From NCBI GenBank assembly GCA_017469935.1, contig JAFUFL010000066.1, positions 1 to 64,000 on the forward strand: DNA of 64,000 nt, in the 5' to 3' direction. Below the pieces are notes generated by a model. The model saw only the letters and a list, made by a program, of their open reading frames with translations. It was not told where the DNA came from and did not search any database. The position numbers and the translations under genes are program-made. The DNA comes from Lachnospiraceae bacterium. GTDB taxonomy: Bacteria > Bacillota > Clostridia > Lachnospirales > Lachnospiraceae. The number at the start of each line of letters is the position of its first letter. The stretch's first letter is position 1. Positions 1-64,000 of this stretch are shown here, piece by piece.

Positions 1-27
1 AGATATGCGTAAAATCCCACCTGTATT

Positions 28-106
28 CAAGGCTCGCTGAGCGAGCCGCCGCGCCGCGTGCGGGCTGCCCGAATGGCAGCATTTTCCTTTCCGCACGCGT
101 GTGCAT
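28..106 (-). repeat. Element A copy 1 (structured intergenic repeat)
   Basis: In the plus reading the order is hairpin GGCTCGC-TGA-GCGAGCC, then arm CGCGTGCGG, inner hairpin GCTGCC-CGAAT-GGCAGC, then closing arm CCGCACGCG and GTGTGCAT. The strand given is the transcript sense of the upstream gene. Members recur at 170, 4561, 24554, 32431, 58703 and 60131. Confidence 0.85.
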
Positions 107-169
107 AGAATAATGCAGTGGGGGATTTCACCCATCTCCCATAGAGATGCGTAAAATCCCACCTGTATT

Positions 170-248
170 CAAGGCTCGCTGAGCGAGCCGCCGCGCCGCG
201 TGCGGGCTGCCCGAATGGCAGCATTTTCCTTTCCGCACGCGTGTGCAT
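170..248 (-). repeat. Element A copy 2
   Basis: Identical in architecture to copy 1, lying 142 bp further on in the tandem block. The downstream 50-bp hairpin (258-307) belongs to the same compound unit. Confidence 0.85.
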
Positions 249-395
249 AGAATAATGCAGTGGGGGATTTCACACATCTCCCATAGAGATGGGTAAAATC
301 CCACCTGTATTATACGCTCTTATCGCTCCGGAATCCAGAAAAACGCGCATGCGCGGTTCCGGGCCGCAGTCCGGCAGGCCGCCGCACATAGCGAA

Positions 396-426
396 AGCCG
401 CGGAGCAGCTTGTCTGCTCCGCGGCT
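396..426 (-). terminator. Hairpin terminator of the NYN-domain gene
   Basis: A perfect 13-bp stem (396-408 with 414-426, core GCCGCGGAGCAG) and a 5-nt loop lie about 25 nt past the stop codon at 451 on the minus strand. Only a short T run (TTTCGC) follows, so termination strength is uncertain. Confidence 0.65.
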
Positions 427-450
427 CATACTGCCGGCCGATTTTCTTTT

Positions 451-2016
451 TTACATCTGGTTAAGTGCTTTTACATAAGGCTTGAGCATAAAATAATACC
501 TGCGGCCTTTTTCCTTGCCATAATGCTTGAGCAGCGCGTAGCGCAGCGAATTGAGATTCTTTCTCTTGTTCTCGGCACCGAGAAGGAAAGCGGCGAATTC
601 GCTGATATTCTCCTCGGTGAGCGCCTCTGCGGGCTCATCGCTGTGTCTGAAGATCAGGGCGCAGTAGTAAAGGAATTTTTCTTCCCTGTCCCAGTCCTTC
701 TTTTCGATACTCAGTGCGCCGGATTTGAGAGACAGATAGACGTCCTTGCCGTTATCCCCGTAGAACTGGATCAGCTGATTGTGCAGTTCGGCGAGGTTGT
801 CCATGCCGATGCAGTTGACGATCGCGGTGATCTCTTCCGGATCGGGGACAAACTCTTCACTCTCTTCGGTGATGTGTTTTTCCTCAGAAGCCTGCTCTTC
901 TTCCTTCTCCCGCGCCTGTCTCTTTGATCCTGCGGCTTTCTCACCGGACTCATCCGTCAGTCTGTCCGAAGCTTTTTTATCAGGCTCGCTCTCAGCTTCC
1001 CGGTCCTCTTCTTCTTCGGGCTCTTCGCCGGCTTCTGCGCCTTCGATCTTCCCGTAAGCAGCGTCAGGCTCATGATCCCCGGATTCGCTTTCCGGTTCCG
1101 CTTCCTCTTCCTCATGATCCGCGGAACTCTCATCGGAATCATCATCTTCGGAGTCGTCATCGGAATCATCGTCGTCAGACTCATCATCGTCGGAATCGTC
1201 ATCGTCGTCAGACTCATCATCGTCGGAATCGTCATCGTCGTCAGACTCATCATCGTCGGAATCGTCATCATCGGACTCATCGTCTTCGGAATCGTCATCG
1301 TCGTCAGACTCATCATCGGAATCGTCGTCGTCAGACTCATCATCGTCGGAATCGTCGTCGGTATCAGCGTCTTCGGAGTCATCGAGATCATCATCGGAAG
1401 CGAAGTCCTCATCAGAGGAAGCCTCTTCCTCGTCTTCTCCCGACTCATCGGCGAGATCGTCGTCATCTTCGTAATCGGGCTCCGGCTGCTCATGTGTATA
1501 CTCTGCGGATTCTTCCGCGCCGTGAGGCAGCGTTTCCTCTTCGGTATACACCTCTGCGCCGGCCGCGTCTGCTCCGGACATCTTCATTAATTTGTGAAGG
1601 ATCGCGCTCACTTCCGCCGCGACATCCGCTCTGGCAGGTGTCCCTCTTCTGCGGCTGCCGGTCCGGCTGTCCTTACCGGCAATCCTCTTTACGGAATACT
1701 CTTTTCGTCTCCAATACTTCACCGCCGCGTCGTATCCCGTATCATTGGTCACGATGATGAATTCGTCACCCGGATTATTTGCAATGAGAAAGCCCAGTTC
1801 CGTACAGAGCTGGAAATCAAGGGCATTTGTTCCCTCATAGCATTTAATAAAAGTGACTTTTCTGTCTGATTCCTTGAGCTTGATGAGACTGTCATAGCTC
1901 ATATGGGGGCTGTTCTTCGTATAAAAGACGATCAGCTTCGCCATGTCCGCCGGAAGATCCAGCAGCGGAATCCAGAAATCTCCGACATTTTCGCTGTCGA
2001 TCAAATAGTGTTTCAT
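451..2016 (-). CDS. PIN/NYN-like domain protein with long acidic Asp/Ser repeat
   Basis: A protein of 521 aa. I chose the ATG at 2016 because AGGAG precedes it; the longer frame to 2076 has no ribosome site. Residues 1-110 resemble a PIN/NYN ribonuclease fold: LIDSENVG at 5-12 carries D7, E9 and N10, and TNDTGYD at 90-96 carries D92 and D96, the usual spacing of acidic metal ligands. Residues 104-130 are Arg/Lys-rich. Residues 180-310 are an extreme Asp/Ser/Glu tract of repeats such as SDDDESDDDD, followed by a mixed-charge linker. Residues 388-521 form a compact, helix-rich C-terminal domain I do not recognise. Nuclease activity is inferred from the N-terminal motif only; the acidic tract could bind metal or basic proteins. 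The gene stands alone between the repeats and the dha promoter. Confidence 0.75.
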   Translation of the reverse strand: MKHYLIDSENVGDFWIPLLDLPADMAKLIVFYTKNSPHMSYDSLIKLKESDRKVTFIKCYEGTNALDFQLCTELGFLIANNPGDEFIIVTNDTGYDAAVKYWRRKEYSVKRIAGKDSRTGSRRRGTPARADVAAEVSAILHKLMKMSGADAAGAEVYTEEETLPHGAEESAEYTHEQPEPDYEDDDDLADESGEDEEEASSDEDFASDDDLDDSEDADTDDDSDDDESDDDDSDDESDDDDDSEDDESDDDDSDDDESDDDDDSDDDESDDDDDSDDDESDDDDSDDDSEDDDSDESSADHEEEEAEPESESGDHEPDAAYGKIEGAEAGEEPEEEEDREAESEPDKKASDRLTDESGEKAAGSKRQAREKEEEQASEEKHITEESEEFVPDPEEITAIVNCIGMDNLAELHNQLIQFYGDNGKDVYLSLKSGALSIEKKDWDREEKFLYYCALIFRHSDEPAEALTEENISEFAAFLLGAENKRKNLNSLRYALLKHYGKEKGRRYYFMLKPYVKALNQM

Positions 2017-2135
2017 ATAAGTCTCCTGATCGGTCGGCACGCATGCATTATAACCCGAATGAGGATCGACATGCAAGTATCCGCGAGGTCAACATGGGCC
2101 GCCGCACCGCAAAAATATGTCGCAAAAAAAACTGA

Positions 2136-2169
2136 CAGTATTCAACTTATTTGTGAATAGTGCTATAAT
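2136..2169 (+). promoter_or_regulatory. Promoter and palindromic operator upstream of dhaL
   Basis: A -35 TTCAAC (2141-2146) and -10 TATAAT (2164-2169) are separated by 17 bp. Overlapping them is an imperfect palindrome CAGTATTCA-N9-TGAATAGTG (2136-2162). A related palindrome precedes dhaK at 3344. Repressor or activator identity is not visible. Confidence 0.7.
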
Positions 2170-2263
2170 TTGTATGAAATACCGTTGGATTCATTGGGGT
2201 GGATCCTGCAGTGTTTTCCGGCCGCAAATGCGGCTCCTATAATGTATCGGGAGGTAACAGTTT

Positions 2264-2887
2264 ATGGCATCAAAGATTTATCAGTGTATCGAAACAATCG
2301 GCAACCGCATCATTGAGCAGAAGGAATTCCTTACCGAGCTCGACCGCGAGATCGGCGATGCGGACCACGGGATCAACATGGCCAGAGGTTTTACGGAAGT
2401 GCTGGCAGTTCTTCCCAAGGACAGCGACAATATCGGCGAAGTTCTCAAGAAGACAGGCATGACGCTCCTCTCCAAGGTCGGCGGCGCATCCGGCCCTCTT
2501 TACGGCACCGCTTACATGCAGGCAGGAAAGGTCCTTGCCGGCAAGACTTCCCTCTCTCCTGAGGACGGGAAGGCAGTCTTTGAAGCGGTGATCGCGGGCA
2601 TCCAGAAGCGCGGCAAGGCCGTCAAGGGCGAGAAGACCATGCTCGACGCCATCATCCCCGCTTACGAAGCCTACACGGCTGCCTTGGACGGCGGCGCTCC
2701 CGCAGGCGACGCGCTCGACGCCATGTGCAAGGCGGCGGAGGAAGGCGTGGAATTCACCAAGACGATCATCGCCACCAAGGGACGCGCCAGCTATCTGGGC
2801 GACCGCAGTATCGGTCATCAGGATCCCGGTGCCACTTCCGCCACTTATACGCTGGAGTGCATCCGTGATTTCGTAAAGAGTATTTGA
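2264..2887 (+). CDS. dhaL: Dihydroxyacetone kinase ADP-binding subunit DhaL
   Basis: A protein of 207 aa, the usual DhaL length. DhaL carries the nucleotide that is phosphorylated by DhaM and passes the phosphate to dihydroxyacetone bound on DhaK in the cytoplasm. The metal/nucleotide motif GDADHG is at residues 31-36 and the conserved GGASGPLYGT block is at about 73-82. SIGHQDPGA near residue 185 fits the family C-terminal lid. GGGAGGT sits 8 nt before the ATG. It is the first gene of the dha operon, 16 nt before dhaM, whereas the common order is dhaK-dhaL-dhaM. Confidence 0.95.
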   Translation: MASKIYQCIETIGNRIIEQKEFLTELDREIGDADHGINMARGFTEVLAVLPKDSDNIGEVLKKTGMTLLSKVGGASGPLYGTAYMQAGKVLAGKTSLSPEDGKAVFEAVIAGIQKRGKAVKGEKTMLDAIIPAYEAYTAALDGGAPAGDALDAMCKAAEEGVEFTKTIIATKGRASYLGDRSIGHQDPGATSATYTLECIRDFVKSI

Positions 2888-2903
2888 GTGAGGGTTTCGG
2901 ATC

Positions 2904-3293
2904 ATGGTAGGAATTGTTATCGTATCACACAGCGCGAAGGTCGCGGAAGGGATTTATGACCTTGTCATGCAGATGGCCTCTGAGAACGATCACATCATTC
3001 CCGCCGGCGGGCTCGAAGACGGTTCTATCGGAACTGACGCTTTCAAGATCCAGGAGGCGATCGAGAGTGCGGACACCGGTGACGGCGTCGCCGTACTTGC
3101 CGATCTGGGAAGCGGAATCATGAGCGCCGAGATGGCCATCGAGATGCTGGACGAAGACATAGTCGTGCGCATCGCCGACGCCCCAATACTTGAGGGCGCG
3201 GTCAGCGCGGCCGTCACATCTACGTCAGGCGCTTCTCTCGACGAAGTGATCGAGGCGGCCGAGGAAGCGAGGACGGCTTCCAAGCTCAGCTGA
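2904..3293 (+). CDS. dhaM: PTS-dependent dihydroxyacetone kinase phosphotransferase DhaM
   Basis: A protein of 129 aa corresponding to the mannose-type EIIA domain alone, as is normal for Gram-positive DhaM; the HPr and EI-like domains of the enterobacterial protein are absent. The phospho-acceptor is His9 in IVSHS. The segment DLGSGIMSAEMAIEML (about 68-83) is the conserved EIIA-man-type helix. The protein receives phosphate from HPr and rephosphorylates ADP on DhaL. It lies between dhaL and dhaK, and a 127-bp gap with a second palindrome separates it from dhaK. Confidence 0.93.
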   Translation: MVGIVIVSHSAKVAEGIYDLVMQMASENDHIIPAGGLEDGSIGTDAFKIQEAIESADTGDGVAVLADLGSGIMSAEMAIEMLDEDIVVRIADAPILEGAVSAAVTSTSGASLDEVIEAAEEARTASKLS

Positions 3294-3343
3294 CATCCGC
3301 TCTCTCGCGACAGTGTCGTAAAGGGGTCAAAACAGTGCATTTG

Positions 3344-3382
3344 CAGTATTCAATTGTGGGGAATTGATACTGACGGCATAAA
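3344..3382 (+). promoter_or_regulatory. Second dha palindrome and possible internal promoter before dhaK
   Basis: CAGTATTCAAT-N7-ATTGATACTG (3344-3372, one bulged T) shares the CAGTATTCAA half-site with the palindrome before dhaL. A weak promoter TTGTGG-17-CATAAA (3354-3382) overlaps it. This could allow separate control of dhaK. Confidence 0.45.
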
Positions 3383-3420
3383 TGCGGAAACCAAACACTA
3401 TTTTCACAGGAGGTATCCAA

Positions 3421-4419
<999 letters not shown>

Positions 4420-4484
4420 TCGCACTATTCCTTTTGTACGCAGCGCGGCCGCGCAGGCCGCTCCGCCGATCAATAAGTAAAACA

Positions 4485-4515
4485 ATGAGGCCGGCAACTT
4501 GTTTGCCGGCCTCAT
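4485..4515 (+). terminator. Hairpin after dhaK
   Basis: A 13-bp perfect stem ATGAGGCCGGCAA (4485-4497) with its complement (4503-4515) and a 5-nt loop lies 66 nt after the dhaK stop. There is no T tract, so it may terminate weakly or protect the 3' end. Confidence 0.55.
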
Positions 4516-4530
4516 CTGTGATATATAACT

Positions 4531-4639
4531 CAGAGGGGATGTCCCCCGCTGAAGTTTATGATGCACACGCGCGCGAAAAGAAAGGCGCCTTCTAAAGGGC
4601 AGCCCGCACGCGGTGCAGCGGCTCGCTCTGCGGGCCTTG
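4531..4639 (+). repeat. Element A copy 3, with leading GGGGGA hairpin
   Basis: A leading hairpin CAGAGGGGATGTCCCCCGCTG-type stem (4531-4551) precedes ATGCACACGCG at 4561. The rest follows in the opposite orientation to the other copies on the plus strand, but in the same sense as the upstream gene dhaK. Outer-stem changes here keep pairing through G-U wobbles. It lies between dhaK and the PAP2 gene. Confidence 0.8.
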
Positions 4640-4682
4640 TCCCCTTGTACTTATCATCAATGCATAAATGGAAGAATTGACT

Positions 4683-5645
4683 ATGGACTTACAATACCTG
4701 CTTTTACTCCAGCAGCTCAGAAACTCTGCCGGCAGCTGGCTTACAACACTGATGATGTCCGTTTCCCATATGGCGATGGTCGGGTGCCTTGTCATATGCG
4801 TCGTGACCTACTGGGGAATCAACAGGCAGCTCGGATACTGGCTCGTCTCCAACTGTATCAGCAGCCTGTTTTTTAACAACCTGATCAAACTGACCGTCTG
4901 CGTCTACAGGCCATGGATCCTGTATCCGCAGCTGCAGCCGTACCCGGGTGCCATAGAGAGCGCTACCGGTTATTCCTTCCCAAGCGGCCATACCCAGACC
5001 GCGGCCTCGTTTTACGGTTCCATCGCGGCCCGATACGGAAAAGAAAAAAAAGGACTGACCGCGTTTTGTGTCGCGGCAATCCTCCTGACGGCATTTTCCA
5101 GAAACTTTCTGGGCGTCCACACACCTCAGGACGTTCTGTTCGCGATCGCGATCTCAGCCGTCCTTGTGTACTTCAATACCCGTCTCTTCGAAGGGATTGA
5201 CAGGGATCCGTCCTTTCTGACGAAATTCATCCTGGTCGGCTGCGCCGCCTCCGTGCTGTGCATTCTCTATTTTGCCCTGAAATCCTATCCGATGGACTAT
5301 GTGAACGGCGTGCCCATCGTCGATCCCGCCAAGATGAAGAATGACGGATACATGATCGCAGGCGCCTGTATCGGCATCCTGACAGGCACTTACCTCGAAG
5401 TGCACTATGTAAAGTTTGAGACGGACGGCACCGTTCTGCAGAGGATCCTTCGCATAGCACTGGGCATTCCCGTTATCGCCCTGTTCCTGCGGGGGGTCAA
5501 GAATGCCATTTATGCCCTGATCGGCCCTGCGGGGGGACATGTAGTCGTCTATGCCCTGATGAGTTTTTACATTATCTTTGTCTATCCCGCGCTCTTTTCG
5601 GCGGTAGAGAGGCGCCTGAAGGCGCGCCGCGCCAAAGAGCAATAA
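4683..5645 (+). CDS. PAP2-superfamily membrane phosphatase
   Basis: A protein of 320 aa. The ATG at 4683 has GGAAG 8 nt upstream, better than the ATG at 4668. The phosphatase signature is complete: KLTVCVYRP matches K-x6-RP, FPSGHTQ matches PSGH, and SRNFLGVHTPQD matches SR-x5-H-x3-D. Several hydrophobic segments indicate an integral membrane enzyme with an extra C-terminal membrane region. Family members dephosphorylate lipid phosphates such as undecaprenyl pyrophosphate, phosphatidylglycerol phosphate or phosphatidic acid; the substrate cannot be told from sequence. It stands alone on the plus strand, its stop abutting the convergent DUF2752 gene with no spacer, so the two genes end back to back. 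Confidence 0.9.
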   Translation: MDLQYLLLLQQLRNSAGSWLTTLMMSVSHMAMVGCLVICVVTYWGINRQLGYWLVSNCISSLFFNNLIKLTVCVYRPWILYPQLQPYPGAIESATGYSFPSGHTQTAASFYGSIAARYGKEKKGLTAFCVAAILLTAFSRNFLGVHTPQDVLFAIAISAVLVYFNTRLFEGIDRDPSFLTKFILVGCAASVLCILYFALKSYPMDYVNGVPIVDPAKMKNDGYMIAGACIGILTGTYLEVHYVKFETDGTVLQRILRIALGIPVIALFLRGVKNAIYALIGPAGGHVVVYALMSFYIIFVYPALFSAVERRLKARRAKEQ

Positions 5646-6059
5646 TCAGATCAGGTTTCTCACAATACCGAATATGACAAGGCCGACGCAGTATACAATT
5701 GCGGCGGCCTCAAATTTTGCGCCCGTCTTTTCATTTCTGGCCCATTTATACGCATAGTACAGAAGCAGGAACAGCAGATAAGGGAGCGTGATAAACAAAA
5801 AAGCGTTCGCATGCAGTGCCGCCTTAAAGTCCGCTTCGCAGATCGCTCTGATCATTCTGGTGATGCCGCAGCCCGGGCAGTCAAGACCGGTAGCTTCGTG
5901 AAAAAAGCAAGGCACCGATATCCCCCCTGCCCGGATCCAGATAAGATACGCGATGCCCGCAAGCAAAATAAGCAGCAGGAAACTGAGTTTCCTGCCGCTG
6001 TATCCGTTCTTGTATTCTCTGTTTGTACTCGAAATATTATTCTCCGAAATCATACTCAC
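5646..6059 (-). CDS. DUF2752 membrane protein
   Basis: A protein of 137 aa with three hydrophobic segments (about 25-45, 90-108 and 118-136). The signature GLDCPGCGITR (about 58-68) is that of DUF2752, a family of small membrane proteins of unknown function. The start is a GTG at 6059 whose bases overlap the TGA of the upstream gene (GTGA), which suggests translational coupling; an ATG at 6053 is the alternative. It is the last gene of a three-gene set with a DUF4234 protein and a cytidylate kinase-like protein. Confidence 0.85.
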   Translation of the reverse strand: MSMISENNISSTNREYKNGYSGRKLSFLLLILLAGIAYLIWIRAGGISVPCFFHEATGLDCPGCGITRMIRAICEADFKAALHANAFLFITLPYLLFLLLYYAYKWARNEKTGAKFEAAAIVYCVGLVIFGIVRNLI

Positions 6060-6724
6060 TGAAGGGCTTTATTGATTGTATCCTGCATCAGGCAGAGAGC
6101 GATCAGTCCCAGTCCGAAGAGTCCGAGAATGAGAAAGAGCACATTGCTCGAACCGTTCTTCTGAGAGATATAATCACATTTCTCTCCCATCTTGTAATAC
6201 CAGTACCATGAGTAAATGCCGCAGGTTACGATATTCAGAAGGATGACCATTCCGCCGCCCGTCGCCATGGGATCCTGCGCCAGTTCGTTGATCTCGTTGT
6301 TAAGCGTGTAGATCCAGTAAATGACATAAATACCGCAGGTTACGATCGACAGGATGATCGCGATCGGAATGCTTCTGGGCTGGATATTTGTGTAGATAAT
6401 CTCCGGGCCGCCGTTCTCACCGCCGTTGGGAGCGCCGTTCCGATAGCCGCCGGCGTTCTGATAGCCGCCGCCGTTCCGGTAACCGCCGCCGTTCTGATAA
6501 CCGCCGCCGTTCTGGTAGCCGCCTCCGTTCTGGTAGCCGCCTCCGTTCCTGCCGCGTCCGTCGGAATTGGGATCGTAGGGGTAAGCGCCGCCTCTCGGAA
6601 GCGCGCCGTTATTCTGATTCTGCATTGCGCCTTCCGGCTGCGGTGCGGTAAAAGGTAATCCGCACTCGACACAAAACTTGCTTCCGTCCGCATTCGCAGC
6701 TCCACATCTGCCGCATTTTTTCAT
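6056..6724 (-). CDS. Zinc-ribbon / DUF4234 membrane protein with GGGYQN repeats
   Basis: A protein of 222 aa from the ATG at 6724, which has AAGGAGG upstream. The N-terminus is a zinc ribbon with C4-x2-C7 and C18-x2-C21. Residues about 55-100 are a low-complexity run of GGGYQN/GGGYRN hexapeptides (18-bp DNA repeats at 6430-6545). The C-terminal part (about 118-222) has the paired ITCGIY/VTCGIYSWYW membrane segments typical of DUF4234. The function is unknown. It starts 4 nt after the cytidylate kinase-like gene and overlaps the DUF2752 gene, so the three are co-expressed. Confidence 0.85.
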   Translation of the reverse strand: MKKCGRCGAANADGSKFCVECGLPFTAPQPEGAMQNQNNGALPRGGAYPYDPNSDGRGRNGGGYQNGGGYQNGGGYQNGGGYRNGGGYQNAGGYRNGAPNGGENGGPEIIYTNIQPRSIPIAIILSIVTCGIYVIYWIYTLNNEINELAQDPMATGGGMVILLNIVTCGIYSWYWYYKMGEKCDYISQKNGSSNVLFLILGLFGLGLIALCLMQDTINKALQ

Positions 6725-6728
6725 GTAA

Positions 6729-7328
6729 TTAAACCTCCTTGTATGCCTCTGCAAACTTCTTAATATATTCAGCCGTTCCTGCAATACCAAGACGGCTTGA
6801 ATTGACAATCAGGTCATAAGCTCTGGAATCGCCCCACTTTGTTTCACTGTAAAAGTTGTGGTAAGTGCGGCGGAACTTATCCGTTTCCCTGCGCTCCTGG
6901 TCGGCTTCCTCGAGCGTGGTCTGCTGGATACCCGCCAGCCTCCTGTTCTTCTCCTCCGCGTCGCCGACTACAAAAACGCGGATCAGATTGGGATTTCCCT
7001 TAAGTACGGAATCCGCACAGCGCCCGACGATCACACAGCTCTCTCCGCTGTCCGCGATCTGTCTGATATACTCAAACGTTTTCCTCGCCACATTGCTCTC
7101 GGGCGATTCCTCGAATCCGCCGATCCTTCCCGCAAAAGGAAATCCCGCCGGCTTTTCGTCCAATTTCTTTATATAATTTCTGTTCATGCCGCTGAGCTTC
7201 GCGGTGCCTTCGACAAGTCTCTTCTTATCATAGCAGGCGATGCCCATCGCATCCGCGACTCTCTTGGCGATCGCATGTCCGCCGCTTCCCGACTCTCTTC
7301 CAATCGTTATGATGATCTGTTCTTTCAT
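6729..7328 (-). CDS. Cytidylate kinase-like family protein
   Basis: A protein of about 199 aa. The start is placed at the ATG at 7328, behind GGGGGAC; five residues could be added upstream. The N-terminus IIITIGRESGSGGHAIAKR is a P-loop of the cytidylate kinase-like (AAK6) group. The central VIVGRCADSVL and the downstream Arg-rich DQERRETDKFRRTY segment resemble the lid of this group. These proteins are distinct from Cmk and their substrate is not known. It is the first gene of the set with the zinc-ribbon DUF4234 and DUF2752 proteins. Confidence 0.85.
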   Translation of the reverse strand: MKEQIIITIGRESGSGGHAIAKRVADAMGIACYDKKRLVEGTAKLSGMNRNYIKKLDEKPAGFPFAGRIGGFEESPESNVARKTFEYIRQIADSGESCVIVGRCADSVLKGNPNLIRVFVVGDAEEKNRRLAGIQQTTLEEADQERRETDKFRRTYHNFYSETKWGDSRAYDLIVNSSRLGIAGTAEYIKKFAEAYKEV

Positions 7329-7401
7329 AGTGCTGTCCCCCATTTTTTCTTACATGGGACCGGATGCTGCCGCATCCGGGTCGTTTCTGCCTTCTGTCAG
7401 T

Positions 7402-7430
7402 ATTATAGCAGACTTCCAATGATTAATCAT
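7402..7430 (-). promoter_or_regulatory. Candidate promoter and palindrome for the cytidylate kinase-like operon
   Basis: A minus-strand -10 TATAAT (7402-7407) lies about 75 nt before the start codon. A perfect 12-bp palindrome ATGATTAATCAT (7419-7430) occupies the place of the -35 element and may be an operator. No good -35 hexamer is visible. Confidence 0.45.
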
Positions 7431-7453
7431 CATTTCTGAAAAAGATCCGGTCT

Positions 7454-8032
7454 TCAGCTTTTCTCCTGCTCCGATCCGAGCACTTCTCTGACGCCGCACA
7501 CGGCAAGCATGCTGATGTATCTGGACAGCGTCCCAATGTCCGTCTTCCTCCCGCTCGTAAACCACTTCTGATATACGGATACAAGTCCCGATACGATATA
7601 TTCAAGCATGTAATCCTGCAGCTCGCTCTGCGGAGAATCGGGATTTAAATACAGGGCCTTGATCCGCTGCTTGAGGGATGTGATGATCTTCTGCAAAAAA
7701 GAGATCTGGTTTCTGTTAGTGAGAATATTCTCATAGAAGTCCAGATCGGAAGTGATCAGCTGCGCCAGCGTGTTGAAGGTCGTCACCGGATCTTTCAAAA
7801 GAGTGTCGAAATCGATCTTTCTGAGCGTTTCTTCAAACCTCTCAACGATCTCGTCTTCCATCTCTTCCGCCACCATATATACGTTGCTGTAATAATTGTA
7901 AAAGGTCTTTCTGTTGATCTCCGCCGCTTCCGACAGCTCCGTGACCGTGATCTCTTCAATCGGCTTTTTTGAAAGGAGCATTGTCATTGCGCCGTGAATG
8001 GCCTTTCGTGTCTTCATCACTCTTTTATCCAC
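7454..8032 (-). CDS. TetR/AcrR-family transcriptional regulator
   Basis: A protein of 192 aa starting at GTG 8032 behind AGAGGAA. The N-terminal DNA-binding domain includes the helix-turn-helix VTELSEAAEINRKTFYNYY (about 29-47), the classic TetR pattern ending in tFYnYF. The C-terminal ligand domain is divergent, so the inducer cannot be inferred. It is transcribed divergently from degV. Two related inverted repeats in the shared control region (8093-8118 and 8181-8202) are plausible operators, suggesting autoregulation and control of degV. Confidence 0.9.
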   Translation of the reverse strand: MDKRVMKTRKAIHGAMTMLLSKKPIEEITVTELSEAAEINRKTFYNYYSNVYMVAEEMEDEIVERFEETLRKIDFDTLLKDPVTTFNTLAQLITSDLDFYENILTNRNQISFLQKIITSLKQRIKALYLNPDSPQSELQDYMLEYIVSGLVSVYQKWFTSGRKTDIGTLSRYISMLAVCGVREVLGSEQEKS

Positions 8033-8092
8033 GCTGCGTTCCTCTTTCCCGACCGTATCGGATATGCTGTTATTATAATTCTCAGTTCCCGC

Positions 8093-8118
8093 AAATTTGT
8101 GTATTATGATACAAATTT
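8093..8118. promoter_or_regulatory. Operator 1, tetR/degV region
   Basis: A perfect inverted repeat AAATTTGT-N10-ACAAATTT. Its core TTGTGTATTATGATACAA matches the reverse complement of operator 2 at 16 of the 18 core positions or better by eye. It lies 60 bp before the tetR start, next to a minus-strand TATAAT at 8072-8077. Confidence 0.65.
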
Positions 8119-8161
8119 TTATGCGTATGTTGTTTCTTCTACAAACTCAGGCTTTTTATTG

Positions 8162-8202
8162 TTGTTCGGATTATAGGTGCACTTGTATAATAATACACAA
8201 TT
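8162..8202 (+). promoter_or_regulatory. degV promoter with operator 2
   Basis: TTGTTC (8162-8167), 18 bp, TATAAT (8186-8191). The -10 lies inside TTGT-N10-ACAA (8183-8200), an inverted copy of operator 1. A bound dimer would cover the -10, consistent with repression. Confidence 0.6.
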
Positions 8203-8266
8203 GTTGCTTAAATGTCAGTATTTTTTACTTACTGCTTGTTTTAACCACAGACTGGAGAGACTGCCT

Positions 8267-9145
8267 ATGAAAGATTATGTGATATGCATTGACGCCTCGG
8301 TAGATATTGATCAGAAATATATCGAAGATAACAATGTGGTCATCATCCCCATGAAGTATGTACTGGGAGAGACCGAACGCCTGATGGAAAACCGTCTGTC
8401 CGATCGGGAGCTTCAGGATTTCTACAATTCCATGCGGGCCGGCGAGATGACGCACACGAGCCAGATCACGCCTTACTTCTATCAGCAGGTTTTTCAGCGG
8501 GAAGCTTCCCTCGGCCGCGATATTCTCTACCTCTCCCTTTCGAGCGGACTCAGCAGCACCTACGCCTCTGCCCTGACGGCTGCCGAAGAGATCGAGGAGC
8601 AGTTCGAAGGCCTTAAAATCGAAGTTGTCGACTCTCTTGCCGCCACCGGCGGTATGGGGCTTCTCCTCATGATGGCTGTCCGCGCCCGGCAGGGCGGAGT
8701 TTCCCTCTCCGACAATGCGCAGGCACTTCGCGGCGCAGCCGGAAAAGTCTGCCACTGGTTCCTGGTGGACGATCTCAAATATTTAAGGCGCGGCGGGCGC
8801 ATTTCCGCCGCCACGGCCGTTGCCGGCACCGTACTCAACATCAAACCGATCCTCAAGATTGCCGATGACGGAACACTGATCAGCATTGCAAAAAAGAGAG
8901 GGCTATCGAAAGCGTCTCTGTTCCTTACGGATTGCTATAAGAACGCTGTCGACAAAGAACTTTCCAATGATGTGATCGTCGCGCACGCCGACAACATTTC
9001 GGAAGCGGAAGCCGTCCGGGACCGCGTTCTTTCCATCAATCCCGAAGCGAATGTACAGATCTGCGGTCTGAGCCCGGTGATCGGCGCCCATACGGGCCCC
9101 GGGATGCTGGCCGTCATCCATTGGGGAGACAGGAACTGCGTCTGA
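8267..9145 (+). CDS. DegV family protein (fatty-acid-binding, FakB-like fold)
   Basis: A protein of 292 aa. The ATG at 8267 has GGAGAG upstream; the open frame to 8177 crosses the operator. It begins VICIDASVDI and contains the family blocks SLSSGLSSTY (about 86-95), VDSLAATGGMGLL and LKYLRRGGRIS (about 168-178). DegV proteins bind a fatty acid and, as FakB, present it to the FakA kinase; other members have no assigned partner. No fakA-like gene is adjacent, although dhaL, which shares the FakA kinase domain fold, is 6 kb away. It is followed by two tandem terminators. Confidence 0.9.
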   Translation: MKDYVICIDASVDIDQKYIEDNNVVIIPMKYVLGETERLMENRLSDRELQDFYNSMRAGEMTHTSQITPYFYQQVFQREASLGRDILYLSLSSGLSSTYASALTAAEEIEEQFEGLKIEVVDSLAATGGMGLLLMMAVRARQGGVSLSDNAQALRGAAGKVCHWFLVDDLKYLRRGGRISAATAVAGTVLNIKPILKIADDGTLISIAKKRGLSKASLFLTDCYKNAVDKELSNDVIVAHADNISEAEAVRDRVLSINPEANVQICGLSPVIGAHTGPGMLAVIHWGDRNCV

Positions 9146-9179
9146 GCGGCGCGAGAATATACAAAAGCCTACAAAAAAA

Positions 9180-9215
9180 CAGCGCGTTTCCTTTGCAGGA
9201 ATCGCGCTGCTTTTT
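9180..9215 (+). terminator. Terminator of degV
   Basis: Stem CAGCGCG-T-TTCCT / AGGAA-T-CGCGCTG (9180-9192 with 9197-9209, one T-T mismatch) with loop TTGC, followed by CTTTTT. Confidence 0.85.
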
Positions 9216-9240
9216 ATGTTCGGGACCCGATACGCGGGCG

Positions 9241-9267
9241 GCCGCATCACGTGCGGCTCTGTTTTTT
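9241..9267 (+). terminator. Second hairpin terminator after degV
   Basis: GCCGCA-TCACG-TGCGGC followed by TCTGTTTTTT. A backup terminator in tandem with the previous one. Confidence 0.65.
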
Positions 9268-9311
9268 ACAGACTCACCGCCTGATGAGGCGGGAGATCAG
9301 CCCCCTTAAGT

Positions 9312-9563
9312 TCAATCGTCAAAATCAAAGTTTTCCGTGTTCTTATCTTTAAAGATGTGATAGACCTCTTCGATCACGTCATCATCGCAGGAAACCAGCG
9401 ACAGTTCCTCGTCCTCCTCCGACTCCACTTTCAGAATAACAACGGAGTCTTCCTCTTCCCGGATCAGCACGACATACCGGTCCCCCTCATATTCGATGGT
9501 ATCGAGCAGTTCGTATTCCTGCTCCTCTCCGTTCTCATCGACAAGAATAATAATATCTTCCAT
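9312..9563 (-). CDS. DUF1292 family small acidic protein
   Basis: A protein of 83 aa from the ATG at 9563, behind GGGGGGAG. It is very acidic and follows the DUF1292 pattern: an N-terminal ILVDENGEEQEYELLDTIEY, a central beta segment YVVLIRE with EEEDSVVILKV, and a C-terminal EVYHIF. DUF1292 proteins are conserved small cytoplasmic proteins in Firmicutes, usually near yrrK/yqgF or alaS, and have no settled role. Here the gene is alone between degV and the PTS gene. A cre-like sequence with two mismatches (9582-9595) lies just upstream of the start. Confidence 0.85.
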   Translation of the reverse strand: MEDIIILVDENGEEQEYELLDTIEYEGDRYVVLIREEEDSVVILKVESEEDEELSLVSCDDDVIEEVYHIFKDKNTENFDFDD

Positions 9564-9735
9564 TGATCTCCCCCCTTTGACCGAAAACGTTTCCTTTTTT
9601 CCCGGCCGCCAGCTCCCGCTGCTTGCACCTGTCAGAAATACGATATAGTATATTTTACCATGTTCTGCCATATTGCACACATTTTTCTTTTGTGATTATA
9701 AATTTTTTGATAATAAAGCTGAATAATGTATGTAT

Positions 9736-9764
9736 TGAAATCGTTTTCATAGCGTATGCTATAT
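9736..9764 (+). promoter_or_regulatory. Catabolite-responsive element (cre) in the ptsG promoter
   Basis: TGAAATCGTTTTCA (9736-9749) matches the CcpA consensus TGWAANCGNTTNCA at every position. It overlaps a -35 TTGAAA (9735-9740) with a possible -10 CTATAT (9759-9764, 18-bp spacing). CcpA binding here should repress transcription. Confidence 0.8.
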
Positions 9765-9778
9765 AGAGTAACCGATAA

Positions 9779-12004
<2,226 letters not shown>

Positions 12005-12047
12005 TCCGTCAGGTTTCGAAGCAAAACAAATATGTAAACTCAAAAGA

Positions 12048-12092
12048 GGCTGCCGCCCTAAGAATTATTCTTAGGGCGACGGCCCTTTTTTA
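12048..12092 (+). terminator. Terminator of ptsG
   Basis: GCCCTAAGAAT and ATTCTTAGGGC form an 11-bp stem (12055-12077) followed by GGCCCTTTTTT. Confidence 0.9.
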
Positions 12093-12130
12093 TGGACAGG
12101 GATGGATGGGCCCGGTTTTTCCGTTCATCA

Positions 12131-12155
12131 AAAAAACAGCCGTCAGGCTGTTTTT
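12131..12155. terminator. Small bidirectional terminator
   Basis: A run of six A, CAGCC-GTCA-GGCTG, then TTTTT. It can serve the minus-strand metallo-hydrolase (stop at 12235) or back up ptsG. Confidence 0.65.
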
Positions 12156-12234
12156 GAGTCGTGGCAGGGATCAACCTGAGCGTGTGCGTCATGCCCCTTT
12201 CAGTATGGTATAAATCAATAAATATTGCAGCTGC

Positions 12235-12888
12235 TTAGAAACTCAGCTTCCTGACCACTTCGATCGCCGGATCAACGCGGCCCGCGAATTCATCCGCGTC
12301 CGCAGGTTTCCCTACAATAGTCCCATAGTGAGTCGGAATCACGATGGCCGGCTTAAGAGCATTAATAAACGACGCCGCCTCCTTGGGATTCATGGTATAA
12401 GTGCCGCCGATCGGCACCATGGCGATATCGCAGTCAATAGACGCGTTTTCTTTGAGCGCGTCCGTATCACCGGCCACATAGATCTTTGCTCCGTCCACGG
12501 TCAGGACGTAGCCGATCCATCCGTTCCTCCTGGGATGAAAAGGCTTGAGCTTGTTGTAGGCAGGAACCGCTTTGATATAGATTCCCGCCGCGCTGATCAT
12601 ATCTCCCTCTTCCATGCAGAGATAGTCCTGAAGGGCGAACCCGTTCTTCTCCATATCGCCTTTCATGCTCGAAGGGACGACCAGTTTCGTAGAGCTTTTC
12701 CGTATTTTGGCGATGTCCGCCGGAGAAAAATGGTCATAGTGGGAATGCGTGACCAGGATCAGGTCGGCGTCCTTCGGGTTTCCCCCGATTTCCAGCGGAT
12801 CCAGGTAGATCACGGTCCCCTCCGCGCTCTCAATGCGAATGCTGTTCTGTGTGTTTACGGTAATCTGATCGGTCTTGAAATTACTCAT
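12235..12888 (-). CDS. MBL-fold metal-dependent hydrolase
   Basis: A protein of 217 aa from the ATG at 12888, with GGAGGAGAG upstream. The metal site motif THSHYDH is at about residues 48-54. Further ligands fit GDTD (about 130) and IPTHYGT near the C-terminus, giving the UlaG/UPF0173-like pattern. Such proteins hydrolyse phosphodiesters or lactones, and the substrate is unknown. It follows the SpoU methyltransferase gene after a 94-nt gap that holds a truncated element A. Confidence 0.85.
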   Translation of the reverse strand: MSNFKTDQITVNTQNSIRIESAEGTVIYLDPLEIGGNPKDADLILVTHSHYDHFSPADIAKIRKSSTKLVVPSSMKGDMEKNGFALQDYLCMEEGDMISAAGIYIKAVPAYNKLKPFHPRRNGWIGYVLTVDGAKIYVAGDTDALKENASIDCDIAMVPIGGTYTMNPKEAASFINALKPAIVIPTHYGTIVGKPADADEFAGRVDPAIEVVRKLSF

Positions 12889-12898
12889 TAACTCTCCT

Positions 12899-12920
12899 CC
12901 TTTTCCGCACACGTGTGCAT
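12899..12920 (-). repeat. Truncated element A remnant
   Basis: Only the TTCCGCACACGTGTGCAT end of element A is recognisable. It lies 62 nt past the stop of the SpoU gene, in the usual orientation. Confidence 0.5.
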
Positions 12921-12982
12921 GAACAAAGCCCGCAAAGCGGACTGACCTGCCGCCTGTAAATTTCCGTTCCCGCCTCTTCCTC

Positions 12983-13828
12983 TCATCTGTGCCCCAGCTG
13001 CCAGAACGCCACCGCGCTCGCAGCTGCCACATTCAGTGAATCTACGCCGTGGAACATCGGGATCATGACCGTGTAGTCGCAGTCCGCGATCGTCTGCGCC
13101 GCAAGTCCGTCTCCCTCCGTCCCCAGGATGACCGCCAGCCTGCTCTCCGCATTCAGCGCCGGATCCGTAATGGAAACCGAGTCGCTTCTCAGCGCCATGG
13201 CGGCCGTCTTAAACCCAAGCTCCCTCAGTGTTTCGAGTCCGGGATGAGGCCAGCCCGGATTCTTTCGGTCTCCGATAAATGTCCAGGGAATCTGGAAGAC
13301 CGTCCCCATGCTGACCCGCACTGCCCGTCTGTACAGCGGATCGCTGCACCCGTGCGTCAGAAGAACCGCGTCCATGCCCAGGGCCGCCGCAGACCGGAAA
13401 ATCGCTCCCACATTGGTGGGATTGACTACTTCTTCCAGTACACATATCCTCGATGCGCCCCGGACCGTTTCCTCCACCGAAGGCAGGGGCTTTCGCCGCA
13501 TCGCGCACAGGCAGCCTCTCGTGAGCGGAAATCCCGTCAGTTTTCTCAGTTCCGACTCCTGCGACGTGAAGACGGGGATCGGATCTCCCTGCTCTTCCTG
13601 CAGCCTTGTCAAAACAGTGCGCGCCTCTCCTTCCGCCCGACACTCGTCCAGGAGCAGCGAAACAGGCTCATAGCCGGCATTTAAGGCGCGTTCGATGACT
13701 TTAGGGCTCTCTGCTATAAACAGGCCTTCATGAGGCTCTCTGCAGTGGTAGAGCTGCGATTCCGACAGTTCTGTGTACACTTCCAGCCTCGGATCCCCCA
13801 GATTCTCTATTTGTGTGATTTGATACAT
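12983..13828 (-). CDS. SpoU/TrmH-family RNA 2'-O-methyltransferase
   Basis: A protein of 281 aa. The three SPOUT motifs are present in order: NPTNVGAIFRSAAALG (about 138-153), ILGTEGDGL (about 235-243), and IPMFHGVDSLNVAAASAVAF (about 254-273). These form the knotted AdoMet site and carry the catalytic Asn/Arg. The family methylates ribose 2'-OH in rRNA or tRNA; the target is unknown. Its start lies one nucleotide after the YolD-like stop, so it is the last gene of a closely overlapping operon headed by the lipoprotein and scpA. Confidence 0.92.
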   Translation of the reverse strand: MYQITQIENLGDPRLEVYTELSESQLYHCREPHEGLFIAESPKVIERALNAGYEPVSLLLDECRAEGEARTVLTRLQEEQGDPIPVFTSQESELRKLTGFPLTRGCLCAMRRKPLPSVEETVRGASRICVLEEVVNPTNVGAIFRSAAALGMDAVLLTHGCSDPLYRRAVRVSMGTVFQIPWTFIGDRKNPGWPHPGLETLRELGFKTAAMALRSDSVSITDPALNAESRLAVILGTEGDGLAAQTIADCDYTVMIPMFHGVDSLNVAAASAVAFWQLGHR

Positions 13829-13829
13829 A

Positions 13830-14051
13830 TCATTCCTTCATCCGGTCCCTTGCCATGACCTCGGCCAGCCTGCGAAGCGCTGTCTCCTCGATCACCTCGT
13901 CATATCCCGTCAACGCCGCAAACGGCGCGAACTGCGCCGCCCTCATCGCGCCGTCCATGCGCGGATGTCTGGCGGAGGTGTGATGCGGAAGGTCTATGAT
14001 ATCGCTGTAATCGTCAGGATTTCCACTTGTGCCCTTGCCGTATTCCTTCAA
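13830..14051 (-). CDS. YolD-like small protein
   Basis: A protein of 73 aa. The block DIIDLPHH...HPRMDGAMRAAQFAPFAALTGYDE fits the small YolD-like proteins found beside Y-family polymerases in Firmicutes. It is shortened at the C-terminus compared with the commoner versions of about 100 aa. Its ATG overlaps the TGA of the polymerase gene (ATGA), so translation is coupled. A role as a polymerase accessory factor is inferred from this neighbourhood only. Confidence 0.75.
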   Translation of the reverse strand: MKEYGKGTSGNPDDYSDIIDLPHHTSARHPRMDGAMRAAQFAPFAALTGYDEVIEETALRRLAEVMARDRMKE

Positions 14052-15589
14052 GCCTTGTGCCCTCCGATCTGACTGTTTCTCTCAATCGCCGTAGCGCCTT
14101 CCTCCAGGTTCATCCCTCTGACAATGGCATTACTGCCAAAGCGCTTTCGGATCTCCAGAACCGCTTTTTGTACTCTCTTGTCTTTTTCCTCCTGCTCTCT
14201 CCTGGCTGCCCGCTCTCTCTCAAGCGCTTCGTAGTCCGTGAAGAGATCCAGCTGCTCATAGGACGCGCCAGCGCTTTCGGCCTCCTCTTCCGGGATCACT
14301 CTCGCGGCCGCCACCGTAATCCTTCGGATCAAAAGAATGGGGTTCACGATCCGGTCGTAGAGCTTTTCCGCCTCCTGCAGGATGACACTCGCCAGGGAGG
14401 TGGGCCTGTCCAATGTGACCGAGCCATGCGCGTGTTTGGGCACCATGCGCCCGTACCAGTCCCTCACGATCTCCCCTCTGTAGTTCTCCCGGATCTCCGG
14501 GATCTCCAGGCTCTCCATGTCATAGCCGACAGTCAGAACGATGTGGTCCGTCACGAGATGCCTGTCCATGAGTTTGAGGCTCAGCTTGTCCATCATCTCC
14601 TTCATGACCAGCTTCCCCTTGGCGACGCTGTAGGCGCAGTGAAGGACCTGCCCTTCTCCGATGCTGTTCTCCGCCGGCCGGTAGGCCTTGATCTGCGCGA
14701 TCGTACAGGGCTCCCACCCCCACGCGTGGTCGATCAGAAGCTCCGCGTTGACGCCGAAAAGCTTGTAGAGAACCTCTTCATTCTCGATCGAACACCGGGC
14801 GACGTCGCCCATCGTCAGGATTCCTATCTTCCTGAGCTTATTCGCATATCCGCGCCCGACTCTCCAGAAATCCGTGATGGGCTTGTGGCTCCACAGTTTC
14901 TCCCTGTAGGACCTCTCATCGAGCTCCGCGATCCGAACGCCGTCTTCATCCGCTTCGATGTGCTTGGCGACGATATCCATCGCTATTTTGGCGAGGTAGA
15001 GATTGCTGCCGATCCCGGCGGTAGCCGTGATCCTTGTCTCCCTCAAAACGTCCCGGATCATGGTCTGCGCCAGCTGGCGCGCGGTCATCCCGTAGGTTTC
15101 CAGGTACTCCGTCACGTCCATGAAGACCTCGTCGATCGAATAGACGTGGATGTCCTCGGGCGCGATGTAGTGAAGGTAGATATTGTAGATCCTGGCGCTG
15201 TAATTCATGTAGTAGGACATGCGCGGCCGCGCGGCGATATAGTCCAGCTCCAGCTCCGGATGCTCGGCGAGCTCGGTACTGTCGCTTGATCGCCCGGTAA
15301 ACTCACTCAGCCCGAGCTTTCTGAGCCTTGTAAGGCGCTGCGCGTTATAGAGCTTCACCTTCTCCACGACCTCGAAAAGCCTTGCCCGGCCCGGGATTCC
15401 GATCGCTTTGAGGGACGGAGAGACGGCCAGACAGATTGTCTTCTCCGTCCGGCTCCGGTCCGCGACGACCAGATTGGCCGTCAGCGGATTGAGTCCGCGC
15501 TCATTGCACTCCACCGACGCATAGAAAGATTTCAGGTCGATGGCAATATAAGTCCTGGGCCTGTTTCTGTCAGTACCTGCGTGATTCAT
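14048..15589 (-). CDS. Y-family translesion DNA polymerase (UmuC/UvrX-like)
   Basis: A protein of 513 aa. Catalytic acidic residues are D18 in YIAIDLKSFYASVEC and D153/E154 in YSIDEVFMD. The thumb/little-finger region follows, with PITDFWRVGRGYANKLRKIG as the helix-hairpin-helix. QLDLF at 446-450 is a good beta-clamp binding motif, and a charged coiled tail follows. Length and sequence resemble the UmuC/UvrX branch rather than the shorter DinB. It performs error-prone bypass of lesions. It overlaps the upstream small orf (ATGA) and the downstream YolD-like gene. No LexA or SOS box was identified nearby. Confidence 0.92.
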   Translation of the reverse strand: MNHAGTDRNRPRTYIAIDLKSFYASVECNERGLNPLTANLVVADRSRTEKTICLAVSPSLKAIGIPGRARLFEVVEKVKLYNAQRLTRLRKLGLSEFTGRSSDSTELAEHPELELDYIAARPRMSYYMNYSARIYNIYLHYIAPEDIHVYSIDEVFMDVTEYLETYGMTARQLAQTMIRDVLRETRITATAGIGSNLYLAKIAMDIVAKHIEADEDGVRIAELDERSYREKLWSHKPITDFWRVGRGYANKLRKIGILTMGDVARCSIENEEVLYKLFGVNAELLIDHAWGWEPCTIAQIKAYRPAENSIGEGQVLHCAYSVAKGKLVMKEMMDKLSLKLMDRHLVTDHIVLTVGYDMESLEIPEIRENYRGEIVRDWYGRMVPKHAHGSVTLDRPTSLASVILQEAEKLYDRIVNPILLIRRITVAAARVIPEEEAESAGASYEQLDLFTDYEALERERAARREQEEKDKRVQKAVLEIRKRFGSNAIVRGMNLEEGATAIERNSQIGGHKA

Positions 15590-15894
15590 TCGTCGTCCTC
15601 AAAAGCGCCATAGCCGCGGCGCATCCCCAGGTCTTTCCCCCTCATTTTGGGATGTTCTTCGGCCTCTACGACCGAGCAGGCGAGAATCTGTTCAATCTTC
15701 TCCGCCTGTCCTTTGAGGTCAAAATAGCGCCTCATAGCACCCTCTTCCTCCCACCACTGTGAAAATGCTTTTCCCGGGTCCATGCTGTGGCGCTGCTCCA
15801 TTTCCACAAGGATGTCGGTCATCTTCTCGCGAAGGGCTTCCAGTTCGTCCTTATATCTCTTTTCATCAAACTGCGAGATCGTTCTCTTATACAT
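15586..15894 (-). CDS. Uncharacterised small protein between scpA and the polymerase
   Basis: A protein of 102 aa from the ATG at 15894, with GGGAA upstream inside the scpA 3' end. It overlaps scpA by 8 nt and the polymerase gene by 4 nt (ATGA). It is hydrophilic and predicted largely helical, with heptad-like charged stretches (residues 10-45) and a GKAFSQWWEEEGAMRRYFDL segment in the middle. No known domain is recognised. The overlaps suggest it is made in step with ScpA and the polymerase. Confidence 0.75.
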   Translation of the reverse strand: MYKRTISQFDEKRYKDELEALREKMTDILVEMEQRHSMDPGKAFSQWWEEEGAMRRYFDLKGQAEKIEQILACSVVEAEEHPKMRGKDLGMRRGYGAFEDDE

Positions 15895-16939
15895 GTTTCC
15901 CTTTGTTCCGTTTCCGATTTCTTTTCCAGATCCGGTTTCCCCGCATTTTGTGGTAAAAGAATATGCGTTTTCTTCCCACGGTATAGCGGTATACATAGCG
16001 TCCTCCGCCCAGCCTGTGCTGCCCGGAGCGATAAACCAGATGTCTCTTGACGGGAGGTTTGGGCTCCTCGGGCGTCTCGGGCTCCGGCTCGGCCTCAAGC
16101 GTCATTTCCGGCTCAGGCTCCGCCTCCGGCATCATCTCCGCTTCCGGCTCTGCCTCCGGCGTCGTTTTGGCCTCCGGCTCCGCCTGCTGCTCCTCCGGAT
16201 CGATCAGGTCGATCAGGATCCTGCCGAAGGGCTCCTCCTGCGTGATGCGGATCTTCTGATATTTCATCAGCTCCAATATCACAAGAAAGGTCACGATGAT
16301 CTCTTCCTTGCTGTTTTCCAGTTCGAGCATTTCCCTGAAATCGGCGTGAGGATGACCGGTCAGATAGGCGCGGATATAGAGCTCCTTGTCCGCGACACTG
16401 ATCTCTTCTCTCTGTATTTTGCCAAAGCCGCTTCGAATGGGGTCGACGCGGCTCTTCTTGCGCTTAAGGACCTCTTTGAACACCGTTTCAAGGCTCTGCA
16501 CGGTGCGGTCGCCGATCAGCTCTTCATAATTCAGAGGAGGTACGTAGCTGCGCACCTCCTCCGGAAGATCCTGTGGTTTGAAATAACTAAGCCCTGCATG
16601 CCGGTTCTTCTCTTTGAGTTCCTCCGACATATACTTGTACATCTTATATTCGAGAAGGCGTCTGACGAGTTCGTCTCTGGGGTCCTCTTCTTCGCCTTCC
16701 TCGTTCTCCTCCCGGGGAAGAAGCATGCGGCTCTTGATATCGAGAAGTGTCGCAGCCATGACCAGGAATTCACTTGTGACATTCATGTCATCGTGTTCCA
16801 TCTGATGTACATAGTCCAGATACTGATCTGTGATCGTCACAATGGGAATATCATAAATATCGATCTTGTTCTTTTCAATGAGGTGCATCAGAAGGTCCAT
16901 GGGTCCTTCGAACACCTGAAGTTTAAGCGGAATCGCCAT
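15887..16939 (-). CDS. scpA: Segregation and condensation protein A with C-terminal extension
   Basis: A protein of 350 aa; ScpA is normally about 250 aa. Residues 1-250 are typical: LKLQVFEGPMDLLMHLIEKN at the N-terminus binds the SMC neck, and the C-terminal winged helix ends near IDLIDPEE. ScpA is the kleisin of the SMC-ScpAB condensin that aids chromosome segregation. Residues 251-297 are a Glu/Pro/Ala repeat (PEAEPEPE units) and residues 298-350 are very basic and Tyr-rich (RRYVYRYTVGRKR-like), which resembles a nucleic-acid-binding tail. scpB is not next to it. Its ATG shares bases with the stop of the lipoprotein gene. Confidence 0.92.
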   Translation of the reverse strand: MAIPLKLQVFEGPMDLLMHLIEKNKIDIYDIPIVTITDQYLDYVHQMEHDDMNVTSEFLVMAATLLDIKSRMLLPREENEEGEEEDPRDELVRRLLEYKMYKYMSEELKEKNRHAGLSYFKPQDLPEEVRSYVPPLNYEELIGDRTVQSLETVFKEVLKRKKSRVDPIRSGFGKIQREEISVADKELYIRAYLTGHPHADFREMLELENSKEEIIVTFLVILELMKYQKIRITQEEPFGRILIDLIDPEEQQAEPEAKTTPEAEPEAEMMPEAEPEPEMTLEAEPEPETPEEPKPPVKRHLVYRSGQHRLGGGRYVYRYTVGRKRIFFYHKMRGNRIWKRNRKRNKGKHV

Positions 16940-17895
16940 CAGTTGCCGGTCTCCCCTTCTGTCGTGCCTTCAGACGCGCCTTCTGCTGCGCCTTCTGACG
17001 CGCCTTCAGCTGCACCTTCCGTCGCTCCATCTGTCACTGCTTCGTCTGCGCCTTCTGTCGTGCCTTCCGTTGCTCCTTCTTCCGTACTCTCCCCGGAAGA
17101 ATCGCCGTCTTCCGCGTCCTCACCGGAAGCAGTATCCTCCGCAGCTTCTTCTGTGGAAGAATCTGCTGCGGTTTCTGTTGCCGCGGAAGTGGTGGCAGCG
17201 GCAGCCGCCTCCTGCGTAGTCTCCGCGCTCGCAGACTGAGGCCTGTTTTCTTCCAGATTTGTGACAAGCCATTTTTTATCAATTTTTTCAAGGGACAGTA
17301 TGGTCTTTTCATCGGAAGGCGCGCTGCTCTCAAGCTCCTCCTGCATCTTTCCGATGACGATGGGAATCAGATCGTTGTAAATCTTTTTGTACATCGCGCT
17401 TTCGCCTTCGTCTTTATAGATAGCGATCAGTTCATCGTAATGCTCAGACTGGTAATCCTTGATCATGGCACGTGTATCATCCGACAGTTTGGATGATGAT
17501 TCCGGATCATAGCCGAGCGTAATCTTTGCCGTTACACTGGCCTTGTTTTCCTGAACCTTTATATCCTGGATCTCGAAGCTTTTGTAGGCCTTATCCACGA
17601 CTCTTCCCACATACTCGTCAACGACCTTCTGTGCCTCTTCATCCATATCTTCTTTCTGAACGCCCATTGCCGTATAAAATGTCTCGGCGAGATAATCCGG
17701 GTCCATGAGCTTCATTGTCTTGCTGTTCATGAAGTCTTCAGTGGCATACTGTGCAGCCGCATCCATGTCATTATTGACAATTGCATTCAAAAATCCTTCC
17801 GCAGTCTCCGTAACAGCCTTTTTGTCACCGTTACAGCCGGTAAGGATCAATACCGTTAATGCTGTCAGCAGCACTGTGATCAATTTCCTGCTCAT
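16939..17895 (-). CDS. Secreted lipoprotein with Thr/Glu/Gly-rich tail
   Basis: A protein of 318 aa from the ATG at 17895, six nucleotides after AGGAGG. A lipoprotein signal ends in LILTGC with the lipidated Cys at 21. Residues 25-215 look like an NTF2-like/DUF4878-type domain (AEGFLNAIVNNDMDAAAQYA near the start). Residues 225-318 are low complexity, Ala/Thr then Glu/Gly repeats of the form EGATEGTTEGA. It would be anchored outside the cytoplasmic membrane. It heads the scpA operon, with a good promoter at 17936-17964. Confidence 0.8.
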   Translation of the reverse strand: MSRKLITVLLTALTVLILTGCNGDKKAVTETAEGFLNAIVNNDMDAAAQYATEDFMNSKTMKLMDPDYLAETFYTAMGVQKEDMDEEAQKVVDEYVGRVVDKAYKSFEIQDIKVQENKASVTAKITLGYDPESSSKLSDDTRAMIKDYQSEHYDELIAIYKDEGESAMYKKIYNDLIPIVIGKMQEELESSAPSDEKTILSLEKIDKKWLVTNLEENRPQSASAETTQEAAAAATTSAATETAADSSTEEAAEDTASGEDAEDGDSSGESTEEGATEGTTEGADEAVTDGATEGAAEGASEGAAEGASEGTTEGETGN

Positions 17896-17935
17896 TATCA
17901 TCCTCCTTGGCCAGATAGTTCTGTCGTCATCTTTT

Positions 17936-17964
17936 AGAATAACAGTTCTATCACGATTCGTCAA
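17936..17964 (-). promoter_or_regulatory. Promoter of the lipoprotein-scpA operon
   Basis: A -35 TTGACG (17959-17964), 17 bp, and -10 TATTCT (17936-17941) on the minus strand, about 40 nt before the start codon. Confidence 0.75.
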
Positions 17965-18030
17965 AAAAAATGGTTAAAATACAGGGTTTTTTCATGATTT
18001 TTCCGTCTGCGCACAGCTTATTGCTTCGCG

Positions 18031-18070
18031 CAAAAAAAGACTGCCGCAAAGAGCGGCAGTCCTTTTCTTC
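18031..18070 (-). terminator. Terminator of the opp operon
   Basis: GACTGCCGC-AAAGA-GCGGCAGTC (18039-18061). On the minus strand it is followed by TTTTTTT; the plus side also has CCTTTTCTT. It lies about 100 nt past the oppA stop. Confidence 0.9.
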
Positions 18071-18157
18071 AGGCTGTGAGTATGATATTATCAATGGTTT
18101 CGCTCAGGAAGATTTTCAAAACCTGTCCGTCTTTCTCTGAGCGGAGCTGATCAATGA

Positions 18158-20101
18158 TCAATAGTGGCAGTACATGAAGTACTTGTATCCCAGAGGGCTT
18201 GAGAAGTAACCCTGAAGCTCAGGATCCTGCATGTACAGATCTGTGTAGTAGTACAGAGGGCAGATGCAGCCTGTGCTCATAAGGAGATCCTCAGCCTTGT
18301 GCATCAGCTGGTATCTGACGGCGGGATCTGTGCAGCTCTTGATGTCGCTGATCACGACGTCATAAGTCTCTGCCCATGTGCCGTTCTCGACCTTGGTCTC
18401 ATAACCGAGATCTGTCAGATCGATGCTGTAAGCCTGTGTCTTCTGGTTCTCGCCCTTGCCGAACTGGCAGTCGTTGTTGCCGGAAGCGCTTGTCCACATA
18501 TCCAGGAAGGAGATGGGATCATTGTAGTCGCCCAGCCAGCCGTTACGAGCGATGGAGAAGTTGCCAGCCTTACGGGTATCAAGGAATGTGTTCCACTCCT
18601 GGTTCTCAAGGTTCATCGTGATGCCGATGCCTGCCAGAGCGCTCTGCAGATACTCTGCGATGGCCTTGTGGCCTTCGGAAGTATTGTACAGATATGTAAG
18701 AGCAGGAACGTTTGTGAACTTCTTGGAAGCCTCATCATAGGTGTAGTACTTCTTCAGAGTCTCAACAGCTGCGTCGAAGTTGCCCTGAAGAGCTTCGGGA
18801 GCAACATTGTAGTAGCCGACGAATCCTTCGTTGTGGCCGGCGTTCTCATAGAACTCCTTGCCGTCTGTGTCTGTAAGACCCATAGCTACGAAGGAAGAAG
18901 CGGGAACCTGTCCGCCCTGTGCGACGCTCTCGCAGATGTAGTTGCGGTCGAACAGCAGGGAGATGGCATTTCTGATCTCTGCGCGTGCAGCTTCAGCTTC
19001 TGCGCCTTCAAGTCCGCTGTCAGCGGGAAGGATATCTTCGTTGATATTCCAGCTTACATAGTATGTGCCCAGCTGGCCGGTAACCTTGAATGCATCGGGA
19101 TACTCGGTCTTGAGGGCCGCGATCTCGTTTGTGGGAACATCGTCGATGAGCTGCCAGTCGCCGTTCTTGAAGTTGGTCAGCATGTTGTTGGCGTCATCGG
19201 AGAGGTAGAAGTTGATCTGAGGCATTGTGACCTTGTCAGCTTCCACATAGTTCTCGTTCTTGGTCAGGGTGATCAGGCTGTTGTGATCCCATGCGGACAT
19301 GGTGTAAGCGCCGTTTCCGACATAAGTGGAAGGATCGGTTGCCCAGGACTCATTGGAAACAACATCTTCTCTTACAGGGAAGTAGGACGGGAATGCAAGA
19401 AGCTCATTCCAGTAAGCGACATTGGTAGTTGTGGTAACGACCAGAGTCTTGTCATCGGGAGCTTCCACTGCAAGCTTTGCATCGGGATTTACATACTCGA
19501 CAACGGGTTCGCCGTTCTCGTCGACCTGACCGGTCTCTTTGACTTCCCACATCTCGGCGTAGCCCTTGACTACCTCGAACATGTAGCTGTAGTCAGCGGC
19601 AAGCGCGGGGCTTGCTGCGCGGTTCCATGCAAAGACGAAATCGCTTGCCTTTACATCCTGTCCGTCAGACCACTTGAGGCCGTCCTTGAGGGTGTAGGTA
19701 TAGGTCACGGTGCCGTCTTCGTTGACAACGCCTTCGGGAAGCTCTACTGCGCAGTCGGGAGCGATCACGAGATTGCCCGCATCGTCCTGTGTCCACTTCG
19801 CGATACCGGAGAACAGGTGCAGGCACATTGTAGCGCCGTCAACGGAGCTGTTCAGAGCGGGATCGAGAGTGGCGGGCTCGGAAGCCAGGCAGACACTAAG
19901 AGCCTGGGTCTTGTCGCCGGGAGCAGCTGTTGCTGCCGCATCACCTGCCGCATCACCTGCAGCGTCTCCTGCCGCATCACCGGCAGTCTCGGTTGCAGCC
20001 GCGTCGCCGCCGGAAGTATTTGCTGCGGAATCGCCGCATGCAGCGAGGCTGAGAACCATAGCTGCGCTCAATACGATCGCAAATAACTTTTTCACTTTCA
20101 T
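18158..20101 (-). CDS. oppA: Oligopeptide ABC transporter substrate-binding lipoprotein
   Basis: A protein of 647 aa, an extracellular SBP_bac_5 family receptor. The signal peptide ends in LSLAAC with the lipidated Cys at 22. It is followed by a Gly/Asp/Ala linker containing four GDAA repeats (about 40-57). The mature part starts LSVCLASEPATLDPALNSS, the typical OppA entry strand. It contains DGLKWSDGQDVKASDFVFAW (about 140-159), a strong family signature. AAAGGAG precedes the ATG. It is last in the operon and separated from oppF by a 184-bp gap with a strong hairpin, an arrangement that often gives the receptor a higher level than the permease genes. Confidence 0.93.
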   Translation of the reverse strand: MKVKKLFAIVLSAAMVLSLAACGDSAANTSGGDAAATETAGDAAGDAAGDAAGDAAATAAPGDKTQALSVCLASEPATLDPALNSSVDGATMCLHLFSGIAKWTQDDAGNLVIAPDCAVELPEGVVNEDGTVTYTYTLKDGLKWSDGQDVKASDFVFAWNRAASPALAADYSYMFEVVKGYAEMWEVKETGQVDENGEPVVEYVNPDAKLAVEAPDDKTLVVTTTTNVAYWNELLAFPSYFPVREDVVSNESWATDPSTYVGNGAYTMSAWDHNSLITLTKNENYVEADKVTMPQINFYLSDDANNMLTNFKNGDWQLIDDVPTNEIAALKTEYPDAFKVTGQLGTYYVSWNINEDILPADSGLEGAEAEAARAEIRNAISLLFDRNYICESVAQGGQVPASSFVAMGLTDTDGKEFYENAGHNEGFVGYYNVAPEALQGNFDAAVETLKKYYTYDEASKKFTNVPALTYLYNTSEGHKAIAEYLQSALAGIGITMNLENQEWNTFLDTRKAGNFSIARNGWLGDYNDPISFLDMWTSASGNNDCQFGKGENQKTQAYSIDLTDLGYETKVENGTWAETYDVVISDIKSCTDPAVRYQLMHKAEDLLMSTGCICPLYYYTDLYMQDPELQGYFSSPLGYKYFMYCHY

Positions 20102-20158
20102 GTTTTTCTCCTTTCAAAGATAACCGATCGCTGTCAGCGGTCATCTGATCTATTTCAC

Positions 20159-20203
20159 AGCGCGGCGGCTCGCACCGCCTGAAATGTGCGCATACGCCGC
20201 GCT
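20159..20203 (-). promoter_or_regulatory. Two-tier hairpin between oppF and oppA
   Basis: An outer stem AGCGCGGCG/CGCCGCGCT (20159-20167 with 20195-20203) encloses CGCAC/GTGCG (20171-20175 with 20186-20190). There is no T tract. It probably stabilises RNA ends or separates oppA expression from the upstream genes. Confidence 0.6.
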
Positions 20204-20285
20204 ATGGAATCTAAATGGTAATACGGTTGCCGGTTCCTGTCAAATCGGCGTCGTTTTACGTAAGCTGCCAAAAGACAGTATCCGG

Positions 20286-21281
20286 TCAGCTGTTGATCTC
20301 CTCTGTCCTGTGGCAGGCCACGAATCTTCCCTTTTCCACTTCCTTGAAGGGAGGCATGCTCTCGGAGCACATAGGCTTCGCGTAAGGGCATCTTGTGTGG
20401 AACGGGCATCCCGAAGGAGCGTTCAGCGGGCTCGGGATCTCGCCGGTCAGCGCGATGCGCTTATTGGCGCGCGCCACGTTGGGATCCGGAACCGGAACGG
20501 CGGAGATCAGCGCCTTGGTGTAAGGATGCAGAGGCCTGTTGTAGATCTCATCCGCGTCCGCCAGCTCCACCATTCTGCCCAGGTACATGACCGCGATCCT
20601 GTCAGAGATGTGCCGCACGACCAGAAGGTCATGGGCTATGAACAGGTAGGTCAGTCCCATCTGGTCCTGCAGTTCATCGAACATATTGATGACCTGCGCC
20701 TGAATGGAAACGTCCAGGGCCGATACGGGCTCGTCGCAGACGATGAAATCCGGGTCTACCGCCAGCGCGCGGGCGATGCCGACACGCTGTCTCTGGCCGC
20801 CCGAGAACTCGTGGGCGTATCTGGCCGCGTGCTCGGAGTTGAGGCCGACGTGATCCATCAGCTCCAGGATCTTCTGCCTTCTCTCCTCCTGTGACTTATA
20901 CATATGGTGAACGTCCAGAGGCTCTCCGATGATATCCGCCACCGTCATGCGGGGATCCAGAGAAGAATAGGGATCCTGGAAGACCATGGTGGCCTTTGTG
21001 CGGAACTCCTCGACATCCTTGGGTGTCTTGATGGATTTTCCTCTGTAAATGATCTCACCGGCTGTGGGCTGGTACAGATGCAGGATCGTTCTGCCCGCCG
21101 TGGTCTTGCCGCATCCGGACTCTCCTACCAGACCAAGGGTCTCACCTTCTCGGATCGTGAAAGAGATATCATCCACCGCCTTGAGAGGCGTCGATTTGAA
21201 GAAACCGGTATTGATATTAAAATACTGTTTTAAATGTCTGACCTCGATGAGAGGCTGTACGCTCTTAAGTTCTGTGCTCAT
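20286..21281 (-). CDS. oppF: Oligopeptide ABC transporter ATP-binding protein OppF
   Basis: A protein of 331 aa. The ATG at 21281 overlaps the oppD stop (ATGA), so I prefer it to the longer frame. Walker A is GESGCGKTT, the ABC signature FSGGQRQRVGIARAL, and Walker B FIVCDEPVSALD. The C-terminal oligopeptide/dipeptide domain carries GCPFHTRCPYAKPMC. It pairs with OppD to drive peptide import through OppBC. Confidence 0.95.
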   Translation of the reverse strand: MSTELKSVQPLIEVRHLKQYFNINTGFFKSTPLKAVDDISFTIREGETLGLVGESGCGKTTAGRTILHLYQPTAGEIIYRGKSIKTPKDVEEFRTKATMVFQDPYSSLDPRMTVADIIGEPLDVHHMYKSQEERRQKILELMDHVGLNSEHAARYAHEFSGGQRQRVGIARALAVDPDFIVCDEPVSALDVSIQAQVINMFDELQDQMGLTYLFIAHDLLVVRHISDRIAVMYLGRMVELADADEIYNRPLHPYTKALISAVPVPDPNVARANKRIALTGEIPSPLNAPSGCPFHTRCPYAKPMCSESMPPFKEVEKGRFVACHRTEEINS

Positions 21282-22258
21282 TCGCCTTTCACCGCCTTTC
21301 TGACATTCATCCAGCATGCGGCAGCATGCTTGTCATTGATCTCCATCCTCTCGCAGCGCGCTCTCATGCAGATCTTCATCGCATTGTCGCAGCGGGGCGC
21401 GAAAGGACAGCCCTTGGGCATGTTGAGCAGATCGATAGGTGTACCCGAGATCGGCTGGAGCTTCTCGCCGCTGTCATCCACTGTGGGAATGGAGCGCAGA
21501 AGTCCCTTTGTGTACTCGTGGCAGGGATTGTAGAAGATCTCTTCCGCCGTGCCCTGCTCGCAGATGCCGCCGGCATACATGACGATGACTTCGTCACAGA
21601 GCTGTGCTACGACGCCCAGGTCGTGGGTGATCATGATGATGGCCATGCCGATCTGCTTCTGGATGTCCTTCATCAGTTCCAGGATACCGGCCTGGATGGT
21701 AACGTCCAGCGCCGTCGTGGGCTCATCCGCGATCAGGATGTCGGGCTCGCAGGCAAGCGCCATAGCGATCATAACACGCTGTCTCATACCGCCGGAGAAC
21801 TCGTGCGGATACTGTTTCATTCGCTTCTCGGGCTCATTGACGTTTACGAGGCGGAGCATTTCCACCGCCCGGTCCCAGGACTGCTGCTTGTTTCTGTCCG
21901 TGTGCAGAAGGATTGCTTCCATGAGCTGCTGGCCGATCGTATATGTCGGGTTCAGGCTGGTCATGGGGTCCTGGAAGATGATGGAGATCTTGTTGCCTCT
22001 GACATCTTTCATGACGTTCTCACCGGCGCCGACAAGCTCCTGTCCGTCCAGCTTGATGGATCCGGAAACGATTTTGCCTGTTCCCGCCAGGATCTGCATG
22101 ATCGAGTAGGCCGTGACCGACTTACCGGAGCCGGACTCACCTACGATTCCCAATATTTTGCCCCTCTCCAGGTTGAAGGAGACGCCGTTTACGGCGCGGA
22201 CCTCTCCGGCGTCCGTGAAGAAGGAAGTATGTAAGTCTTTAACTTCTAATAATGCCAT
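21278..22258 (-). CDS. oppD: Oligopeptide ABC transporter ATP-binding protein OppD
   Basis: A protein of 326 aa. Walker A GESGSGKS (about 38-45), signature FSGGMRQRVMIAMAL, Walker B LIADEPTTALD, and a C-terminal Cys-containing oligo_HPY region (GCPFAPRCDNAMKIC). It lies 14 nt after oppC and overlaps oppF. It forms the ATPase heterodimer with OppF at the cytoplasmic face. Confidence 0.95.
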   Translation of the reverse strand: MALLEVKDLHTSFFTDAGEVRAVNGVSFNLERGKILGIVGESGSGKSVTAYSIMQILAGTGKIVSGSIKLDGQELVGAGENVMKDVRGNKISIIFQDPMTSLNPTYTIGQQLMEAILLHTDRNKQQSWDRAVEMLRLVNVNEPEKRMKQYPHEFSGGMRQRVMIAMALACEPDILIADEPTTALDVTIQAGILELMKDIQKQIGMAIIMITHDLGVVAQLCDEVIVMYAGGICEQGTAEEIFYNPCHEYTKGLLRSIPTVDDSGEKLQPISGTPIDLLNMPKGCPFAPRCDNAMKICMRARCERMEINDKHAAACWMNVRKAVKGE

Positions 22259-22272
22259 TGTTGTCCCCTCCC

Positions 22273-23355
22273 TTAACCGTTCAGCTTCGGATCGAATGCG
22301 TCGCGCAGACCGTCGCCGAACAGGTTCAGCGAAAGAACGATCAGCGAAATGACGATCGCCGGAATTACAAGCCTGTAAGGATAGGAGCTCAGGCCGTTAA
22401 GCGCGTCGGAAGCCAGCGAGCCCAGCGACGGCATGGGCGCGTTGACGCCCAGTCCCAGGAAGGACAGATAGCTCTCCGTGAAAATAGCGCTCGGAATCTG
22501 CAGAGCCGTCGAAATGACGATGACGGACACGCAGTTGGGAAGCAGGTGCTTACGGATAACCCAGCTGCCCTTGGCGCCCGCCGCCTGCGCTGCCAGTACA
22601 TACTCCTGCTCTCGCAGCGACAGGATCTGGCCACGCACAAGTCTCGCCATGGAGACCCAGTACAGAAGCGCGAAAATAATGAACAGAGAGATAATGTTCG
22701 AGCCGATCTTGGCGAGCGGCGTTCCTTCCAGCTTACTGGCCAGTGTCATCTTGAGAACCGATGCCAGCAGGATGACCATGAGCATATCCGGCAGGGAGTA
22801 GATGATATCTACGATTCGCATGATGACCATATCCACCTTGCCTCCCGCATAGCCGGAGACCGATCCGACCAGAAGGCCGATGACAAGGACGATGATACTG
22901 GCGAAGAAACCGACCGCCAGAGAAATTCTCGTTCCGTAGACAACGCGGATGAAGTAGTCGCGCCCTGCGGAGTCCGTGCCGAAAATGTGAGGGAATACGG
23001 ACTGTCCCTGGTCCCTGAGTGCCTGCTCCGTCGTGGAGTACTCGAAGGGCTTCAGATTGTTGAATGTCGCGTCCACGGGCTTGCCGGGCTGCATGCCCAG
23101 CATCATCTCGTATTTGTAAGGCCAGAACATGGGCACGAAGATTGCCGCAAGCGTGATGATCACGATGATATAAAAACTGACCATTGCCACCTTGTTCTTG
23201 CGAAGGCGGCGGATGCCGTCCTTAAATGCGGTCGTGGAAGGCCGCATCTGGACCATATATTCCTTTTCTTCCGCCGTAGCAGGGATGAAGTCGTCGAGAT
23301 TCACCTGCATACTCAGATTTTTAATATTCTCATTCACTTTGCTGCCCTCCGTCAT
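22273..23355 (-). CDS. oppC: Oligopeptide ABC transporter permease OppC
   Basis: A protein of 360 aa. It has an N-terminal soluble stretch (1-55), a first membrane helix (about 56-78), a long extracellular loop, and then the BPD_transp_1 core with GTDSAGRDYFIRVVYGTRIS and the EAA-type loop AAQAAGAKGSWVIRKHLLPN. It ends with GDGLRDAFDPK, typical of OppC/DppC. It overlaps oppB by 4 nt. With OppB it forms the peptide channel. Confidence 0.94.
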   Translation of the reverse strand: MTEGSKVNENIKNLSMQVNLDDFIPATAEEKEYMVQMRPSTTAFKDGIRRLRKNKVAMVSFYIIVIITLAAIFVPMFWPYKYEMMLGMQPGKPVDATFNNLKPFEYSTTEQALRDQGQSVFPHIFGTDSAGRDYFIRVVYGTRISLAVGFFASIIVLVIGLLVGSVSGYAGGKVDMVIMRIVDIIYSLPDMLMVILLASVLKMTLASKLEGTPLAKIGSNIISLFIIFALLYWVSMARLVRGQILSLREQEYVLAAQAAGAKGSWVIRKHLLPNCVSVIVISTALQIPSAIFTESYLSFLGLGVNAPMPSLGSLASDALNGLSSYPYRLVIPAIVISLIVLSLNLFGDGLRDAFDPKLNG

Positions 23356-24278
23356 TCCAGATTGATCCTGGGATCCACAACCTTGTACATGATGTCACTG
23401 ACCAGATTCATGATGACGATGAAGGTCGCCAGTACGATCGTCGTCCCCATGATCAGCGTGTAGTCGCGGTTCGTGATGCTGTTGACGAATGCGCGTCCGA
23501 TACCGGGCACGGCAAAAATCTGCTCCACGACCAGGGATCCGGTTGTGATGTAAGCGAGCTCAGGTCCCAGATAGGTGATGACCGGGATCAGCGCGTTTTT
23601 AAGGGCGTGCTTGAAGATGATATTGGTCCTTGATACGCCCTTTGCCTTCGCCGTGCGGATATAATCCTGTCCCAGAACATCCAGCATGGAGGATCTGGTA
23701 AGACGGGTAATATAGGACATCGGGTACAGCATCAGCGTTATGACCGGAAGGACCAGTCCCGCCGGCGTCGATCCGTTCGCGGGGAAAATATGCGACCTTA
23801 CCGCGAAGGCGACCAGAAGGAGCGACCCCATGATGAAGGACGGCATGGAGACGAAGGCCGTGGTGATGACCATGATGACCCTGTCCAGGACCGTGTTTCT
23901 TCGCAGCGCCGCGAAGGATCCCAGGATGACGCCCAGTACCGTTGCGATCGCGGCTGCGATCACGCCCAGCTTGGCCGAGGTCTTGAGACCGTCCCCGATG
24001 ATATCTATGACCATGCGGCCTCTCTGCTTGAGGGAGGGGCCGAACCTGAGCCGACATACGTCGGTCAGATAGGTGAGATACTGCTGAAACAGCGGCTTAT
24101 CCAGCCCGTACTTGGCTTCCATCGCCTTCTGTACCTGGGGCGTTACCGCTTTTTCACCGACAAAGGGCCCGCCGGGAACGGCGTGCATGATGAAGAAGGT
24201 CAGCGTGATGACCACCCAGATTGTGAAGATTGCCAGTACAATACGTTTGAGAATGTACTTCAAAGTTTTGGGATTCAT
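23352..24278 (-). CDS. oppB: Oligopeptide ABC transporter permease OppB
   Basis: A protein of 308 aa, the first gene of the opp operon, with GGAGAAAG before the ATG. It contains the OppB/DppB N-terminal helix and HAVPGGPF loop, then six membrane segments. The EAA loop is AKGVSRTNIIFKHALKNALI, and the C-terminus VVDPRINLE is typical of OppB. The leader is about 185 nt from the predicted promoter and contains a 10-bp inverted repeat that may be regulatory. Confidence 0.94.
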   Translation of the reverse strand: MNPKTLKYILKRIVLAIFTIWVVITLTFFIMHAVPGGPFVGEKAVTPQVQKAMEAKYGLDKPLFQQYLTYLTDVCRLRFGPSLKQRGRMVIDIIGDGLKTSAKLGVIAAAIATVLGVILGSFAALRRNTVLDRVIMVITTAFVSMPSFIMGSLLLVAFAVRSHIFPANGSTPAGLVLPVITLMLYPMSYITRLTRSSMLDVLGQDYIRTAKAKGVSRTNIIFKHALKNALIPVITYLGPELAYITTGSLVVEQIFAVPGIGRAFVNSITNRDYTLIMGTTIVLATFIVIMNLVSDIMYKVVDPRINLE

Positions 24279-24335
24279 TTCACTTTCTCCGTCTCTTTCT
24301 TTTTCTTATGTACTGCCCTCAGAAAGTTCGCCCTT

Positions 24336-24360
24336 TGTGAAAAATATGGCATTTTTCACA
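24336..24360. promoter_or_regulatory. Inverted repeat in the opp leader
   Basis: TGTGAAAAAT-ATGGC-ATTTTTCACA, perfect 10-bp arms, about 60 nt before oppB. It could be a DNA operator or an RNA hairpin. It is too AT-rich, and lacks a following T run, for a clear terminator. Confidence 0.6.
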
Positions 24361-24464
24361 GTAAAACTGCGCTTCTGTTATGGAAATACACAAATAACAT
24401 TTTATACTCTTTAATGCGTTAATACAACACTTATACAAAGGCAAAAAGTATCAAATTGATATTA

Positions 24465-24493
24465 TTTATGCACTTTGCAATAAATATTGTCAA
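24465..24493 (-). promoter_or_regulatory. Promoter of the opp operon
   Basis: A consensus -35 TTGACA (24488-24493), 17 bp, and -10 CATAAA (24465-24470). Confidence 0.7.
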
Positions 24494-24553
24494 AATATCA
24501 TTCAAATAAAGAGAACCTCCCGACCACAGCAGGCCGGAAGGTGTCTTTTTAAT

Positions 24554-24632
24554 CAAGGCTCGCCCTGCGAGCCGCCGCGCCGCGTGCGGGCTGTCCCTCG
24601 GACAGCTCCTTCCTTTCCGCACGCGTGTGCAT
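24554..24632 (-). repeat. Element A copy 4
   Basis: Begins 2 nt after the stop of the metallo-hydrolase gene. The inner hairpin is GCTGTCC-CTC-GGACAGC; compared with copy 1 a C-G pair has become T-A, a compensatory change. There is no GGGGGA hairpin before it. Confidence 0.85.
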
Positions 24633-24634
24633 CT

Positions 24635-25306
24635 TTAAATTGTAGCCTCATCGAGAAGGCAGATCTTCTCTCTGAACGGAAGAAGCCTCTCATCGTCCAG
24701 ATAGACGGCCGCCTCGTCCGTTCTGTTCCAGTAATGCATGGGGAACAGATAGCGGCACTCCACGGTATTCAGAAACTCTACGATCGCATTGGGAGCGCTC
24801 TCTCCGAGCCTGGGGTCCAGCGGCAGCATGGCCGCGTCAAAGTTCCATCCGCTTATCTTCTCGATCTGCCGCCGGTAGATCTTCAGGGAATAGGCGTTCT
24901 TATTGTCTGCCGCGTCCTTCCAATGCCAGATATTGAGGTCTCCCGCATGGAAGAAATTGTATCCGTCGCTGCTCACGACATAGGCGACGCCTTCGTAGTT
25001 GGACCTGATCGCGTATACAAGCGTATTCCGGATCTTGTAGTGTCGTCCGGGCTGTACGTGGAAGATGTTTTCACCCTTCCTCTCGGGAGCCGTACAGCAT
25101 TCCAGGATGTAATAGATCTCTTTGTATTTGTTCAGGATCGACCAGATCCTGGGCGAATAGTGGTCGGCGTGGCTGTGCGTGACAAAGACAAACACTTTTT
25201 TGTCCGGGTCAAAAGGGGGAAGTTCCCCTTCATACCAGTCAAAGATCAGCACGGTCCTCTCCAACTCGATAATAAATCCACTGTGGTAAATATGCGTTAT
25301 CTTCAT
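24635..25306 (-). CDS. MBL-fold metallo-hydrolase
   Basis: A protein of 223 aa from the ATG at 25306, one nucleotide after the upstream stop, with GGGAAG as ribosome site. The metal-binding THSHADHYSP is at about residues 45-54. FHAGDLNIWHW (about 118) and FPMHYW near the C-terminus provide the other ligands. It begins with ITHIYHSGFIIE, as in short MBL proteins acting on phosphodiesters or lactones; the substrate is unknown. It is last in the AAA+/SEC-C operon and directly followed by element A copy 4. Confidence 0.85.
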   Translation of the reverse strand: MKITHIYHSGFIIELERTVLIFDWYEGELPPFDPDKKVFVFVTHSHADHYSPRIWSILNKYKEIYYILECCTAPERKGENIFHVQPGRHYKIRNTLVYAIRSNYEGVAYVVSSDGYNFFHAGDLNIWHWKDAADNKNAYSLKIYRRQIEKISGWNFDAAMLPLDPRLGESAPNAIVEFLNTVECRYLFPMHYWNRTDEAAVYLDDERLLPFREKICLLDEATI

Positions 25307-25307
25307 A

Positions 25308-25610
25308 CTATGCTTCCCCGATTTCATCGACCTGCCCGTTCAGCCACTGTGCAGCGGCTGCAAGCCCTTCCGCAGAGAACTCAAATTCTTTGCTCTTCAT
25401 AGTTTCGGGATCCGCCGTGCCATAAGCGTACGGCTCGGGCCATACAGTTGCAAGAAGTACGGCGGGATCTCTCTGGTCGACCGGGGTGTAATGTACATTT
25501 TTCAGGGGCTCGCGCGCGATCCTGTAACGGACTCCCGCGCAGCTTCCGAAATATGCCTCGCCATATTCATAAAAACTGATTGAATATAGTTCCTTGGGAT
25601 CTATTTTCAT
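25308..25610 (-). CDS. Uncharacterised 100-aa protein in the AAA+/SEC-C operon
   Basis: A protein of 100 aa from the ATG at 25610. A TTG at 25616 with GGAAG seven nucleotides upstream is a real alternative. Visible features are an N-terminal DPKELYSISFYEYGEAYFGS and a conserved-looking RDPAVLLATVWPEPYAYGTA in the centre, with an acidic helical C-terminus. No domain is recognised. It lies between the TPR/SEC-C gene and the metallo-hydrolase with 1-6 nt spacing, so it is co-expressed with them. Confidence 0.75.
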   Translation of the reverse strand: MKIDPKELYSISFYEYGEAYFGSCAGVRYRIAREPLKNVHYTPVDQRDPAVLLATVWPEPYAYGTADPETMKSKEFEFSAEGLAAAAQWLNGQVDEIGEA

Positions 25611-25616
25611 ACGCAA

Positions 25617-26921
25617 TTACTTTCTTCCGTGACATTTTTTGTATTTTTTGCCGGAGCCGCAAGGGCACGGGTCGTTGGGAAGGATCTTCTTCCCGCTCCT
25701 CTTGTAGGTCACGCTGCCCTCTGTGAGATAGACAGGCTCCTTCTTGCGGCGAAGCGCCTTCAGATAGGCCTCTTCCATGCCCGCCTCCAGGGCGTCGCGG
25801 GGCACCTTGATCTCGTCAAAGGTCTCCAGCTTGTCCAGGATCGCGTTCCTCATCCCTTCGGGGCCCAGCATCTGCAGCTGGTCCAGGTAGGTCACGACTC
25901 TGATATATGTGTGCGGATACTTCTCGGCTACATAGAGCAGCTCCTCTCCATGGTTCTCTATATACCTTGTCATATACCACTCATAGGACAGAGCTGTTAA
26001 TTTGTCGTTGGTGTCCTGCTCCTCATCGCCGGCGGTCGCCACGCGGCTCTCCGCGGAGAGGAAACTCTCCATCATGGCGCTGACCGCGTTGTCTTCGTGG
26101 TACTCATAGGACTCCACCGAGCGGTAGGCATTCTCGATGATGTAGTACTGCTCACTGTTCAAAAGATAGCCCTGCTCCTCCACTTCTTTTACAAGGGAGC
26201 GGAAAGGAATCCGGAAGGTTCTCACAGGCAGTGCCGTGCTCAGGTAAGAAATGTTCTGCGCCAGCTTTTTCTGCATTTTCGCATCCATCTCCACCGTCGT
26301 CAGAAAGCGCTTATAGACGCCTATGTCCACCGTCAGTCCGACAGCGGCCGTAAGCGCGCCCAGGTACAGCACTCTGACAAAGCATCCGTCCAGAATATCC
26401 ACGGAACTGACTTCGCGGGTCTCCTCCCAGCGGGTGATCTCTTTTCTGAAGATCTCCCTGGCTCTCTCTTTCTGTCCCAGATTCTCCACACAGTCGCCGT
26501 AGACTGTGTAAAAGAAGGGATGGTAGCTCTCCGGCGGGTCGATCTTCTCCAGAAGCGCCGCCGCTTTTTTGTACTGCTGCTGTGCGTGGTAAGCCTGCGC
26601 CAGGCTGATCACCGTATTCTGGTCGCTGTCGCCGGCGTCCAGCGCCTCCTCCAGATACTGCTGCGCCTCCGGGAAACGCCCCTGGGACAGGAGGCACCTG
26701 CCCAGCATGGAGAGCACATCCGAATTTCCGGGGAGCTTTTCCAGCATCTCTCTGCACAGACTCTCCTGTGCCTCGTAGTCGCTCTCGTACTCTCTGTACA
26801 GGGCCTGCCGCATCTGCTCGCGGATCACCAGCGGAAGCTGTGCCGTGTACTGGTCAATCTGCTCCATGTAATCGTGCAGATCACTGCGGACAGTGATCGT
26901 TCCTTCTCTTTGATTAGCCAT
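25617..26921 (-). CDS. TPR-repeat protein with C-terminal SEC-C zinc motif
   Basis: A protein of 434 aa. Residues 45-165 contain tetratricopeptide-like helices (SMLGRCLLSQGRFPEAQQYL, then SLAQAYHAQQQYKKAAALLE). The middle is helical without known motifs. The last 20 residues hold PNDPCPCGSGKKYKKCHG, a SEC-C zinc site (C-x-C-x8-C-H) like that at the end of SecA. TPR plus SEC-C suggests a protein-binding adaptor. It follows the AAA+ ATPase after 11 nt, which points to a shared complex. Confidence 0.88.
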   Translation of the reverse strand: MANQREGTITVRSDLHDYMEQIDQYTAQLPLVIREQMRQALYREYESDYEAQESLCREMLEKLPGNSDVLSMLGRCLLSQGRFPEAQQYLEEALDAGDSDQNTVISLAQAYHAQQQYKKAAALLEKIDPPESYHPFFYTVYGDCVENLGQKERAREIFRKEITRWEETREVSSVDILDGCFVRVLYLGALTAAVGLTVDIGVYKRFLTTVEMDAKMQKKLAQNISYLSTALPVRTFRIPFRSLVKEVEEQGYLLNSEQYYIIENAYRSVESYEYHEDNAVSAMMESFLSAESRVATAGDEEQDTNDKLTALSYEWYMTRYIENHGEELLYVAEKYPHTYIRVVTYLDQLQMLGPEGMRNAILDKLETFDEIKVPRDALEAGMEEAYLKALRRKKEPVYLTEGSVTYKRSGKKILPNDPCPCGSGKKYKKCHGRK

Positions 26922-26932
26922 GATAGATTCGA

Positions 26933-28447
26933 TTATCCTTCTGTATTATCTGTTCTTTCCGTTCTTTCCGTATTATCGGCGCTTTCTGCATCTTCTGCAC
27001 CGCCCTCGTTTTTCGGTTCTCCCGCTGATTCAGGCGCACTGCCGTCAGTGTCTGCAGGGAGATCCGCCCCGGCTTCTTCGCCCTCTTCGCCGGGGAGCTT
27101 GAGCTCCGGCACCCTGACATCCTTGGCTGCCTCCGCCATTTTCTCCATTTCCTTGGTGTCCGTGTTGTCGCCGATGTCCGCTGACAGATCCATGACCGTG
27201 ATCAGCATCATGTCGTCGTGGGTAGGATTCTCCATCTCGGCGACGCGGCGGGCCTGGTTCGTGATGATATCCTCAAACATGTTGCGGACTTCACGCGCGT
27301 TGGCAAAGTTCTCCTGCCGGAGCATCTTTCTGGAGATGATGCGGGCGCGGATCTGCTTCTTCGCCTCCTCTTCCACGACATAATCATACTTCTTGCAGTT
27401 GAGGTAGAAGATCTGCTCGAGCTCATCGATCGTGTAGTCCGGGAACTCGATATACTTGTTGAACCTGGACTTGAGTCCGGGATTGCTGTTAATGAACTTC
27501 TCCATCGGCTTTGTATAGCCCGCGACGATGACAACGAGGTCATCTCTGTGGTCCTCCATTGCCTTGAGGACCGTGTCGATGGCTTCCTGGCCGAAAGCGT
27601 CATCCTTCTGGGCCAGCGCGTATGCCTCGTCGATGAAGAGAACGCCGCCCATCGCTTTTTTGATCTGTTCCTGGGTCTTGAGGGCCGTCTGTCCCACGTA
27701 GCCTGCCACAAGGCCGGAGCGGTCGACTTCGATCAGCTGTCCTTTGGACAGTACGCCGATCTGCTTGTAGAGTCTTCCGATGATCCTTGCGACGGTCGTC
27801 TTGCCGGTTCCGGGATTTCCGGTGAATACAAGGTGAAGGGATACCGGCACGGACTTGAGTCCGGCGTCCTTTCTCATCTTCTGTATTTTGGCAAAGGCCA
27901 TGATCTCCTTGACATCTTCCTTGATGGTCGTGAGGCCGATCAGGGCGTCCAGTTCCTCCATGGGATCCTTCTCGGGCTCGGCGGGCTTAGGCGCCTGTCC
28001 GCCTTCGGCCGGTCCTCCGGTCGCCGTCGCAGTGGGCTGACCGCCCTCGCCGGCGCCCTTGGCGATCTGGCCGGGCACGGGGGCGGGATTTCCGGACATA
28101 AGGGAAGGATCCACACTGCCCGTTTCTCCGAGCATGCCGGCGAGTTCATCGAGCCCTTTTTTGTTGGCGTTAGTCATTCCCTGGGTGATCTCGTCCGTGC
28201 GCGCCATGAGTTCTTCCGCTTCCCTGAGCGCTTTCCTGGCGTCCTCAAGAGGATCGGAGCGCTTTTTTCTTGCCTCGTCGAGAAGCTCCGCGGCCGTCTT
28301 CTCTTTTGAAGAAGATTTGGCCTCCTCTTTCTTCGGCGTTTCCGAGGAAGACCCGAACATATCTCCGTAGATGCCCTTGAGCAGTTTTCTCTCGGCAAGT
28401 CCCAGAGCTGTAAGCCTTTCGAGCTCTTTCTTCGTTTTCTTATCCAT
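26933..28447 (-). CDS. CbxX/CfqX (SpoVK-type) AAA+ ATPase
   Basis: A protein of 504 aa from the ATG at 28447, behind AAGGAGAG. Residues 1-160 are helical then Pro/Gly/Ala-rich. The AAA+ domain has Walker A GNPGTGKTT (about 210-218) and Walker B VLFIDEAYAL (269-278, D273/E274); the following RFNKYIEFPDYT and the helical lid fit the CbxX/CfqX family. Relatives include SpoVK, the rubisco activase CbbX and the EccA subunits of type VII secretion. An acidic tail with NTERTERTDN ends the protein. It is the first gene of a four-gene operon. Its substrate is unknown; the TPR/SEC-C protein is the likely adaptor. Confidence 0.9.
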   Translation of the reverse strand: MDKKTKKELERLTALGLAERKLLKGIYGDMFGSSSETPKKEEAKSSSKEKTAAELLDEARKKRSDPLEDARKALREAEELMARTDEITQGMTNANKKGLDELAGMLGETGSVDPSLMSGNPAPVPGQIAKGAGEGGQPTATATGGPAEGGQAPKPAEPEKDPMEELDALIGLTTIKEDVKEIMAFAKIQKMRKDAGLKSVPVSLHLVFTGNPGTGKTTVARIIGRLYKQIGVLSKGQLIEVDRSGLVAGYVGQTALKTQEQIKKAMGGVLFIDEAYALAQKDDAFGQEAIDTVLKAMEDHRDDLVVIVAGYTKPMEKFINSNPGLKSRFNKYIEFPDYTIDELEQIFYLNCKKYDYVVEEEAKKQIRARIISRKMLRQENFANAREVRNMFEDIITNQARRVAEMENPTHDDMMLITVMDLSADIGDNTDTKEMEKMAEAAKDVRVPELKLPGEEGEEAGADLPADTDGSAPESAGEPKNEGGAEDAESADNTERTERTDNTEG

Positions 28448-28547
28448 TCGTGCTCTCCTTTTCCCTGACTGTAAAGCGGCTGCTCCTTTTTCCTTTGCTC
28501 CACGCATCATCTGTGGCGCGAGCCGATATGCCGCATGTGGGCGCCGT

Positions 28548-29093
28548 TCATCCGTTCATGTATTGTTCTGCAAACTCTGCAACACTCTCCGTATCTGCCA
28601 GAAACAGGAATTTTTCCCGGCTCTCCTGATCCAGAAATCCTTCACGCACCATATGATCCAGAAGGCTTCTGAGCGGCTCATAAAAGCCGTCCAGATTGAG
28701 TATTATGCAGGGCCTGTCATTGTGTCCCAGCCTGACCTGCGACATAACTTCCGCGATTTCTTCCAGAGTGCCCGTCCCGCCGGGAAAAGCAATAAAGGCA
28801 TCTCCCATCTCAATCAGCTTGGCCTTTCTCTCCGACATCGTCTCCGTGACGATCAGCTCGGTGATCCCGTCATGCTGCAGGCACGTCTCAACGAAGAAAC
28901 CCGGCTCAATCCCGATCACTTCACCTCCGGCCTGCAAGACAGCCTCGGCCAGTTCTCCCATGAGTCCGATCCGGCTTCCTCCGTAGATCAGGCGGTGCCC
29001 CGCTCTTCCGATCCATGTTCCCAGCTTTATGACTTCCTGCGCGTACTTGGGATCTTTTCCCCGCGCAGAGCCTAAATATACAGTAATATTCAT
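28548..29093 (-). CDS. LOG family protein (nucleoside 5'-monophosphate phosphoribohydrolase-like)
   Basis: A protein of 181 aa. GGSRIGLMG (about 40-48) and PGGTGTLEE (about 100-108) are the two signatures of the lonely-guy/TIGR00730 family, which cleaves the base from nucleoside monophosphates, including cytokinin nucleotides in plants. The bacterial substrate here is unknown. It lies 100 nt before the AAA+ gene on the same strand and downstream of a long non-coding hairpin array. Co-transcription with the AAA+ operon does not apply, because it lies upstream of nothing but its own stop and the AAA+ start region at 28447-28548. Confidence 0.9.
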   Translation of the reverse strand: MNITVYLGSARGKDPKYAQEVIKLGTWIGRAGHRLIYGGSRIGLMGELAEAVLQAGGEVIGIEPGFFVETCLQHDGITELIVTETMSERKAKLIEMGDAFIAFPGGTGTLEEIAEVMSQVRLGHNDRPCIILNLDGFYEPLRSLLDHMVREGFLDQESREKFLFLADTESVAEFAEQYMNG

Positions 29094-29288
29094 GTATTTT
29101 TTCTTTCTGACTCTGATTTTAAAGGCTCTTACCGCGCCATGAATCCTATTTTAACACCATTTTGTGCAGGTTCGCATCATAATAATGCAAATCAGGGCAT
29201 TTTTATCTGTAACGGGCCTGTCGCTGTCAGTCCATCGGTCTTGAAAAAGCTTCCATCCGTAGGGCTGTAACCTGCCCGGCACTTGAAT

Positions 29289-29620
29289 CCCCTACGAAAT
29301 CAAGAATTCTTCCATCTCGTAGGTTACCCCTAGTCTGGCACTTACCAGAGAGCCCTACGAAATGAAGAAAGCAGTCTGTTCGCAGGTCTGCCCAGCCGGC
29401 ACGCGGCAGGCATTTGCCTGAGAGCCCCCTACGAAATGAAGAAAGCAGCCTGTTCGCAGGTACTCCCAGCCGGCCCTCAGCCTGGTACTTGCTAAAGAGA
29501 GCCCTACGAAATGGGAAAAGAACCCTGTTCGTAGGTCACTTCGAGCCGGCACTTGCTAAAGACACCCCTACGGAATGAAAAAAGCTTGCTGGTCGTCGGT
29601 TCCCCTGGCCAGAAACAAAC
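29289..29620. repeat. Array of five CCTACGAA hairpin units
   Basis: Units begin at about 29289, 29353, 29427, 29502 and 29565 (spacing 64, 74, 75, 63). Each starts CCCTACGAAAT, is A/G-rich for about 15 nt, then closes with TTCGYAGG, pairing CCTACGAA with TTCGTAGG. A conserved CCAGCCGGCAC and GCTAAAGAGAGC follow in most. The fourth unit pairs perfectly over 8 bp; units 2 and 3 share 20 or more identical bases. The last unit is diverged. Confidence 0.85.
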
Positions 29621-29683
29621 CAGAACCAGCCCAGAAACAAACCGGCACAAACTTATCTTCCCTCCCACAGCCCCGCAAAACCC

Positions 29684-29731
29684 AAAAAAGAGGCCGGCCC
29701 CGGGAACCGCAGTTCCCGGTCTGCCGACCTC
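29684..29731 (-). terminator. Terminator of alaS
   Basis: CCGGGAAC-CGCA-GTTCCCGG (29700-29719) inside an outer GAGG/CCTC stem (29690-29731), followed on the minus strand by TTTTTT. Confidence 0.88.
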
Positions 29732-29742
29732 TCTATAAAATC

Positions 29743-32403
<2,661 letters not shown>

Positions 32404-32430
32404 TTTAAACTGTTCCTCCAAAGGTTTAAT

Positions 32431-32541
32431 CAAAGCTCGCAGGGCGAGCCGCTGCGCCGCGTGCGAGCTGCCCGAAAGGCAGCCTCTTCCTTTTCGCACG
32501 CGTGTGCATCGAATAACACAGCGGGGGGATTATCCCCCCTG
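32431..32541 (-). repeat. Element A copy 5 with leading GGGGGGA hairpin
   Basis: Lies between glyS and alaS. The hairpin CAGCGGGGGGATTATCCCCC (32519-32541 including the closing CTG) precedes the core (32431-32509). The outer stem reads CGCGTGCGA/TCGCACGCG where other copies have CGCGTGCGG/CCGCACGCG: a G-C pair replaced by A-T, a compensatory double change. Confidence 0.85.
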
Positions 32542-32546
32542 TGTCA

Positions 32547-33935
32547 TTAAAATTCGAACTTATCCGCAAACCACGCATCCAGCTCTGCGATCGGGACGCG
32601 CACCTGCTCCATGCTGTCTCTCATGCGGATGGTGACAGACTTGTCGGTCTCGGAATCAAAGTCATAAGTGACGCAGAAAGGAGTTCCGATCTCGTCCTGT
32701 CTTCTGTATCTCTTGCCGATGTTGCCTCTGTCGTCGTACTCGCAGTTGAACTTTTTGCTCAGATTTCTGTAGACTTCGAAAGCCTGGTCGCCCAGCTTCT
32801 TGGACAGAGGAAGCACGCCGACCTTGACGGGTGCCAGCGCGGGATGGAATCTCATGACGGTTCTCTTGTCGCCGCCCTCGAGCTCCTCTTCGTCATAAGC
32901 TGCACACAGGAAAGCAAGGGTCACGCGGTCTGCGCCCAGAGAAGGCTCGACAACGTAAGGGATGTATTTGGTCTTCTTGACATCGTCAAAGTAGCTCATA
33001 TCCTCGCCGGATACGTTCTGGTGCTGCGTCAGGTCATAGTCGGTTCTGTCCGCGATGCCCCACAGCTCGCCCCATCCGAAGGGGAACAGGAACTCGATGT
33101 CGGTCGTAGCCTTGGAATAGAAAGAGAGCTCTTCCTTGTCGTGGTCTCTCATTCTGGTCTCCTCGGGCTTGAGGCCCAGCTTCATGAGCCAGTTCCAGCA
33201 GAAATCTTTCCAATAGGCGAACCACTCGAGATCGGTGTCGGGCTCACAGAAGAACTCCATCTCCATCTGCTCGAACTCACGGGTTCTGAACGTGAAGTTG
33301 CCGGGTGTGATCTCGTTGCGGAAGGACTTGCCGATCTGGCAGATTCCGAAAGGAACTTTCTTTCTGGAAGTTCTCTGTACGTTCTTGAAGTTTACGAAGA
33401 TACCCTGCGCGGTCTCGGGTCTGAGATAGACCGTGGAAGCGCTGCTCTCCGTGACGCCCTGGAAGGTCTTGAACATCAGGTTGAACTGACGGATGTCCGT
33501 CCAGTGGAACTTGCCGCAGCTGGGGCAGGGAACGGCGAACTTGTTGATGAAGCCCATCATCTCGTCGCTGGTCCAGCCGACGACGCTGCCGTCCAGAGTC
33601 ATCTCGTGCTCTGCCGCGTAGTCCTCGATCAGCTTGTCGGCGCGGAATCTCTCGCCGCAGGCCTTGCAGTCCATGAGCGGATCGGAAAAGCTTGCCAGGT
33701 GTCCGCTGGCCACCCATGTCTGGGGGTTCATCAGGATCGCGCAGTCAACGCCTACGTTCTCAGGGCTCTCCTGTACAAATTTCTGCCACCAGGCCTTCTT
33801 GACGTTGTTCTTGAGTTCGACGCCCAGATTGCCGTAGTCCCATGTGTTGGCCAGTCCGCCGTAGATCTGGGAACCGGGGTAAATGAATCCTCTGGCATTA
33901 CACAGTGCCACGATCTTATCCATTGTCTTTTCCAT
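32547..33935 (-). CDS. glyS: Glycyl-tRNA synthetase, dimeric (alpha2) type
   Basis: A protein of 462 aa. The ATG at 33935 gives the usual N-terminus [17 protein letters not shown], with AAGGAG upstream. This is the single-chain class II GlyRS found in Gram-positives and eukaryotes, not the alpha2beta2 form. [12 protein letters not shown] and CPSCGKFHW supply zinc-type cysteines, [14 protein letters not shown] is the conserved catalytic block, and [14 protein letters not shown] is motif 3. It charges tRNA-Gly. It has its own promoter after recO and is followed by element A and alaS. Confidence 0.96.
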
Positions 33936-34001
33936 TGAATGCGTGCTCCTTTTATATAATTTCTTTTCTATTACCATTTGCTGTCAAAATAGTGATGACC
34001 C

Positions 34002-34023
34002 GCAATATAGTGGCAATATAGTA
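34002..34023 (-). repeat. Tandem 11-bp repeat in the glyS leader
   Basis: GCAATATAGTG followed directly by GCAATATAGTA, between the predicted transcription start and the ribosome site of glyS. It could be an operator pair. Confidence 0.6.
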
Positions 34024-34035
34024 CACTAACGCCTA

Positions 34036-34064
34036 ATTATAAAGCAGTCCAAAATGATTTGCAA
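34036..34064 (-). promoter_or_regulatory. Promoter of glyS
   Basis: A -35 TTGCAA (34059-34064), 17 bp, and -10 TATAAT (34036-34041) on the minus strand. The leader is about 95 nt, too short for a T-box, and no T-box sequence is present. Confidence 0.75.
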
Positions 34065-34162
34065 CGAGGATTCCCCTTGAATCCCCCTTAAATCCGCTCA
34101 AAAAGAGCTGTCGGCGCCGTTTGGCCGCCCCGGCCGGTGCCTGTTTCGGCGGGCCGTCTGCC

Positions 34163-34816
34163 TCACACCAGCACTTCCAGGATCTGCAGGCTCTGAAACT
34201 TGTGATCCCAGGTTCGCCCGCAGAGCCACTTGGCATATCGCTCCAGTTCCGCAAGCACTTCCGGCTTGACGCCGAAGGAGTAGACCTTGGCCGGCGGCGT
34301 CCGGAAGAGAAAGTCGAGCGTGTACAGCGTCGCGTCCAGATACTGCTCCGACCGCCTCGGACCGGGGTACTCCCCTTCCAGCATGACGGTCTTGATCTCG
34401 AAAATCGCTCTGACCAGCCGGTTGTCGAAGGCGTCCGACTCCAGGGCCCGCAGACTCTGATAAGCCAGAAGGAGCAGCGCCGTCTCGTCGTTGTTCTCTC
34501 TGGTCACATACTGCAGGATCTCCATGAAATAAGAGCCGTAACAGGCCGCCGTGATGTCCGACCGAAGCTTTTCAAAGTAGTTGTCCACCTTGGCCTCCAG
34601 GATCTGGTAGGCGCTCCTGCCCTGGTTGATCTTGAAAGTCCCGAAGACAAAGGGCGAGGCCGCCGCCATCACGGGACTGCCGGGCTTTCTGGCCCCTCTC
34701 GCAAAACCCGAGATCCGGCCTCTCTCTTTTGTCAGGATCTCCACTCTCCTGTCATATTCACCTGCGGGAACACTGGTCAGGACCAGTCCCGTCACTTGCA
34801 TGTCCGCGTTCATCAT
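34163..34816 (-). CDS. recO: DNA repair protein RecO, short form
   Basis: A protein of 217 aa; most RecO proteins are 240-260 aa. The N-terminal OB-fold is clear (TGLVLTSVPAGEYDRRVEIL, KERGRISGFARGARKPGS). The helical domain follows. The C-terminal CxxC...CxxC zinc finger of the family is not present; only two isolated cysteines occur. RecO loads RecA onto SSB-coated DNA with RecR. It starts 7 nt after the era stop in the usual era-recO order. Confidence 0.9.
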   Translation of the reverse strand: MMNADMQVTGLVLTSVPAGEYDRRVEILTKERGRISGFARGARKPGSPVMAAASPFVFGTFKINQGRSAYQILEAKVDNYFEKLRSDITAACYGSYFMEILQYVTRENNDETALLLLAYQSLRALESDAFDNRLVRAIFEIKTVMLEGEYPGPRRSEQYLDATLYTLDFLFRTPPAKVYSFGVKPEVLAELERYAKWLCGRTWDHKFQSLQILEVLV

Positions 34817-34823
34817 TTACAGG

Positions 34824-35840
34824 TCACTTTTTGTACTTGCGAATGTCGTATCCGAAGGACTTCATCTGCTGCTCGTTGTCCTTCCAGTCCTTTCTGACTT
34901 TGACCCAGAGCTTGAGATTCACCTTGCACTGCAGCATATTCTCGATGTCCGTTCTTGCCGCCGTTCCGATCTTTTTGAGCATGGCTCCCTGCCTGCCGAT
35001 CACGATCAGCTTGTGGCTCTCCCGCTCGCAGATGATGGAGGCGTCAATGTCGCAGATGTCGGTCCCGTCCTTTTTCTTTCTGTATTTCATGCTGTCGATG
35101 GTCACCGCGATCCCGTGGGGAACTTCCTCCTGCAGAAGGCGCAGCGCCTTCTCCCTTATGATCTCCCCCGCAATCTCCCGCTCGGTCTCCGTCGTGACCT
35201 GGTCCTCATCGTAGAAAGGCTCTCCCTCGGGAAGCAGGTCGAACAGGCTCTGCAGAAGGTCATCCGTGCCGATCCCCGTGCGGGCGCTCACCGGGATGAT
35301 TCCCTTGAGGTTGGACGCGAAAGGTGCCTTTCCTGCCGCCTCATTCTCATCATTAAGCACCTTGACCGCCTCGTCATAGGCCTTCTGATAGACGGCGATG
35401 ACCGGAAGGATCTGTCCCTTTTTCACGGAGTCGATCTTGCCAATCAGGATCAGGACCGGCGTCTTTACGCCGGCCAGCTGTCCGATAATATCTTTGTCTT
35501 CCTCGCCCATCTTCTCTTTGGGCTCCACCAGCCACAGGACCACATCCACTTCCTTCAAGGTGCTCTGCGCCGCCTTGACCATGAACTCGCCCATTCTGGT
35601 CTTGGTCCGGTGGATGCCGGGCGTATCGAGAAAGACCACCTGCCCGCGATCCTCGGTCAAAATAGTGCGCACCTGCGTCCTTGTCGTCTGCGGCTTGTAG
35701 GACGTGATCGCGATCTTCTGCCCGATCAGGCGGTTCATCAGTGTGGATTTGCCCACGTTGGGCTTACCGATGATGGTCGCAAAACCTGCCTTTTTCGGCG
35801 CCGCTTCCTGCTTTGTCATTTCGTTATTGTTTTCTGCCAT
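34824..35840 (-). CDS. era: GTPase Era with an unusual G4 motif
   Basis: A protein of 338 aa from the ATG at 35840 (GAGGA upstream), with a short Asn/Glu/Lys-rich N-terminal extension before the G domain. G1 is GKPNVGKST, G3 DTPGIH, and the KH domain lies near the C-terminus (ERESHKLIVIGRQGAMLKKI). Era binds the 3' end of 16S rRNA and assists 30S assembly. The G4 motif, normally NKxD, reads GKID (LILIGKIDSV): the Asn codon position is GGC. This is a true codon difference in an otherwise intact gene. It lies 43 nt after the M16 protease gene and is followed by recO. Confidence 0.95.
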   Translation of the reverse strand: MAENNNEMTKQEAAPKKAGFATIIGKPNVGKSTLMNRLIGQKIAITSYKPQTTRTQVRTILTEDRGQVVFLDTPGIHRTKTRMGEFMVKAAQSTLKEVDVVLWLVEPKEKMGEEDKDIIGQLAGVKTPVLILIGKIDSVKKGQILPVIAVYQKAYDEAVKVLNDENEAAGKAPFASNLKGIIPVSARTGIGTDDLLQSLFDLLPEGEPFYDEDQVTTETEREIAGEIIREKALRLLQEEVPHGIAVTIDSMKYRKKKDGTDICDIDASIICERESHKLIVIGRQGAMLKKIGTAARTDIENMLQCKVNLKLWVKVRKDWKDNEQQMKSFGYDIRKYKK

Positions 35841-35883
35841 GCAGTTTTTATCCTCTACTTTGCTTTGATTGAATTCCGTATTG

Positions 35884-38862
35884 TCACTGCAGCATTTCCA
35901 GCCTGTCAAATCTGTCCGCCTCGGCCTGGAGCTTCTCGGCACTTCCGACTACGCAGAAGGCCTCCTCGCTCAGGAAAGCTTCGATGTGGCCGGCCAGAGC
36001 CCGGATGTCATCCGGCGTGCAGTCGAGCATCTCGTTTCTCTCCCGAAGAGCCGTCTCTTCCGTGAGACCGGTCAGATAGGCGGAAAGAGAATACTTGCCG
36101 TAAACGGAGGGCGTCATGGGGCGGTCCAGCGCACTGACCGCGCCGATGATATATTTGGTCATGGAGCGCTCGTCCGCGTCAAACCCGCGTACATAGTCGG
36201 GCGCTTTCTCGAAAGTCTCGATGGTCTGCGCGAGATGAGGATCTCTGTAGGAGACGAAGTAAGCGCTTCCGTCCCTGGAAAAGCCGCTCATGCAGCCGTA
36301 GGCGCCGCCCTTAACTCTCACATTGGTCCACAGATAATCGTAGCCGAGGATCACGCGCAGGACTCTGAGGGCCCCTGTATAGGCGAATCCTCTGCTGCCA
36401 AAGCTTCCCGCTCTGCAGACATACTGCACCTGTCCGGCGGTGGTAAAGCCTTCTTTGACCTTCACGGGCGTCAGGCTGTAAGCTGCGCCGTACTGCGAGA
36501 GGTCCTCCTCCGCAGTCCTTCCCGCAGGAAGCGCCGCTGCCAGGGACGCCGTCTCGGCGGTAATCTGCGCGATGCTCTCCTCGTCCGCCGTGCAGTCCGT
36601 CATCAGGTGGTCCGCCCGGAAGATGTACTGCGTCATCTCTTCGAGAATCGCGATCAGCTCATCCGCCTCTCCTTTTTCAAGAAGTCCGCAGACCTCATCC
36701 AGCTTGTGATAAGCTTCCAGACCGTTCACATAGTCCATGATGAGCGAAGTCTCGGAGAATCCGGCCGACGCCCTGACCAGGGCGGTCGCGTGTCCGGAGG
36801 AAGGAAGGTCCGCGCGCATGGCGGCTCTCTCCTCTTCGAGCACTTCCAGAATGCGGGCCTTGCTGTCCCACTTTGTCGCCGTAATGATCTCCTTCACGAG
36901 CCGGAAGGCATGGGCCAGATTGCTGTGCAGGACTTTGCTCGTTACTTCTACGGTCAGTCTGTATTTTGACGGGTCCGCGTTCTGCGTGTAGGCGCTGATA
37001 GTGGCTCCGATCCCGCCGGTGTAGATGTTGGTCTCCTGATCCAGCTGCGCGTAAGTGAAATTCTCCGTATCAAGAACGCCCAGGAGCGTCTTGAGGATTC
37101 CCAGATAGGGGAAGAACTTCTGCGGAAGCTTTGAAACGTCGAACATAAAGGTCAGGTAATCGATTCCCGACGTATTAAGAGGGTGCGCGATCACCGGCGT
37201 CTCAAGTCGTCTGTCTCCTCCGAGCACTGCGTGCGCCGTCTCGACTTTATTGACGAAAGGCTTGACCTCCCTGCTCAGGTCCTCCCTGCTCAGCATGGGG
37301 ATCTTCTCCAGGTCTTCCTTGCTGTCCGGCGTCTCCTGCCACTTTCTCAGAGCTGTCAGTTCGTCGACGATCTTCTGCCGCTCCTCTTTTGTCAGGCTCT
37401 GCGCGTAGTTCTCCAACTTCTGCCGCAGCTGCTCACCCATCTTCTCCGTCAGTCCCACCTCGGGCGTCATCACTACGATCGCCTTGTGGGGGTTTTCCAG
37501 GAAGTGCTTTCGGATCAGCGCTTCAAAATATCCCTTGTCCATCTTCTCTCTCAGGGAAGCGAAGGCCTCTCCGAGCTCGAGGTTGATAAAGGGAGTCGCG
37601 TCGTCGTACAGCCATGTATCCAAGGCGCCCAGTCCGTAGACCAGTCCCTTGGGATAGAAGCCGTAATTGGCCTCTCTGTACTTGAACTCAAAGCGGTTGA
37701 TGCTGGCAAGAAGCGCGCGCTGGTCCAGTCCCTCGTCGGCGATCTTTCTCAGCGTCTCCTCGATGGTTGCGATAAACTCTTCTTTCTTCTCGGGATCCGT
37801 GTATTTGGCCGTCACCGTGTAGCTGGGCTGGCGGATACCGAGTTCCAGAAGGGAGTAAACTTCTTCTCCGATTCCCTTGTCTCTGAGCGCTTTTTTGACC
37901 GGGGCGCCTTCCGCGTCGCAGAGCATGTAGTCGATGACCTTGAAGGCCAGGTCCAGCTCCGTATCCAGTCCGTCGGGCGCCAGGGCGACGTTCCAGGTCA
38001 GGTAGCTGCGCCCCTGCATTTCCTCCTCGGACTGCACGGAGTAGTGCTCCAGAGCCTCGGCCGGCTTCTCGAAAGGCGGCTCAAAGCCGATCTCCGAGTC
38101 GATCTCCAGCCTGTCAAAGTGCGACAGATAGGCCTCGTCCAGATAGGTCAGCCTCTCCTCCATATCCATGTCGCCGTACAGGTAGATATAGCTGTTGGAC
38201 GGATGATAATACCTTCTGTGGAAGTCCAGATAGGCCTCATAAGTCAGGTCCGGAATATAGACCGGGTCGCCGCCGGACTCCACGGCATAAGTTGTGTGCG
38301 GATAGAGCGCACTGTAAATACTGCGCGCCAAAACATCGTCCGCCGAAGAGAGCGCCCCCTTCATCTCGTTGTAGACGACGCCGTTCACCGTGATGGGGCT
38401 GTCCGCGTCCTCCGCTTCGTAGTGCCAGCCCTCCTGGCGGAATATATTCTGCTCTTTATAGATATTGGGATAGAACACCGCGTCCAGATACACGTGCATC
38501 AGATTCTTGAAATCCGTGTCATTGCAGCTGGCCACCGGATACACCGTCTTGTCCGGATAGGTCATGGCGTTCAGGAAAGTGTTCAGGGATCCCTTCACAA
38601 GTTCCACAAAGGGATCCTTGACCGGGAAGTCTCTCGATCCGCACAGCACGGTGTGCTCAATGATATGCGCCACGCCGGTCGAATCTTCCGGGGGCGTTCG
38701 AAATGCGATATAGAAAACTTTGTTATCATCTTCTGAGGGAAGAAGGGCCACTCTGGCGCCCGTCTTTTTGTGTCTCAGAAGAAGGCTGTCACAGCCGGTG
38801 TCCTTCAGGTACTGGTGCTGAAGGAGTTCATATTTGTCAAGAATTTTCTTACTGACGTCCAT
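35884..38862 (-). CDS. M16C (presequence protease/Cym1-type) zinc metallopeptidase
   Basis: A protein of 992 aa, the four-domain single-chain M16C size. The inverted zinc motif HIIEH is at 66-70, in GVAHIIEHTVLCGS, and the distal ligand fits the NEMKGALSS region. FYPNIYKEQNIFRQEGWHYE (about 128-147) is a conserved family block. The bacterial enzymes degrade unstructured peptides in the cytoplasm; no signal peptide is seen. GAGGA lies 6 nt before the ATG. It heads the M16-era-recO run. Confidence 0.94.
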   Translation of the reverse strand: MDVSKKILDKYELLQHQYLKDTGCDSLLLRHKKTGARVALLPSEDDNKVFYIAFRTPPEDSTGVAHIIEHTVLCGSRDFPVKDPFVELVKGSLNTFLNAMTYPDKTVYPVASCNDTDFKNLMHVYLDAVFYPNIYKEQNIFRQEGWHYEAEDADSPITVNGVVYNEMKGALSSADDVLARSIYSALYPHTTYAVESGGDPVYIPDLTYEAYLDFHRRYYHPSNSYIYLYGDMDMEERLTYLDEAYLSHFDRLEIDSEIGFEPPFEKPAEALEHYSVQSEEEMQGRSYLTWNVALAPDGLDTELDLAFKVIDYMLCDAEGAPVKKALRDKGIGEEVYSLLELGIRQPSYTVTAKYTDPEKKEEFIATIEETLRKIADEGLDQRALLASINRFEFKYREANYGFYPKGLVYGLGALDTWLYDDATPFINLELGEAFASLREKMDKGYFEALIRKHFLENPHKAIVVMTPEVGLTEKMGEQLRQKLENYAQSLTKEERQKIVDELTALRKWQETPDSKEDLEKIPMLSREDLSREVKPFVNKVETAHAVLGGDRRLETPVIAHPLNTSGIDYLTFMFDVSKLPQKFFPYLGILKTLLGVLDTENFTYAQLDQETNIYTGGIGATISAYTQNADPSKYRLTVEVTSKVLHSNLAHAFRLVKEIITATKWDSKARILEVLEEERAAMRADLPSSGHATALVRASAGFSETSLIMDYVNGLEAYHKLDEVCGLLEKGEADELIAILEEMTQYIFRADHLMTDCTADEESIAQITAETASLAAALPAGRTAEEDLSQYGAAYSLTPVKVKEGFTTAGQVQYVCRAGSFGSRGFAYTGALRVLRVILGYDYLWTNVRVKGGAYGCMSGFSRDGSAYFVSYRDPHLAQTIETFEKAPDYVRGFDADERSMTKYIIGAVSALDRPMTPSVYGKYSLSAYLTGLTEETALRERNEMLDCTPDDIRALAGHIEAFLSEEAFCVVGSAEKLQAEADRFDRLEMLQ

Positions 38863-38990
38863 AAAATCCTCACTGATCTACTGATTATTTGCCACTGTGT
38901 TCATATTTGCTATTATATAGCTTTCTTATCAAAAAGATAGAGCGGATTTTGCGAGTGCCGGCCGCAAGCGGCGCAAAGTTTGCAGACATA

Positions 38991-39033
38991 AAACAGCTCG
39001 GACTTATGCTTCCCACATAAGTCCGAGCTGTTT
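38991..39033 (-). terminator. Terminator of ssrA
   Basis: A perfect 18-bp stem (38991-39008 with 39016-39033, core AGCTCGGACTTATG) starting 5 nt after the tmRNA 3' end, followed on the minus strand by a short T run (TTTTATG). Confidence 0.82.
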
Positions 39034-39038
39034 ATGAG

Positions 39039-39404
39039 TGGACCTGGCGGTAGTCGAAACCGCGTCCGAATCAAACTCGCAAAGCCTTCTACATGCTTAT
39101 TCTGCTTTCTTACCTCAGCAGCCAGATAGCGGACGAACTGTTGCTGCTTGGTCTGGTAATAATCTTAATCAGGCTTCTTAACAGCTTGGTTTACCTGATG
39201 CAAGTGCCTCTTTTTAAGCCATAAGAGTACGGCGCTTATATCCTATGACCTTGGCCGGATTAAATCCGGGGAGCCTTATAACTCAGGCTGCCTGAAGTTC
39301 AACGTTATTAGCGTTTATTTTTTTGGCTGTTTTTTTCGCAGGCTCAGCCGTCTGCGGCATGCTTCTCTTAACTACATCTAACCCGTCGAAACCATTACAG
39401 GCCC
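39039..39404 (-). ncRNA. ssrA: Transfer-messenger RNA (tmRNA)
   Basis: A 366-nt gene. The 5' end GGGCCTGTAATGGTTTCGACGG-type start and the 3' end GGACGCGGTTTCGACTACCGC...GGTCC are diagnostic. GGGCCTG pairs with CAGGTCC as the acceptor stem (one G-U). The tag frame begins with GCC at 39327 and ends with TGA at 39283, giving AKKINANNVELQAA (14 residues). The 3' end is GGTCCA followed by CTCA, so CCA does not appear to be encoded. It rescues stalled ribosomes with SmpB, whose gene is 54 nt upstream. It has its own promoter and terminator. Confidence 0.96.
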
Positions 39405-39416
39405 GTGTTCTTTACT

Positions 39417-39445
39417 ATTATATACGTGACAAATTATATTTTCAA
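39417..39445 (-). promoter_or_regulatory. Promoter of ssrA
   Basis: TTGAAA (39440-39445), 17 bp, TATAAT (39417-39422), with the RNA 5' end 12 nt after the -10. Confidence 0.85.
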
Positions 39446-39458
39446 CTAAACTATTAGT

Positions 39459-39932
39459 TTAAATCTTAATCTGACTGTTCCTGAAATCTCTCTCCGTCTC
39501 CCGCTTCATGGCCTTCTTCCTGAGGTCATCTCTCTTGTCGTAGAGCTTTTTGCCGCGGGCGAGGCCGATCTCTATTTTGACCCGGCCGTTTTTAAAGTAG
39601 ACCTGCAAGGGCATGATGGTGTAACCCTTTGCCTGCACCTGGCCCGCCAGCTTCATGATTTCTCTCTTGTGCAGGAGCAGGCGCCTTTTCCTGAGAGGCT
39701 CGCGGTTGAAGATGTTGCCCTTCTCGTAGGGGCTGATATTCATGCCCTCTATGAAAGCCTCACCGCGATCGATGTTGACAAAGGCCTCTTTGATGCTGCA
39801 CTTGCCCAGGCGAATGGATTTGACCTCGGTGCCGAACAGCTCGATCCCCGCCTCATACTTTTCTTCTATAAAATAGTCGTGGTAGGCTTTCTTGTTGTTT
39901 GCCACCAGCTTGATCGCATCTTTTCCGCTCAT
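39459..39932 (-). CDS. smpB: SsrA-binding protein SmpB
   Basis: A protein of 157 aa. KAYHDYFIEEKYEAGIELFGTEVKS-type N-terminal strands, the LLLHKREI loop and the basic C-terminal tail (GKKLYDKRDDLRKKAMKRE) are standard. SmpB binds the tRNA-like part of tmRNA and puts it into stalled ribosomes; the tail occupies the empty mRNA channel. The ATG overlaps the rnr stop by 4 nt, and ssrA follows directly. Confidence 0.97.
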   Translation of the reverse strand: MSGKDAIKLVANNKKAYHDYFIEEKYEAGIELFGTEVKSIRLGKCSIKEAFVNIDRGEAFIEGMNISPYEKGNIFNREPLRKRRLLLHKREIMKLAGQVQAKGYTIMPLQVYFKNGRVKIEIGLARGKKLYDKRDDLRKKAMKRETERDFRNSQIKI

Positions 39933-42217
39933 TTTCTTCCCTTTCTGCCTTTTCCCTTCTTACTGCTCATGTGCCTGCCGGCCTTACCGGATAGCACCCT
40001 GCCTGTGCGGTCCATAAAAGGACTTTTTTTGCGGGATTTGCTGTTCTTATTCTCCCGGTCACGATTCTCGCTGTGCGCAGCGTCTGACGGATCGGAAGAG
40101 ATCTGCTCTCTCCCTGCTTCCGTCCCCTCAAAGGGCATGAAATCCACCGTTCTCCTCGCACAGTCCGCTCCCGCGACCCTGACCTTCATCTCCTGGCCGA
40201 GCATATAGGTCTTTCCCGTCCGCTCACCTACCAGTATATACTTTTTTTCGTCATAATAGTAGAAATCATCTGTCAAGTCGCTGATTCGGATCATTCCTTC
40301 GACCGTGTCGGGCAGTTCCACGTAGATGCCCCAGCCGGTCACGCCGGATATGGTTCCCGTGTACGTCTCGCCGGTCTTCTCTTCCATGTACTGCGCTTTC
40401 TTGAGCTTGACGGTCTCGCGCTCCGCTTCCGCTGCGCGCTGCTCCATGGCCGAGCTCCTCGCCGCGGCCTCGGGCAGGTAAAGATTTAACCTGTCGACCG
40501 TCCTCTCATCCATTTCCCCTCGCAGCCAGTATTTGAGACCTCTGTGCACCAGAAGGTCGGGATACCTGCGAATGGGCGAAGTAAAGTGGCAGTAATAATT
40601 CAGGGCCAGCCCGAAATGCCCTTCGCACGCGGTGCCGTACTCCGCCTTCTGCATGCTGCGCAGGACGACTCTTGTCAGCATGGCTTCCTCGGGTCTGCCC
40701 TTCATCTTCTGCAGAAGGTGCCGGATCTGAGAGGGATGAACGTCGCTCTGTCCCGGTTTGAAAATATAGCCGAAGCCTTTTACCAGCTGCGCCAGCTCCT
40801 TCATTTTCTCAGCTGCCGGGACGCCGTGCACGCGGTAGACGGCAGGGATCTCCAGGTAGGCGCAGTGCCTGGCCACCGTCTCGTTGGCCAGCAGCATGAA
40901 ATCCTCAATGAGGTCCGTTGCGGCCGTTCTCTCCCGCAGGGAGATGTCGATCGGCCTGCCCGTCTCATCCAGAGTGATCTTCGCTTCCGGGAAATCGAAG
41001 TCAATGCTGCCGCGCTCTTCCCGCTTTCTCTTCAGAAGCGCTGCCAGCTTCTTCATCTTTCTGAGCATGGCCGCGATCTTTTTCGTCCTGCCCTTGGTCC
41101 CGCGGTAGCCCTGCCCGCTGAGTGACGCAGCGATCTCGCTCTCGTCGCCCTCCTCGTACAGGCGCATCACCCCGTTATAGGACAGGCGGGCATCCACGTG
41201 GAGGATCGATTCCGCGATCTCATAGTCGATCACATCGCCGTTCTCATCAATCGTCATGAGGCAGCTCATGGCGAGCCTGTCCTCTCCCGCATTAAGGGAG
41301 CAGATTCCGTTGGAGAGCTTTCGGGGCAGCATCGGGATCACGCGGTCTGCCAGATAGACGCTGGTGCCTCTTCGGAATGCCTCTCTGTCCAGGGCGGAAC
41401 CTTCCGTCACATACTCCGCCACGTCCGCGATGTGGACGCCCAGCTTCCAGAGCTTTCCCTCTTTGACAAGAGAAATGGCGTCGTCGATGTCCTTGGTGTC
41501 TTCTCCGTCAATGGTGACGGTGGGAAGAGCTCTCAGGTCTTTCCTGTTTTGGCCTTTTATTTTGTCGCTCTCAGTATCGACGCGGTCCGGAAGCATCCCG
41601 GCCTCATCCATCACTTCCTGTGGGAACTCCGTCGGGATGTCAAAGCCCTTTACCAGCGAGAGTATGTCCACGCCCGGATCTGTCACGTGTCCCAGGATTT
41701 CCGAGACGGAACCGACGGGATTGGCGCCGTTTCCGCTGTAGACCGAGATCTGTGCGACCACTTTGTGTCCCTCGAGAGCGTCCCCTTTCCCCTCTGTCAA
41801 AATATCGACGTCAAAGGGAATCTTCGTATTATCCGGGGTCACATACCCGCTTATGCTGAGTGTGACCATCCTGCCGATCTGCCTGCCGCCCACCTTTATG
41901 GCTTCCTTGAGGTAGGTCTGCTGCGCCGGTCTTCGCAGTGCATGGAAGGTGCCGACGACCTTCGTAATGCCGTGCTCGACGATCCTGACCACTTCCGCTT
42001 CGGCCCGGCGTCCGTGCCCGTTATCTCCGTGTCCGCTCTCGTCCATGCTGCCCTTTGTGATCCTTACCTCTACCACGTCTCCGTATACGGCTCCTCCCGT
42101 GCATCCCTGCGGGATGAAAAGATCTCTCTCGAATCCCTCTACGGTGACAAAGCCGAATCCTCTGGCGTTGCTGTCAAATTTTCCTGTGTAGATCTGTTCT
42201 TTCCTGTTTTTACTCAT
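39929..42217 (-). CDS. rnr: Ribonuclease R
   Basis: A protein of 762 aa. Cold-shock-like N-terminal domains precede the RNB domain with catalytic acidic residues in TIDGEDTKDIDDAISL. A C-terminal S1 domain (about 635-715) and a basic Ser/Lys-rich tail follow. RNase R is a 3'-5' exonuclease that degrades structured RNA and defective mRNAs from trans-translation, which fits its position before smpB and ssrA. The gene lies downstream of secG in the common Firmicute order secG-rnr-smpB. Confidence 0.96.
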   Translation of the reverse strand: MSKNRKEQIYTGKFDSNARGFGFVTVEGFERDLFIPQGCTGGAVYGDVVEVRITKGSMDESGHGDNGHGRRAEAEVVRIVEHGITKVVGTFHALRRPAQQTYLKEAIKVGGRQIGRMVTLSISGYVTPDNTKIPFDVDILTEGKGDALEGHKVVAQISVYSGNGANPVGSVSEILGHVTDPGVDILSLVKGFDIPTEFPQEVMDEAGMLPDRVDTESDKIKGQNRKDLRALPTVTIDGEDTKDIDDAISLVKEGKLWKLGVHIADVAEYVTEGSALDREAFRRGTSVYLADRVIPMLPRKLSNGICSLNAGEDRLAMSCLMTIDENGDVIDYEIAESILHVDARLSYNGVMRLYEEGDESEIAASLSGQGYRGTKGRTKKIAAMLRKMKKLAALLKRKREERGSIDFDFPEAKITLDETGRPIDISLRERTAATDLIEDFMLLANETVARHCAYLEIPAVYRVHGVPAAEKMKELAQLVKGFGYIFKPGQSDVHPSQIRHLLQKMKGRPEEAMLTRVVLRSMQKAEYGTACEGHFGLALNYYCHFTSPIRRYPDLLVHRGLKYWLRGEMDERTVDRLNLYLPEAAARSSAMEQRAAEAERETVKLKKAQYMEEKTGETYTGTISGVTGWGIYVELPDTVEGMIRISDLTDDFYYYDEKKYILVGERTGKTYMLGQEMKVRVAGADCARRTVDFMPFEGTEAGREQISSDPSDAAHSENRDRENKNSKSRKKSPFMDRTGRVLSGKAGRHMSSKKGKGRKGRK

Positions 42218-42277
42218 ATTCTCCTTTATAGTAAGGCGGCATCCTGTCTGCGCATGGCATTCTTGTGCAATGAGAAA

Positions 42278-42307
42278 GGCACCCCCGCTTTCATTCGCAG
42301 GAGTGCC
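42278..42307 (-). terminator. Imperfect hairpin between secG and rnr
   Basis: GGCACTCCTGC / GCGGGGGTGCC pair over 11 bp with two G-U pairs and are followed by TTTCTC on the minus strand. A partial terminator is likely. Confidence 0.5.
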
Positions 42308-42353
42308 GATGATTACAAACAGTTCAGCTGCCGGTCCGCTTGCGCAAGGGACC

Positions 42354-42593
42354 TCAGAACAGCTGCATATTCAGAAGGATTGCCAGGATAAAGAAGGCAA
42401 TGACCAGTCCGGTAGTGAATTTCTCAAGAAATCCTTCCATGGAGCGTCCCTTGTTCTTTCCCCAGTATGTCTCAGCTGCGCCGCTGATCGCGCCCAGTCC
42501 CTGAGATCTTCCTTCCTGCATAAGGATGATTACCGTCATCACAATACTCACTGCTATAATTGCAATCGTCAAAATCCAGCGAAAAGCACTCAT
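42354..42593 (-). CDS. secG: Preprotein translocase subunit SecG
   Basis: A protein of 79 aa from the ATG at 42593, with AAGGTGG upstream; a GTG at 42605 is possible. Two membrane helices (about 5-25 and 55-77) flank the conserved loop LMQEGRSQGLGAISG and a GKNKGRSMEG segment. SecG assists SecYE in protein export. It is followed by rnr and smpB. Confidence 0.93.
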   Translation of the reverse strand: MSAFRWILTIAIIAVSIVMTVIILMQEGRSQGLGAISGAAETYWGKNKGRSMEGFLEKFTTGLVIAFFILAILLNMQLF

Positions 42594-42736
42594 CTTCCAT
42601 ACCACCTTGTCAGAAACGATTTATTATCCATGGCCCGCCCTGCGGGCTGTTATAGAAAAGCGCACTCTAATCCATGCGCCAAACATTGTTATACTATCAC
42701 TTCCAAAAGCCAAAATCAAGCCTGTTTACGCTTTTC

Positions 42737-44281
42737 TCACTCGAAATAGGCGTCAAAGATCTGTCCTGCCACCGGAACGGCGTAGCTGGAGCCCATTCCT
42801 TTTCCCTCGATCAGTACCGTCACACAGATCTCCGGATCACTCGCGGGCGCAAATCCCGTGAACCAGGCATGGGAGCTCTTGTTGTTGTCGAACTCCGCGC
42901 TTCCCGTCTTTCCGGCCGGTTCGTAGTCTCTTTCTTTAAGTGAGCTTGCCGTTCCATCCGTAACTACGGAGCGCATCAGCTGCACCATCTGCGCGGCAAC
43001 TTCCTCGGACATGAGGGAGCCGTATACTTCATTATTATAGATCCTGAGGGTGCGTCCCTTGGCGTCATGCAGTTCATCCGCCAGATGAGGCTTCATCAAA
43101 ACGCCGCCGTTTGCCGCTGCCGCCGTGATCATGTTGAGATGGAGCGGCGTCATGGCGGTGGTTCCCTGTCCGATGGACATCTGCATGATTCCCTCCGTGG
43201 AGAGCGTATCGGGCATGTTTATGGAACTGCGTACATAAGGAAGATCATAAGGGAGTTTGCTGTTAAACAGCAGAGACCGCAATGTTTCCGTCATTGAGTC
43301 GGTGCTGATCATGTTGACTCCTATGTTGGCAAAAGAGGAGTTGCACGAATGTGCAAACGACTCTTTCAGGTTGACCTTGCCGTGAACTTCGTAGTCGTAG
43401 CAGTGAATGGACTCTCCGCTCTGCTCGAACACGCCGCTGCACTCGAAGCTGTACTCGTCTGCGGCCTCCGGGTATTCCTTAAGGAGATCGATGCAGTCTA
43501 CGATCTTAAATGTGGATCCCGGCGGATACAGTCCCTGCGTAACTCTGTTGAGCAGGGTTCCGGACTCGTTATCGGCAAGCAGGGAATCCCAGTTTTCCTC
43601 GATGTAATTAGGATCGAAATCCGGCTTGGAGACCATTGCCAGGATCCGTCCCGTCTTCACCTCCGTCACGATCACCGCCCCTTCGTAGCCTTCCATGGCT
43701 TCATAGCAGGCTTTCTGGATCTCAGGGTCAAGCGTTGTGATCAGGTTGTTGCCGGGATAGAGCCTGTCAACCGCATTTTCCTTGTTGTCATACCGGACTT
43801 TTTCCGACAGCGGAAGGTCGGAATGCAGAAGATCGTACTTGAAATACTCTTCAAGACCGCTTCCTCCCAGCAGGGAGTAGCCCACCACATGGGCGTACAT
43901 ACTTCCAAACGGGTAACTTCGGATCTGAACGATATTGCCGCTGTCATCCATATCCGTCTGCGTGGAGGCCAAAAGAGTCTCCGCATCCGAGGCGTAAATG
44001 CCGCCCCTTCGGTTTCTCATCGCCAGCAGCTCGTCCCTGTGATTGTAGTCATTGTCGAAGAGCTCGACTTTGTTTTCGACCGCCGTCTGCGTGAAATAAA
44101 AGCACATCCAGCCGAACAGCATTGCAAACAGGACCGCAAAAGAGAACATCTGCCTTCTGGCCGTCTTTTTCTCCTTTTCGAGCCTTTCCAGCGCGGGAGC
44201 TGCGGTGAACATTCCCTGGGAAGGATTATAGTCCTGCTCCGGCTGCGGTGGAGGGTTGTTCTTTTTACGAAAAATAGACAT
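42737..44281 (-). CDS. Class B penicillin-binding protein (transpeptidase)
   Basis: A protein of 514 aa. One N-terminal membrane helix (about 44-66) follows a Pro/Gln-rich cytoplasmic start. The transpeptidase motifs are STFK (PPGSTFKIV), SCN (AHSCNSSF) and KTG (AGKTGSAEF). It is shorter than FtsI and PBP2 and resembles the PbpA class. It cross-links peptidoglycan outside the membrane. It starts 12 nt after the SEDS gene, and such SEDS-PBP pairs act as one glycan-polymerising complex. Confidence 0.93.
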   Translation of the reverse strand: MSIFRKKNNPPPQPEQDYNPSQGMFTAAPALERLEKEKKTARRQMFSFAVLFAMLFGWMCFYFTQTAVENKVELFDNDYNHRDELLAMRNRRGGIYASDAETLLASTQTDMDDSGNIVQIRSYPFGSMYAHVVGYSLLGGSGLEEYFKYDLLHSDLPLSEKVRYDNKENAVDRLYPGNNLITTLDPEIQKACYEAMEGYEGAVIVTEVKTGRILAMVSKPDFDPNYIEENWDSLLADNESGTLLNRVTQGLYPPGSTFKIVDCIDLLKEYPEAADEYSFECSGVFEQSGESIHCYDYEVHGKVNLKESFAHSCNSSFANIGVNMISTDSMTETLRSLLFNSKLPYDLPYVRSSINMPDTLSTEGIMQMSIGQGTTAMTPLHLNMITAAAANGGVLMKPHLADELHDAKGRTLRIYNNEVYGSLMSEEVAAQMVQLMRSVVTDGTASSLKERDYEPAGKTGSAEFDNNKSSHAWFTGFAPASDPEICVTVLIEGKGMGSSYAVPVAGQIFDAYFE

Positions 44282-44293
44282 TGATTAACCCTT

Positions 44294-45790
44294 TCAGACA
44301 TCAAAATGATTGGTGTTCTCATAGTCCCTGCCGGGATCGTAGATCGGAACGCCTTTGAAATCTCTGTAAAAGTCCTGGTCCCGGTCTCCCCCGCCGCCAT
44401 AACTCTGTGTCTGTTCGCTGGATACGTTTCTGGCCCCGTAACCGCCGGCCGCCCCGGCGTGTTCCGCCTCATAGCGCTTCTCAAATCTCTCCATGCGCTC
44501 GTCCTGCAGCATAAAAATAGCTCCAATGGTGCTGAACAAGACAAACGTGGCCAGTACGCTGCTTCCTCCGTAACTGACCAGCGGCAGCGTCACTCCCGTA
44601 AGGGGAATGAACTTAACTTCCCCTCCGATGGTCAGAAAAGCCTGGAAAATGAAAGCGATCGCCGCACCGAACGTATAAAGCCTGTAAAACTTACTGGAGT
44701 AGCTTCCGGCAAGCAAAAGGAAATCCGTAAAAATATTAAGGCACAGCAGGATCAGGCAGATTCCGAAAATAATGCCCATCTCCTCTATAATGGCTGCAAA
44801 AATAAAGTCCGATTCCACAAACGGAATGCTGGACGGCATTCCCTGCATCAGGCCGGCGCCGAACAGCCCTCCGAAGCTGATGGCAAAAAGCGCCTGTGTA
44901 ATCTGGTACCCGCTGCCGTCAATGCTGCTCCAGGGATCCAGAAACACCTGCACGCGCACCCTGACATGGGCAAAAAGGAAATAACACAGGACAGCCGTGA
45001 CCAGCCCGATCAGAACTCCTCCTAGCAGGACCTCCCATTTTCCGGTAGACAGAAACAGGAGCGCCAGGTAGATCACAAAGAAGATGAGGGCGCTGCCGAG
45101 GTCTCTTGAGACTACAAGGATTCCGATATGTACCAGTGCGGCCCCCGTCAGGAGTGCTATGTGCGACTTACTGTTCTCCTCGCACAGGGCGCTCGCCATG
45201 AAAAGGAGAAACAATATTTTGACAAATTCGCTGGGCTGAAAAGTCAGGCCCGCGATCGTAAAGCTCAGTTTTGATCCGTTTGTGATCGCCCCGAGAAGCA
45301 GAACCGCCGCGAGTGCTCCGATTCCCATGATGCCGTAGAGATACGTCCCCTTGCGAAGAGCATCAAAATGACTGCGCAGGAGCGGAAACAGCAGCATGAA
45401 GAGCATGCCGGCCAGTGCAATGAGCAGCTGTTTCTGCGCCTTGTCGTGATTGATCCTCGAGATCATCACCAGTCCCGTGCTCAGCATCATCATGATATTG
45501 TTGACCATCAGCATATTGGCGCTCTTATAAAGAAACCTGTTAAGAAGCGCCGTTCCGATCACGATCACAAGCTGCAACAATCCGAATGTAAAGAGGTACT
45601 CATCCCCTGCTATGATTGCCATGGTGAGATACGCATTGATCGTGAATACGCCTATGCAGAGCCGCTGCAGTGTCTCACAGGTGCGCCTCACATCCTTCCC
45701 GGAAGGAAGCGCCACGTAGGCGAGAAAGGTATAGAGTACCATGGATGCCGCGATCAGGTACTTGCTGTACGAGACTGCATATGCCTGCAT
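44294..45790 (-). CDS. FtsW/RodA/SpoVE-family (SEDS) peptidoglycan polymerase
   Basis: A protein of 498 aa with about ten to twelve membrane segments. FQPSEFVKI and PLTGVTLPLVSYGGSS are the SEDS signatures. The N-terminus carries extra hydrophobic segments before the usual core, and the C-terminal about 70 residues are a Gly/Tyr/Asp-rich cytoplasmic tail. AAAGGAGGTGA precedes the ATG. It is paired with the downstream PBP; whether it serves division, elongation or sporulation cannot be told here. Confidence 0.92.
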   Translation of the reverse strand: MQAYAVSYSKYLIAASMVLYTFLAYVALPSGKDVRRTCETLQRLCIGVFTINAYLTMAIIAGDEYLFTFGLLQLVIVIGTALLNRFLYKSANMLMVNNIMMMLSTGLVMISRINHDKAQKQLLIALAGMLFMLLFPLLRSHFDALRKGTYLYGIMGIGALAAVLLLGAITNGSKLSFTIAGLTFQPSEFVKILFLLFMASALCEENSKSHIALLTGAALVHIGILVVSRDLGSALIFFVIYLALLFLSTGKWEVLLGGVLIGLVTAVLCYFLFAHVRVRVQVFLDPWSSIDGSGYQITQALFAISFGGLFGAGLMQGMPSSIPFVESDFIFAAIIEEMGIIFGICLILLCLNIFTDFLLLAGSYSSKFYRLYTFGAAIAFIFQAFLTIGGEVKFIPLTGVTLPLVSYGGSSVLATFVLFSTIGAIFMLQDERMERFEKRYEAEHAGAAGGYGARNVSSEQTQSYGGGGDRDQDFYRDFKGVPIYDPGRDYENTNHFDV

Positions 45791-45874
45791 TCATTCACCT
45801 CCTTTTTTTGATATCACTCCTGATATCGGTAAAGGTTCGCTCCGCGAACCGTCTGCGGCGGAAGATTTCCCGGC

Positions 45875-48211
45875 TCAGAGCGCGCTCTTTCGGTAGTGTC
45901 CGGTGGTAAATACATTAGATTCCGTAAACTCCCGAATCAGCGCCGAAGTTTCTCCGGCCGTTCCTCCCGACATATACCAGCGCAGGATCTCTTTCGTCTG
46001 CGCGCCGCTCTCCGTGGTAAAGCTGCAGATCCATCCCGCCGCGCTCATGGCCGCAGGATCCTTTTTGCTGACAAAGCTGTGCAGAGAAAGCGGCTTGCTG
46101 TTGTAAATCACATTCGCGCAGTGGCCGCACACGCAGCGCACCGGAAATTCCATTCCCATGCGGTCCCTCAGAGCAAAGAAAGCCTGCTCCCTGTGGGTGC
46201 ACATTCCCGCCGTCTTCCTGACGCACCCCGCCGAGATCATCATCGGGATCCGGCCGTAAACGCTCAGGAGCTGTCGTCCTTCCGCGCCTTCAGTCAGAGG
46301 GATCATGTCTCTCGAAGACAGCTCCCATCCGAGGTTGACCATGTCGCAGTGCGCAAGAAGGAGATCTCTCGCTGCGGTGTTCCACTGATAGAGCGACCCG
46401 TCCCCGACGATCATACCGCGGTACCCGATCTCTTCCAAAATAGTGAGCTCCTCGGGGTTTCTGGCCAGAACGCCGGCAAATCCCATGCCCGCCAGTATCC
46501 TGACGCTTTCTCTGCTGTCCACCCTGCAGACATGCGGCAGGGCGATCAGGCAGCTTTTTCTCTCCTCCTTCGTGAGGGCCTCCATGATCTGCGGCGTCTC
46601 TTCCACAATGATCCTGGAGATGCCGCACTCTCTGGCGGCCCGCAGCTGCGCGGCCGTCGTGACCTGCGCCCAGACCTCGGGGAATTCCCCCGGCGCTCTG
46701 TGCTGTGCCGGTCTTTGCTTTTCTGTTGTACGATCTTCGGCGGCGCTTTCTTCTGTCGTCCGGTCTCCGGCGGCGTAATCTGCCGTTGTGTGGTCTTCGG
46801 CGCCGTTATTTGCCATTGTACGGTCTTCGGCGGCACATTCTGCCGTTTTACCGCCCCGTGAGCGCGCAAGGAGTTCCTCCTCGAGCTTCAAAAGAGCCTC
46901 TCTGCGGAGCGCGTTGAGGGAAGCCACCGGCATAAAAATCTCGCCGTTTACTTCCACTACCAGTTTGTCAAATTCAAAGAGAGAGTCTCCGGTCTTTCGA
47001 AGACGTTTTTCGATCTCTTTTTCTTCCATGGGCCGCTTCTGAGCGGTCTGTACGGCCTCTCCCTCTGTCGTAACAGTGACAGCCTGCCCGTTTCCGGACA
47101 GGTCCGGGGCCGACACGGTCAGCTTTGCCTTTTCTCCCGGAGTCAGTACGGCCGCCCCTATGATCTTTCTTTTGGGAAGTCCCGAGAGATACCTCTTCTC
47201 AATATCTGCAAGAATCCCCTCATCCGTGCCCGCATAGCCGGGCTTTGTGATGGTCAGGAGTTCTTTTCCGTTCCGCTTATAGTAATAGCCCGTACTCAGG
47301 TCCGTCCTCAGGTACAGAGACCTCAGACGGCGCATGTCTTCCGCATCGATTTTCCAGGGCTTCTTTCTGCCCTCTGCGTCCCATTTGACGTAATAGTCGA
47401 TATATTTTCTGTAGAGCGCGGTGACGCCCGCCGCGTAATGAGGACTCTTCATTCTGCCCTCTATTTTGAACGAATCGATTCCCGCGTCGATGAGATCGGG
47501 GAGGATCTCGAGGACACAGAGGTCTCTCATGGAGATCGGATACTGCTCCTTTCCCTTCCTCAGGCTGATCTCTTTTCCGTCCGCGTCCAGGATCGTATAG
47601 GGAAGCCGGCAGGTGCCCGCGCACCGGCCGCGGTTGCCGCTCCGGCCGCCGAGAAAGCTCGACATCAGGCACCTCCCCGAGTAGGAATAGCACATGGCGC
47701 CGTGGATAAAGCATTCGATTTCCACGGGTTCCTCTCTCTTTATGGTCCTGATCTCTTCCAGGGACAGTTCCCTGGCAGGTACGACTCTGCGGACGCCCAG
47801 TTTCTTGAGAAAGCGGACCGATTCAGGTGCCGCGCAGGACATCTGTGTCGAGGCGTGCAGCTCCAGTCCGGGACATCGGTCGTGAAGCGTGCGAACGACG
47901 CCCAGGTCCTGGACGATCACTCCGTCCAGTCCTTTCCGATAGAGGGACATGGCAAAATCGACCGTCTCCTCCAGTTCGCTCTCCTTGGTGAGCACGTTGA
48001 GGGTCAGATAGACTTTCTTACCGAAAATATGCGCCTCTCTGATCGAGCGTATAATATCTTCCCGTGTGAAATTTTCCGCATATGCCCTGGCTCCGAATTT
48101 TTCTCCGCCAAGGTAGACGGCGTCCGCTCCCGCCGCCAGCGCTCCCAGAAACGCGTTTCTGCTGCCCGCCGGCGCGAGAAGTTCGACAAGCCCGTTTCTG
48201 CCGCTCCTCAT
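45875..48211 (-). CDS. U32 family peptidase / RNA hydroxylation protein with DUF3656 part
   Basis: A protein of 778 aa. The N-terminal U32 domain starts LVELLAPAGSRNAFLGALAAGADAVYLGG and carries the cysteine-rich CFIHGAMCYSYSGRC...CAGTC cluster. Members such as RlhA and TrhP hydroxylate rRNA or tRNA and may not be peptidases. Residues about 460-505 contain four 10-residue repeats of the type AAEDRTTxxx, then a second, weaker domain with cysteines (CVCGHCANVIY) ends the protein. GGAGAAG precedes the ATG. It lies between zapA and the SEDS gene. Confidence 0.88.
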   Translation of the reverse strand: MRSGRNGLVELLAPAGSRNAFLGALAAGADAVYLGGEKFGARAYAENFTREDIIRSIREAHIFGKKVYLTLNVLTKESELEETVDFAMSLYRKGLDGVIVQDLGVVRTLHDRCPGLELHASTQMSCAAPESVRFLKKLGVRRVVPARELSLEEIRTIKREEPVEIECFIHGAMCYSYSGRCLMSSFLGGRSGNRGRCAGTCRLPYTILDADGKEISLRKGKEQYPISMRDLCVLEILPDLIDAGIDSFKIEGRMKSPHYAAGVTALYRKYIDYYVKWDAEGRKKPWKIDAEDMRRLRSLYLRTDLSTGYYYKRNGKELLTITKPGYAGTDEGILADIEKRYLSGLPKRKIIGAAVLTPGEKAKLTVSAPDLSGNGQAVTVTTEGEAVQTAQKRPMEEKEIEKRLRKTGDSLFEFDKLVVEVNGEIFMPVASLNALRREALLKLEEELLARSRGGKTAECAAEDRTMANNGAEDHTTADYAAGDRTTEESAAEDRTTEKQRPAQHRAPGEFPEVWAQVTTAAQLRAARECGISRIIVEETPQIMEALTKEERKSCLIALPHVCRVDSRESVRILAGMGFAGVLARNPEELTILEEIGYRGMIVGDGSLYQWNTAARDLLLAHCDMVNLGWELSSRDMIPLTEGAEGRQLLSVYGRIPMMISAGCVRKTAGMCTHREQAFFALRDRMGMEFPVRCVCGHCANVIYNSKPLSLHSFVSKKDPAAMSAAGWICSFTTESGAQTKEILRWYMSGGTAGETSALIREFTESNVFTTGHYRKSAL

Positions 48212-48266
48212 CCGCTCTTCTCCTTATAGACGTTTTTATTCCCGATTTCTTACAAGACATGTAACT

Positions 48267-48298
48267 ATTCAGCACCCCACGTCCCAAGGGTGCTGAAT
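48267..48298. repeat. Element B, short form
   Basis: ATTCAGCACCC and GGGTGCTGAAT (48267-48277 with 48288-48298) enclose CACGTCCCAA. The same ends, including the ACT and AATT flanks and CACGTCCCAA, occur in the 150-bp element at 52480. It lies between zapA and the U32 gene. Confidence 0.7.
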
Positions 48299-48314
48299 AA
48301 TTACCAAAATGGAG

Positions 48315-48339
48315 AGAGCAGCTCATTTCGGGCTGCTCT
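48315..48339 (-). terminator. Hairpin across the zapA stop codon
   Basis: AGAGCAGC/GCTGCTCT with the TGA stop of zapA in the 9-nt loop. The T run after it is weak, so attenuation rather than full termination is likely. Confidence 0.5.
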
Positions 48340-48667
48340 TTTTCTTTTTCTCAGCGCTCTGCAGTTTCATCTGCGCTGCGACAAGTTCGTGTTTGATATC
48401 ATAGAGGTCATTCTCTTTTTTGTCAATAATGCCCTGAAGCTCCTCATTTCTCGCCACCGCCTTAAAATAATCGTCCGCAATGTTGAGATTGAGAAGAAGA
48501 TGTCTCATATCAACCGGAAGTTTCCCGAATTCCGCGTCCGCGTTAAGTTCATCGATCTTACTGTTCAGGTAGTCGGCCACCTTGTGCAGGTACTCCTCGC
48601 TCTCGTACCCGCTCAGTGTATATGTCTTGCCTCCGATCACTACCTGTGCGTCTGTTTTTTCTGCCAT
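48323..48667 (-). CDS. zapA: Cell division protein ZapA
   Basis: A protein of 114 aa. The N-terminal VVIGGKTYTLSGYESEEYL and the following VADYLNSKIDEL helix are typical of ZapA; the C-terminal half is a coiled coil ending in Lys/Ser. ZapA cross-links FtsZ filaments at the division ring. AGGAGGCAACA precedes the ATG. It lies downstream of ruvB, as in many Clostridia. Confidence 0.93.
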   Translation of the reverse strand: MAEKTDAQVVIGGKTYTLSGYESEEYLHKVADYLNSKIDELNADAEFGKLPVDMRHLLLNLNIADDYFKAVARNEELQGIIDKKENDLYDIKHELVAAQMKLQSAEKKKKSSPK

Positions 48668-48694
48668 TGTTGCCTCCTGTTTGTGCCTTATTTC

Positions 48695-49699
48695 TTACTC
48701 CTGCCCCTCATAAGGAATCCCCAGATGCGTGTAGGCCTCCTGCGTGGCCACCCTTCCTCTGGGCGTTCTGTTGATCAGTCCGTTCTGCAGAAGATACGGC
48801 TCCAAAAGGTCTTCGATCGTCCCCGGATCTTCTCCGATCGACGCGGCCAGAGTGTCCAGTCCCACCGGCCCGCCGCCGAATTTCTCGATCAGCGTCAGCA
48901 GAAAATTCCTGTCCGCCCTGTCCAGCCCGAGCTTGTCCACGTCCATCAGGTCCAGCGCCGTGCGCGCCACCTCCAGCGTGATCTTTCCGTCGTAGCGGAC
49001 CTGCGCGTAGTCGCGGACGCGCTTCAGGATCCTGTTGGCGAGTCGCGGCGTCCCGCGGCTTCTGCGGGCCAGCTCTCTGGCTCCCTCCTCGTCGATCTCG
49101 ACGCGCAGCTTTTTCGCGCTGGCAAGGACGATCTGCTTGAGCTCCTGCGTGTTGTAAAACTCCAGCCTGTGAATCTCACCGAACCGGTCCCTGAGCGGAG
49201 CCGATAAGAGTCCTGCTCTGGTCGTCGCGCCCACCAGCGTGAACTTGGGCAGATCCAGGCGGATGGACTTGGCCGCCGCCCCTTTGCCGATCAAAATATC
49301 GATGGCAAAATCCTCCATGGCCGGATACAGGACTTCCTCCACCTGCTTGTTCAGGCGGTGGATCTCATCCACGAACAAAATATCATTTTCCTTCAGCCCG
49401 TTCAGAATCGCCGCCATTTCTCCCGGCTTTTCAATGGCCGGTCCGCTGGTGACTCTCATATTGACGCCCATCTCGTTGGCGATGATTCCCGAGATCGTCG
49501 TCTTTCCGAGTCCGGGAGGTCCGTAGAACAAAAGGTGATCCAGCGGCTCACCCCTTAACTTGGCCGCCTGAATGGAAATCCCGAGGCTCTCCTTGATCTT
49601 ACTCTGTCCGATGTATTCGCTCAGCCGCCGGGGCCTTAAGGAGCCCTCAATGCGGCTGTCTTCTTCTGTGAAATTGGTTTCTATTGTTCTTCTCTGCAT
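48695..49699 (-). CDS. ruvB: Holliday junction branch migration ATPase RuvB
   Basis: A protein of 334 aa starting [14 protein letters not shown] at 49699; an upstream ATG at 49738 lacks a ribosome site. The AAA+ core has Walker [10 protein letters not shown], Walker [11 protein letters not shown] and sensor GATTRAG, followed by the winged-helix domain ([15 protein letters not shown]). RuvB hexamers pump DNA through RuvA-bound junctions. It is adjacent to ruvA, with 48 nt between them. Confidence 0.97.
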
Positions 49700-49747
49700 A
49701 AAATACCGATTCTTTTTCCGTCTTTGATTAAATGTCATTCTAAGGTG

Positions 49748-50422
49748 TTACAGGTACCGCAGCGCCGCTTTCAGGATGCTCTCTGTGTCTGTGAGTTCTT
49801 TCTGCTCCTTCTGCGCGTTCTCTTTACATGTGCGGACCGCTTTTGCTGCTTCTGCACGTGAGTACCCGAGCGCTGTCAGCGCCTCGACCGCTTCTGCGGC
49901 GGCGTCATTCTGTCCGCTGTCTGCACCTGCTGCTCCTATTTCAGCCAGCGACACTCCTACGGCTCCTGCGCCCGCTCCGCCGGCTGTATTAGCAAGCATT
50001 TCCGCGTCCCGCATGCCTGCGACCTTGTCGCGAAGATCCAGGATCAGGCGCTCTGCTGTTCTCTTCCCCACGCCGGGAGCCCTGGAGATCATCTTGACGT
50101 CTCCCGCCATGATGGCAAACCGAAGATCATCAGCAGTTCCCACTGACAGAAGGGCAAGTCCTCCCTTGGGACCAACTCCGCTCACAGTGATCAGAAGCTT
50201 AAAGAGCTCTAAATCATCCCTCGACATAAATCCGTACAGTGCGATCTGGTCTTCTCTCAAATAGGTGTACGTGTAGACCATGACTTCCTCGTCGCGGTCT
50301 GCCGCCGCAAGTCTCTGTACGGTCTCTCCGGCGATTCTGACCTCATAGCCGACGCCGCCAACATCTATGACTGCCGCTCCGTCATAAACTGCGGCAACAT
50401 ATCCTCTTAAAAATGAAATCAT
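49748..50422 (-). CDS. ruvA: Holliday junction DNA-binding protein RuvA
   Basis: A protein of 224 aa from ATG 50422, the start of MISFLRGYVAAVYDGAAVID. The OB-fold is followed by two helix-hairpin-helix motifs (TVSGVGPKGGLALLS and APGVGKRTAERLILDL), an Ala/Gly-rich linker and the RuvB-binding C-terminal domain (ALTALGYSRAEAAKAV). AAGGAG lies upstream. It is the first gene of the long minus-strand block reaching ssrA, and is divergent from the leu genes. Confidence 0.96.
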   Translation of the reverse strand: MISFLRGYVAAVYDGAAVIDVGGVGYEVRIAGETVQRLAAADRDEEVMVYTYTYLREDQIALYGFMSRDDLELFKLLITVSGVGPKGGLALLSVGTADDLRFAIMAGDVKMISRAPGVGKRTAERLILDLRDKVAGMRDAEMLANTAGGAGAGAVGVSLAEIGAAGADSGQNDAAAEAVEALTALGYSRAEAAKAVRTCKENAQKEQKELTDTESILKAALRYL

Positions 50423-50458
50423 TAAATGCAATGCTCCTTGAAACAAGTAGTGGCTTTC

Positions 50459-50487
50459 ATTATACATCCCCGGCAGACCTTTGACAA
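50459..50487 (-). promoter_or_regulatory. Promoter of ruvA
   Basis: TTGTCA (50482-50487), 17 bp, TATAAT (50459-50464) on the minus strand. Confidence 0.78.
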
Positions 50488-50583
50488 ATTCAGGAATCGG
50501 GTGATTGTGATTGATTGTCAGCCTGTCAATCCGGCGGTACTCCACTGTCAGAATCGCGACATAGCGACAAGAATGACGCCCAA

Positions 50584-50611
50584 GTGGTTGCGGAGCTCCC
50601 ACCGCAACCAC
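50584..50611 (+). promoter_or_regulatory. Strong hairpin in the region upstream of the leu genes
   Basis: GTGGTTGCGG-AGCTCCCA-CCGCAACCAC, a perfect 10-bp stem about 95 nt before leuD. It may lie upstream of the leu promoter (a weak TTCCAA/TATTAA pair near 50640-50675) or be part of a leader. No T-box and no leucine-rich leader peptide were found. Confidence 0.5.
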
Positions 50612-50706
50612 TCCGCCGTCCCCTATGACAATACTAAGTTCCAAAGTTTCCAATATTTCATTAATGTGTTAATATTAAGCAACAAATCTAAAAAAGGAGC
50701 ACCACT

Positions 50707-51177
50707 ATGGGTAAAGTATTCCGATTTAACAAAGATGTGGACACCGACCAGATCATCGCTTCCCAGTATCTTCTCTATCCTACTGTGGAAGAAATGAAAG
50801 CGCACACCTTCGAATCCCTGGATGCAAATTTTGCATCTGAAGTAAAGCCGGGCGATTTCGTCGTCGCGGACAGCAATTTCGGCTGCGGCTCCTCCCGCGA
50901 GCAGGCTCCCGCCGTCCTCAAGGCACTGGGCGTCCGTGCCGTTCTGGCTCCTTCCTTCGCCAGGATCTTCTACAGAAATTCCATCAACATAGGACTTCCC
51001 GCTATCGTCTGTGACGGTCTCTATGACGCGGTCAGGACCGGAGACGAGATCGAACTGGATATGGAGAAAGGCATTGTAACCTTTGGCGAGCAGACTTTTT
51101 CCTGCACAAAGCTTCCTGTTCATCTTCAGAAAATTCTCGATCAGGGCGGCCTGATCAGTTCTCTCAACGAGATGTAA
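50707..51177 (+). CDS. leuD: 3-isopropylmalate dehydratase small subunit (pair 1)
   Basis: A protein of 156 aa, archaeal-type short LeuD. NFGCGSSREQAP (about 57-68) is the swivelling-domain signature. The specificity loop reads YLLY (in SQYLLYP), close to the YLVY-type loop reported for isopropylmalate isomerase small subunits. With LeuC it isomerises 2- to 3-isopropylmalate in leucine synthesis. AAAGGAGCACC precedes the ATG. It is the first gene of the four-gene leuDC-leuDC run. Confidence 0.9.
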   Translation: MGKVFRFNKDVDTDQIIASQYLLYPTVEEMKAHTFESLDANFASEVKPGDFVVADSNFGCGSSREQAPAVLKALGVRAVLAPSFARIFYRNSINIGLPAIVCDGLYDAVRTGDEIELDMEKGIVTFGEQTFSCTKLPVHLQKILDQGGLISSLNEM

Positions 51178-51210
51178 TCCTGTACGATTAATACTTTGGA
51201 GGATACCACT

Positions 51211-52461
51211 ATGGGAATGACAATAGCCGAAAAGATCATCGCGCGCGCCGCGGGCGTCGAGACCGTGCGCGCCGGTGAGATTCATACCGTCACGCTCGAC
51301 TATCTGATGAGCAACGACGGAACAACTCATCTCACTATTGATATGTACAATAAGCTTCGCAATCCGCGCATTGCGGACAAGAGCAAGCTCGTCTGGATCG
51401 TCGACCACAATGTGCCCTGCGACAGCCCCAAGACGGCGGCGTCACAGAAGAAGATGCGCGATTTTGCCAGAGAAAACGGAATCACGTTCTATGAAGGCGC
51501 GGGCGTATGTCACCAGATCATGTGCGAGAAGCATGTGGTGCCCGGCCAGCTCATCTTCGGAGCGGACAGCCACACCTGCGCATACGGCGCGCTGGGCGCC
51601 TTCGGAACCGGCGTCGGCTGCACGGATTATCTCTACGGCATGGTGACGGGCGGCTCCTGGGTCATGGTGCCCGAGACGCTCCGCTTCAACCTGACCGGAA
51701 AGCTCGCCGATCGCGTGACTGCCAGAGACCTGATTCTGACCATCATCGGCATGATTGGGGCAAACGGTGCCAACTACCACGCCATGGAATTTGTGGGCGA
51801 CGGCATGAAGAACCTGACCATGAGCGACCGCATCTCCATCTGCAACCTCTGCGTGGAAGCAGGTGCCAAAACAGCGCTCATGGAAGTGGACGACATCACA
51901 ATGGCTTACCTCGAGGAGCACGGCGGCAGAAAGCCGGCGGCCTGCTTTAAGAGCGACGACGACGCTGTCTTCGAAAAGACTTACGACATCGACCTCTCCA
52001 CGATCGTCCCCGTAGTGGCAAAGCCCCACTTTGTGGACAATCTGGCCCCCGTCGACGACGTCAAGGGCGTCAAGATCAACGAGGCCTTCCTCGGCTCCTG
52101 CAACAACGGCCGCATCGAGGACCTGCGCCTTGGCGCTTCCATCATCAAGGGACACAAAGTCGCCGACAAGGTGCGCTTCCTCGTCGTTCCTGCGAGCCAG
52201 GAGGTCTACAGACAGGCCCTTCGCGAAGGCCTTCTCGACATCTTCATGGAGGCCGGCGCCATGGTCATGAACCCCAACTGCAGCGTCTGCTGGGGAAGCT
52301 GCCAGGGCGTCATCGGCGCAGGCGAGGTTCTGATCAGCACCGGAACCCGCAACTTTAAGGGCCGCGCCGGCGACAAGAACTCCTTCGTCTACCTGGGAAG
52401 CGCCGCAACTGTCGCGGCATCCGCCATCGCGGGCGAGATCGTATCGCCTTATACCTATTGA
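51211..52461 (+). CDS. leuC: 3-isopropylmalate dehydratase large subunit (pair 1)
   Basis: A protein of 416 aa from the ATG at 51211 (TTGGAGG upstream). It is the short LeuC/HacA type with [4Fe-4S] ligands in GSCNNGRIEDL and NPNCSVCWGSCQG. GADSHTCAYGALGAFGTG and VDHNVPCDS are substrate/cluster-domain motifs. The CNNG replaces the commoner CTNG. It forms the isomerase with the preceding LeuD. GTRNFKGRAG near the C-terminus fits true LeuC. Confidence 0.9.
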   Translation: MGMTIAEKIIARAAGVETVRAGEIHTVTLDYLMSNDGTTHLTIDMYNKLRNPRIADKSKLVWIVDHNVPCDSPKTAASQKKMRDFARENGITFYEGAGVCHQIMCEKHVVPGQLIFGADSHTCAYGALGAFGTGVGCTDYLYGMVTGGSWVMVPETLRFNLTGKLADRVTARDLILTIIGMIGANGANYHAMEFVGDGMKNLTMSDRISICNLCVEAGAKTALMEVDDITMAYLEEHGGRKPAACFKSDDDAVFEKTYDIDLSTIVPVVAKPHFVDNLAPVDDVKGVKINEAFLGSCNNGRIEDLRLGASIIKGHKVADKVRFLVVPASQEVYRQALREGLLDIFMEAGAMVMNPNCSVCWGSCQGVIGAGEVLISTGTRNFKGRAGDKNSFVYLGSAATVAASAIAGEIVSPYTY

Positions 52462-52479
52462 TCAGTTATTTAACTAACT

Positions 52480-52629
52480 ATTCAGCCCCCACGTCCCAAA
52501 TGCTTCGCATTCGGGACTGTGGCGTCCAGAGGCGCTCCGCGCCTTGTCCGCCCCGGAAAAAAGATCAAAAACGTTCCGGTGAGCAAGCCCCCCGGACCTT
52601 ATTTTGATCTTTTTCCCGGGGTGCTGAAT
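52480..52629. repeat. Element B, long form (150-bp structured element)
   Basis: Outer ends ATTCAGC and GCTGAAT. Inside are CCCACGTCCC-containing hairpin 1 (about 52487-52523), hairpin GGCGC-TCC-GCGCC (about 52530-52543) and a 20-bp stem CCCCGGAAAAAAGATCAAAA (52551-52570) with 52602-52621 (one mismatch), which encloses a TCCGG/CCGGA hairpin. It fills the gap between leuC 1 and leuD 2. The short copy at 48267 shares both ends. Confidence 0.85.
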
Positions 52630-52651
52630 AATTTAAGAATCGAGGTAAACA

Positions 52652-53146
52652 ATGGAACAATTTACAGGCAAAGTATGGCTGCTCGGCGACGATATCGACA
52701 CGGATATCATCATTCCCACCGAGTACCTGGCCCTCAAGACAGTGAAAGACATGGCGCCTTACGGCTTCAGCCCCCTCAGACCGGAGCTGGCCGCTAAGAT
52801 CCGGCCCGGCGACATCATCGTGGCCGGCAAGAACTTCGGCTGCGGCTCCTCCCGCGAGCAGGCGCCGGAGGTCATCAAGGCTCTCGGAGTCCGCGCGGTC
52901 ATCGCGCGCTCCTACGCCAGGATCTTCTTCCGCAACGCGATCAACAACGGCCTTCTTCTCATCGAGAACGACACTCTCTGTAACGATGTCAAAGAAGGGG
53001 ACGAGATCACGGTAAATGTCGGCGATTCCATCGAGTACAAGGGCAAAACATACCCCATCTCCGCTCTCCCCGACAACCTTCTCGACATTCTCGAGGCCGG
53101 CGGCCTGGTCAAGGCGATGCAGAAGCTCAACGGGATTATAAAGTAG
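52652..53146 (+). CDS. leuD: Aconitase-family small subunit (pair 2, LeuD-like)
   Basis: A protein of 164 aa. KNFGCGSSREQAPEVIKALG is conserved as in pair 1, but the specificity loop is YLAL (PTEYLALK) instead of YLLY. The partner of the following large subunit. Substrate could be isopropylmalate, citramalate/methylmalate or a dimethylmalate-like compound; the loop change argues that it is not a simple duplicate. GAGGTAAAC precedes the ATG. Confidence 0.85.
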   Translation: MEQFTGKVWLLGDDIDTDIIIPTEYLALKTVKDMAPYGFSPLRPELAAKIRPGDIIVAGKNFGCGSSREQAPEVIKALGVRAVIARSYARIFFRNAINNGLLLIENDTLCNDVKEGDEITVNVGDSIEYKGKTYPISALPDNLLDILEAGGLVKAMQKLNGIIK

Positions 53147-53157
53147 GAGGAAGGCAC

Positions 53158-54462
53158 ATGGGATCCACTTTAATCGAAAAAATATTTGCTCATAATATCG
53201 GTGCCGACTCCGTAAAAGCCGGCGATATCATTACCGTGAATGTCGACCGCGTGATGATCCACGATATTTTCATTCCTTTTGTAAAAGACAAGTTCGAGGA
53301 GATGGGATTTACAAAGATCTGGGATCCGGACAAGACGGTCCTGATCTACGACCACCTGGTACCGGCCAGCCAGCTGGATGATCCCCGCCATCACCACATC
53401 GGCGACGAGTTCTGCGACAAGTACGGGGTCAAAAACGTGCATCGCTCCGACGGCATCTGCCATCAGCTCATGACGGAGGCCGGCTATGTGAAGCCCGGCG
53501 ATGTGGCCTTCGGCACGGACTCCCACACCGTCACCTACGGCTGCGTGGGCGCCTTCTCCACCGGAATCGGCTACACGGAGATGGCCAGCATTCTGGGCAC
53601 CGGCAAGCTCTGGGTGCGCGTCCCCGAGACCATCCGCGTCAACATCGAGGGAGAGCTTCCTGAGGGCGTCACGTCCAAGGACATCATCCTGACCATTATC
53701 GGCGACCTCCGGGCAGACGGCGCCACCTACAAGTCCCTGGAATTTGCGGGCAGCACCGTGGACGCCATGTCTGTGGCGAGCCGCATGACCATGTCCAACA
53801 TGACCGTTGAGTGCGGCGCCAAGTGCGGCCTCTTCTCTCCGGATGAAAAGACGGCGCAGTACTGCGGCCTGGACGGCCTGGACGATTTCCTCACGACCCT
53901 TCACGGCGACGAGGACGCCAACTATGCACAGGTACTGAATTACAGGGCGGAAGATTTTGCCCCCGTAATGGCCTGCCCGTCTCAGGTCGACAAAATCAAG
54001 CCAGTCTCCCAGGTCATCGCGGAAGCTGCTTCCCTGGAAGAAGGAAGCGTTGTTCCCGGTGTCGGTCTCATCGAAGGAGGTTCCGTCCGCGTAGACCAGG
54101 TCTTCATCGGCTCCTGCACCAACGGGCGCCTCGAGGACCTGCAGGCAGCAGCCGCTGTCCTGAAGGGCAGACAGATTGCTCCTTTTGTCAAGCTGATCGT
54201 CACGCCTGCCAGCCGCAAGATCTACAGAGAAGCTCTCGCTGACGGCACGCTGGACATCCTCGCCGAGGCGGGCGCCATGATCACCACGCCCGGCTGCGGC
54301 CTCTGCTGCGGCAGAACCGGCGGCATCCTGACCGACAACGAAGTCGTGGTCGCCACCAACAACCGCAACTTCCTCGGCCGCATGGGCACCTCCAAGGTCA
54401 ATATTTACCTGGCTTCGCCCATTACTGCTGCCAGGTGTGCGTTGGCAGGAAGAATAGTATAA
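53158..54462 (+). CDS. leuC: Aconitase-family large subunit (pair 2, LeuC-like)
   Basis: A protein of 434 aa. Cluster ligands lie in GSCTNGRLEDL and TTPGCGLCCGRTGG; the latter differs from the NPNCSVCWGS of pair 1. GTDSHTVTYGCVGAFSTG and YDHLVPAS are conserved. AGGAGGAAG precedes the ATG. It is the last gene of the leu run and meets ilvC tail to tail over a strong terminator. Either the second isopropylmalate isomerase or a related hydro-lyase such as methylmalate or dimethylmalate dehydratase. Confidence 0.87.
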   Translation: MGSTLIEKIFAHNIGADSVKAGDIITVNVDRVMIHDIFIPFVKDKFEEMGFTKIWDPDKTVLIYDHLVPASQLDDPRHHHIGDEFCDKYGVKNVHRSDGICHQLMTEAGYVKPGDVAFGTDSHTVTYGCVGAFSTGIGYTEMASILGTGKLWVRVPETIRVNIEGELPEGVTSKDIILTIIGDLRADGATYKSLEFAGSTVDAMSVASRMTMSNMTVECGAKCGLFSPDEKTAQYCGLDGLDDFLTTLHGDEDANYAQVLNYRAEDFAPVMACPSQVDKIKPVSQVIAEAASLEEGSVVPGVGLIEGGSVRVDQVFIGSCTNGRLEDLQAAAAVLKGRQIAPFVKLIVTPASRKIYREALADGTLDILAEAGAMITTPGCGLCCGRTGGILTDNEVVVATNNRNFLGRMGTSKVNIYLASPITAARCALAGRIV

Positions 54463-54498
54463 CTCGGGAGGTTGTGACACACCACCCACATCTCAATC

Positions 54499-54533
54499 AA
54501 AAAAAGCAGAGGCCTCTCGACCTCTGCTTTTTT
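54499..54533. terminator. Bidirectional terminator between leuC 2 and ilvC
   Basis: AAAAAGCAGAGG (54501-54512), loop CCTCTCGA, CCTCTGCTTTTTT. Works for both converging operons. Confidence 0.93.
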
Positions 54534-54549
54534 ATATTTGTGTGTTGCG

Positions 54550-54601
54550 CTGACACATTTTTTTCGAAAAAATGTGTCAGTAGATACGTCCCCGTGACAC
54601 A
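54550..54601. repeat. Palindrome with GTGACACA boxes (element D)
   Basis: CTGACACATTTTTT-TCG-AAAAAATGTGTCAG (54550-54580), 14-bp stem, followed by a GTGACACA box (54594-54601). A second GTGACACA lies at 54474-54481, on the other side of the terminator. Resembles REP-like intergenic palindromes. Confidence 0.65.
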
Positions 54602-54603
54602 AA

Positions 54604-55740
<1,137 letters not shown>

Positions 55741-56262
55741 TCAGACCAGCTTGTCGAGATAAATAACGTTCTTGGTACCTCTTCCAAGGCCTGCGACGCC
55801 GGTTCTGGCCAGTTCCAGAATCTCATAGCCGCTGACAAGTTTCAGGAACGCGTCCACCTTGCCGGAGTTGCCGGTAATCTCGATCATCAGGCTCTCGTTG
55901 GAAACATCGATGATATTGCCCCTGAAAATATTGGTGAGAGCGATCACGTTCTCTCTCTGGTCCGCGTTTGCCCTGACCTTGATCATGGCCAGCTCGCGGA
56001 AAACGCTCTCATCCGGCTTAAGTTCATGGATATCCCGGACATCCACAAGCTTCATGACCTGCTTCTCGATCTGCTCCATGATGTCGTTGTCGCCGGAAGT
56101 CACCACCGTGATCCTCGTGATCGTGGGCTCTGCGGTGACGCCCGCCGTAATGCTCTCGATGTTATATCCTCTTCTGGAGAACAGTCCGGCAATGCGGCTC
56201 AGTACGCCGGAATTATTGTCGGCGAGAATCTGGAACACCTTTATGTTGTTCGCTTCACTCAT
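55741..56262 (-). CDS. ilvN: Acetolactate synthase regulatory subunit (second copy)
   Basis: A protein of 173 aa from the ATG at 56262 (AAGGGAA upstream). The N-terminal ACT domain reads FQILADNNSGVLSRIAGLFSR with GYNIESITAGVT, and a C-terminal extension as in IlvH/IlvN follows. It binds valine and controls the catalytic IlvB. It has its own promoter at 56341-56369, separate from the ilvB-ilvN transcript. Confidence 0.93.
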   Translation of the reverse strand: MSEANNIKVFQILADNNSGVLSRIAGLFSRRGYNIESITAGVTAEPTITRITVVTSGDNDIMEQIEKQVMKLVDVRDIHELKPDESVFRELAMIKVRANADQRENVIALTNIFRGNIIDVSNESLMIEITGNSGKVDAFLKLVSGYEILELARTGVAGLGRGTKNVIYLDKLV

Positions 56263-56340
56263 TTCATCTTTTCCCTTCATTTGATGAATTCATTTCATTC
56301 ATCCGATGAATATTTTTAATGTTTTTGCCAAATTGCAACT

Positions 56341-56369
56341 ATTATAACGCTCCGCCAGTGTCAAGTCAA
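56341..56369 (-). promoter_or_regulatory. Promoter of the second ilvN and ilvC
   Basis: TTGACT (56364-56369), 17 bp, TATAAT (56341-56346). Downstream, ATTCATC-C-GATGAAT (56297-56311) is a near-perfect palindrome that may be an operator. Confidence 0.75.
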
Positions 56370-56389
56370 ACCCAAATAGACGCAGACTG

Positions 56390-56878
56390 TTATTTGCCCT
56401 GCTCGCTGCACTTGAGAAGGGCCAGAGTGCCGGTCCTCGCGATCTCGATGATGCTGACCGTGCGCAGCGTGTCCAGAAAGATCTGGACCCTCTCGGGCGT
56501 GTCGCACATCTGGATGGTCATCATAGTCTTGGACATATCCACTATTTTGGCCCCCATGATATCGCAGTTCTCCATGATATCCTTGCGGTTCGTGCGGTTG
56601 TAGCGCACCTTCACGAGCATGAGTTCGCGGTTGATGCTCTCCGTCTCGTCGAAAGTCTTGACCTTGATCACATCGAGCTTCTTGTTGAGCTGCTTCTCGA
56701 TCTGCTCGAGAGTCCTGCGGTCTCCGCTGGAGACGATCACCATATTGGAGACGTTCTTGTCCTCGGTCTCTCCCACGGCAAGGGAGTCGATATTAAAGCA
56801 TCTGCGCCAGAACAGCCCCGCGACCTTACACAGCACACCGGACCGGTTCTCGACCAGAACAGAATAAATTCTCTTCAT
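56390..56878 (-). CDS. ilvN: Acetolactate synthase regulatory subunit (first copy)
   Basis: A protein of 162 aa. The ACT domain reads YSVLVENRSGVLCKVAGLFW with CFNIDSLAVGETED, and the C-terminal half ends in IIEIARTGTLALLK. It differs at many positions from the second copy, so the two are old paralogs rather than a recent duplication. It follows ilvB after 81 nt. Confidence 0.93.
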   Translation of the reverse strand: MKRIYSVLVENRSGVLCKVAGLFWRRCFNIDSLAVGETEDKNVSNMVIVSSGDRRTLEQIEKQLNKKLDVIKVKTFDETESINRELMLVKVRYNRTNRKDIMENCDIMGAKIVDMSKTMMTIQMCDTPERVQIFLDTLRTVSIIEIARTGTLALLKCSEQGK

Positions 56879-56959
56879 AACTGATTCCTCTTTCTGTTAT
56901 CCGCCAAAAAATCGCATGATCCACGCCTGCTTTGCACCAAAACAGAGCACAGCGCCGGA

Positions 56960-58624
56960 TCAGACCACCAGCTTCGGGTCGATGATCACTTCAAGGAGTG
57001 TCGACTCGTCATCGGAAAGGAACTTCTCGATTCCGCTGTCCATGTCTTCCACGGCCGCGATCTGCTGGTAGCGGATCCCGTAAGCTTCCGCGAGCTTTCT
57101 GAAATCCGGGATCGAGTCTCCCAGGTCGATGACCGAATAGCGGTCCTGATAGGTAAAATGCTGATACTGGCGGACCAGTCCCAGAACGTTGTTGCGAAGC
57201 ACGACGATCTTGACCGGCACGTTGTACTGCTTCATGGTGGCAAGTTCCATCATGGTCATCTGGAAGCCGCCGTCTCCGCATACCGCCACGACCTGGCGGT
57301 CGGGCGCTCCGAGCTTGGCGCCCAGCGCGGCCGGGACCGAATAGCCCATGGTTCCCATTCCGCCGCTCGTCAGGAACCGGCTGTTCTCCTTGATCACACA
57401 GTTGGCGCAGGACCACAGCTGGTTCTGGCCGACGTCCGCGACGTAAATCGCGTCGTCCTTCATGGCTCTGGACAGGCGCTTGATGAAGATCTCCGGATTG
57501 ACCATGAGCGCGTTGATCTCCTGCTCCGTAAGCGTGGAGGAGTACATGTGGCGCTTCCTTCTGGATGCGTTCTGTGTGTCATCCTTGTAGCCGTCCAGCT
57601 TGTCGATCCAGAGCGAATAGTCCGCGTTGATCTCCGCTTTGTTGAACTCCATGAAGACATGCGCGATATCGCCTACCAGAGGAATTGTGGGGCCCGCGTT
57701 CTTGCCGATCTCTGCCGGATCGACGTCAATATGGACCAGGACTTTATTCTCCGTGATCAGATCGGGCTGGCTGATCGTGCGGTCCGCGACGCGCGCGCCC
57801 ACCATGATGATCATATCCGAATCATTCATGGCTCTGTTTCCGTACGCCTGCCCGTTATTTCCGACCATTCCGTAGAAAAGGAAGTGGTTGGTGGGAAGCA
57901 CGCCAAGTCCCATCATGGTGCACACGACCGGAATGTCGTTGTTCTCGACAAATGTGCGCACCTGCTGCTTCGCGCCCTTGCTCAGGTGCACGCCGCCGCC
58001 GACGCAGATGATCGGCCTTTTGGCCTTCTGCAGTTCCTTGATCACTTTTTTGATCTGAACGGCGTGGCCGGTGACAGTGGGCTTGTAAGTGCGGATGCTG
58101 ACCGTCTCGGGGTAGGAAAACTTGCGGATCTCCGCCTTCTGAATATCGATCGGGATATCGATCAGGACAGGGCCTTTTCGTCCTGTGCCGGCGATATGGA
58201 AGGCTTCCTTAATGATCCTCGGAATATCCGAGGCCTTGCGCACGATATAGCTGAACTTGACGAAGGATTCGCAGGCGCCGGACACGTCGACCTCCTGGAA
58301 CACATCGCTTCCCATCAGGGACGAGTCCACCTGTCCCGTGATGCAGACGAGCGGAATGCTGTCCGCAAAGGCCGTGGCGATTCCCGTGATCAGGTTCGTC
58401 GCGCCGGGGCCGCTGGTAGCAACAGCGACGCCCACTTTCCCGGTGATCCTGGCATATCCGCTGGCCTCATGAGCCGCGTTCTGCTCCTGCCTGACAAGGA
58501 TCGTCTTGATATTCGTGTCAAGAATACTGTTGAAAAAAGGACAGATCGCCACTCCGGGATACCCGAAGACGTATTCGACTCCCTCGAGTTCGAGACATTT
58601 CACAATTGCATCTGCTGCTATCAT
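56960..58624 (-). CDS. ilvB: Acetolactate synthase catalytic subunit
   Basis: A protein of 554 aa. The catalytic Glu47 is in VRQEQNAAHEASGYAR. SGPGATNLITGIATA follows, and the thiamine diphosphate site GDGGFQMTMMEL with the downstream Asn lies near 430-460. The enzyme joins two pyruvates or pyruvate plus 2-ketobutyrate at the start of branched-chain amino acid synthesis. TCGGGAGGATGATAG carries its ribosome site. It lies after tyrS, an element A copy and a hairpin. Confidence 0.95.
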   Translation of the reverse strand: MIAADAIVKCLELEGVEYVFGYPGVAICPFFNSILDTNIKTILVRQEQNAAHEASGYARITGKVGVAVATSGPGATNLITGIATAFADSIPLVCITGQVDSSLMGSDVFQEVDVSGACESFVKFSYIVRKASDIPRIIKEAFHIAGTGRKGPVLIDIPIDIQKAEIRKFSYPETVSIRTYKPTVTGHAVQIKKVIKELQKAKRPIICVGGGVHLSKGAKQQVRTFVENNDIPVVCTMMGLGVLPTNHFLFYGMVGNNGQAYGNRAMNDSDMIIMVGARVADRTISQPDLITENKVLVHIDVDPAEIGKNAGPTIPLVGDIAHVFMEFNKAEINADYSLWIDKLDGYKDDTQNASRRKRHMYSSTLTEQEINALMVNPEIFIKRLSRAMKDDAIYVADVGQNQLWSCANCVIKENSRFLTSGGMGTMGYSVPAALGAKLGAPDRQVVAVCGDGGFQMTMMELATMKQYNVPVKIVVLRNNVLGLVRQYQHFTYQDRYSVIDLGDSIPDFRKLAEAYGIRYQQIAAVEDMDSGIEKFLSDDESTLLEVIIDPKLVV

Positions 58625-58661
58625 CTATCATCCTCCCGATGCCTGTTTCACATCGCACAAA

Positions 58662-58685
58662 TGCCTGCAGCCTGCGCTGCAGGCA
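58662..58685 (-). promoter_or_regulatory. Hairpin upstream of ilvB
   Basis: TGCCTGCAG-CCTGCG-CTGCAGGCA, perfect 9-bp arms, about 40 nt before the ilvB start. On the minus strand TTTGTG follows. A partial terminator or attenuator between tyrS and ilvB; no leader peptide or T-box is visible. Confidence 0.5.
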
Positions 58686-58702
58686 CTGTATTATTTTCCA
58701 TG

Positions 58703-58771
58703 GTTGGCTGAGTGAGCCGCTGCGCCGCGCGCGGGCCGCCGTAAGGCAGCTTTCTGCTCGTCGCGCACATA
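58703..58771 (-). repeat. Element A copy 7, degenerate
   Basis: Begins 9 nt after the tyrS stop in the usual orientation. GGCT/AGCC replaces the long first stem and GCGCG/CGCGC the outer stem, so the overall fold is kept while sequence has drifted. Confidence 0.65.
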
Positions 58772-58780
58772 TACTCCGTT

Positions 58781-60022
58781 TCAGCTCTTCACCAGTTTGA
58801 AGCTCTTCTTTCCTCTCTTGACGAGCTTTCCGTCTTTGAGCTCATCCTTTGTAAAGACCGCCTTGAAATCCTGGACCTTTTCGCCGTCCACGGTTACGCC
58901 GCCCTGAATGACATCGCGGCGCGCATCGCCTCTGGACTTCTCAAGGCCGGCTTTTACGAGGATGGTCAAAATATCGACTTCCCCGTTCTCACTAAAATCC
59001 TCCGCCGCGAGAACTGCGGTGGGGACGTTGTCCATGCTGCCGGGCGTAGCCGCGCTGAACAGCGCTTCCGCGCCCGCCTTGGCCTTTGCCGCCTCATCGC
59101 TGCCGTGTACCAGTGTGGTCAGCTCCTGCGCCAGGATCTCCTTGGCCGTGTTGAGCTGCGCGCCCTCCCACTTGTCCATCTCGTCGATCTGCTCGAGGGG
59201 AAGGAAAGTCATCATGCGCAGGCACTTTAGAACGTCTGCGTCGCCGATATTTCTCCAGTACTGATAGAAATCGTAAGGAGAAGTTTTGTCGGGATCCAGC
59301 CAGACGGCGCCCTTCGCTGTTTTGCCCATCTTCTTTCCTTCCGAGTTGAGAAGGAGCGTGATGGTCATGGCGTAGGCGTCCTTGCCCAGCTTCTTGCGGA
59401 TCAGCTCGGTGCCGGCCAGCATGTTGCTCCACTGGTCATCGCCGCCGAACTGCATGTTGCAGCCGTAGGTCTTGTACAGGTTATAGAAGTCGAAGGCCTG
59501 CATGACCATGTAGTTGAACTCGAGGAAGCTAAGGCCTCTCTCCAGTCTCTGCTCGTAGCATCTTGCGCGGAGCATCTCGTTTACACTGAAATGAGAGCCG
59601 ATATCTCTCAGGAACTCGATGTAGTTGAGGTCCCTGAGCCAGTCCGCGTTGTTGACCATCATGGCCTTGCCCTCGCCGAACTCGATGAAGCGGCTCATCT
59701 GTTTCTTGAAGCATTCACAGTTGTGGTCGATCTGCTCGACGGTCATCATGGAGCGAAGATCCGTGCGGCCGGAAGGGTCGCCGATCATGCCTGTGCCGCC
59801 GCCTACGAGTGCCACGGGCTTGTTGCCTGCTTCCTGCAGTCTCTTCATGAGAAGCAGGGCCATGAAGTGGCCGACGTGCAGGGAATCCGCAGTGGGATCA
59901 AAGCCGATGTAGAAAGTGGCTTTGCCGGCGTTGATCAGGTCTCTGATCTCGTCGGGATCCGTAAGCTGGGCCAGAAGGCCTCTTGCCTGCAGTTCCTCGT
60001 AGATTTTCATGTTCTTTTCCAT
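58781..60022 (-). CDS. tyrS: Tyrosyl-tRNA synthetase
   Basis: A protein of 413 aa. GFDPTADSLHVGHFMALL (HVGH at 49-52) is the HIGH motif, KMGKTAKGAVWL the KMSKS-type loop, and a C-terminal S4 RNA-binding domain (SRGDARRDVIQGGVTVDGEK) recognises tRNA-Tyr. AGGAG lies 10 nt before the ATG. It is the bacterial TyrRS. A promoter immediately next to element A copy 6 may drive it. Confidence 0.96.
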   Translation of the reverse strand: MEKNMKIYEELQARGLLAQLTDPDEIRDLINAGKATFYIGFDPTADSLHVGHFMALLLMKRLQEAGNKPVALVGGGTGMIGDPSGRTDLRSMMTVEQIDHNCECFKKQMSRFIEFGEGKAMMVNNADWLRDLNYIEFLRDIGSHFSVNEMLRARCYEQRLERGLSFLEFNYMVMQAFDFYNLYKTYGCNMQFGGDDQWSNMLAGTELIRKKLGKDAYAMTITLLLNSEGKKMGKTAKGAVWLDPDKTSPYDFYQYWRNIGDADVLKCLRMMTFLPLEQIDEMDKWEGAQLNTAKEILAQELTTLVHGSDEAAKAKAGAEALFSAATPGSMDNVPTAVLAAEDFSENGEVDILTILVKAGLEKSRGDARRDVIQGGVTVDGEKVQDFKAVFTKDELKDGKLVKRGKKSFKLVKS

Positions 60023-60104
60023 TTCTTCTTGTCTCCTGTCTGATATATATTAGCAACCAGCGCCCTAATCCCCCAGACGCATGGAGGCCGCCCGGTGCTG
60101 ATAT

Positions 60105-60133
60105 GTATTACTTTCAATATGGTAATTGTTCAA
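60105..60133 (-). promoter_or_regulatory. Candidate promoter of tyrS
   Basis: TTGAAC (60128-60133), 17 bp, TAATAC (60105-60110). The -35 starts in the last bases (CCTTGA) of element A copy 6. Confidence 0.6.
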
Positions 60134-60209
60134 GGCTCGCAGAGCGAGCCGCCGCGCCGCGTGCGGGCTGTCCGATGGACAGCATCTTCCTTACCACACG
60201 CGTGTGCAT
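60131..60209 (-). repeat. Element A copy 6
   Basis: Begins 9 nt after the plsY stop. The inner hairpin is GCTGTCC-GAT-GGACAGC, sharing with copy 4 the T-A pair that replaces C-G in copy 1. The closing arm reads CCACACGCG, one mismatch to the opposite arm. Confidence 0.83.
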
Positions 60210-60218
60210 CGTGAATGG

Positions 60219-60902
60219 TTATTTCTTGTCGCCAAGATCCAGCTTCTCGGAATTGGCCTTGAAGAGATAAGTCTTTCTCTCGGTGCCGCTCAGCAGTCTT
60301 CCGATGTTGGCCCTGTGTCTGTAATAGGCCATAAATGTCAGGAAGAACTGGATCACATACATCTCGATCAGAGTCGCCTGGGTGGCGGGGGCGAACATCC
60401 CCATCTGTCCCTCGATGATCAACTGGATAAATGTGCCGCCGTAGACCATAAGAGAGCCCAGAGACACAAATGTCGTTGTCAGATAGGGAATAAAGAACAG
60501 CAGGATGGACGAAGGGATGAAGCTCCAGTGATAGCCGAACGCAAAACCGGCCATGACGGCAACACCCTTTCCTCCCTTAAAGTTCATGTAGAACGGGAAG
60601 TCGTGGCCCAGCACAACGCCCATGAAAGCCCAGGATTTAAGCAGATAGACAGATTCAGGGTGTGACTTTCCGAAGATCGCGCCGACTAAGAGCAGTGCGA
60701 TCAGGCTCTTGAGCATATCTCCGACAAAGACCAGAAGACCGGCCTTTGTTCCCAGAACGCGGATCGCGTTTGTCGTTCCGGCATTTCCGCTTCCGTATTC
60801 GCGGATATCGATCCCCTTCATTTTGCCGAGGATATAAGCGGTCTGAAAGTTACCAAATAAATAACCGATTGCAAGACATAAAAACCTGAGTCCGATCATC
60901 AC
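60219..60902 (-). CDS. plsY: Acyl-phosphate glycerol-3-phosphate acyltransferase PlsY
   Basis: A protein of 227 aa with about five to seven membrane helices. The three PlsY motifs are present: YGSGNAGTTNA (about 36-46), GHDFPFYMNFKGGKGVA (about 98-114) and YRHRANIGRLLSGTE near the C-terminus. It transfers the acyl group from acyl-phosphate to glycerol 3-phosphate in phospholipid synthesis. AAGGAGG precedes the ATG. It follows der after 35 nt. Confidence 0.96.
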   Translation of the reverse strand: MMIGLRFLCLAIGYLFGNFQTAYILGKMKGIDIREYGSGNAGTTNAIRVLGTKAGLLVFVGDMLKSLIALLLVGAIFGKSHPESVYLLKSWAFMGVVLGHDFPFYMNFKGGKGVAVMAGFAFGYHWSFIPSSILLFFIPYLTTTFVSLGSLMVYGGTFIQLIIEGQMGMFAPATQATLIEMYVIQFFLTFMAYYRHRANIGRLLSGTERKTYLFKANSEKLDLGDKK

Positions 60903-60937
60903 AATACCTCCTTATAACGGATTGATAATGTTTTCCT

Positions 60938-62278
60938 TTACTTTTTGTCTTCGCTTCGTTCACGCACGATAAACTTGAGCGGCGTTCCCCTGAATCCGAA
61001 CGCATCCCGGATCCTGTTCTCGAGATAGCGCAGATAAGAGAAATGCATGAGCTCCTTCGAATTGACAAAGAGCACAAACGTCGGCGGCTTGACGCCGACC
61101 TGTGTCGAGTAGCGGATCTTGAGCATATGCCCCTTGTCGCTGGGCGGCTGCTGCATGACGCAGGCCTCATTGATGATCTCGTTGAGAACGCCCGTCTGGA
61201 TGCGCATGTTCTGGTTGGCGCTCACAAGGTCGATCTCGTCGTAGAGCTTGGGCAGCCTCTGCCCTGTCTGTGCGGAGATAAAGATGATCTCCGCATAAGA
61301 GAGGAAGGACAGCACGGAGCGGATCTTGTCGGTGAATTTCTTTACGGAGTGATTATCTTTCTCTACGAGGTCCCACTTGTTGACCGCGACGATGACGGCT
61401 TTGCCCCTCTCATGGGCGATTCCGGCGATCTTGGCGTCCTGTTCGGTGATGCCCTCCTGCGCGTCGATCACGAGAACCGTGATATCCGCCCTCTCCACGG
61501 CGCCCACCGTCCGGACGATCATGTACCTCTCCAGGTCCTCTTTGATCTTGTTCTTGCGCCGCAGTCCGGCCGTGTCGATGAAGACGTATTCCTTGCCGTC
61601 ATGCCGCACTCTCGTGTCGATGGCGTCTCTCGTCGTTCCGGCTATGTCGGAGACGATCACCCGGTTCTCTCCGATCAGCCTGTTCACGATGGAAGATTTG
61701 CCGACATTGGGCTTACCCACGACCGCGACATAGACCGCGTCATCGTCGACTTCTTCTCCGGTTCCCGCCTTGAAGTATTTGACCACCTCATCGAGCATGT
61801 CTCCGATTCCGGTCCTGTTTGCCGCGGAGATCGGATAGGGATCTCCGATCCCCAGGTTGTAGAACTCATATACGTCCGCGATCTGCTTGGTGGGGTTGTC
61901 CGTCTTGTTGACGCACAGCACTACCGGCTTGTGCGCCCTGCGCAGCATATCCGCCACTCTCAGGTCCGAGTCCACCAGTCCCGTCTTCAGATCCACCATG
62001 AAGATGATCACATCCGCCATGTCGATCGCGATCTGGGCCTGCTCCCTCATCTGGGAGAGAATGACGTCGGAGGAGTCCGGCTCAATGCCTCCCGTATCGA
62101 TCAGTGTAAAATCATAGTTCAGCCAGCTGCAGTCCGCGTAGATCCGGTCTCTGGTGACGCCCGGCGTATCCTCCGTTATGGAGATCTTTCTTCCCGCCAG
62201 AACATTGAAGAGCGTCGACTTTCCCACGTTGGGTCTACCGACCACCGCAACAATAGGCTTGTTTTTTCGTTTACTCAT
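60938..62278 (-). CDS. der: Ribosome biogenesis GTPase Der (EngA)
   Basis: A protein of 446 aa with two GTPase domains and a C-terminal KH-like domain. The P-loops are GRPNVGKST (about 14-22) and GKPNVGKSS (about 187-195). The G4 motifs are NKTD and NKWD; DTGGIE and DTAGLR are the G3 motifs. Der acts in 50S assembly. It is the first gene of the der-plsY run with a good promoter. Confidence 0.97.
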   Translation of the reverse strand: MSKRKNKPIVAVVGRPNVGKSTLFNVLAGRKISITEDTPGVTRDRIYADCSWLNYDFTLIDTGGIEPDSSDVILSQMREQAQIAIDMADVIIFMVDLKTGLVDSDLRVADMLRRAHKPVVLCVNKTDNPTKQIADVYEFYNLGIGDPYPISAANRTGIGDMLDEVVKYFKAGTGEEVDDDAVYVAVVGKPNVGKSSIVNRLIGENRVIVSDIAGTTRDAIDTRVRHDGKEYVFIDTAGLRRKNKIKEDLERYMIVRTVGAVERADITVLVIDAQEGITEQDAKIAGIAHERGKAVIVAVNKWDLVEKDNHSVKKFTDKIRSVLSFLSYAEIIFISAQTGQRLPKLYDEIDLVSANQNMRIQTGVLNEIINEACVMQQPPSDKGHMLKIRYSTQVGVKPPTFVLFVNSKELMHFSYLRYLENRIRDAFGFRGTPLKFIVRERSEDKK

Positions 62279-62314
62279 TCTATACCTTTCTGTTAAGAAT
62301 CCATATGTCTCTCT

Positions 62315-62343
62315 ATTTTATCCAATATAACTCTCAATGTAAA
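62315..62343 (-). promoter_or_regulatory. Promoter of der
   Basis: TTTACA (62338-62343), 17 bp, TAAAAT (62315-62320), divergent from the prs promoter. Confidence 0.72.
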
Positions 62344-62356
62344 GAAAGCATTTTAC

Positions 62357-62385
62357 TTGTATTTCTTGACTTCTGCCAGTAGAAT
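62357..62385 (+). promoter_or_regulatory. Promoter of prs
   Basis: TTGTAT (62357-62362), 17 bp, TAGAAT (62380-62385). Two copies of AATGATACT lie downstream (from 62383 and 62403). Confidence 0.65.
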
Positions 62386-62449
62386 GATACTGGAATAAAG
62401 TAAATGATACTTCTTGTTTACCAAAATATTCACACACGAAGGAGATTTC

Positions 62450-63685
62450 ATGGCTACAGATCACGTCCTGCATGACAAACTTGAACAGACCAGCAATCCC
62501 GTTGCGCCTCTGGCATTGATCGTTCTTCCCTCCGCAGAGGAGTTCGGCGAGAAGATCAATGGCTGGATTCACTATTTCCGTTCGGGCGACCACAACGAAC
62601 ATCGCGAAGATCCCGCCTATGAGGGATACTACGAAGAAGACTACCGGCTTTCTCACGCACTCCCCCGCTTCTCTACGGGTGAGGGAAAGGCCGTTCTTCA
62701 GGATTCCGTAAGAGGCAAGGATGTCTTTATTCTCGTGGACATCACCAACTACTCCATCACTTATCAGATGAACGGTTTTACCAACCACATGTCTCCCGAC
62801 GACCATTTCCAGGATCTCAAGAGAGTGATTTCCGCCATCAACGGCAAGGCTCACCGGATCAATGTCATCATGCCTTTCCTCTATGAAGGTCGCCAGCACA
62901 AGAGAAGCGGCAGAGAATCCCTCGACGCAGCGATCATGTACCAGGAGCTCTGCGATCTGGGCATCAAGAATTTCATTACCTTTGACGCCCACGATCCCCG
63001 CATTCAGAACGTCAATCCCCTCGTTGATTTCAATAATTTCACATCGCCGTACCAGTTCCTCAAGTCCCTGATGCGCTCCGTTCCGGACCTGATCGTGGAC
63101 AAGGACCACATCGTCGTGATCTCCCCCGACGAGGGAGCCCTCGACAGGACGGTCTATTTTGCCAACGTCATCGGCGCGGACACGGGTATGTTCTATAAAA
63201 GAAGAGACTACTCCGTGATCGTGAACGGCAAGAACCCGATCGTCGCGCACGAATTCCTGGGCACGGACCTCAACGGCAAGGATGCGATCATCATCGACGA
63301 CATGATCTCCTCCGGCGGCTCCATTCTGGACACGTCCCGCCAGCTCAAAGAGAAGATGCACGCCAAGCGTGTCTTCCTGTGCACCACGTTCGGCCTGTTC
63401 ACGGACGGACTCGACGTTTTTGATGAGGCCTATGCCAAGGGCTATTTTGACAAGCTCGTCACCACAAACCTCACCTATCAGCCTGCGGACCTCGCGGACA
63501 GGCCCTGGTTCGAGCCCGCGGACATGAGCAAATACGCGGCCATGATCATCGATTTTATCAACCACGATACCAGTCTCTCCAACATGCGTACTTCCACCGA
63601 GAAGATCCACGGCATCATCGAGAAGATCAACCGCAACGAGCAGAGCGAATTCGAGCAGATGCAGTTCGAGCAGACGGAATTCTGA
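62450..63685 (+). CDS. prs: Ribose-phosphate pyrophosphokinase, long divergent form
   Basis: A protein of 411 aa from the ATG at 62450 (GAAGGAGA upstream); classical Prs is about 315 aa. The PRPP-binding loop is AIIIDDMISSGGSI, where usual enzymes have DDxxDTxGT. INVIMPFLYEGRQHKRSGRE corresponds to the PxxxY-RQ-R flexible loop, and FDAHDPRIQN to the metal-binding DxHxxQ block. Extra sequence lies at the N-terminus (40 residues with HYFRSGDHNEHRED) and in the C-terminal tail (EFEQMQFEQTEF). It likely makes PRPP from ribose 5-phosphate and ATP, though regulation may differ from the short form. Confidence 0.88.
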   Translation: MATDHVLHDKLEQTSNPVAPLALIVLPSAEEFGEKINGWIHYFRSGDHNEHREDPAYEGYYEEDYRLSHALPRFSTGEGKAVLQDSVRGKDVFILVDITNYSITYQMNGFTNHMSPDDHFQDLKRVISAINGKAHRINVIMPFLYEGRQHKRSGRESLDAAIMYQELCDLGIKNFITFDAHDPRIQNVNPLVDFNNFTSPYQFLKSLMRSVPDLIVDKDHIVVISPDEGALDRTVYFANVIGADTGMFYKRRDYSVIVNGKNPIVAHEFLGTDLNGKDAIIIDDMISSGGSILDTSRQLKEKMHAKRVFLCTTFGLFTDGLDVFDEAYAKGYFDKLVTTNLTYQPADLADRPWFEPADMSKYAAMIIDFINHDTSLSNMRTSTEKIHGIIEKINRNEQSEFEQMQFEQTEF

Positions 63686-63709
63686 TCTCAACTGAATAAG
63701 AGCATTATA

Positions 63710-63751
63710 AAAACCCTTCTTCAGTGGAATATCCACCGAAGAAGGGTTTTT
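63710..63751. terminator. Terminator of prs (bidirectional)
   Basis: AAAACCCTTCTTC, inner GTGG/CCAC, then GAAGAAGGGTTTTT. A long stem with T runs on both strands, between prs and yraN. Confidence 0.93.
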
Positions 63752-63766
63752 CTCTCCGCGCCGGTA

Positions 63767-64000
63767 TTACCACACTCTCCAGTGCGGCTTCGCGCGCCCA
63801 TAGGGAACATACGAAAACGCGTCCCGGATCCAGCGGATCTCCGCGCTGCTATCTTCTGCCGGAAGTTCCGCCTGTTCCTCCGTTCTTTCGTCCGCCTCCG
63901 GCCGCTCCTGCGGACCTGCCGCGATGGCGATCACATCAAACCGGATGCTGGTCGCAAAAGGATCGATCCCTTTCTCATGCATATAGAAATCCGCGCATCG
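63767..64000 (-). CDS. yraN: YraN/UPF0102 family protein, 5' truncated by window edge
   Basis: Only the C-terminal 77 codons are in the window; the frame stays open to the edge (reading ADFYMHEKGIDPF upstream of the in-frame ATG at 63982). SIRFDVIAI and WIRDAF match the end of the YraN/UPF0102 endonuclease-like fold. Between them is an acidic insert of about 30 residues (Glu/Ala/Asp-rich) instead of the short loop usually seen. Function of the family is not established. Confidence 0.7.
   Translation of the reverse strand, partial: RCADFYMHEKGIDPFATSIRFDVIAIAAGPQERPEADERTEEQAELPAEDSSAEIRWIRDAFSYVPYGRAKPHWRVW

Follow-up and report, generated by a model that had tools for sequence, protein, structure and literature searches.

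The window, i.e., the whole 64-kb stretch of DNA analysed here, carries several copies of a short structured repeat, element A. A complete element measures approximately 110–170 bp and consists of a P1 hairpin, a 5-nt guide, GATGCACA, the hairpins P2 and P3, and the usual right end TTGAA; P1 forms the left end of the P1-bearing copies and P3 the right end. At the start of the window a 142-bp tandem pair on the minus strand, with units 99% identical, comprises one copy with its P2 and P3 core at 24..108 and its P1 hairpin at 116..165 (stem CAGGTGGGATTTTAC..GTGAAATCCCCCACTG), and a second with its core at 166..250 and P1 at 258..307, each core scoring 102.8 bits and each P1 being read from the sequence. 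The plus-strand copy (core 4559..4643, 85.4 bits) lies 139 nt past the Dak1 gene, whose earlier identification as dhaK is borne out, and is preceded by a P1 hairpin CTCAG..CTGAAG at 4529..4554 and by a left-flank pentamer TATAA at 4524..4528, the putative target. The remaining copies are all on the minus strand. The core at 24550..24634 (93.1 bits) lacks P1 and lies directly 3′ of a stop codon, while the core at 32427..32511 (98.8 bits) has a P1 hairpin CACAG..CTGTG at 32517..32543 and a left-flank pentamer AATGA at 32544..32548 that overlaps the TAA with which the upstream gene ends. A degenerate copy at 58695..58778 (64.1 bits) begins 2 nt past the tyrosyl-tRNA synthetase gene, and a core without P1 at 60127..60211 (97.2 bits) 7 nt past the glycerol-3-phosphate acyltransferase gene.

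The first-pass annotation had listed eight copies with a shared fold, seven of which score between 64 and 103 bits with our model; a search with the same model gave no further match in the window up to E 1. The eighth, a supposed remnant at 12899, is not detected, and the orthologous site in the close relative UBA4260 is similar there without containing a repeat. The GGGGGA..TCCCCC hairpin described earlier is real but belongs to the element, as P1. The first model, working on sequence only, finds 108 matches in the source genome and 61 in UBA4260, with matches of any kind in 11 of the 41 genomes of the genus. A script flagged P1 in 28 of the 71 copies scoring 50 bits or more but overlooked others that are visible by eye; many copies do lack P1, and therefore also lack a guide. 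Five of six copies fold more stably than their shuffles (z from −2.5 to −3.9), as the folds noted at first pass would have it, but the degenerate copy at 58703 does no better than shuffled sequence (z −0.29). The compensatory changes named in that annotation are present. With the corrected structure, which also served for the second model, 95.6% of cells are paired among 100 distinct copies, and both-sided changes occur in 32 cells, compared with 6.9 ± 2.3 in shuffles. The first-pass annotation took covariation as pointing to a function in RNA, but a DNA hairpin whose movement depends on folding would be expected to show it too.

The copies were said always to lie 3′ of a sense gene, 2–200 nt after its stop codon. 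This is too sweeping: the upstream gene is in sense orientation for 69 of the 88 source-genome copies with a called upstream gene, and in the window the copy at position 28 is 342 nt away. Specifically, the 89 of 108 matches for which context was scored with a home-made gene caller (the remainder being mostly the weakest) comprise 55 tandem-sense, 5 tandem-antisense, 13 divergent and 9 convergent contexts, and 7 with one side uncalled. Of 21 matches examined in UBA4260, 14 are tandem-sense and 3 divergent, with one each antisense and convergent and 2 uncalled, and 18 of the 21 are on the majority gene strand of their own 20-kb stretch. The sense bias does not exceed the proportion of genes that lie on the leading strand (a mean of 0.88 across 45 stretches), and leading-strand insertion and gene sense are inseparable in these data. 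Stop codons adjoin 17 of 43 copies (one row being doubtful), against a background of 249 among 5039 noncoding TAAs, an excess greater than TAA specificity alone predicts. Copies truncated at the 5′ end also lie at stop codons, some of them TAG.

Comparison with UBA4260, which is collinear with the window and mostly 82–97% identical to it, shows that copies turn over, because 19 of the 38 source-genome copies whose two flanks were both found there are absent, 15 are present in some form and 4 are unresolved. These classes were assigned by eye, and the tandem rows C105 and C32:37589/37667 were left out. Within the window, UBA4260 lacks the copies at 4559, 32427 and 58695 and has an empty site for that at 60127. 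Copies present in both relatives have decayed or lost arms, with hairpin deletions between orthologues at C47:6330, C11:53277 and window position 24554, where the UBA4260 counterpart is present with an internal deletion. An empty site was also found for a truncated copy, C110:12493.

The five bases immediately 3′ of P1 are exactly complementary to the pentamer on the left flank of the insertion in 23 of 43 copies, whereas 20,000 permutations gave a mean of 6.9 exact matches and a maximum of 16. Counted by position, 182 of 215 are complementary compared with a permutation mean of 143.8; around four rows that look mis-parsed (L029 second row, L049, L070 and L110) were kept in this set. The pentamer is found exactly in the UBA4260 empty site for 3 of the 11 comparable P1 copies, one of them seen from one side only: TATAA for C58 and C94:49965, and TTGAA for C50:2395. 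For the window copy at 4559, TATAA is present in the empty site but shifted by two bases, and for C94:37913 the relative G024 has AATAA but UBA4260 has AAGTG. Other UBA4260 empty sites differ (C11 GACAA, C24 AATAC, C94:40922 TGTGA, C35 CCTGA and C42 TATAT), and the reading for the 32427 copy, counted among the non-exact cases, is ambiguous. Because only 3 of 11 empty sites match exactly, target pairing by the guide is likely rather than proven, and for the same reason part of the left pentamer may arrive with, or be changed by, the insertion. The right pentamer is TTGAA in 32 of 59 tails and is mostly unlike the left one. A true target duplication, with left and right pentamers alike, was considered but is not borne out, as left TATAA, ATGAA or TTTAT is coupled with right TTGAA or TTAAA.

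The family extends well beyond this genus. Under strict filters, elements were found in at least 31 of 299 genomes of the family, near-identical elements are present in four separate genera, and the unpaired motifs GATGCRCAC, AGGAARATG and GGCGC are conserved across genera. In other Lachnospiraceae genera the related elements have A-rich guides and lie in T-tracts after terminator-like hairpins. Counting several copies per genome, 14 of 24 T-tract copies directly follow such a hairpin, compared with 8.3% in shuffles and 11 of 166 other runs of T5 or longer; the T-tract parse is wrong for at least L401, L425 and L426, which by eye also lie behind a terminator hairpin and were not counted. Many elements of these genera have T-rich sequence after P3. 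Carriage as phage or plasmid cargo was rejected, since viral contigs held no exact match for two element patterns and plasmid and phage records no match for one element.

Several known systems share features with element A. IS608, of the IS200/IS605 family, inserts 3′ of a short left-flank sequence, has hairpins near both ends and chooses its target by DNA pairing, and an additional pairing has been engineered in which bases following the left hairpin on its 3′ side pair with the 5′ side of the target, according to PMC5934647. Element A likewise has a hairpin near each end and may insert 3′ of a short left-flank sequence chosen by DNA pairing, but the bases that pair follow its first hairpin on the 3′ side whereas the natural IS608 guide lies 5′ of it. 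A further difference is that none of 23 Y1 loci holds a tnpA-bearing insertion sequence with the element's ends, and that Y1_Tnp (Pfam), found in 6 of 10 carrier genomes, was not found in the other 4. Six Y1 matches in the source genome were considered as candidates for a RAYT or IS605 partner and rejected; no element lies beside any of the 23 loci, apart from one chance-level match at L001 (16 bits, E 0.31). REP sequences are high-copy, intergenic and mostly near gene 3′ ends, their termini can supply stop codons, and G-T pairing is often seen in them, as PMC3733652 describes. Element A resembles REP and REPIN sequences in being many-copy, intergenic and near gene 3′ ends, but lacks the GTAG/CGTC tag and RAYT linkage, has three hairpins over ~110–170 bp instead of a single one of 20–40 bp, and shows little G-T pairing. 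Pneumococcal BOX and RUP and the enterobacterial RU/ERIC-type repeats are reportedly short, non-coding and intergenic, as element A is, but their anatomy is unlike it, and we know of no guide-target pairing in any of them. Integron attC sites are folded single-strand sites that often overlap the preceding gene's stop codon, with AAC/GTT at the stem base, a variable apical part and RYYYAAC/GTTRRRY boxes. Most element A copies, inspected by eye, do not fit these boxes, and element A differs in being dispersed outside cassette arrays and in that the inserted unit begins, at its 5′ side, with P1. Nor does it resemble a classic DDE-type MITE, as the ends CWCAG and TTGAA are not mutual inverted repeats and left and right pentamers mostly differ.

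Element A is most likely a small mobile DNA element of rumen Lachnospiraceae with a tendency to land just behind genes, rather than a regulatory RNA. The first-pass annotation had left both readings standing, a function in RNA or a mobile element with a targeting bias, and it is the mobile one that the empty sites, the presence in four genera and the left-flank pairing sustain. A structured RNA at mRNA 3′ ends or between cistrons, acting in stability, attenuation or as a processed small RNA and kept in sense by selection, would agree with the 55:5 sense ratio in tandem contexts, the significant covariation and the unpaired motifs conserved across genera, but seems improbable to us. One-sided breaks in the stems show no clear G-T excess (56 G-T against 63 A-C, or 76 against 63 with the outermost pair included), whereas the control, tRNA genes called by ARAGORN, which itself favours paired stems, gives 42 against 0. 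Across genera, G-U pairs make up 20 of 737 in 27 elements compared with 15 of 99 in tmRNA; G-U is alike on both strands in the elements as in tmRNA (15/99 and 16/104), which makes a strand comparison uninformative. Counting rather against the mobile reading, the better fold belongs to the opposite strand in 60 of 70 source-genome copies, and that strand is richer in G-U (118 of 1865 pairs against 55 of 1827), which possibly stems from one conserved A-C beside P2. Half of the comparable sites (19 of 38) are empty in the close relative, and the shared copies decay or lose arms, which together with the wobble balance disfavours an RNA regulator. Rfam 15 detects only tmRNA in the window, and with relaxed thresholds 20 + 4 element loci give only weaker matches, none over the element at the family threshold. 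Among these, Clostridiales-1 RNA was rejected at L352 (41 bits, antisense to the element and overlapping it) and at L349 (33 bits, beside the element), both being below the threshold of 48; L352 also holds a true 83-bit Clostridiales-1 match away from the element. For the window family an intrinsic terminator was likewise rejected, as only 4 of 59 tails have at least four T in the first six positions and there is no T run.

Two other routes of mobility have to be weighed. An ordinary IS200/IS605-derived, PATE-like MITE moved by Y1, in which the left pentamer simply belongs to an extended P1 stem and no special guide is involved, would account for the hairpins near both ends, the usual right end TTGAA, the lack of a clear target duplication and the mismatch, in most of the copies that can be compared, between the pentamer and the UBA4260 site. 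It is unlikely, though less so than the RNA reading, given the four carriers in which Y1_Tnp was not found, the lack of a Y1 gene with the element's ends, the three empty sites with an exact pentamer, and the T-tracts that follow host terminator hairpins. Movement by another route, for example RNA-mediated by target-primed reverse transcription with the 5′-truncated copies as incomplete cDNAs, is slightly less probable than even a structured RNA. The copies are truncated to varying extents at the 5′ side while their 3′ end stays the same, and truncated ones are found at stop codons; these features, the empty site of truncated C110:12493 and the sense orientation would all fit it, as would the target pairing, which is reminiscent of exon-intron pairing in group II introns. 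But hairpins are deleted between the three pairs of orthologues named above, 20 element loci give no group II intron match, and the stems lack RNA-type wobble.

On balance, then, we judge element A to be probably a non-autonomous mobile DNA hairpin element with guide-target pairing. Against this count the comparable empty sites whose pentamer differs, the failure to find a Y1 partner among the loci searched, the many copies without P1, the truncated copies at stop codons and the size of the stop-codon excess. The element would fold as single-stranded DNA. Its guide, which follows P1 on the 3′ side, would pair with a short pentamer of the target and lengthen the first hairpin, and the insertion would fall immediately 3′ of that pentamer. 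The movement would be carried out by an enzyme acting in trans, either HUH/Y1-like or of another kind. Targets in this genus would be NNTAA-like pentamers, frequently the TAA with which a gene ends, and in related genera the A-rich guides would direct insertion to T-tracts behind terminator hairpins. Both target types are located on the coding strand downstream of genes, so copies would come to lie 3′ of genes and in sense; the landing behind genes is thus perhaps due to a part of the element pairing with its landing site. More tentatively, at somewhat short of an even chance, these elements could make up a large superfamily of mobile DNA in Lachnospiraceae, undescribed as far as we searched, that uses DNA-DNA target pairing through a guide placed after the first hairpin, on its 3′ side. 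Such pairing would be nature's equivalent of that engineered in IS608, and guide and target would drift together such that lineages are re-aimed at different safe sites behind genes, be they stop codons or terminator T-tracts.

Covariation among repeat copies should not be taken to demonstrate a function in RNA, and weighing G-T against A-C breaks can be of use in separating DNA hairpins from RNA hairpins. If the interpretation is correct, tiny gene-less elements would have a natural, re-programmable choice of target by DNA pairing, and repeats behind genes in sense orientation would be explained without a host function.

In the sense direction, element A begins with a left pentamer, i.e., the five bases before the P1 hairpin (CWCAG..CTGWG), which is followed by a five-base guide and [T/C]GATGCACA; the P2 stem CGCGTGCGG/CCGCACGCG then surrounds AAAGGAAGAT and an inner GCTGCC/GGCAGC hairpin, and after P2 come GCGCAGC, the P3 hairpin GGCTCGCnnnGCGAGCC and TTGAA. 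The P1 arms are about 10 to 73 nt apart, and many copies have no P1; in the orthologue of C47:6330 (contig:position) in the close relative UBA4260, exactly P1 is missing, between TTAA repeats. In seven copies only the 3' portion is left, namely P3 with TTGAA or a similar sequence (C20:1081, C92:2319, C24:91008, C110:12493, C35:49159, C8:10643 and C47:17650; loci L132, L136, L127, L076, L326, L340 and L338, in that order). Their truncated 5' ends lie within a few bases of an upstream stop codon, TAG and TGA stops included, and may reflect either hairpin deletion after insertion or a truncated insertion.

From the window copies we built a covariance model, which matched seven copies in the window and at least 108 in the genome (G000; 3.55 Mb in 111 contigs, the window lying on C87), the latter a lower bound from scoring 150 of 1074 first-look candidates. 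Relatives with names that also carry the repeat are rumen Lachnospiraceae-type MAGs. All these matches rest on sequence conservation, the model structure being out of register, so that the pair counts below are independent of that structure. The first-pass annotation had reported eight copies, of which the remnant at 12899 was not recovered: it has no covariance-model match, and the orthologous UBA4260 site is similar in sequence and not a repeat. The window start (1-307) falls within a tandem array of 142-bp element units, and this array may have caused the contig to break there, because contig C72 opens (positions 36-57) with P3 sequence identical to that of the array. Elsewhere in the window, a repeat different from the element occupies 29347-29620, with four units in tandem, each about 61-75 nt long, 64-85% alike and containing CCTACGAAATGAAGAAAGCA..CTGTTCGCAGGT, and a long low-complexity stretch of TCATCGTCGG-type repeats (1103-1420) lies inside a PIN-domain gene (451-2016, minus strand).

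The covariation claimed earlier for the stems is real. An alignment of 100 distinct copies of the P2-P3 core, taken from G000, UBA4260 and a handful of relatives, has 95.6% of its cells paired; two-sided changes are seen at 10 pairs and in 32 cells, where shuffles give 4.1 and 6.9. The function at the RNA level proposed alongside it fared less well. A sense-strand RNA would tolerate G-U, but the one-sided deviations in this set are about equal, 56 G-T to 63 A-C without the outermost pair (76 to 63 with it), whereas 24 distinct tRNA genes from the examined loci gave 42 and 0, a generous control in that ARAGORN favours paired stems. The G-T share of standard pairs is 8.0% in the tRNA genes and 2.4% in the element; by folding, G-U makes up 20 of 737 pairs (2.7%) in 27 relatives of the element in other genera, which have the same fold with quite different stem sequences, and 15 of 99 in the window's tmRNA. 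Taken together, these counts suggest that the stems are DNA hairpins in which Watson-Crick pairing is maintained. Comparing G-U between the two strands is uninformative as a sign of DNA, since the tmRNA is also equal on both. Of 70 G000 copies, 60 have the better fold on the opposite strand, where G-U is also more frequent (118 in 1865 pairs against 55 in 1827 on the sense strand); we suspect one conserved A-C beside P2 as the cause.

The alternative of a mobile element is supported by comparison with UBA4260, which is collinear with the window (identity 95-97% in the first query region, mostly 82-97% overall) and has 61 element matches of its own. Among 38 G000 copies with both flanks placed in the examined half of UBA4260, tandem rows C105 and C32:37589/37667 being outside the comparison, 19 were classed by eye as absent, 15 as present in some form, and 4 as ambiguous. 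UBA4260 lacks window copies 4561, 32431, 58703 and 60131 and has 24554 in a form with an internal deletion; 28/170, at the contig edge, fell outside the comparison. Several common copies show one-sided decay (C94:132188, C50:75998, C11:53277), others such as C50:19804 were kept together with their flanks, and nothing in the copies common to both genomes pointed to strong selection following insertion.

We compared 43 P1-bearing copies drawn from G000, UBA4260 and a handful of relatives. The pentamer preceding CWCAG tends to be complementary to the one following CTGWG (TATAA/TTATA, AATAA/TTATT, TTTAA/TTAAA, TTTAT/ATAAA, ATGAA/TTCAT); the match is exact in 23, whereas 20,000 permutations averaged 6.9 exact matches and never gave more than 16. 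Were the left bases part of the element, ordinary stem covariation would account for this. In favour of their being host DNA, the exact pentamer is present in 3 of 11 UBA4260 empty sites (C58:4047, C94:49965, C50:2395) and two bases off at window 4559, and the empty allele at C94:37913 in another relative, G024, reads AATAA, the stop of the gene. Against it, UBA4260 differs at C11:28469, C24:32384, C94:40922, C94:37913, C42:12851 and, compared on one flank only, C35:53744, several of these sites being one base away; the ambiguous 32427 is also among the 11. At C11, C24, C94:40922 and C35 the guide is a closer match to the occupied allele than to the empty one, as though the pentamer had been selected, or changed, by insertion. 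With 3 of the 11 sites holding the exact pentamer, we regard pairing of the guide with a target as likely, not proven.

IS608 selects its TTAC target through base pairing to a guide located 5' of the left hairpin; the target's 5' end lies near the hairpin's 3' base, where added complementarity gave engineered longer targets (PMC5934647). The element's guide, in contrast, lies 3' of P1, and by analogy looks like a natural use of the IS608 hairpin's 3' side. G000 has six Y1 transposase matches (two long RAYT-like, two IS605-like, two fragments). The long ones, L003 (C42:31142-31474) and L004 (C61:13599-13931), with open frames of 334 and 291 aa, have different short palindromes repeated on their flanks, ACCTCTGGGGTACC and CCCCAAAGGTCGAGTCA, and may belong to a separate REP/RAYT system of a more typical kind. 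No element adjoins any of 23 Y1 loci checked, bar one chance-level match (16 bits, E 0.31, L001), and 4 of 10 carriers searched have no Y1 match, among them G072 (86% complete, at least 15 copies) and G341 (eight copies). A simple Y1 story is therefore disfavoured. REPs are also mostly behind genes and can provide TAG stop codons, but are single tagged hairpins, unlike the element (PMC3733652). The element has no Rfam match at threshold, and searches of the open-access literature, some of them directed at its relatives, yielded no description of it; that it is so far undescribed is not proven.

The stop codon of the upstream sense gene is exactly abutted by 17 of the 43 P1 copies (one row doubtful), against a background of 249 stops in 5039 noncoding TAAs. 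Landing on TAA stop codons would account for the sense position behind genes; the excess is greater than TAA specificity alone predicts. The head-to-tail arrays (window 28/170, C32:37589/37667 and genome G308) would arise if new copies entered existing ones at the right end.

With R2, a corrected covariance model, and strict filters, related elements were found in at least 31 of the 299 family genomes searched. A nearly identical element of ~140 nt occurs in four genera (G164, G072, G200, G352) and similar ones in two more (G309, G217), the ends in most of that branch being of the AACTCAG..GAGTTAAA type and CTTGA. Many other-genera elements (L342-L427) carry a segment like CGCTCCGCGA or CCTCCGGGG between the guide and GGATGCRCAC, which is missing between P1 and P2 in the window's family. 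In other branches the P1 arms have a T-rich left and an A-rich right base, and of 24 copies of this kind, with several from one genome counted separately, 14 start in a T-tract directly after a terminator-like hairpin (shuffles, 8.3%; other T runs in the same loci, 11 of 166). The other genera appear to follow the same principle with a different target.
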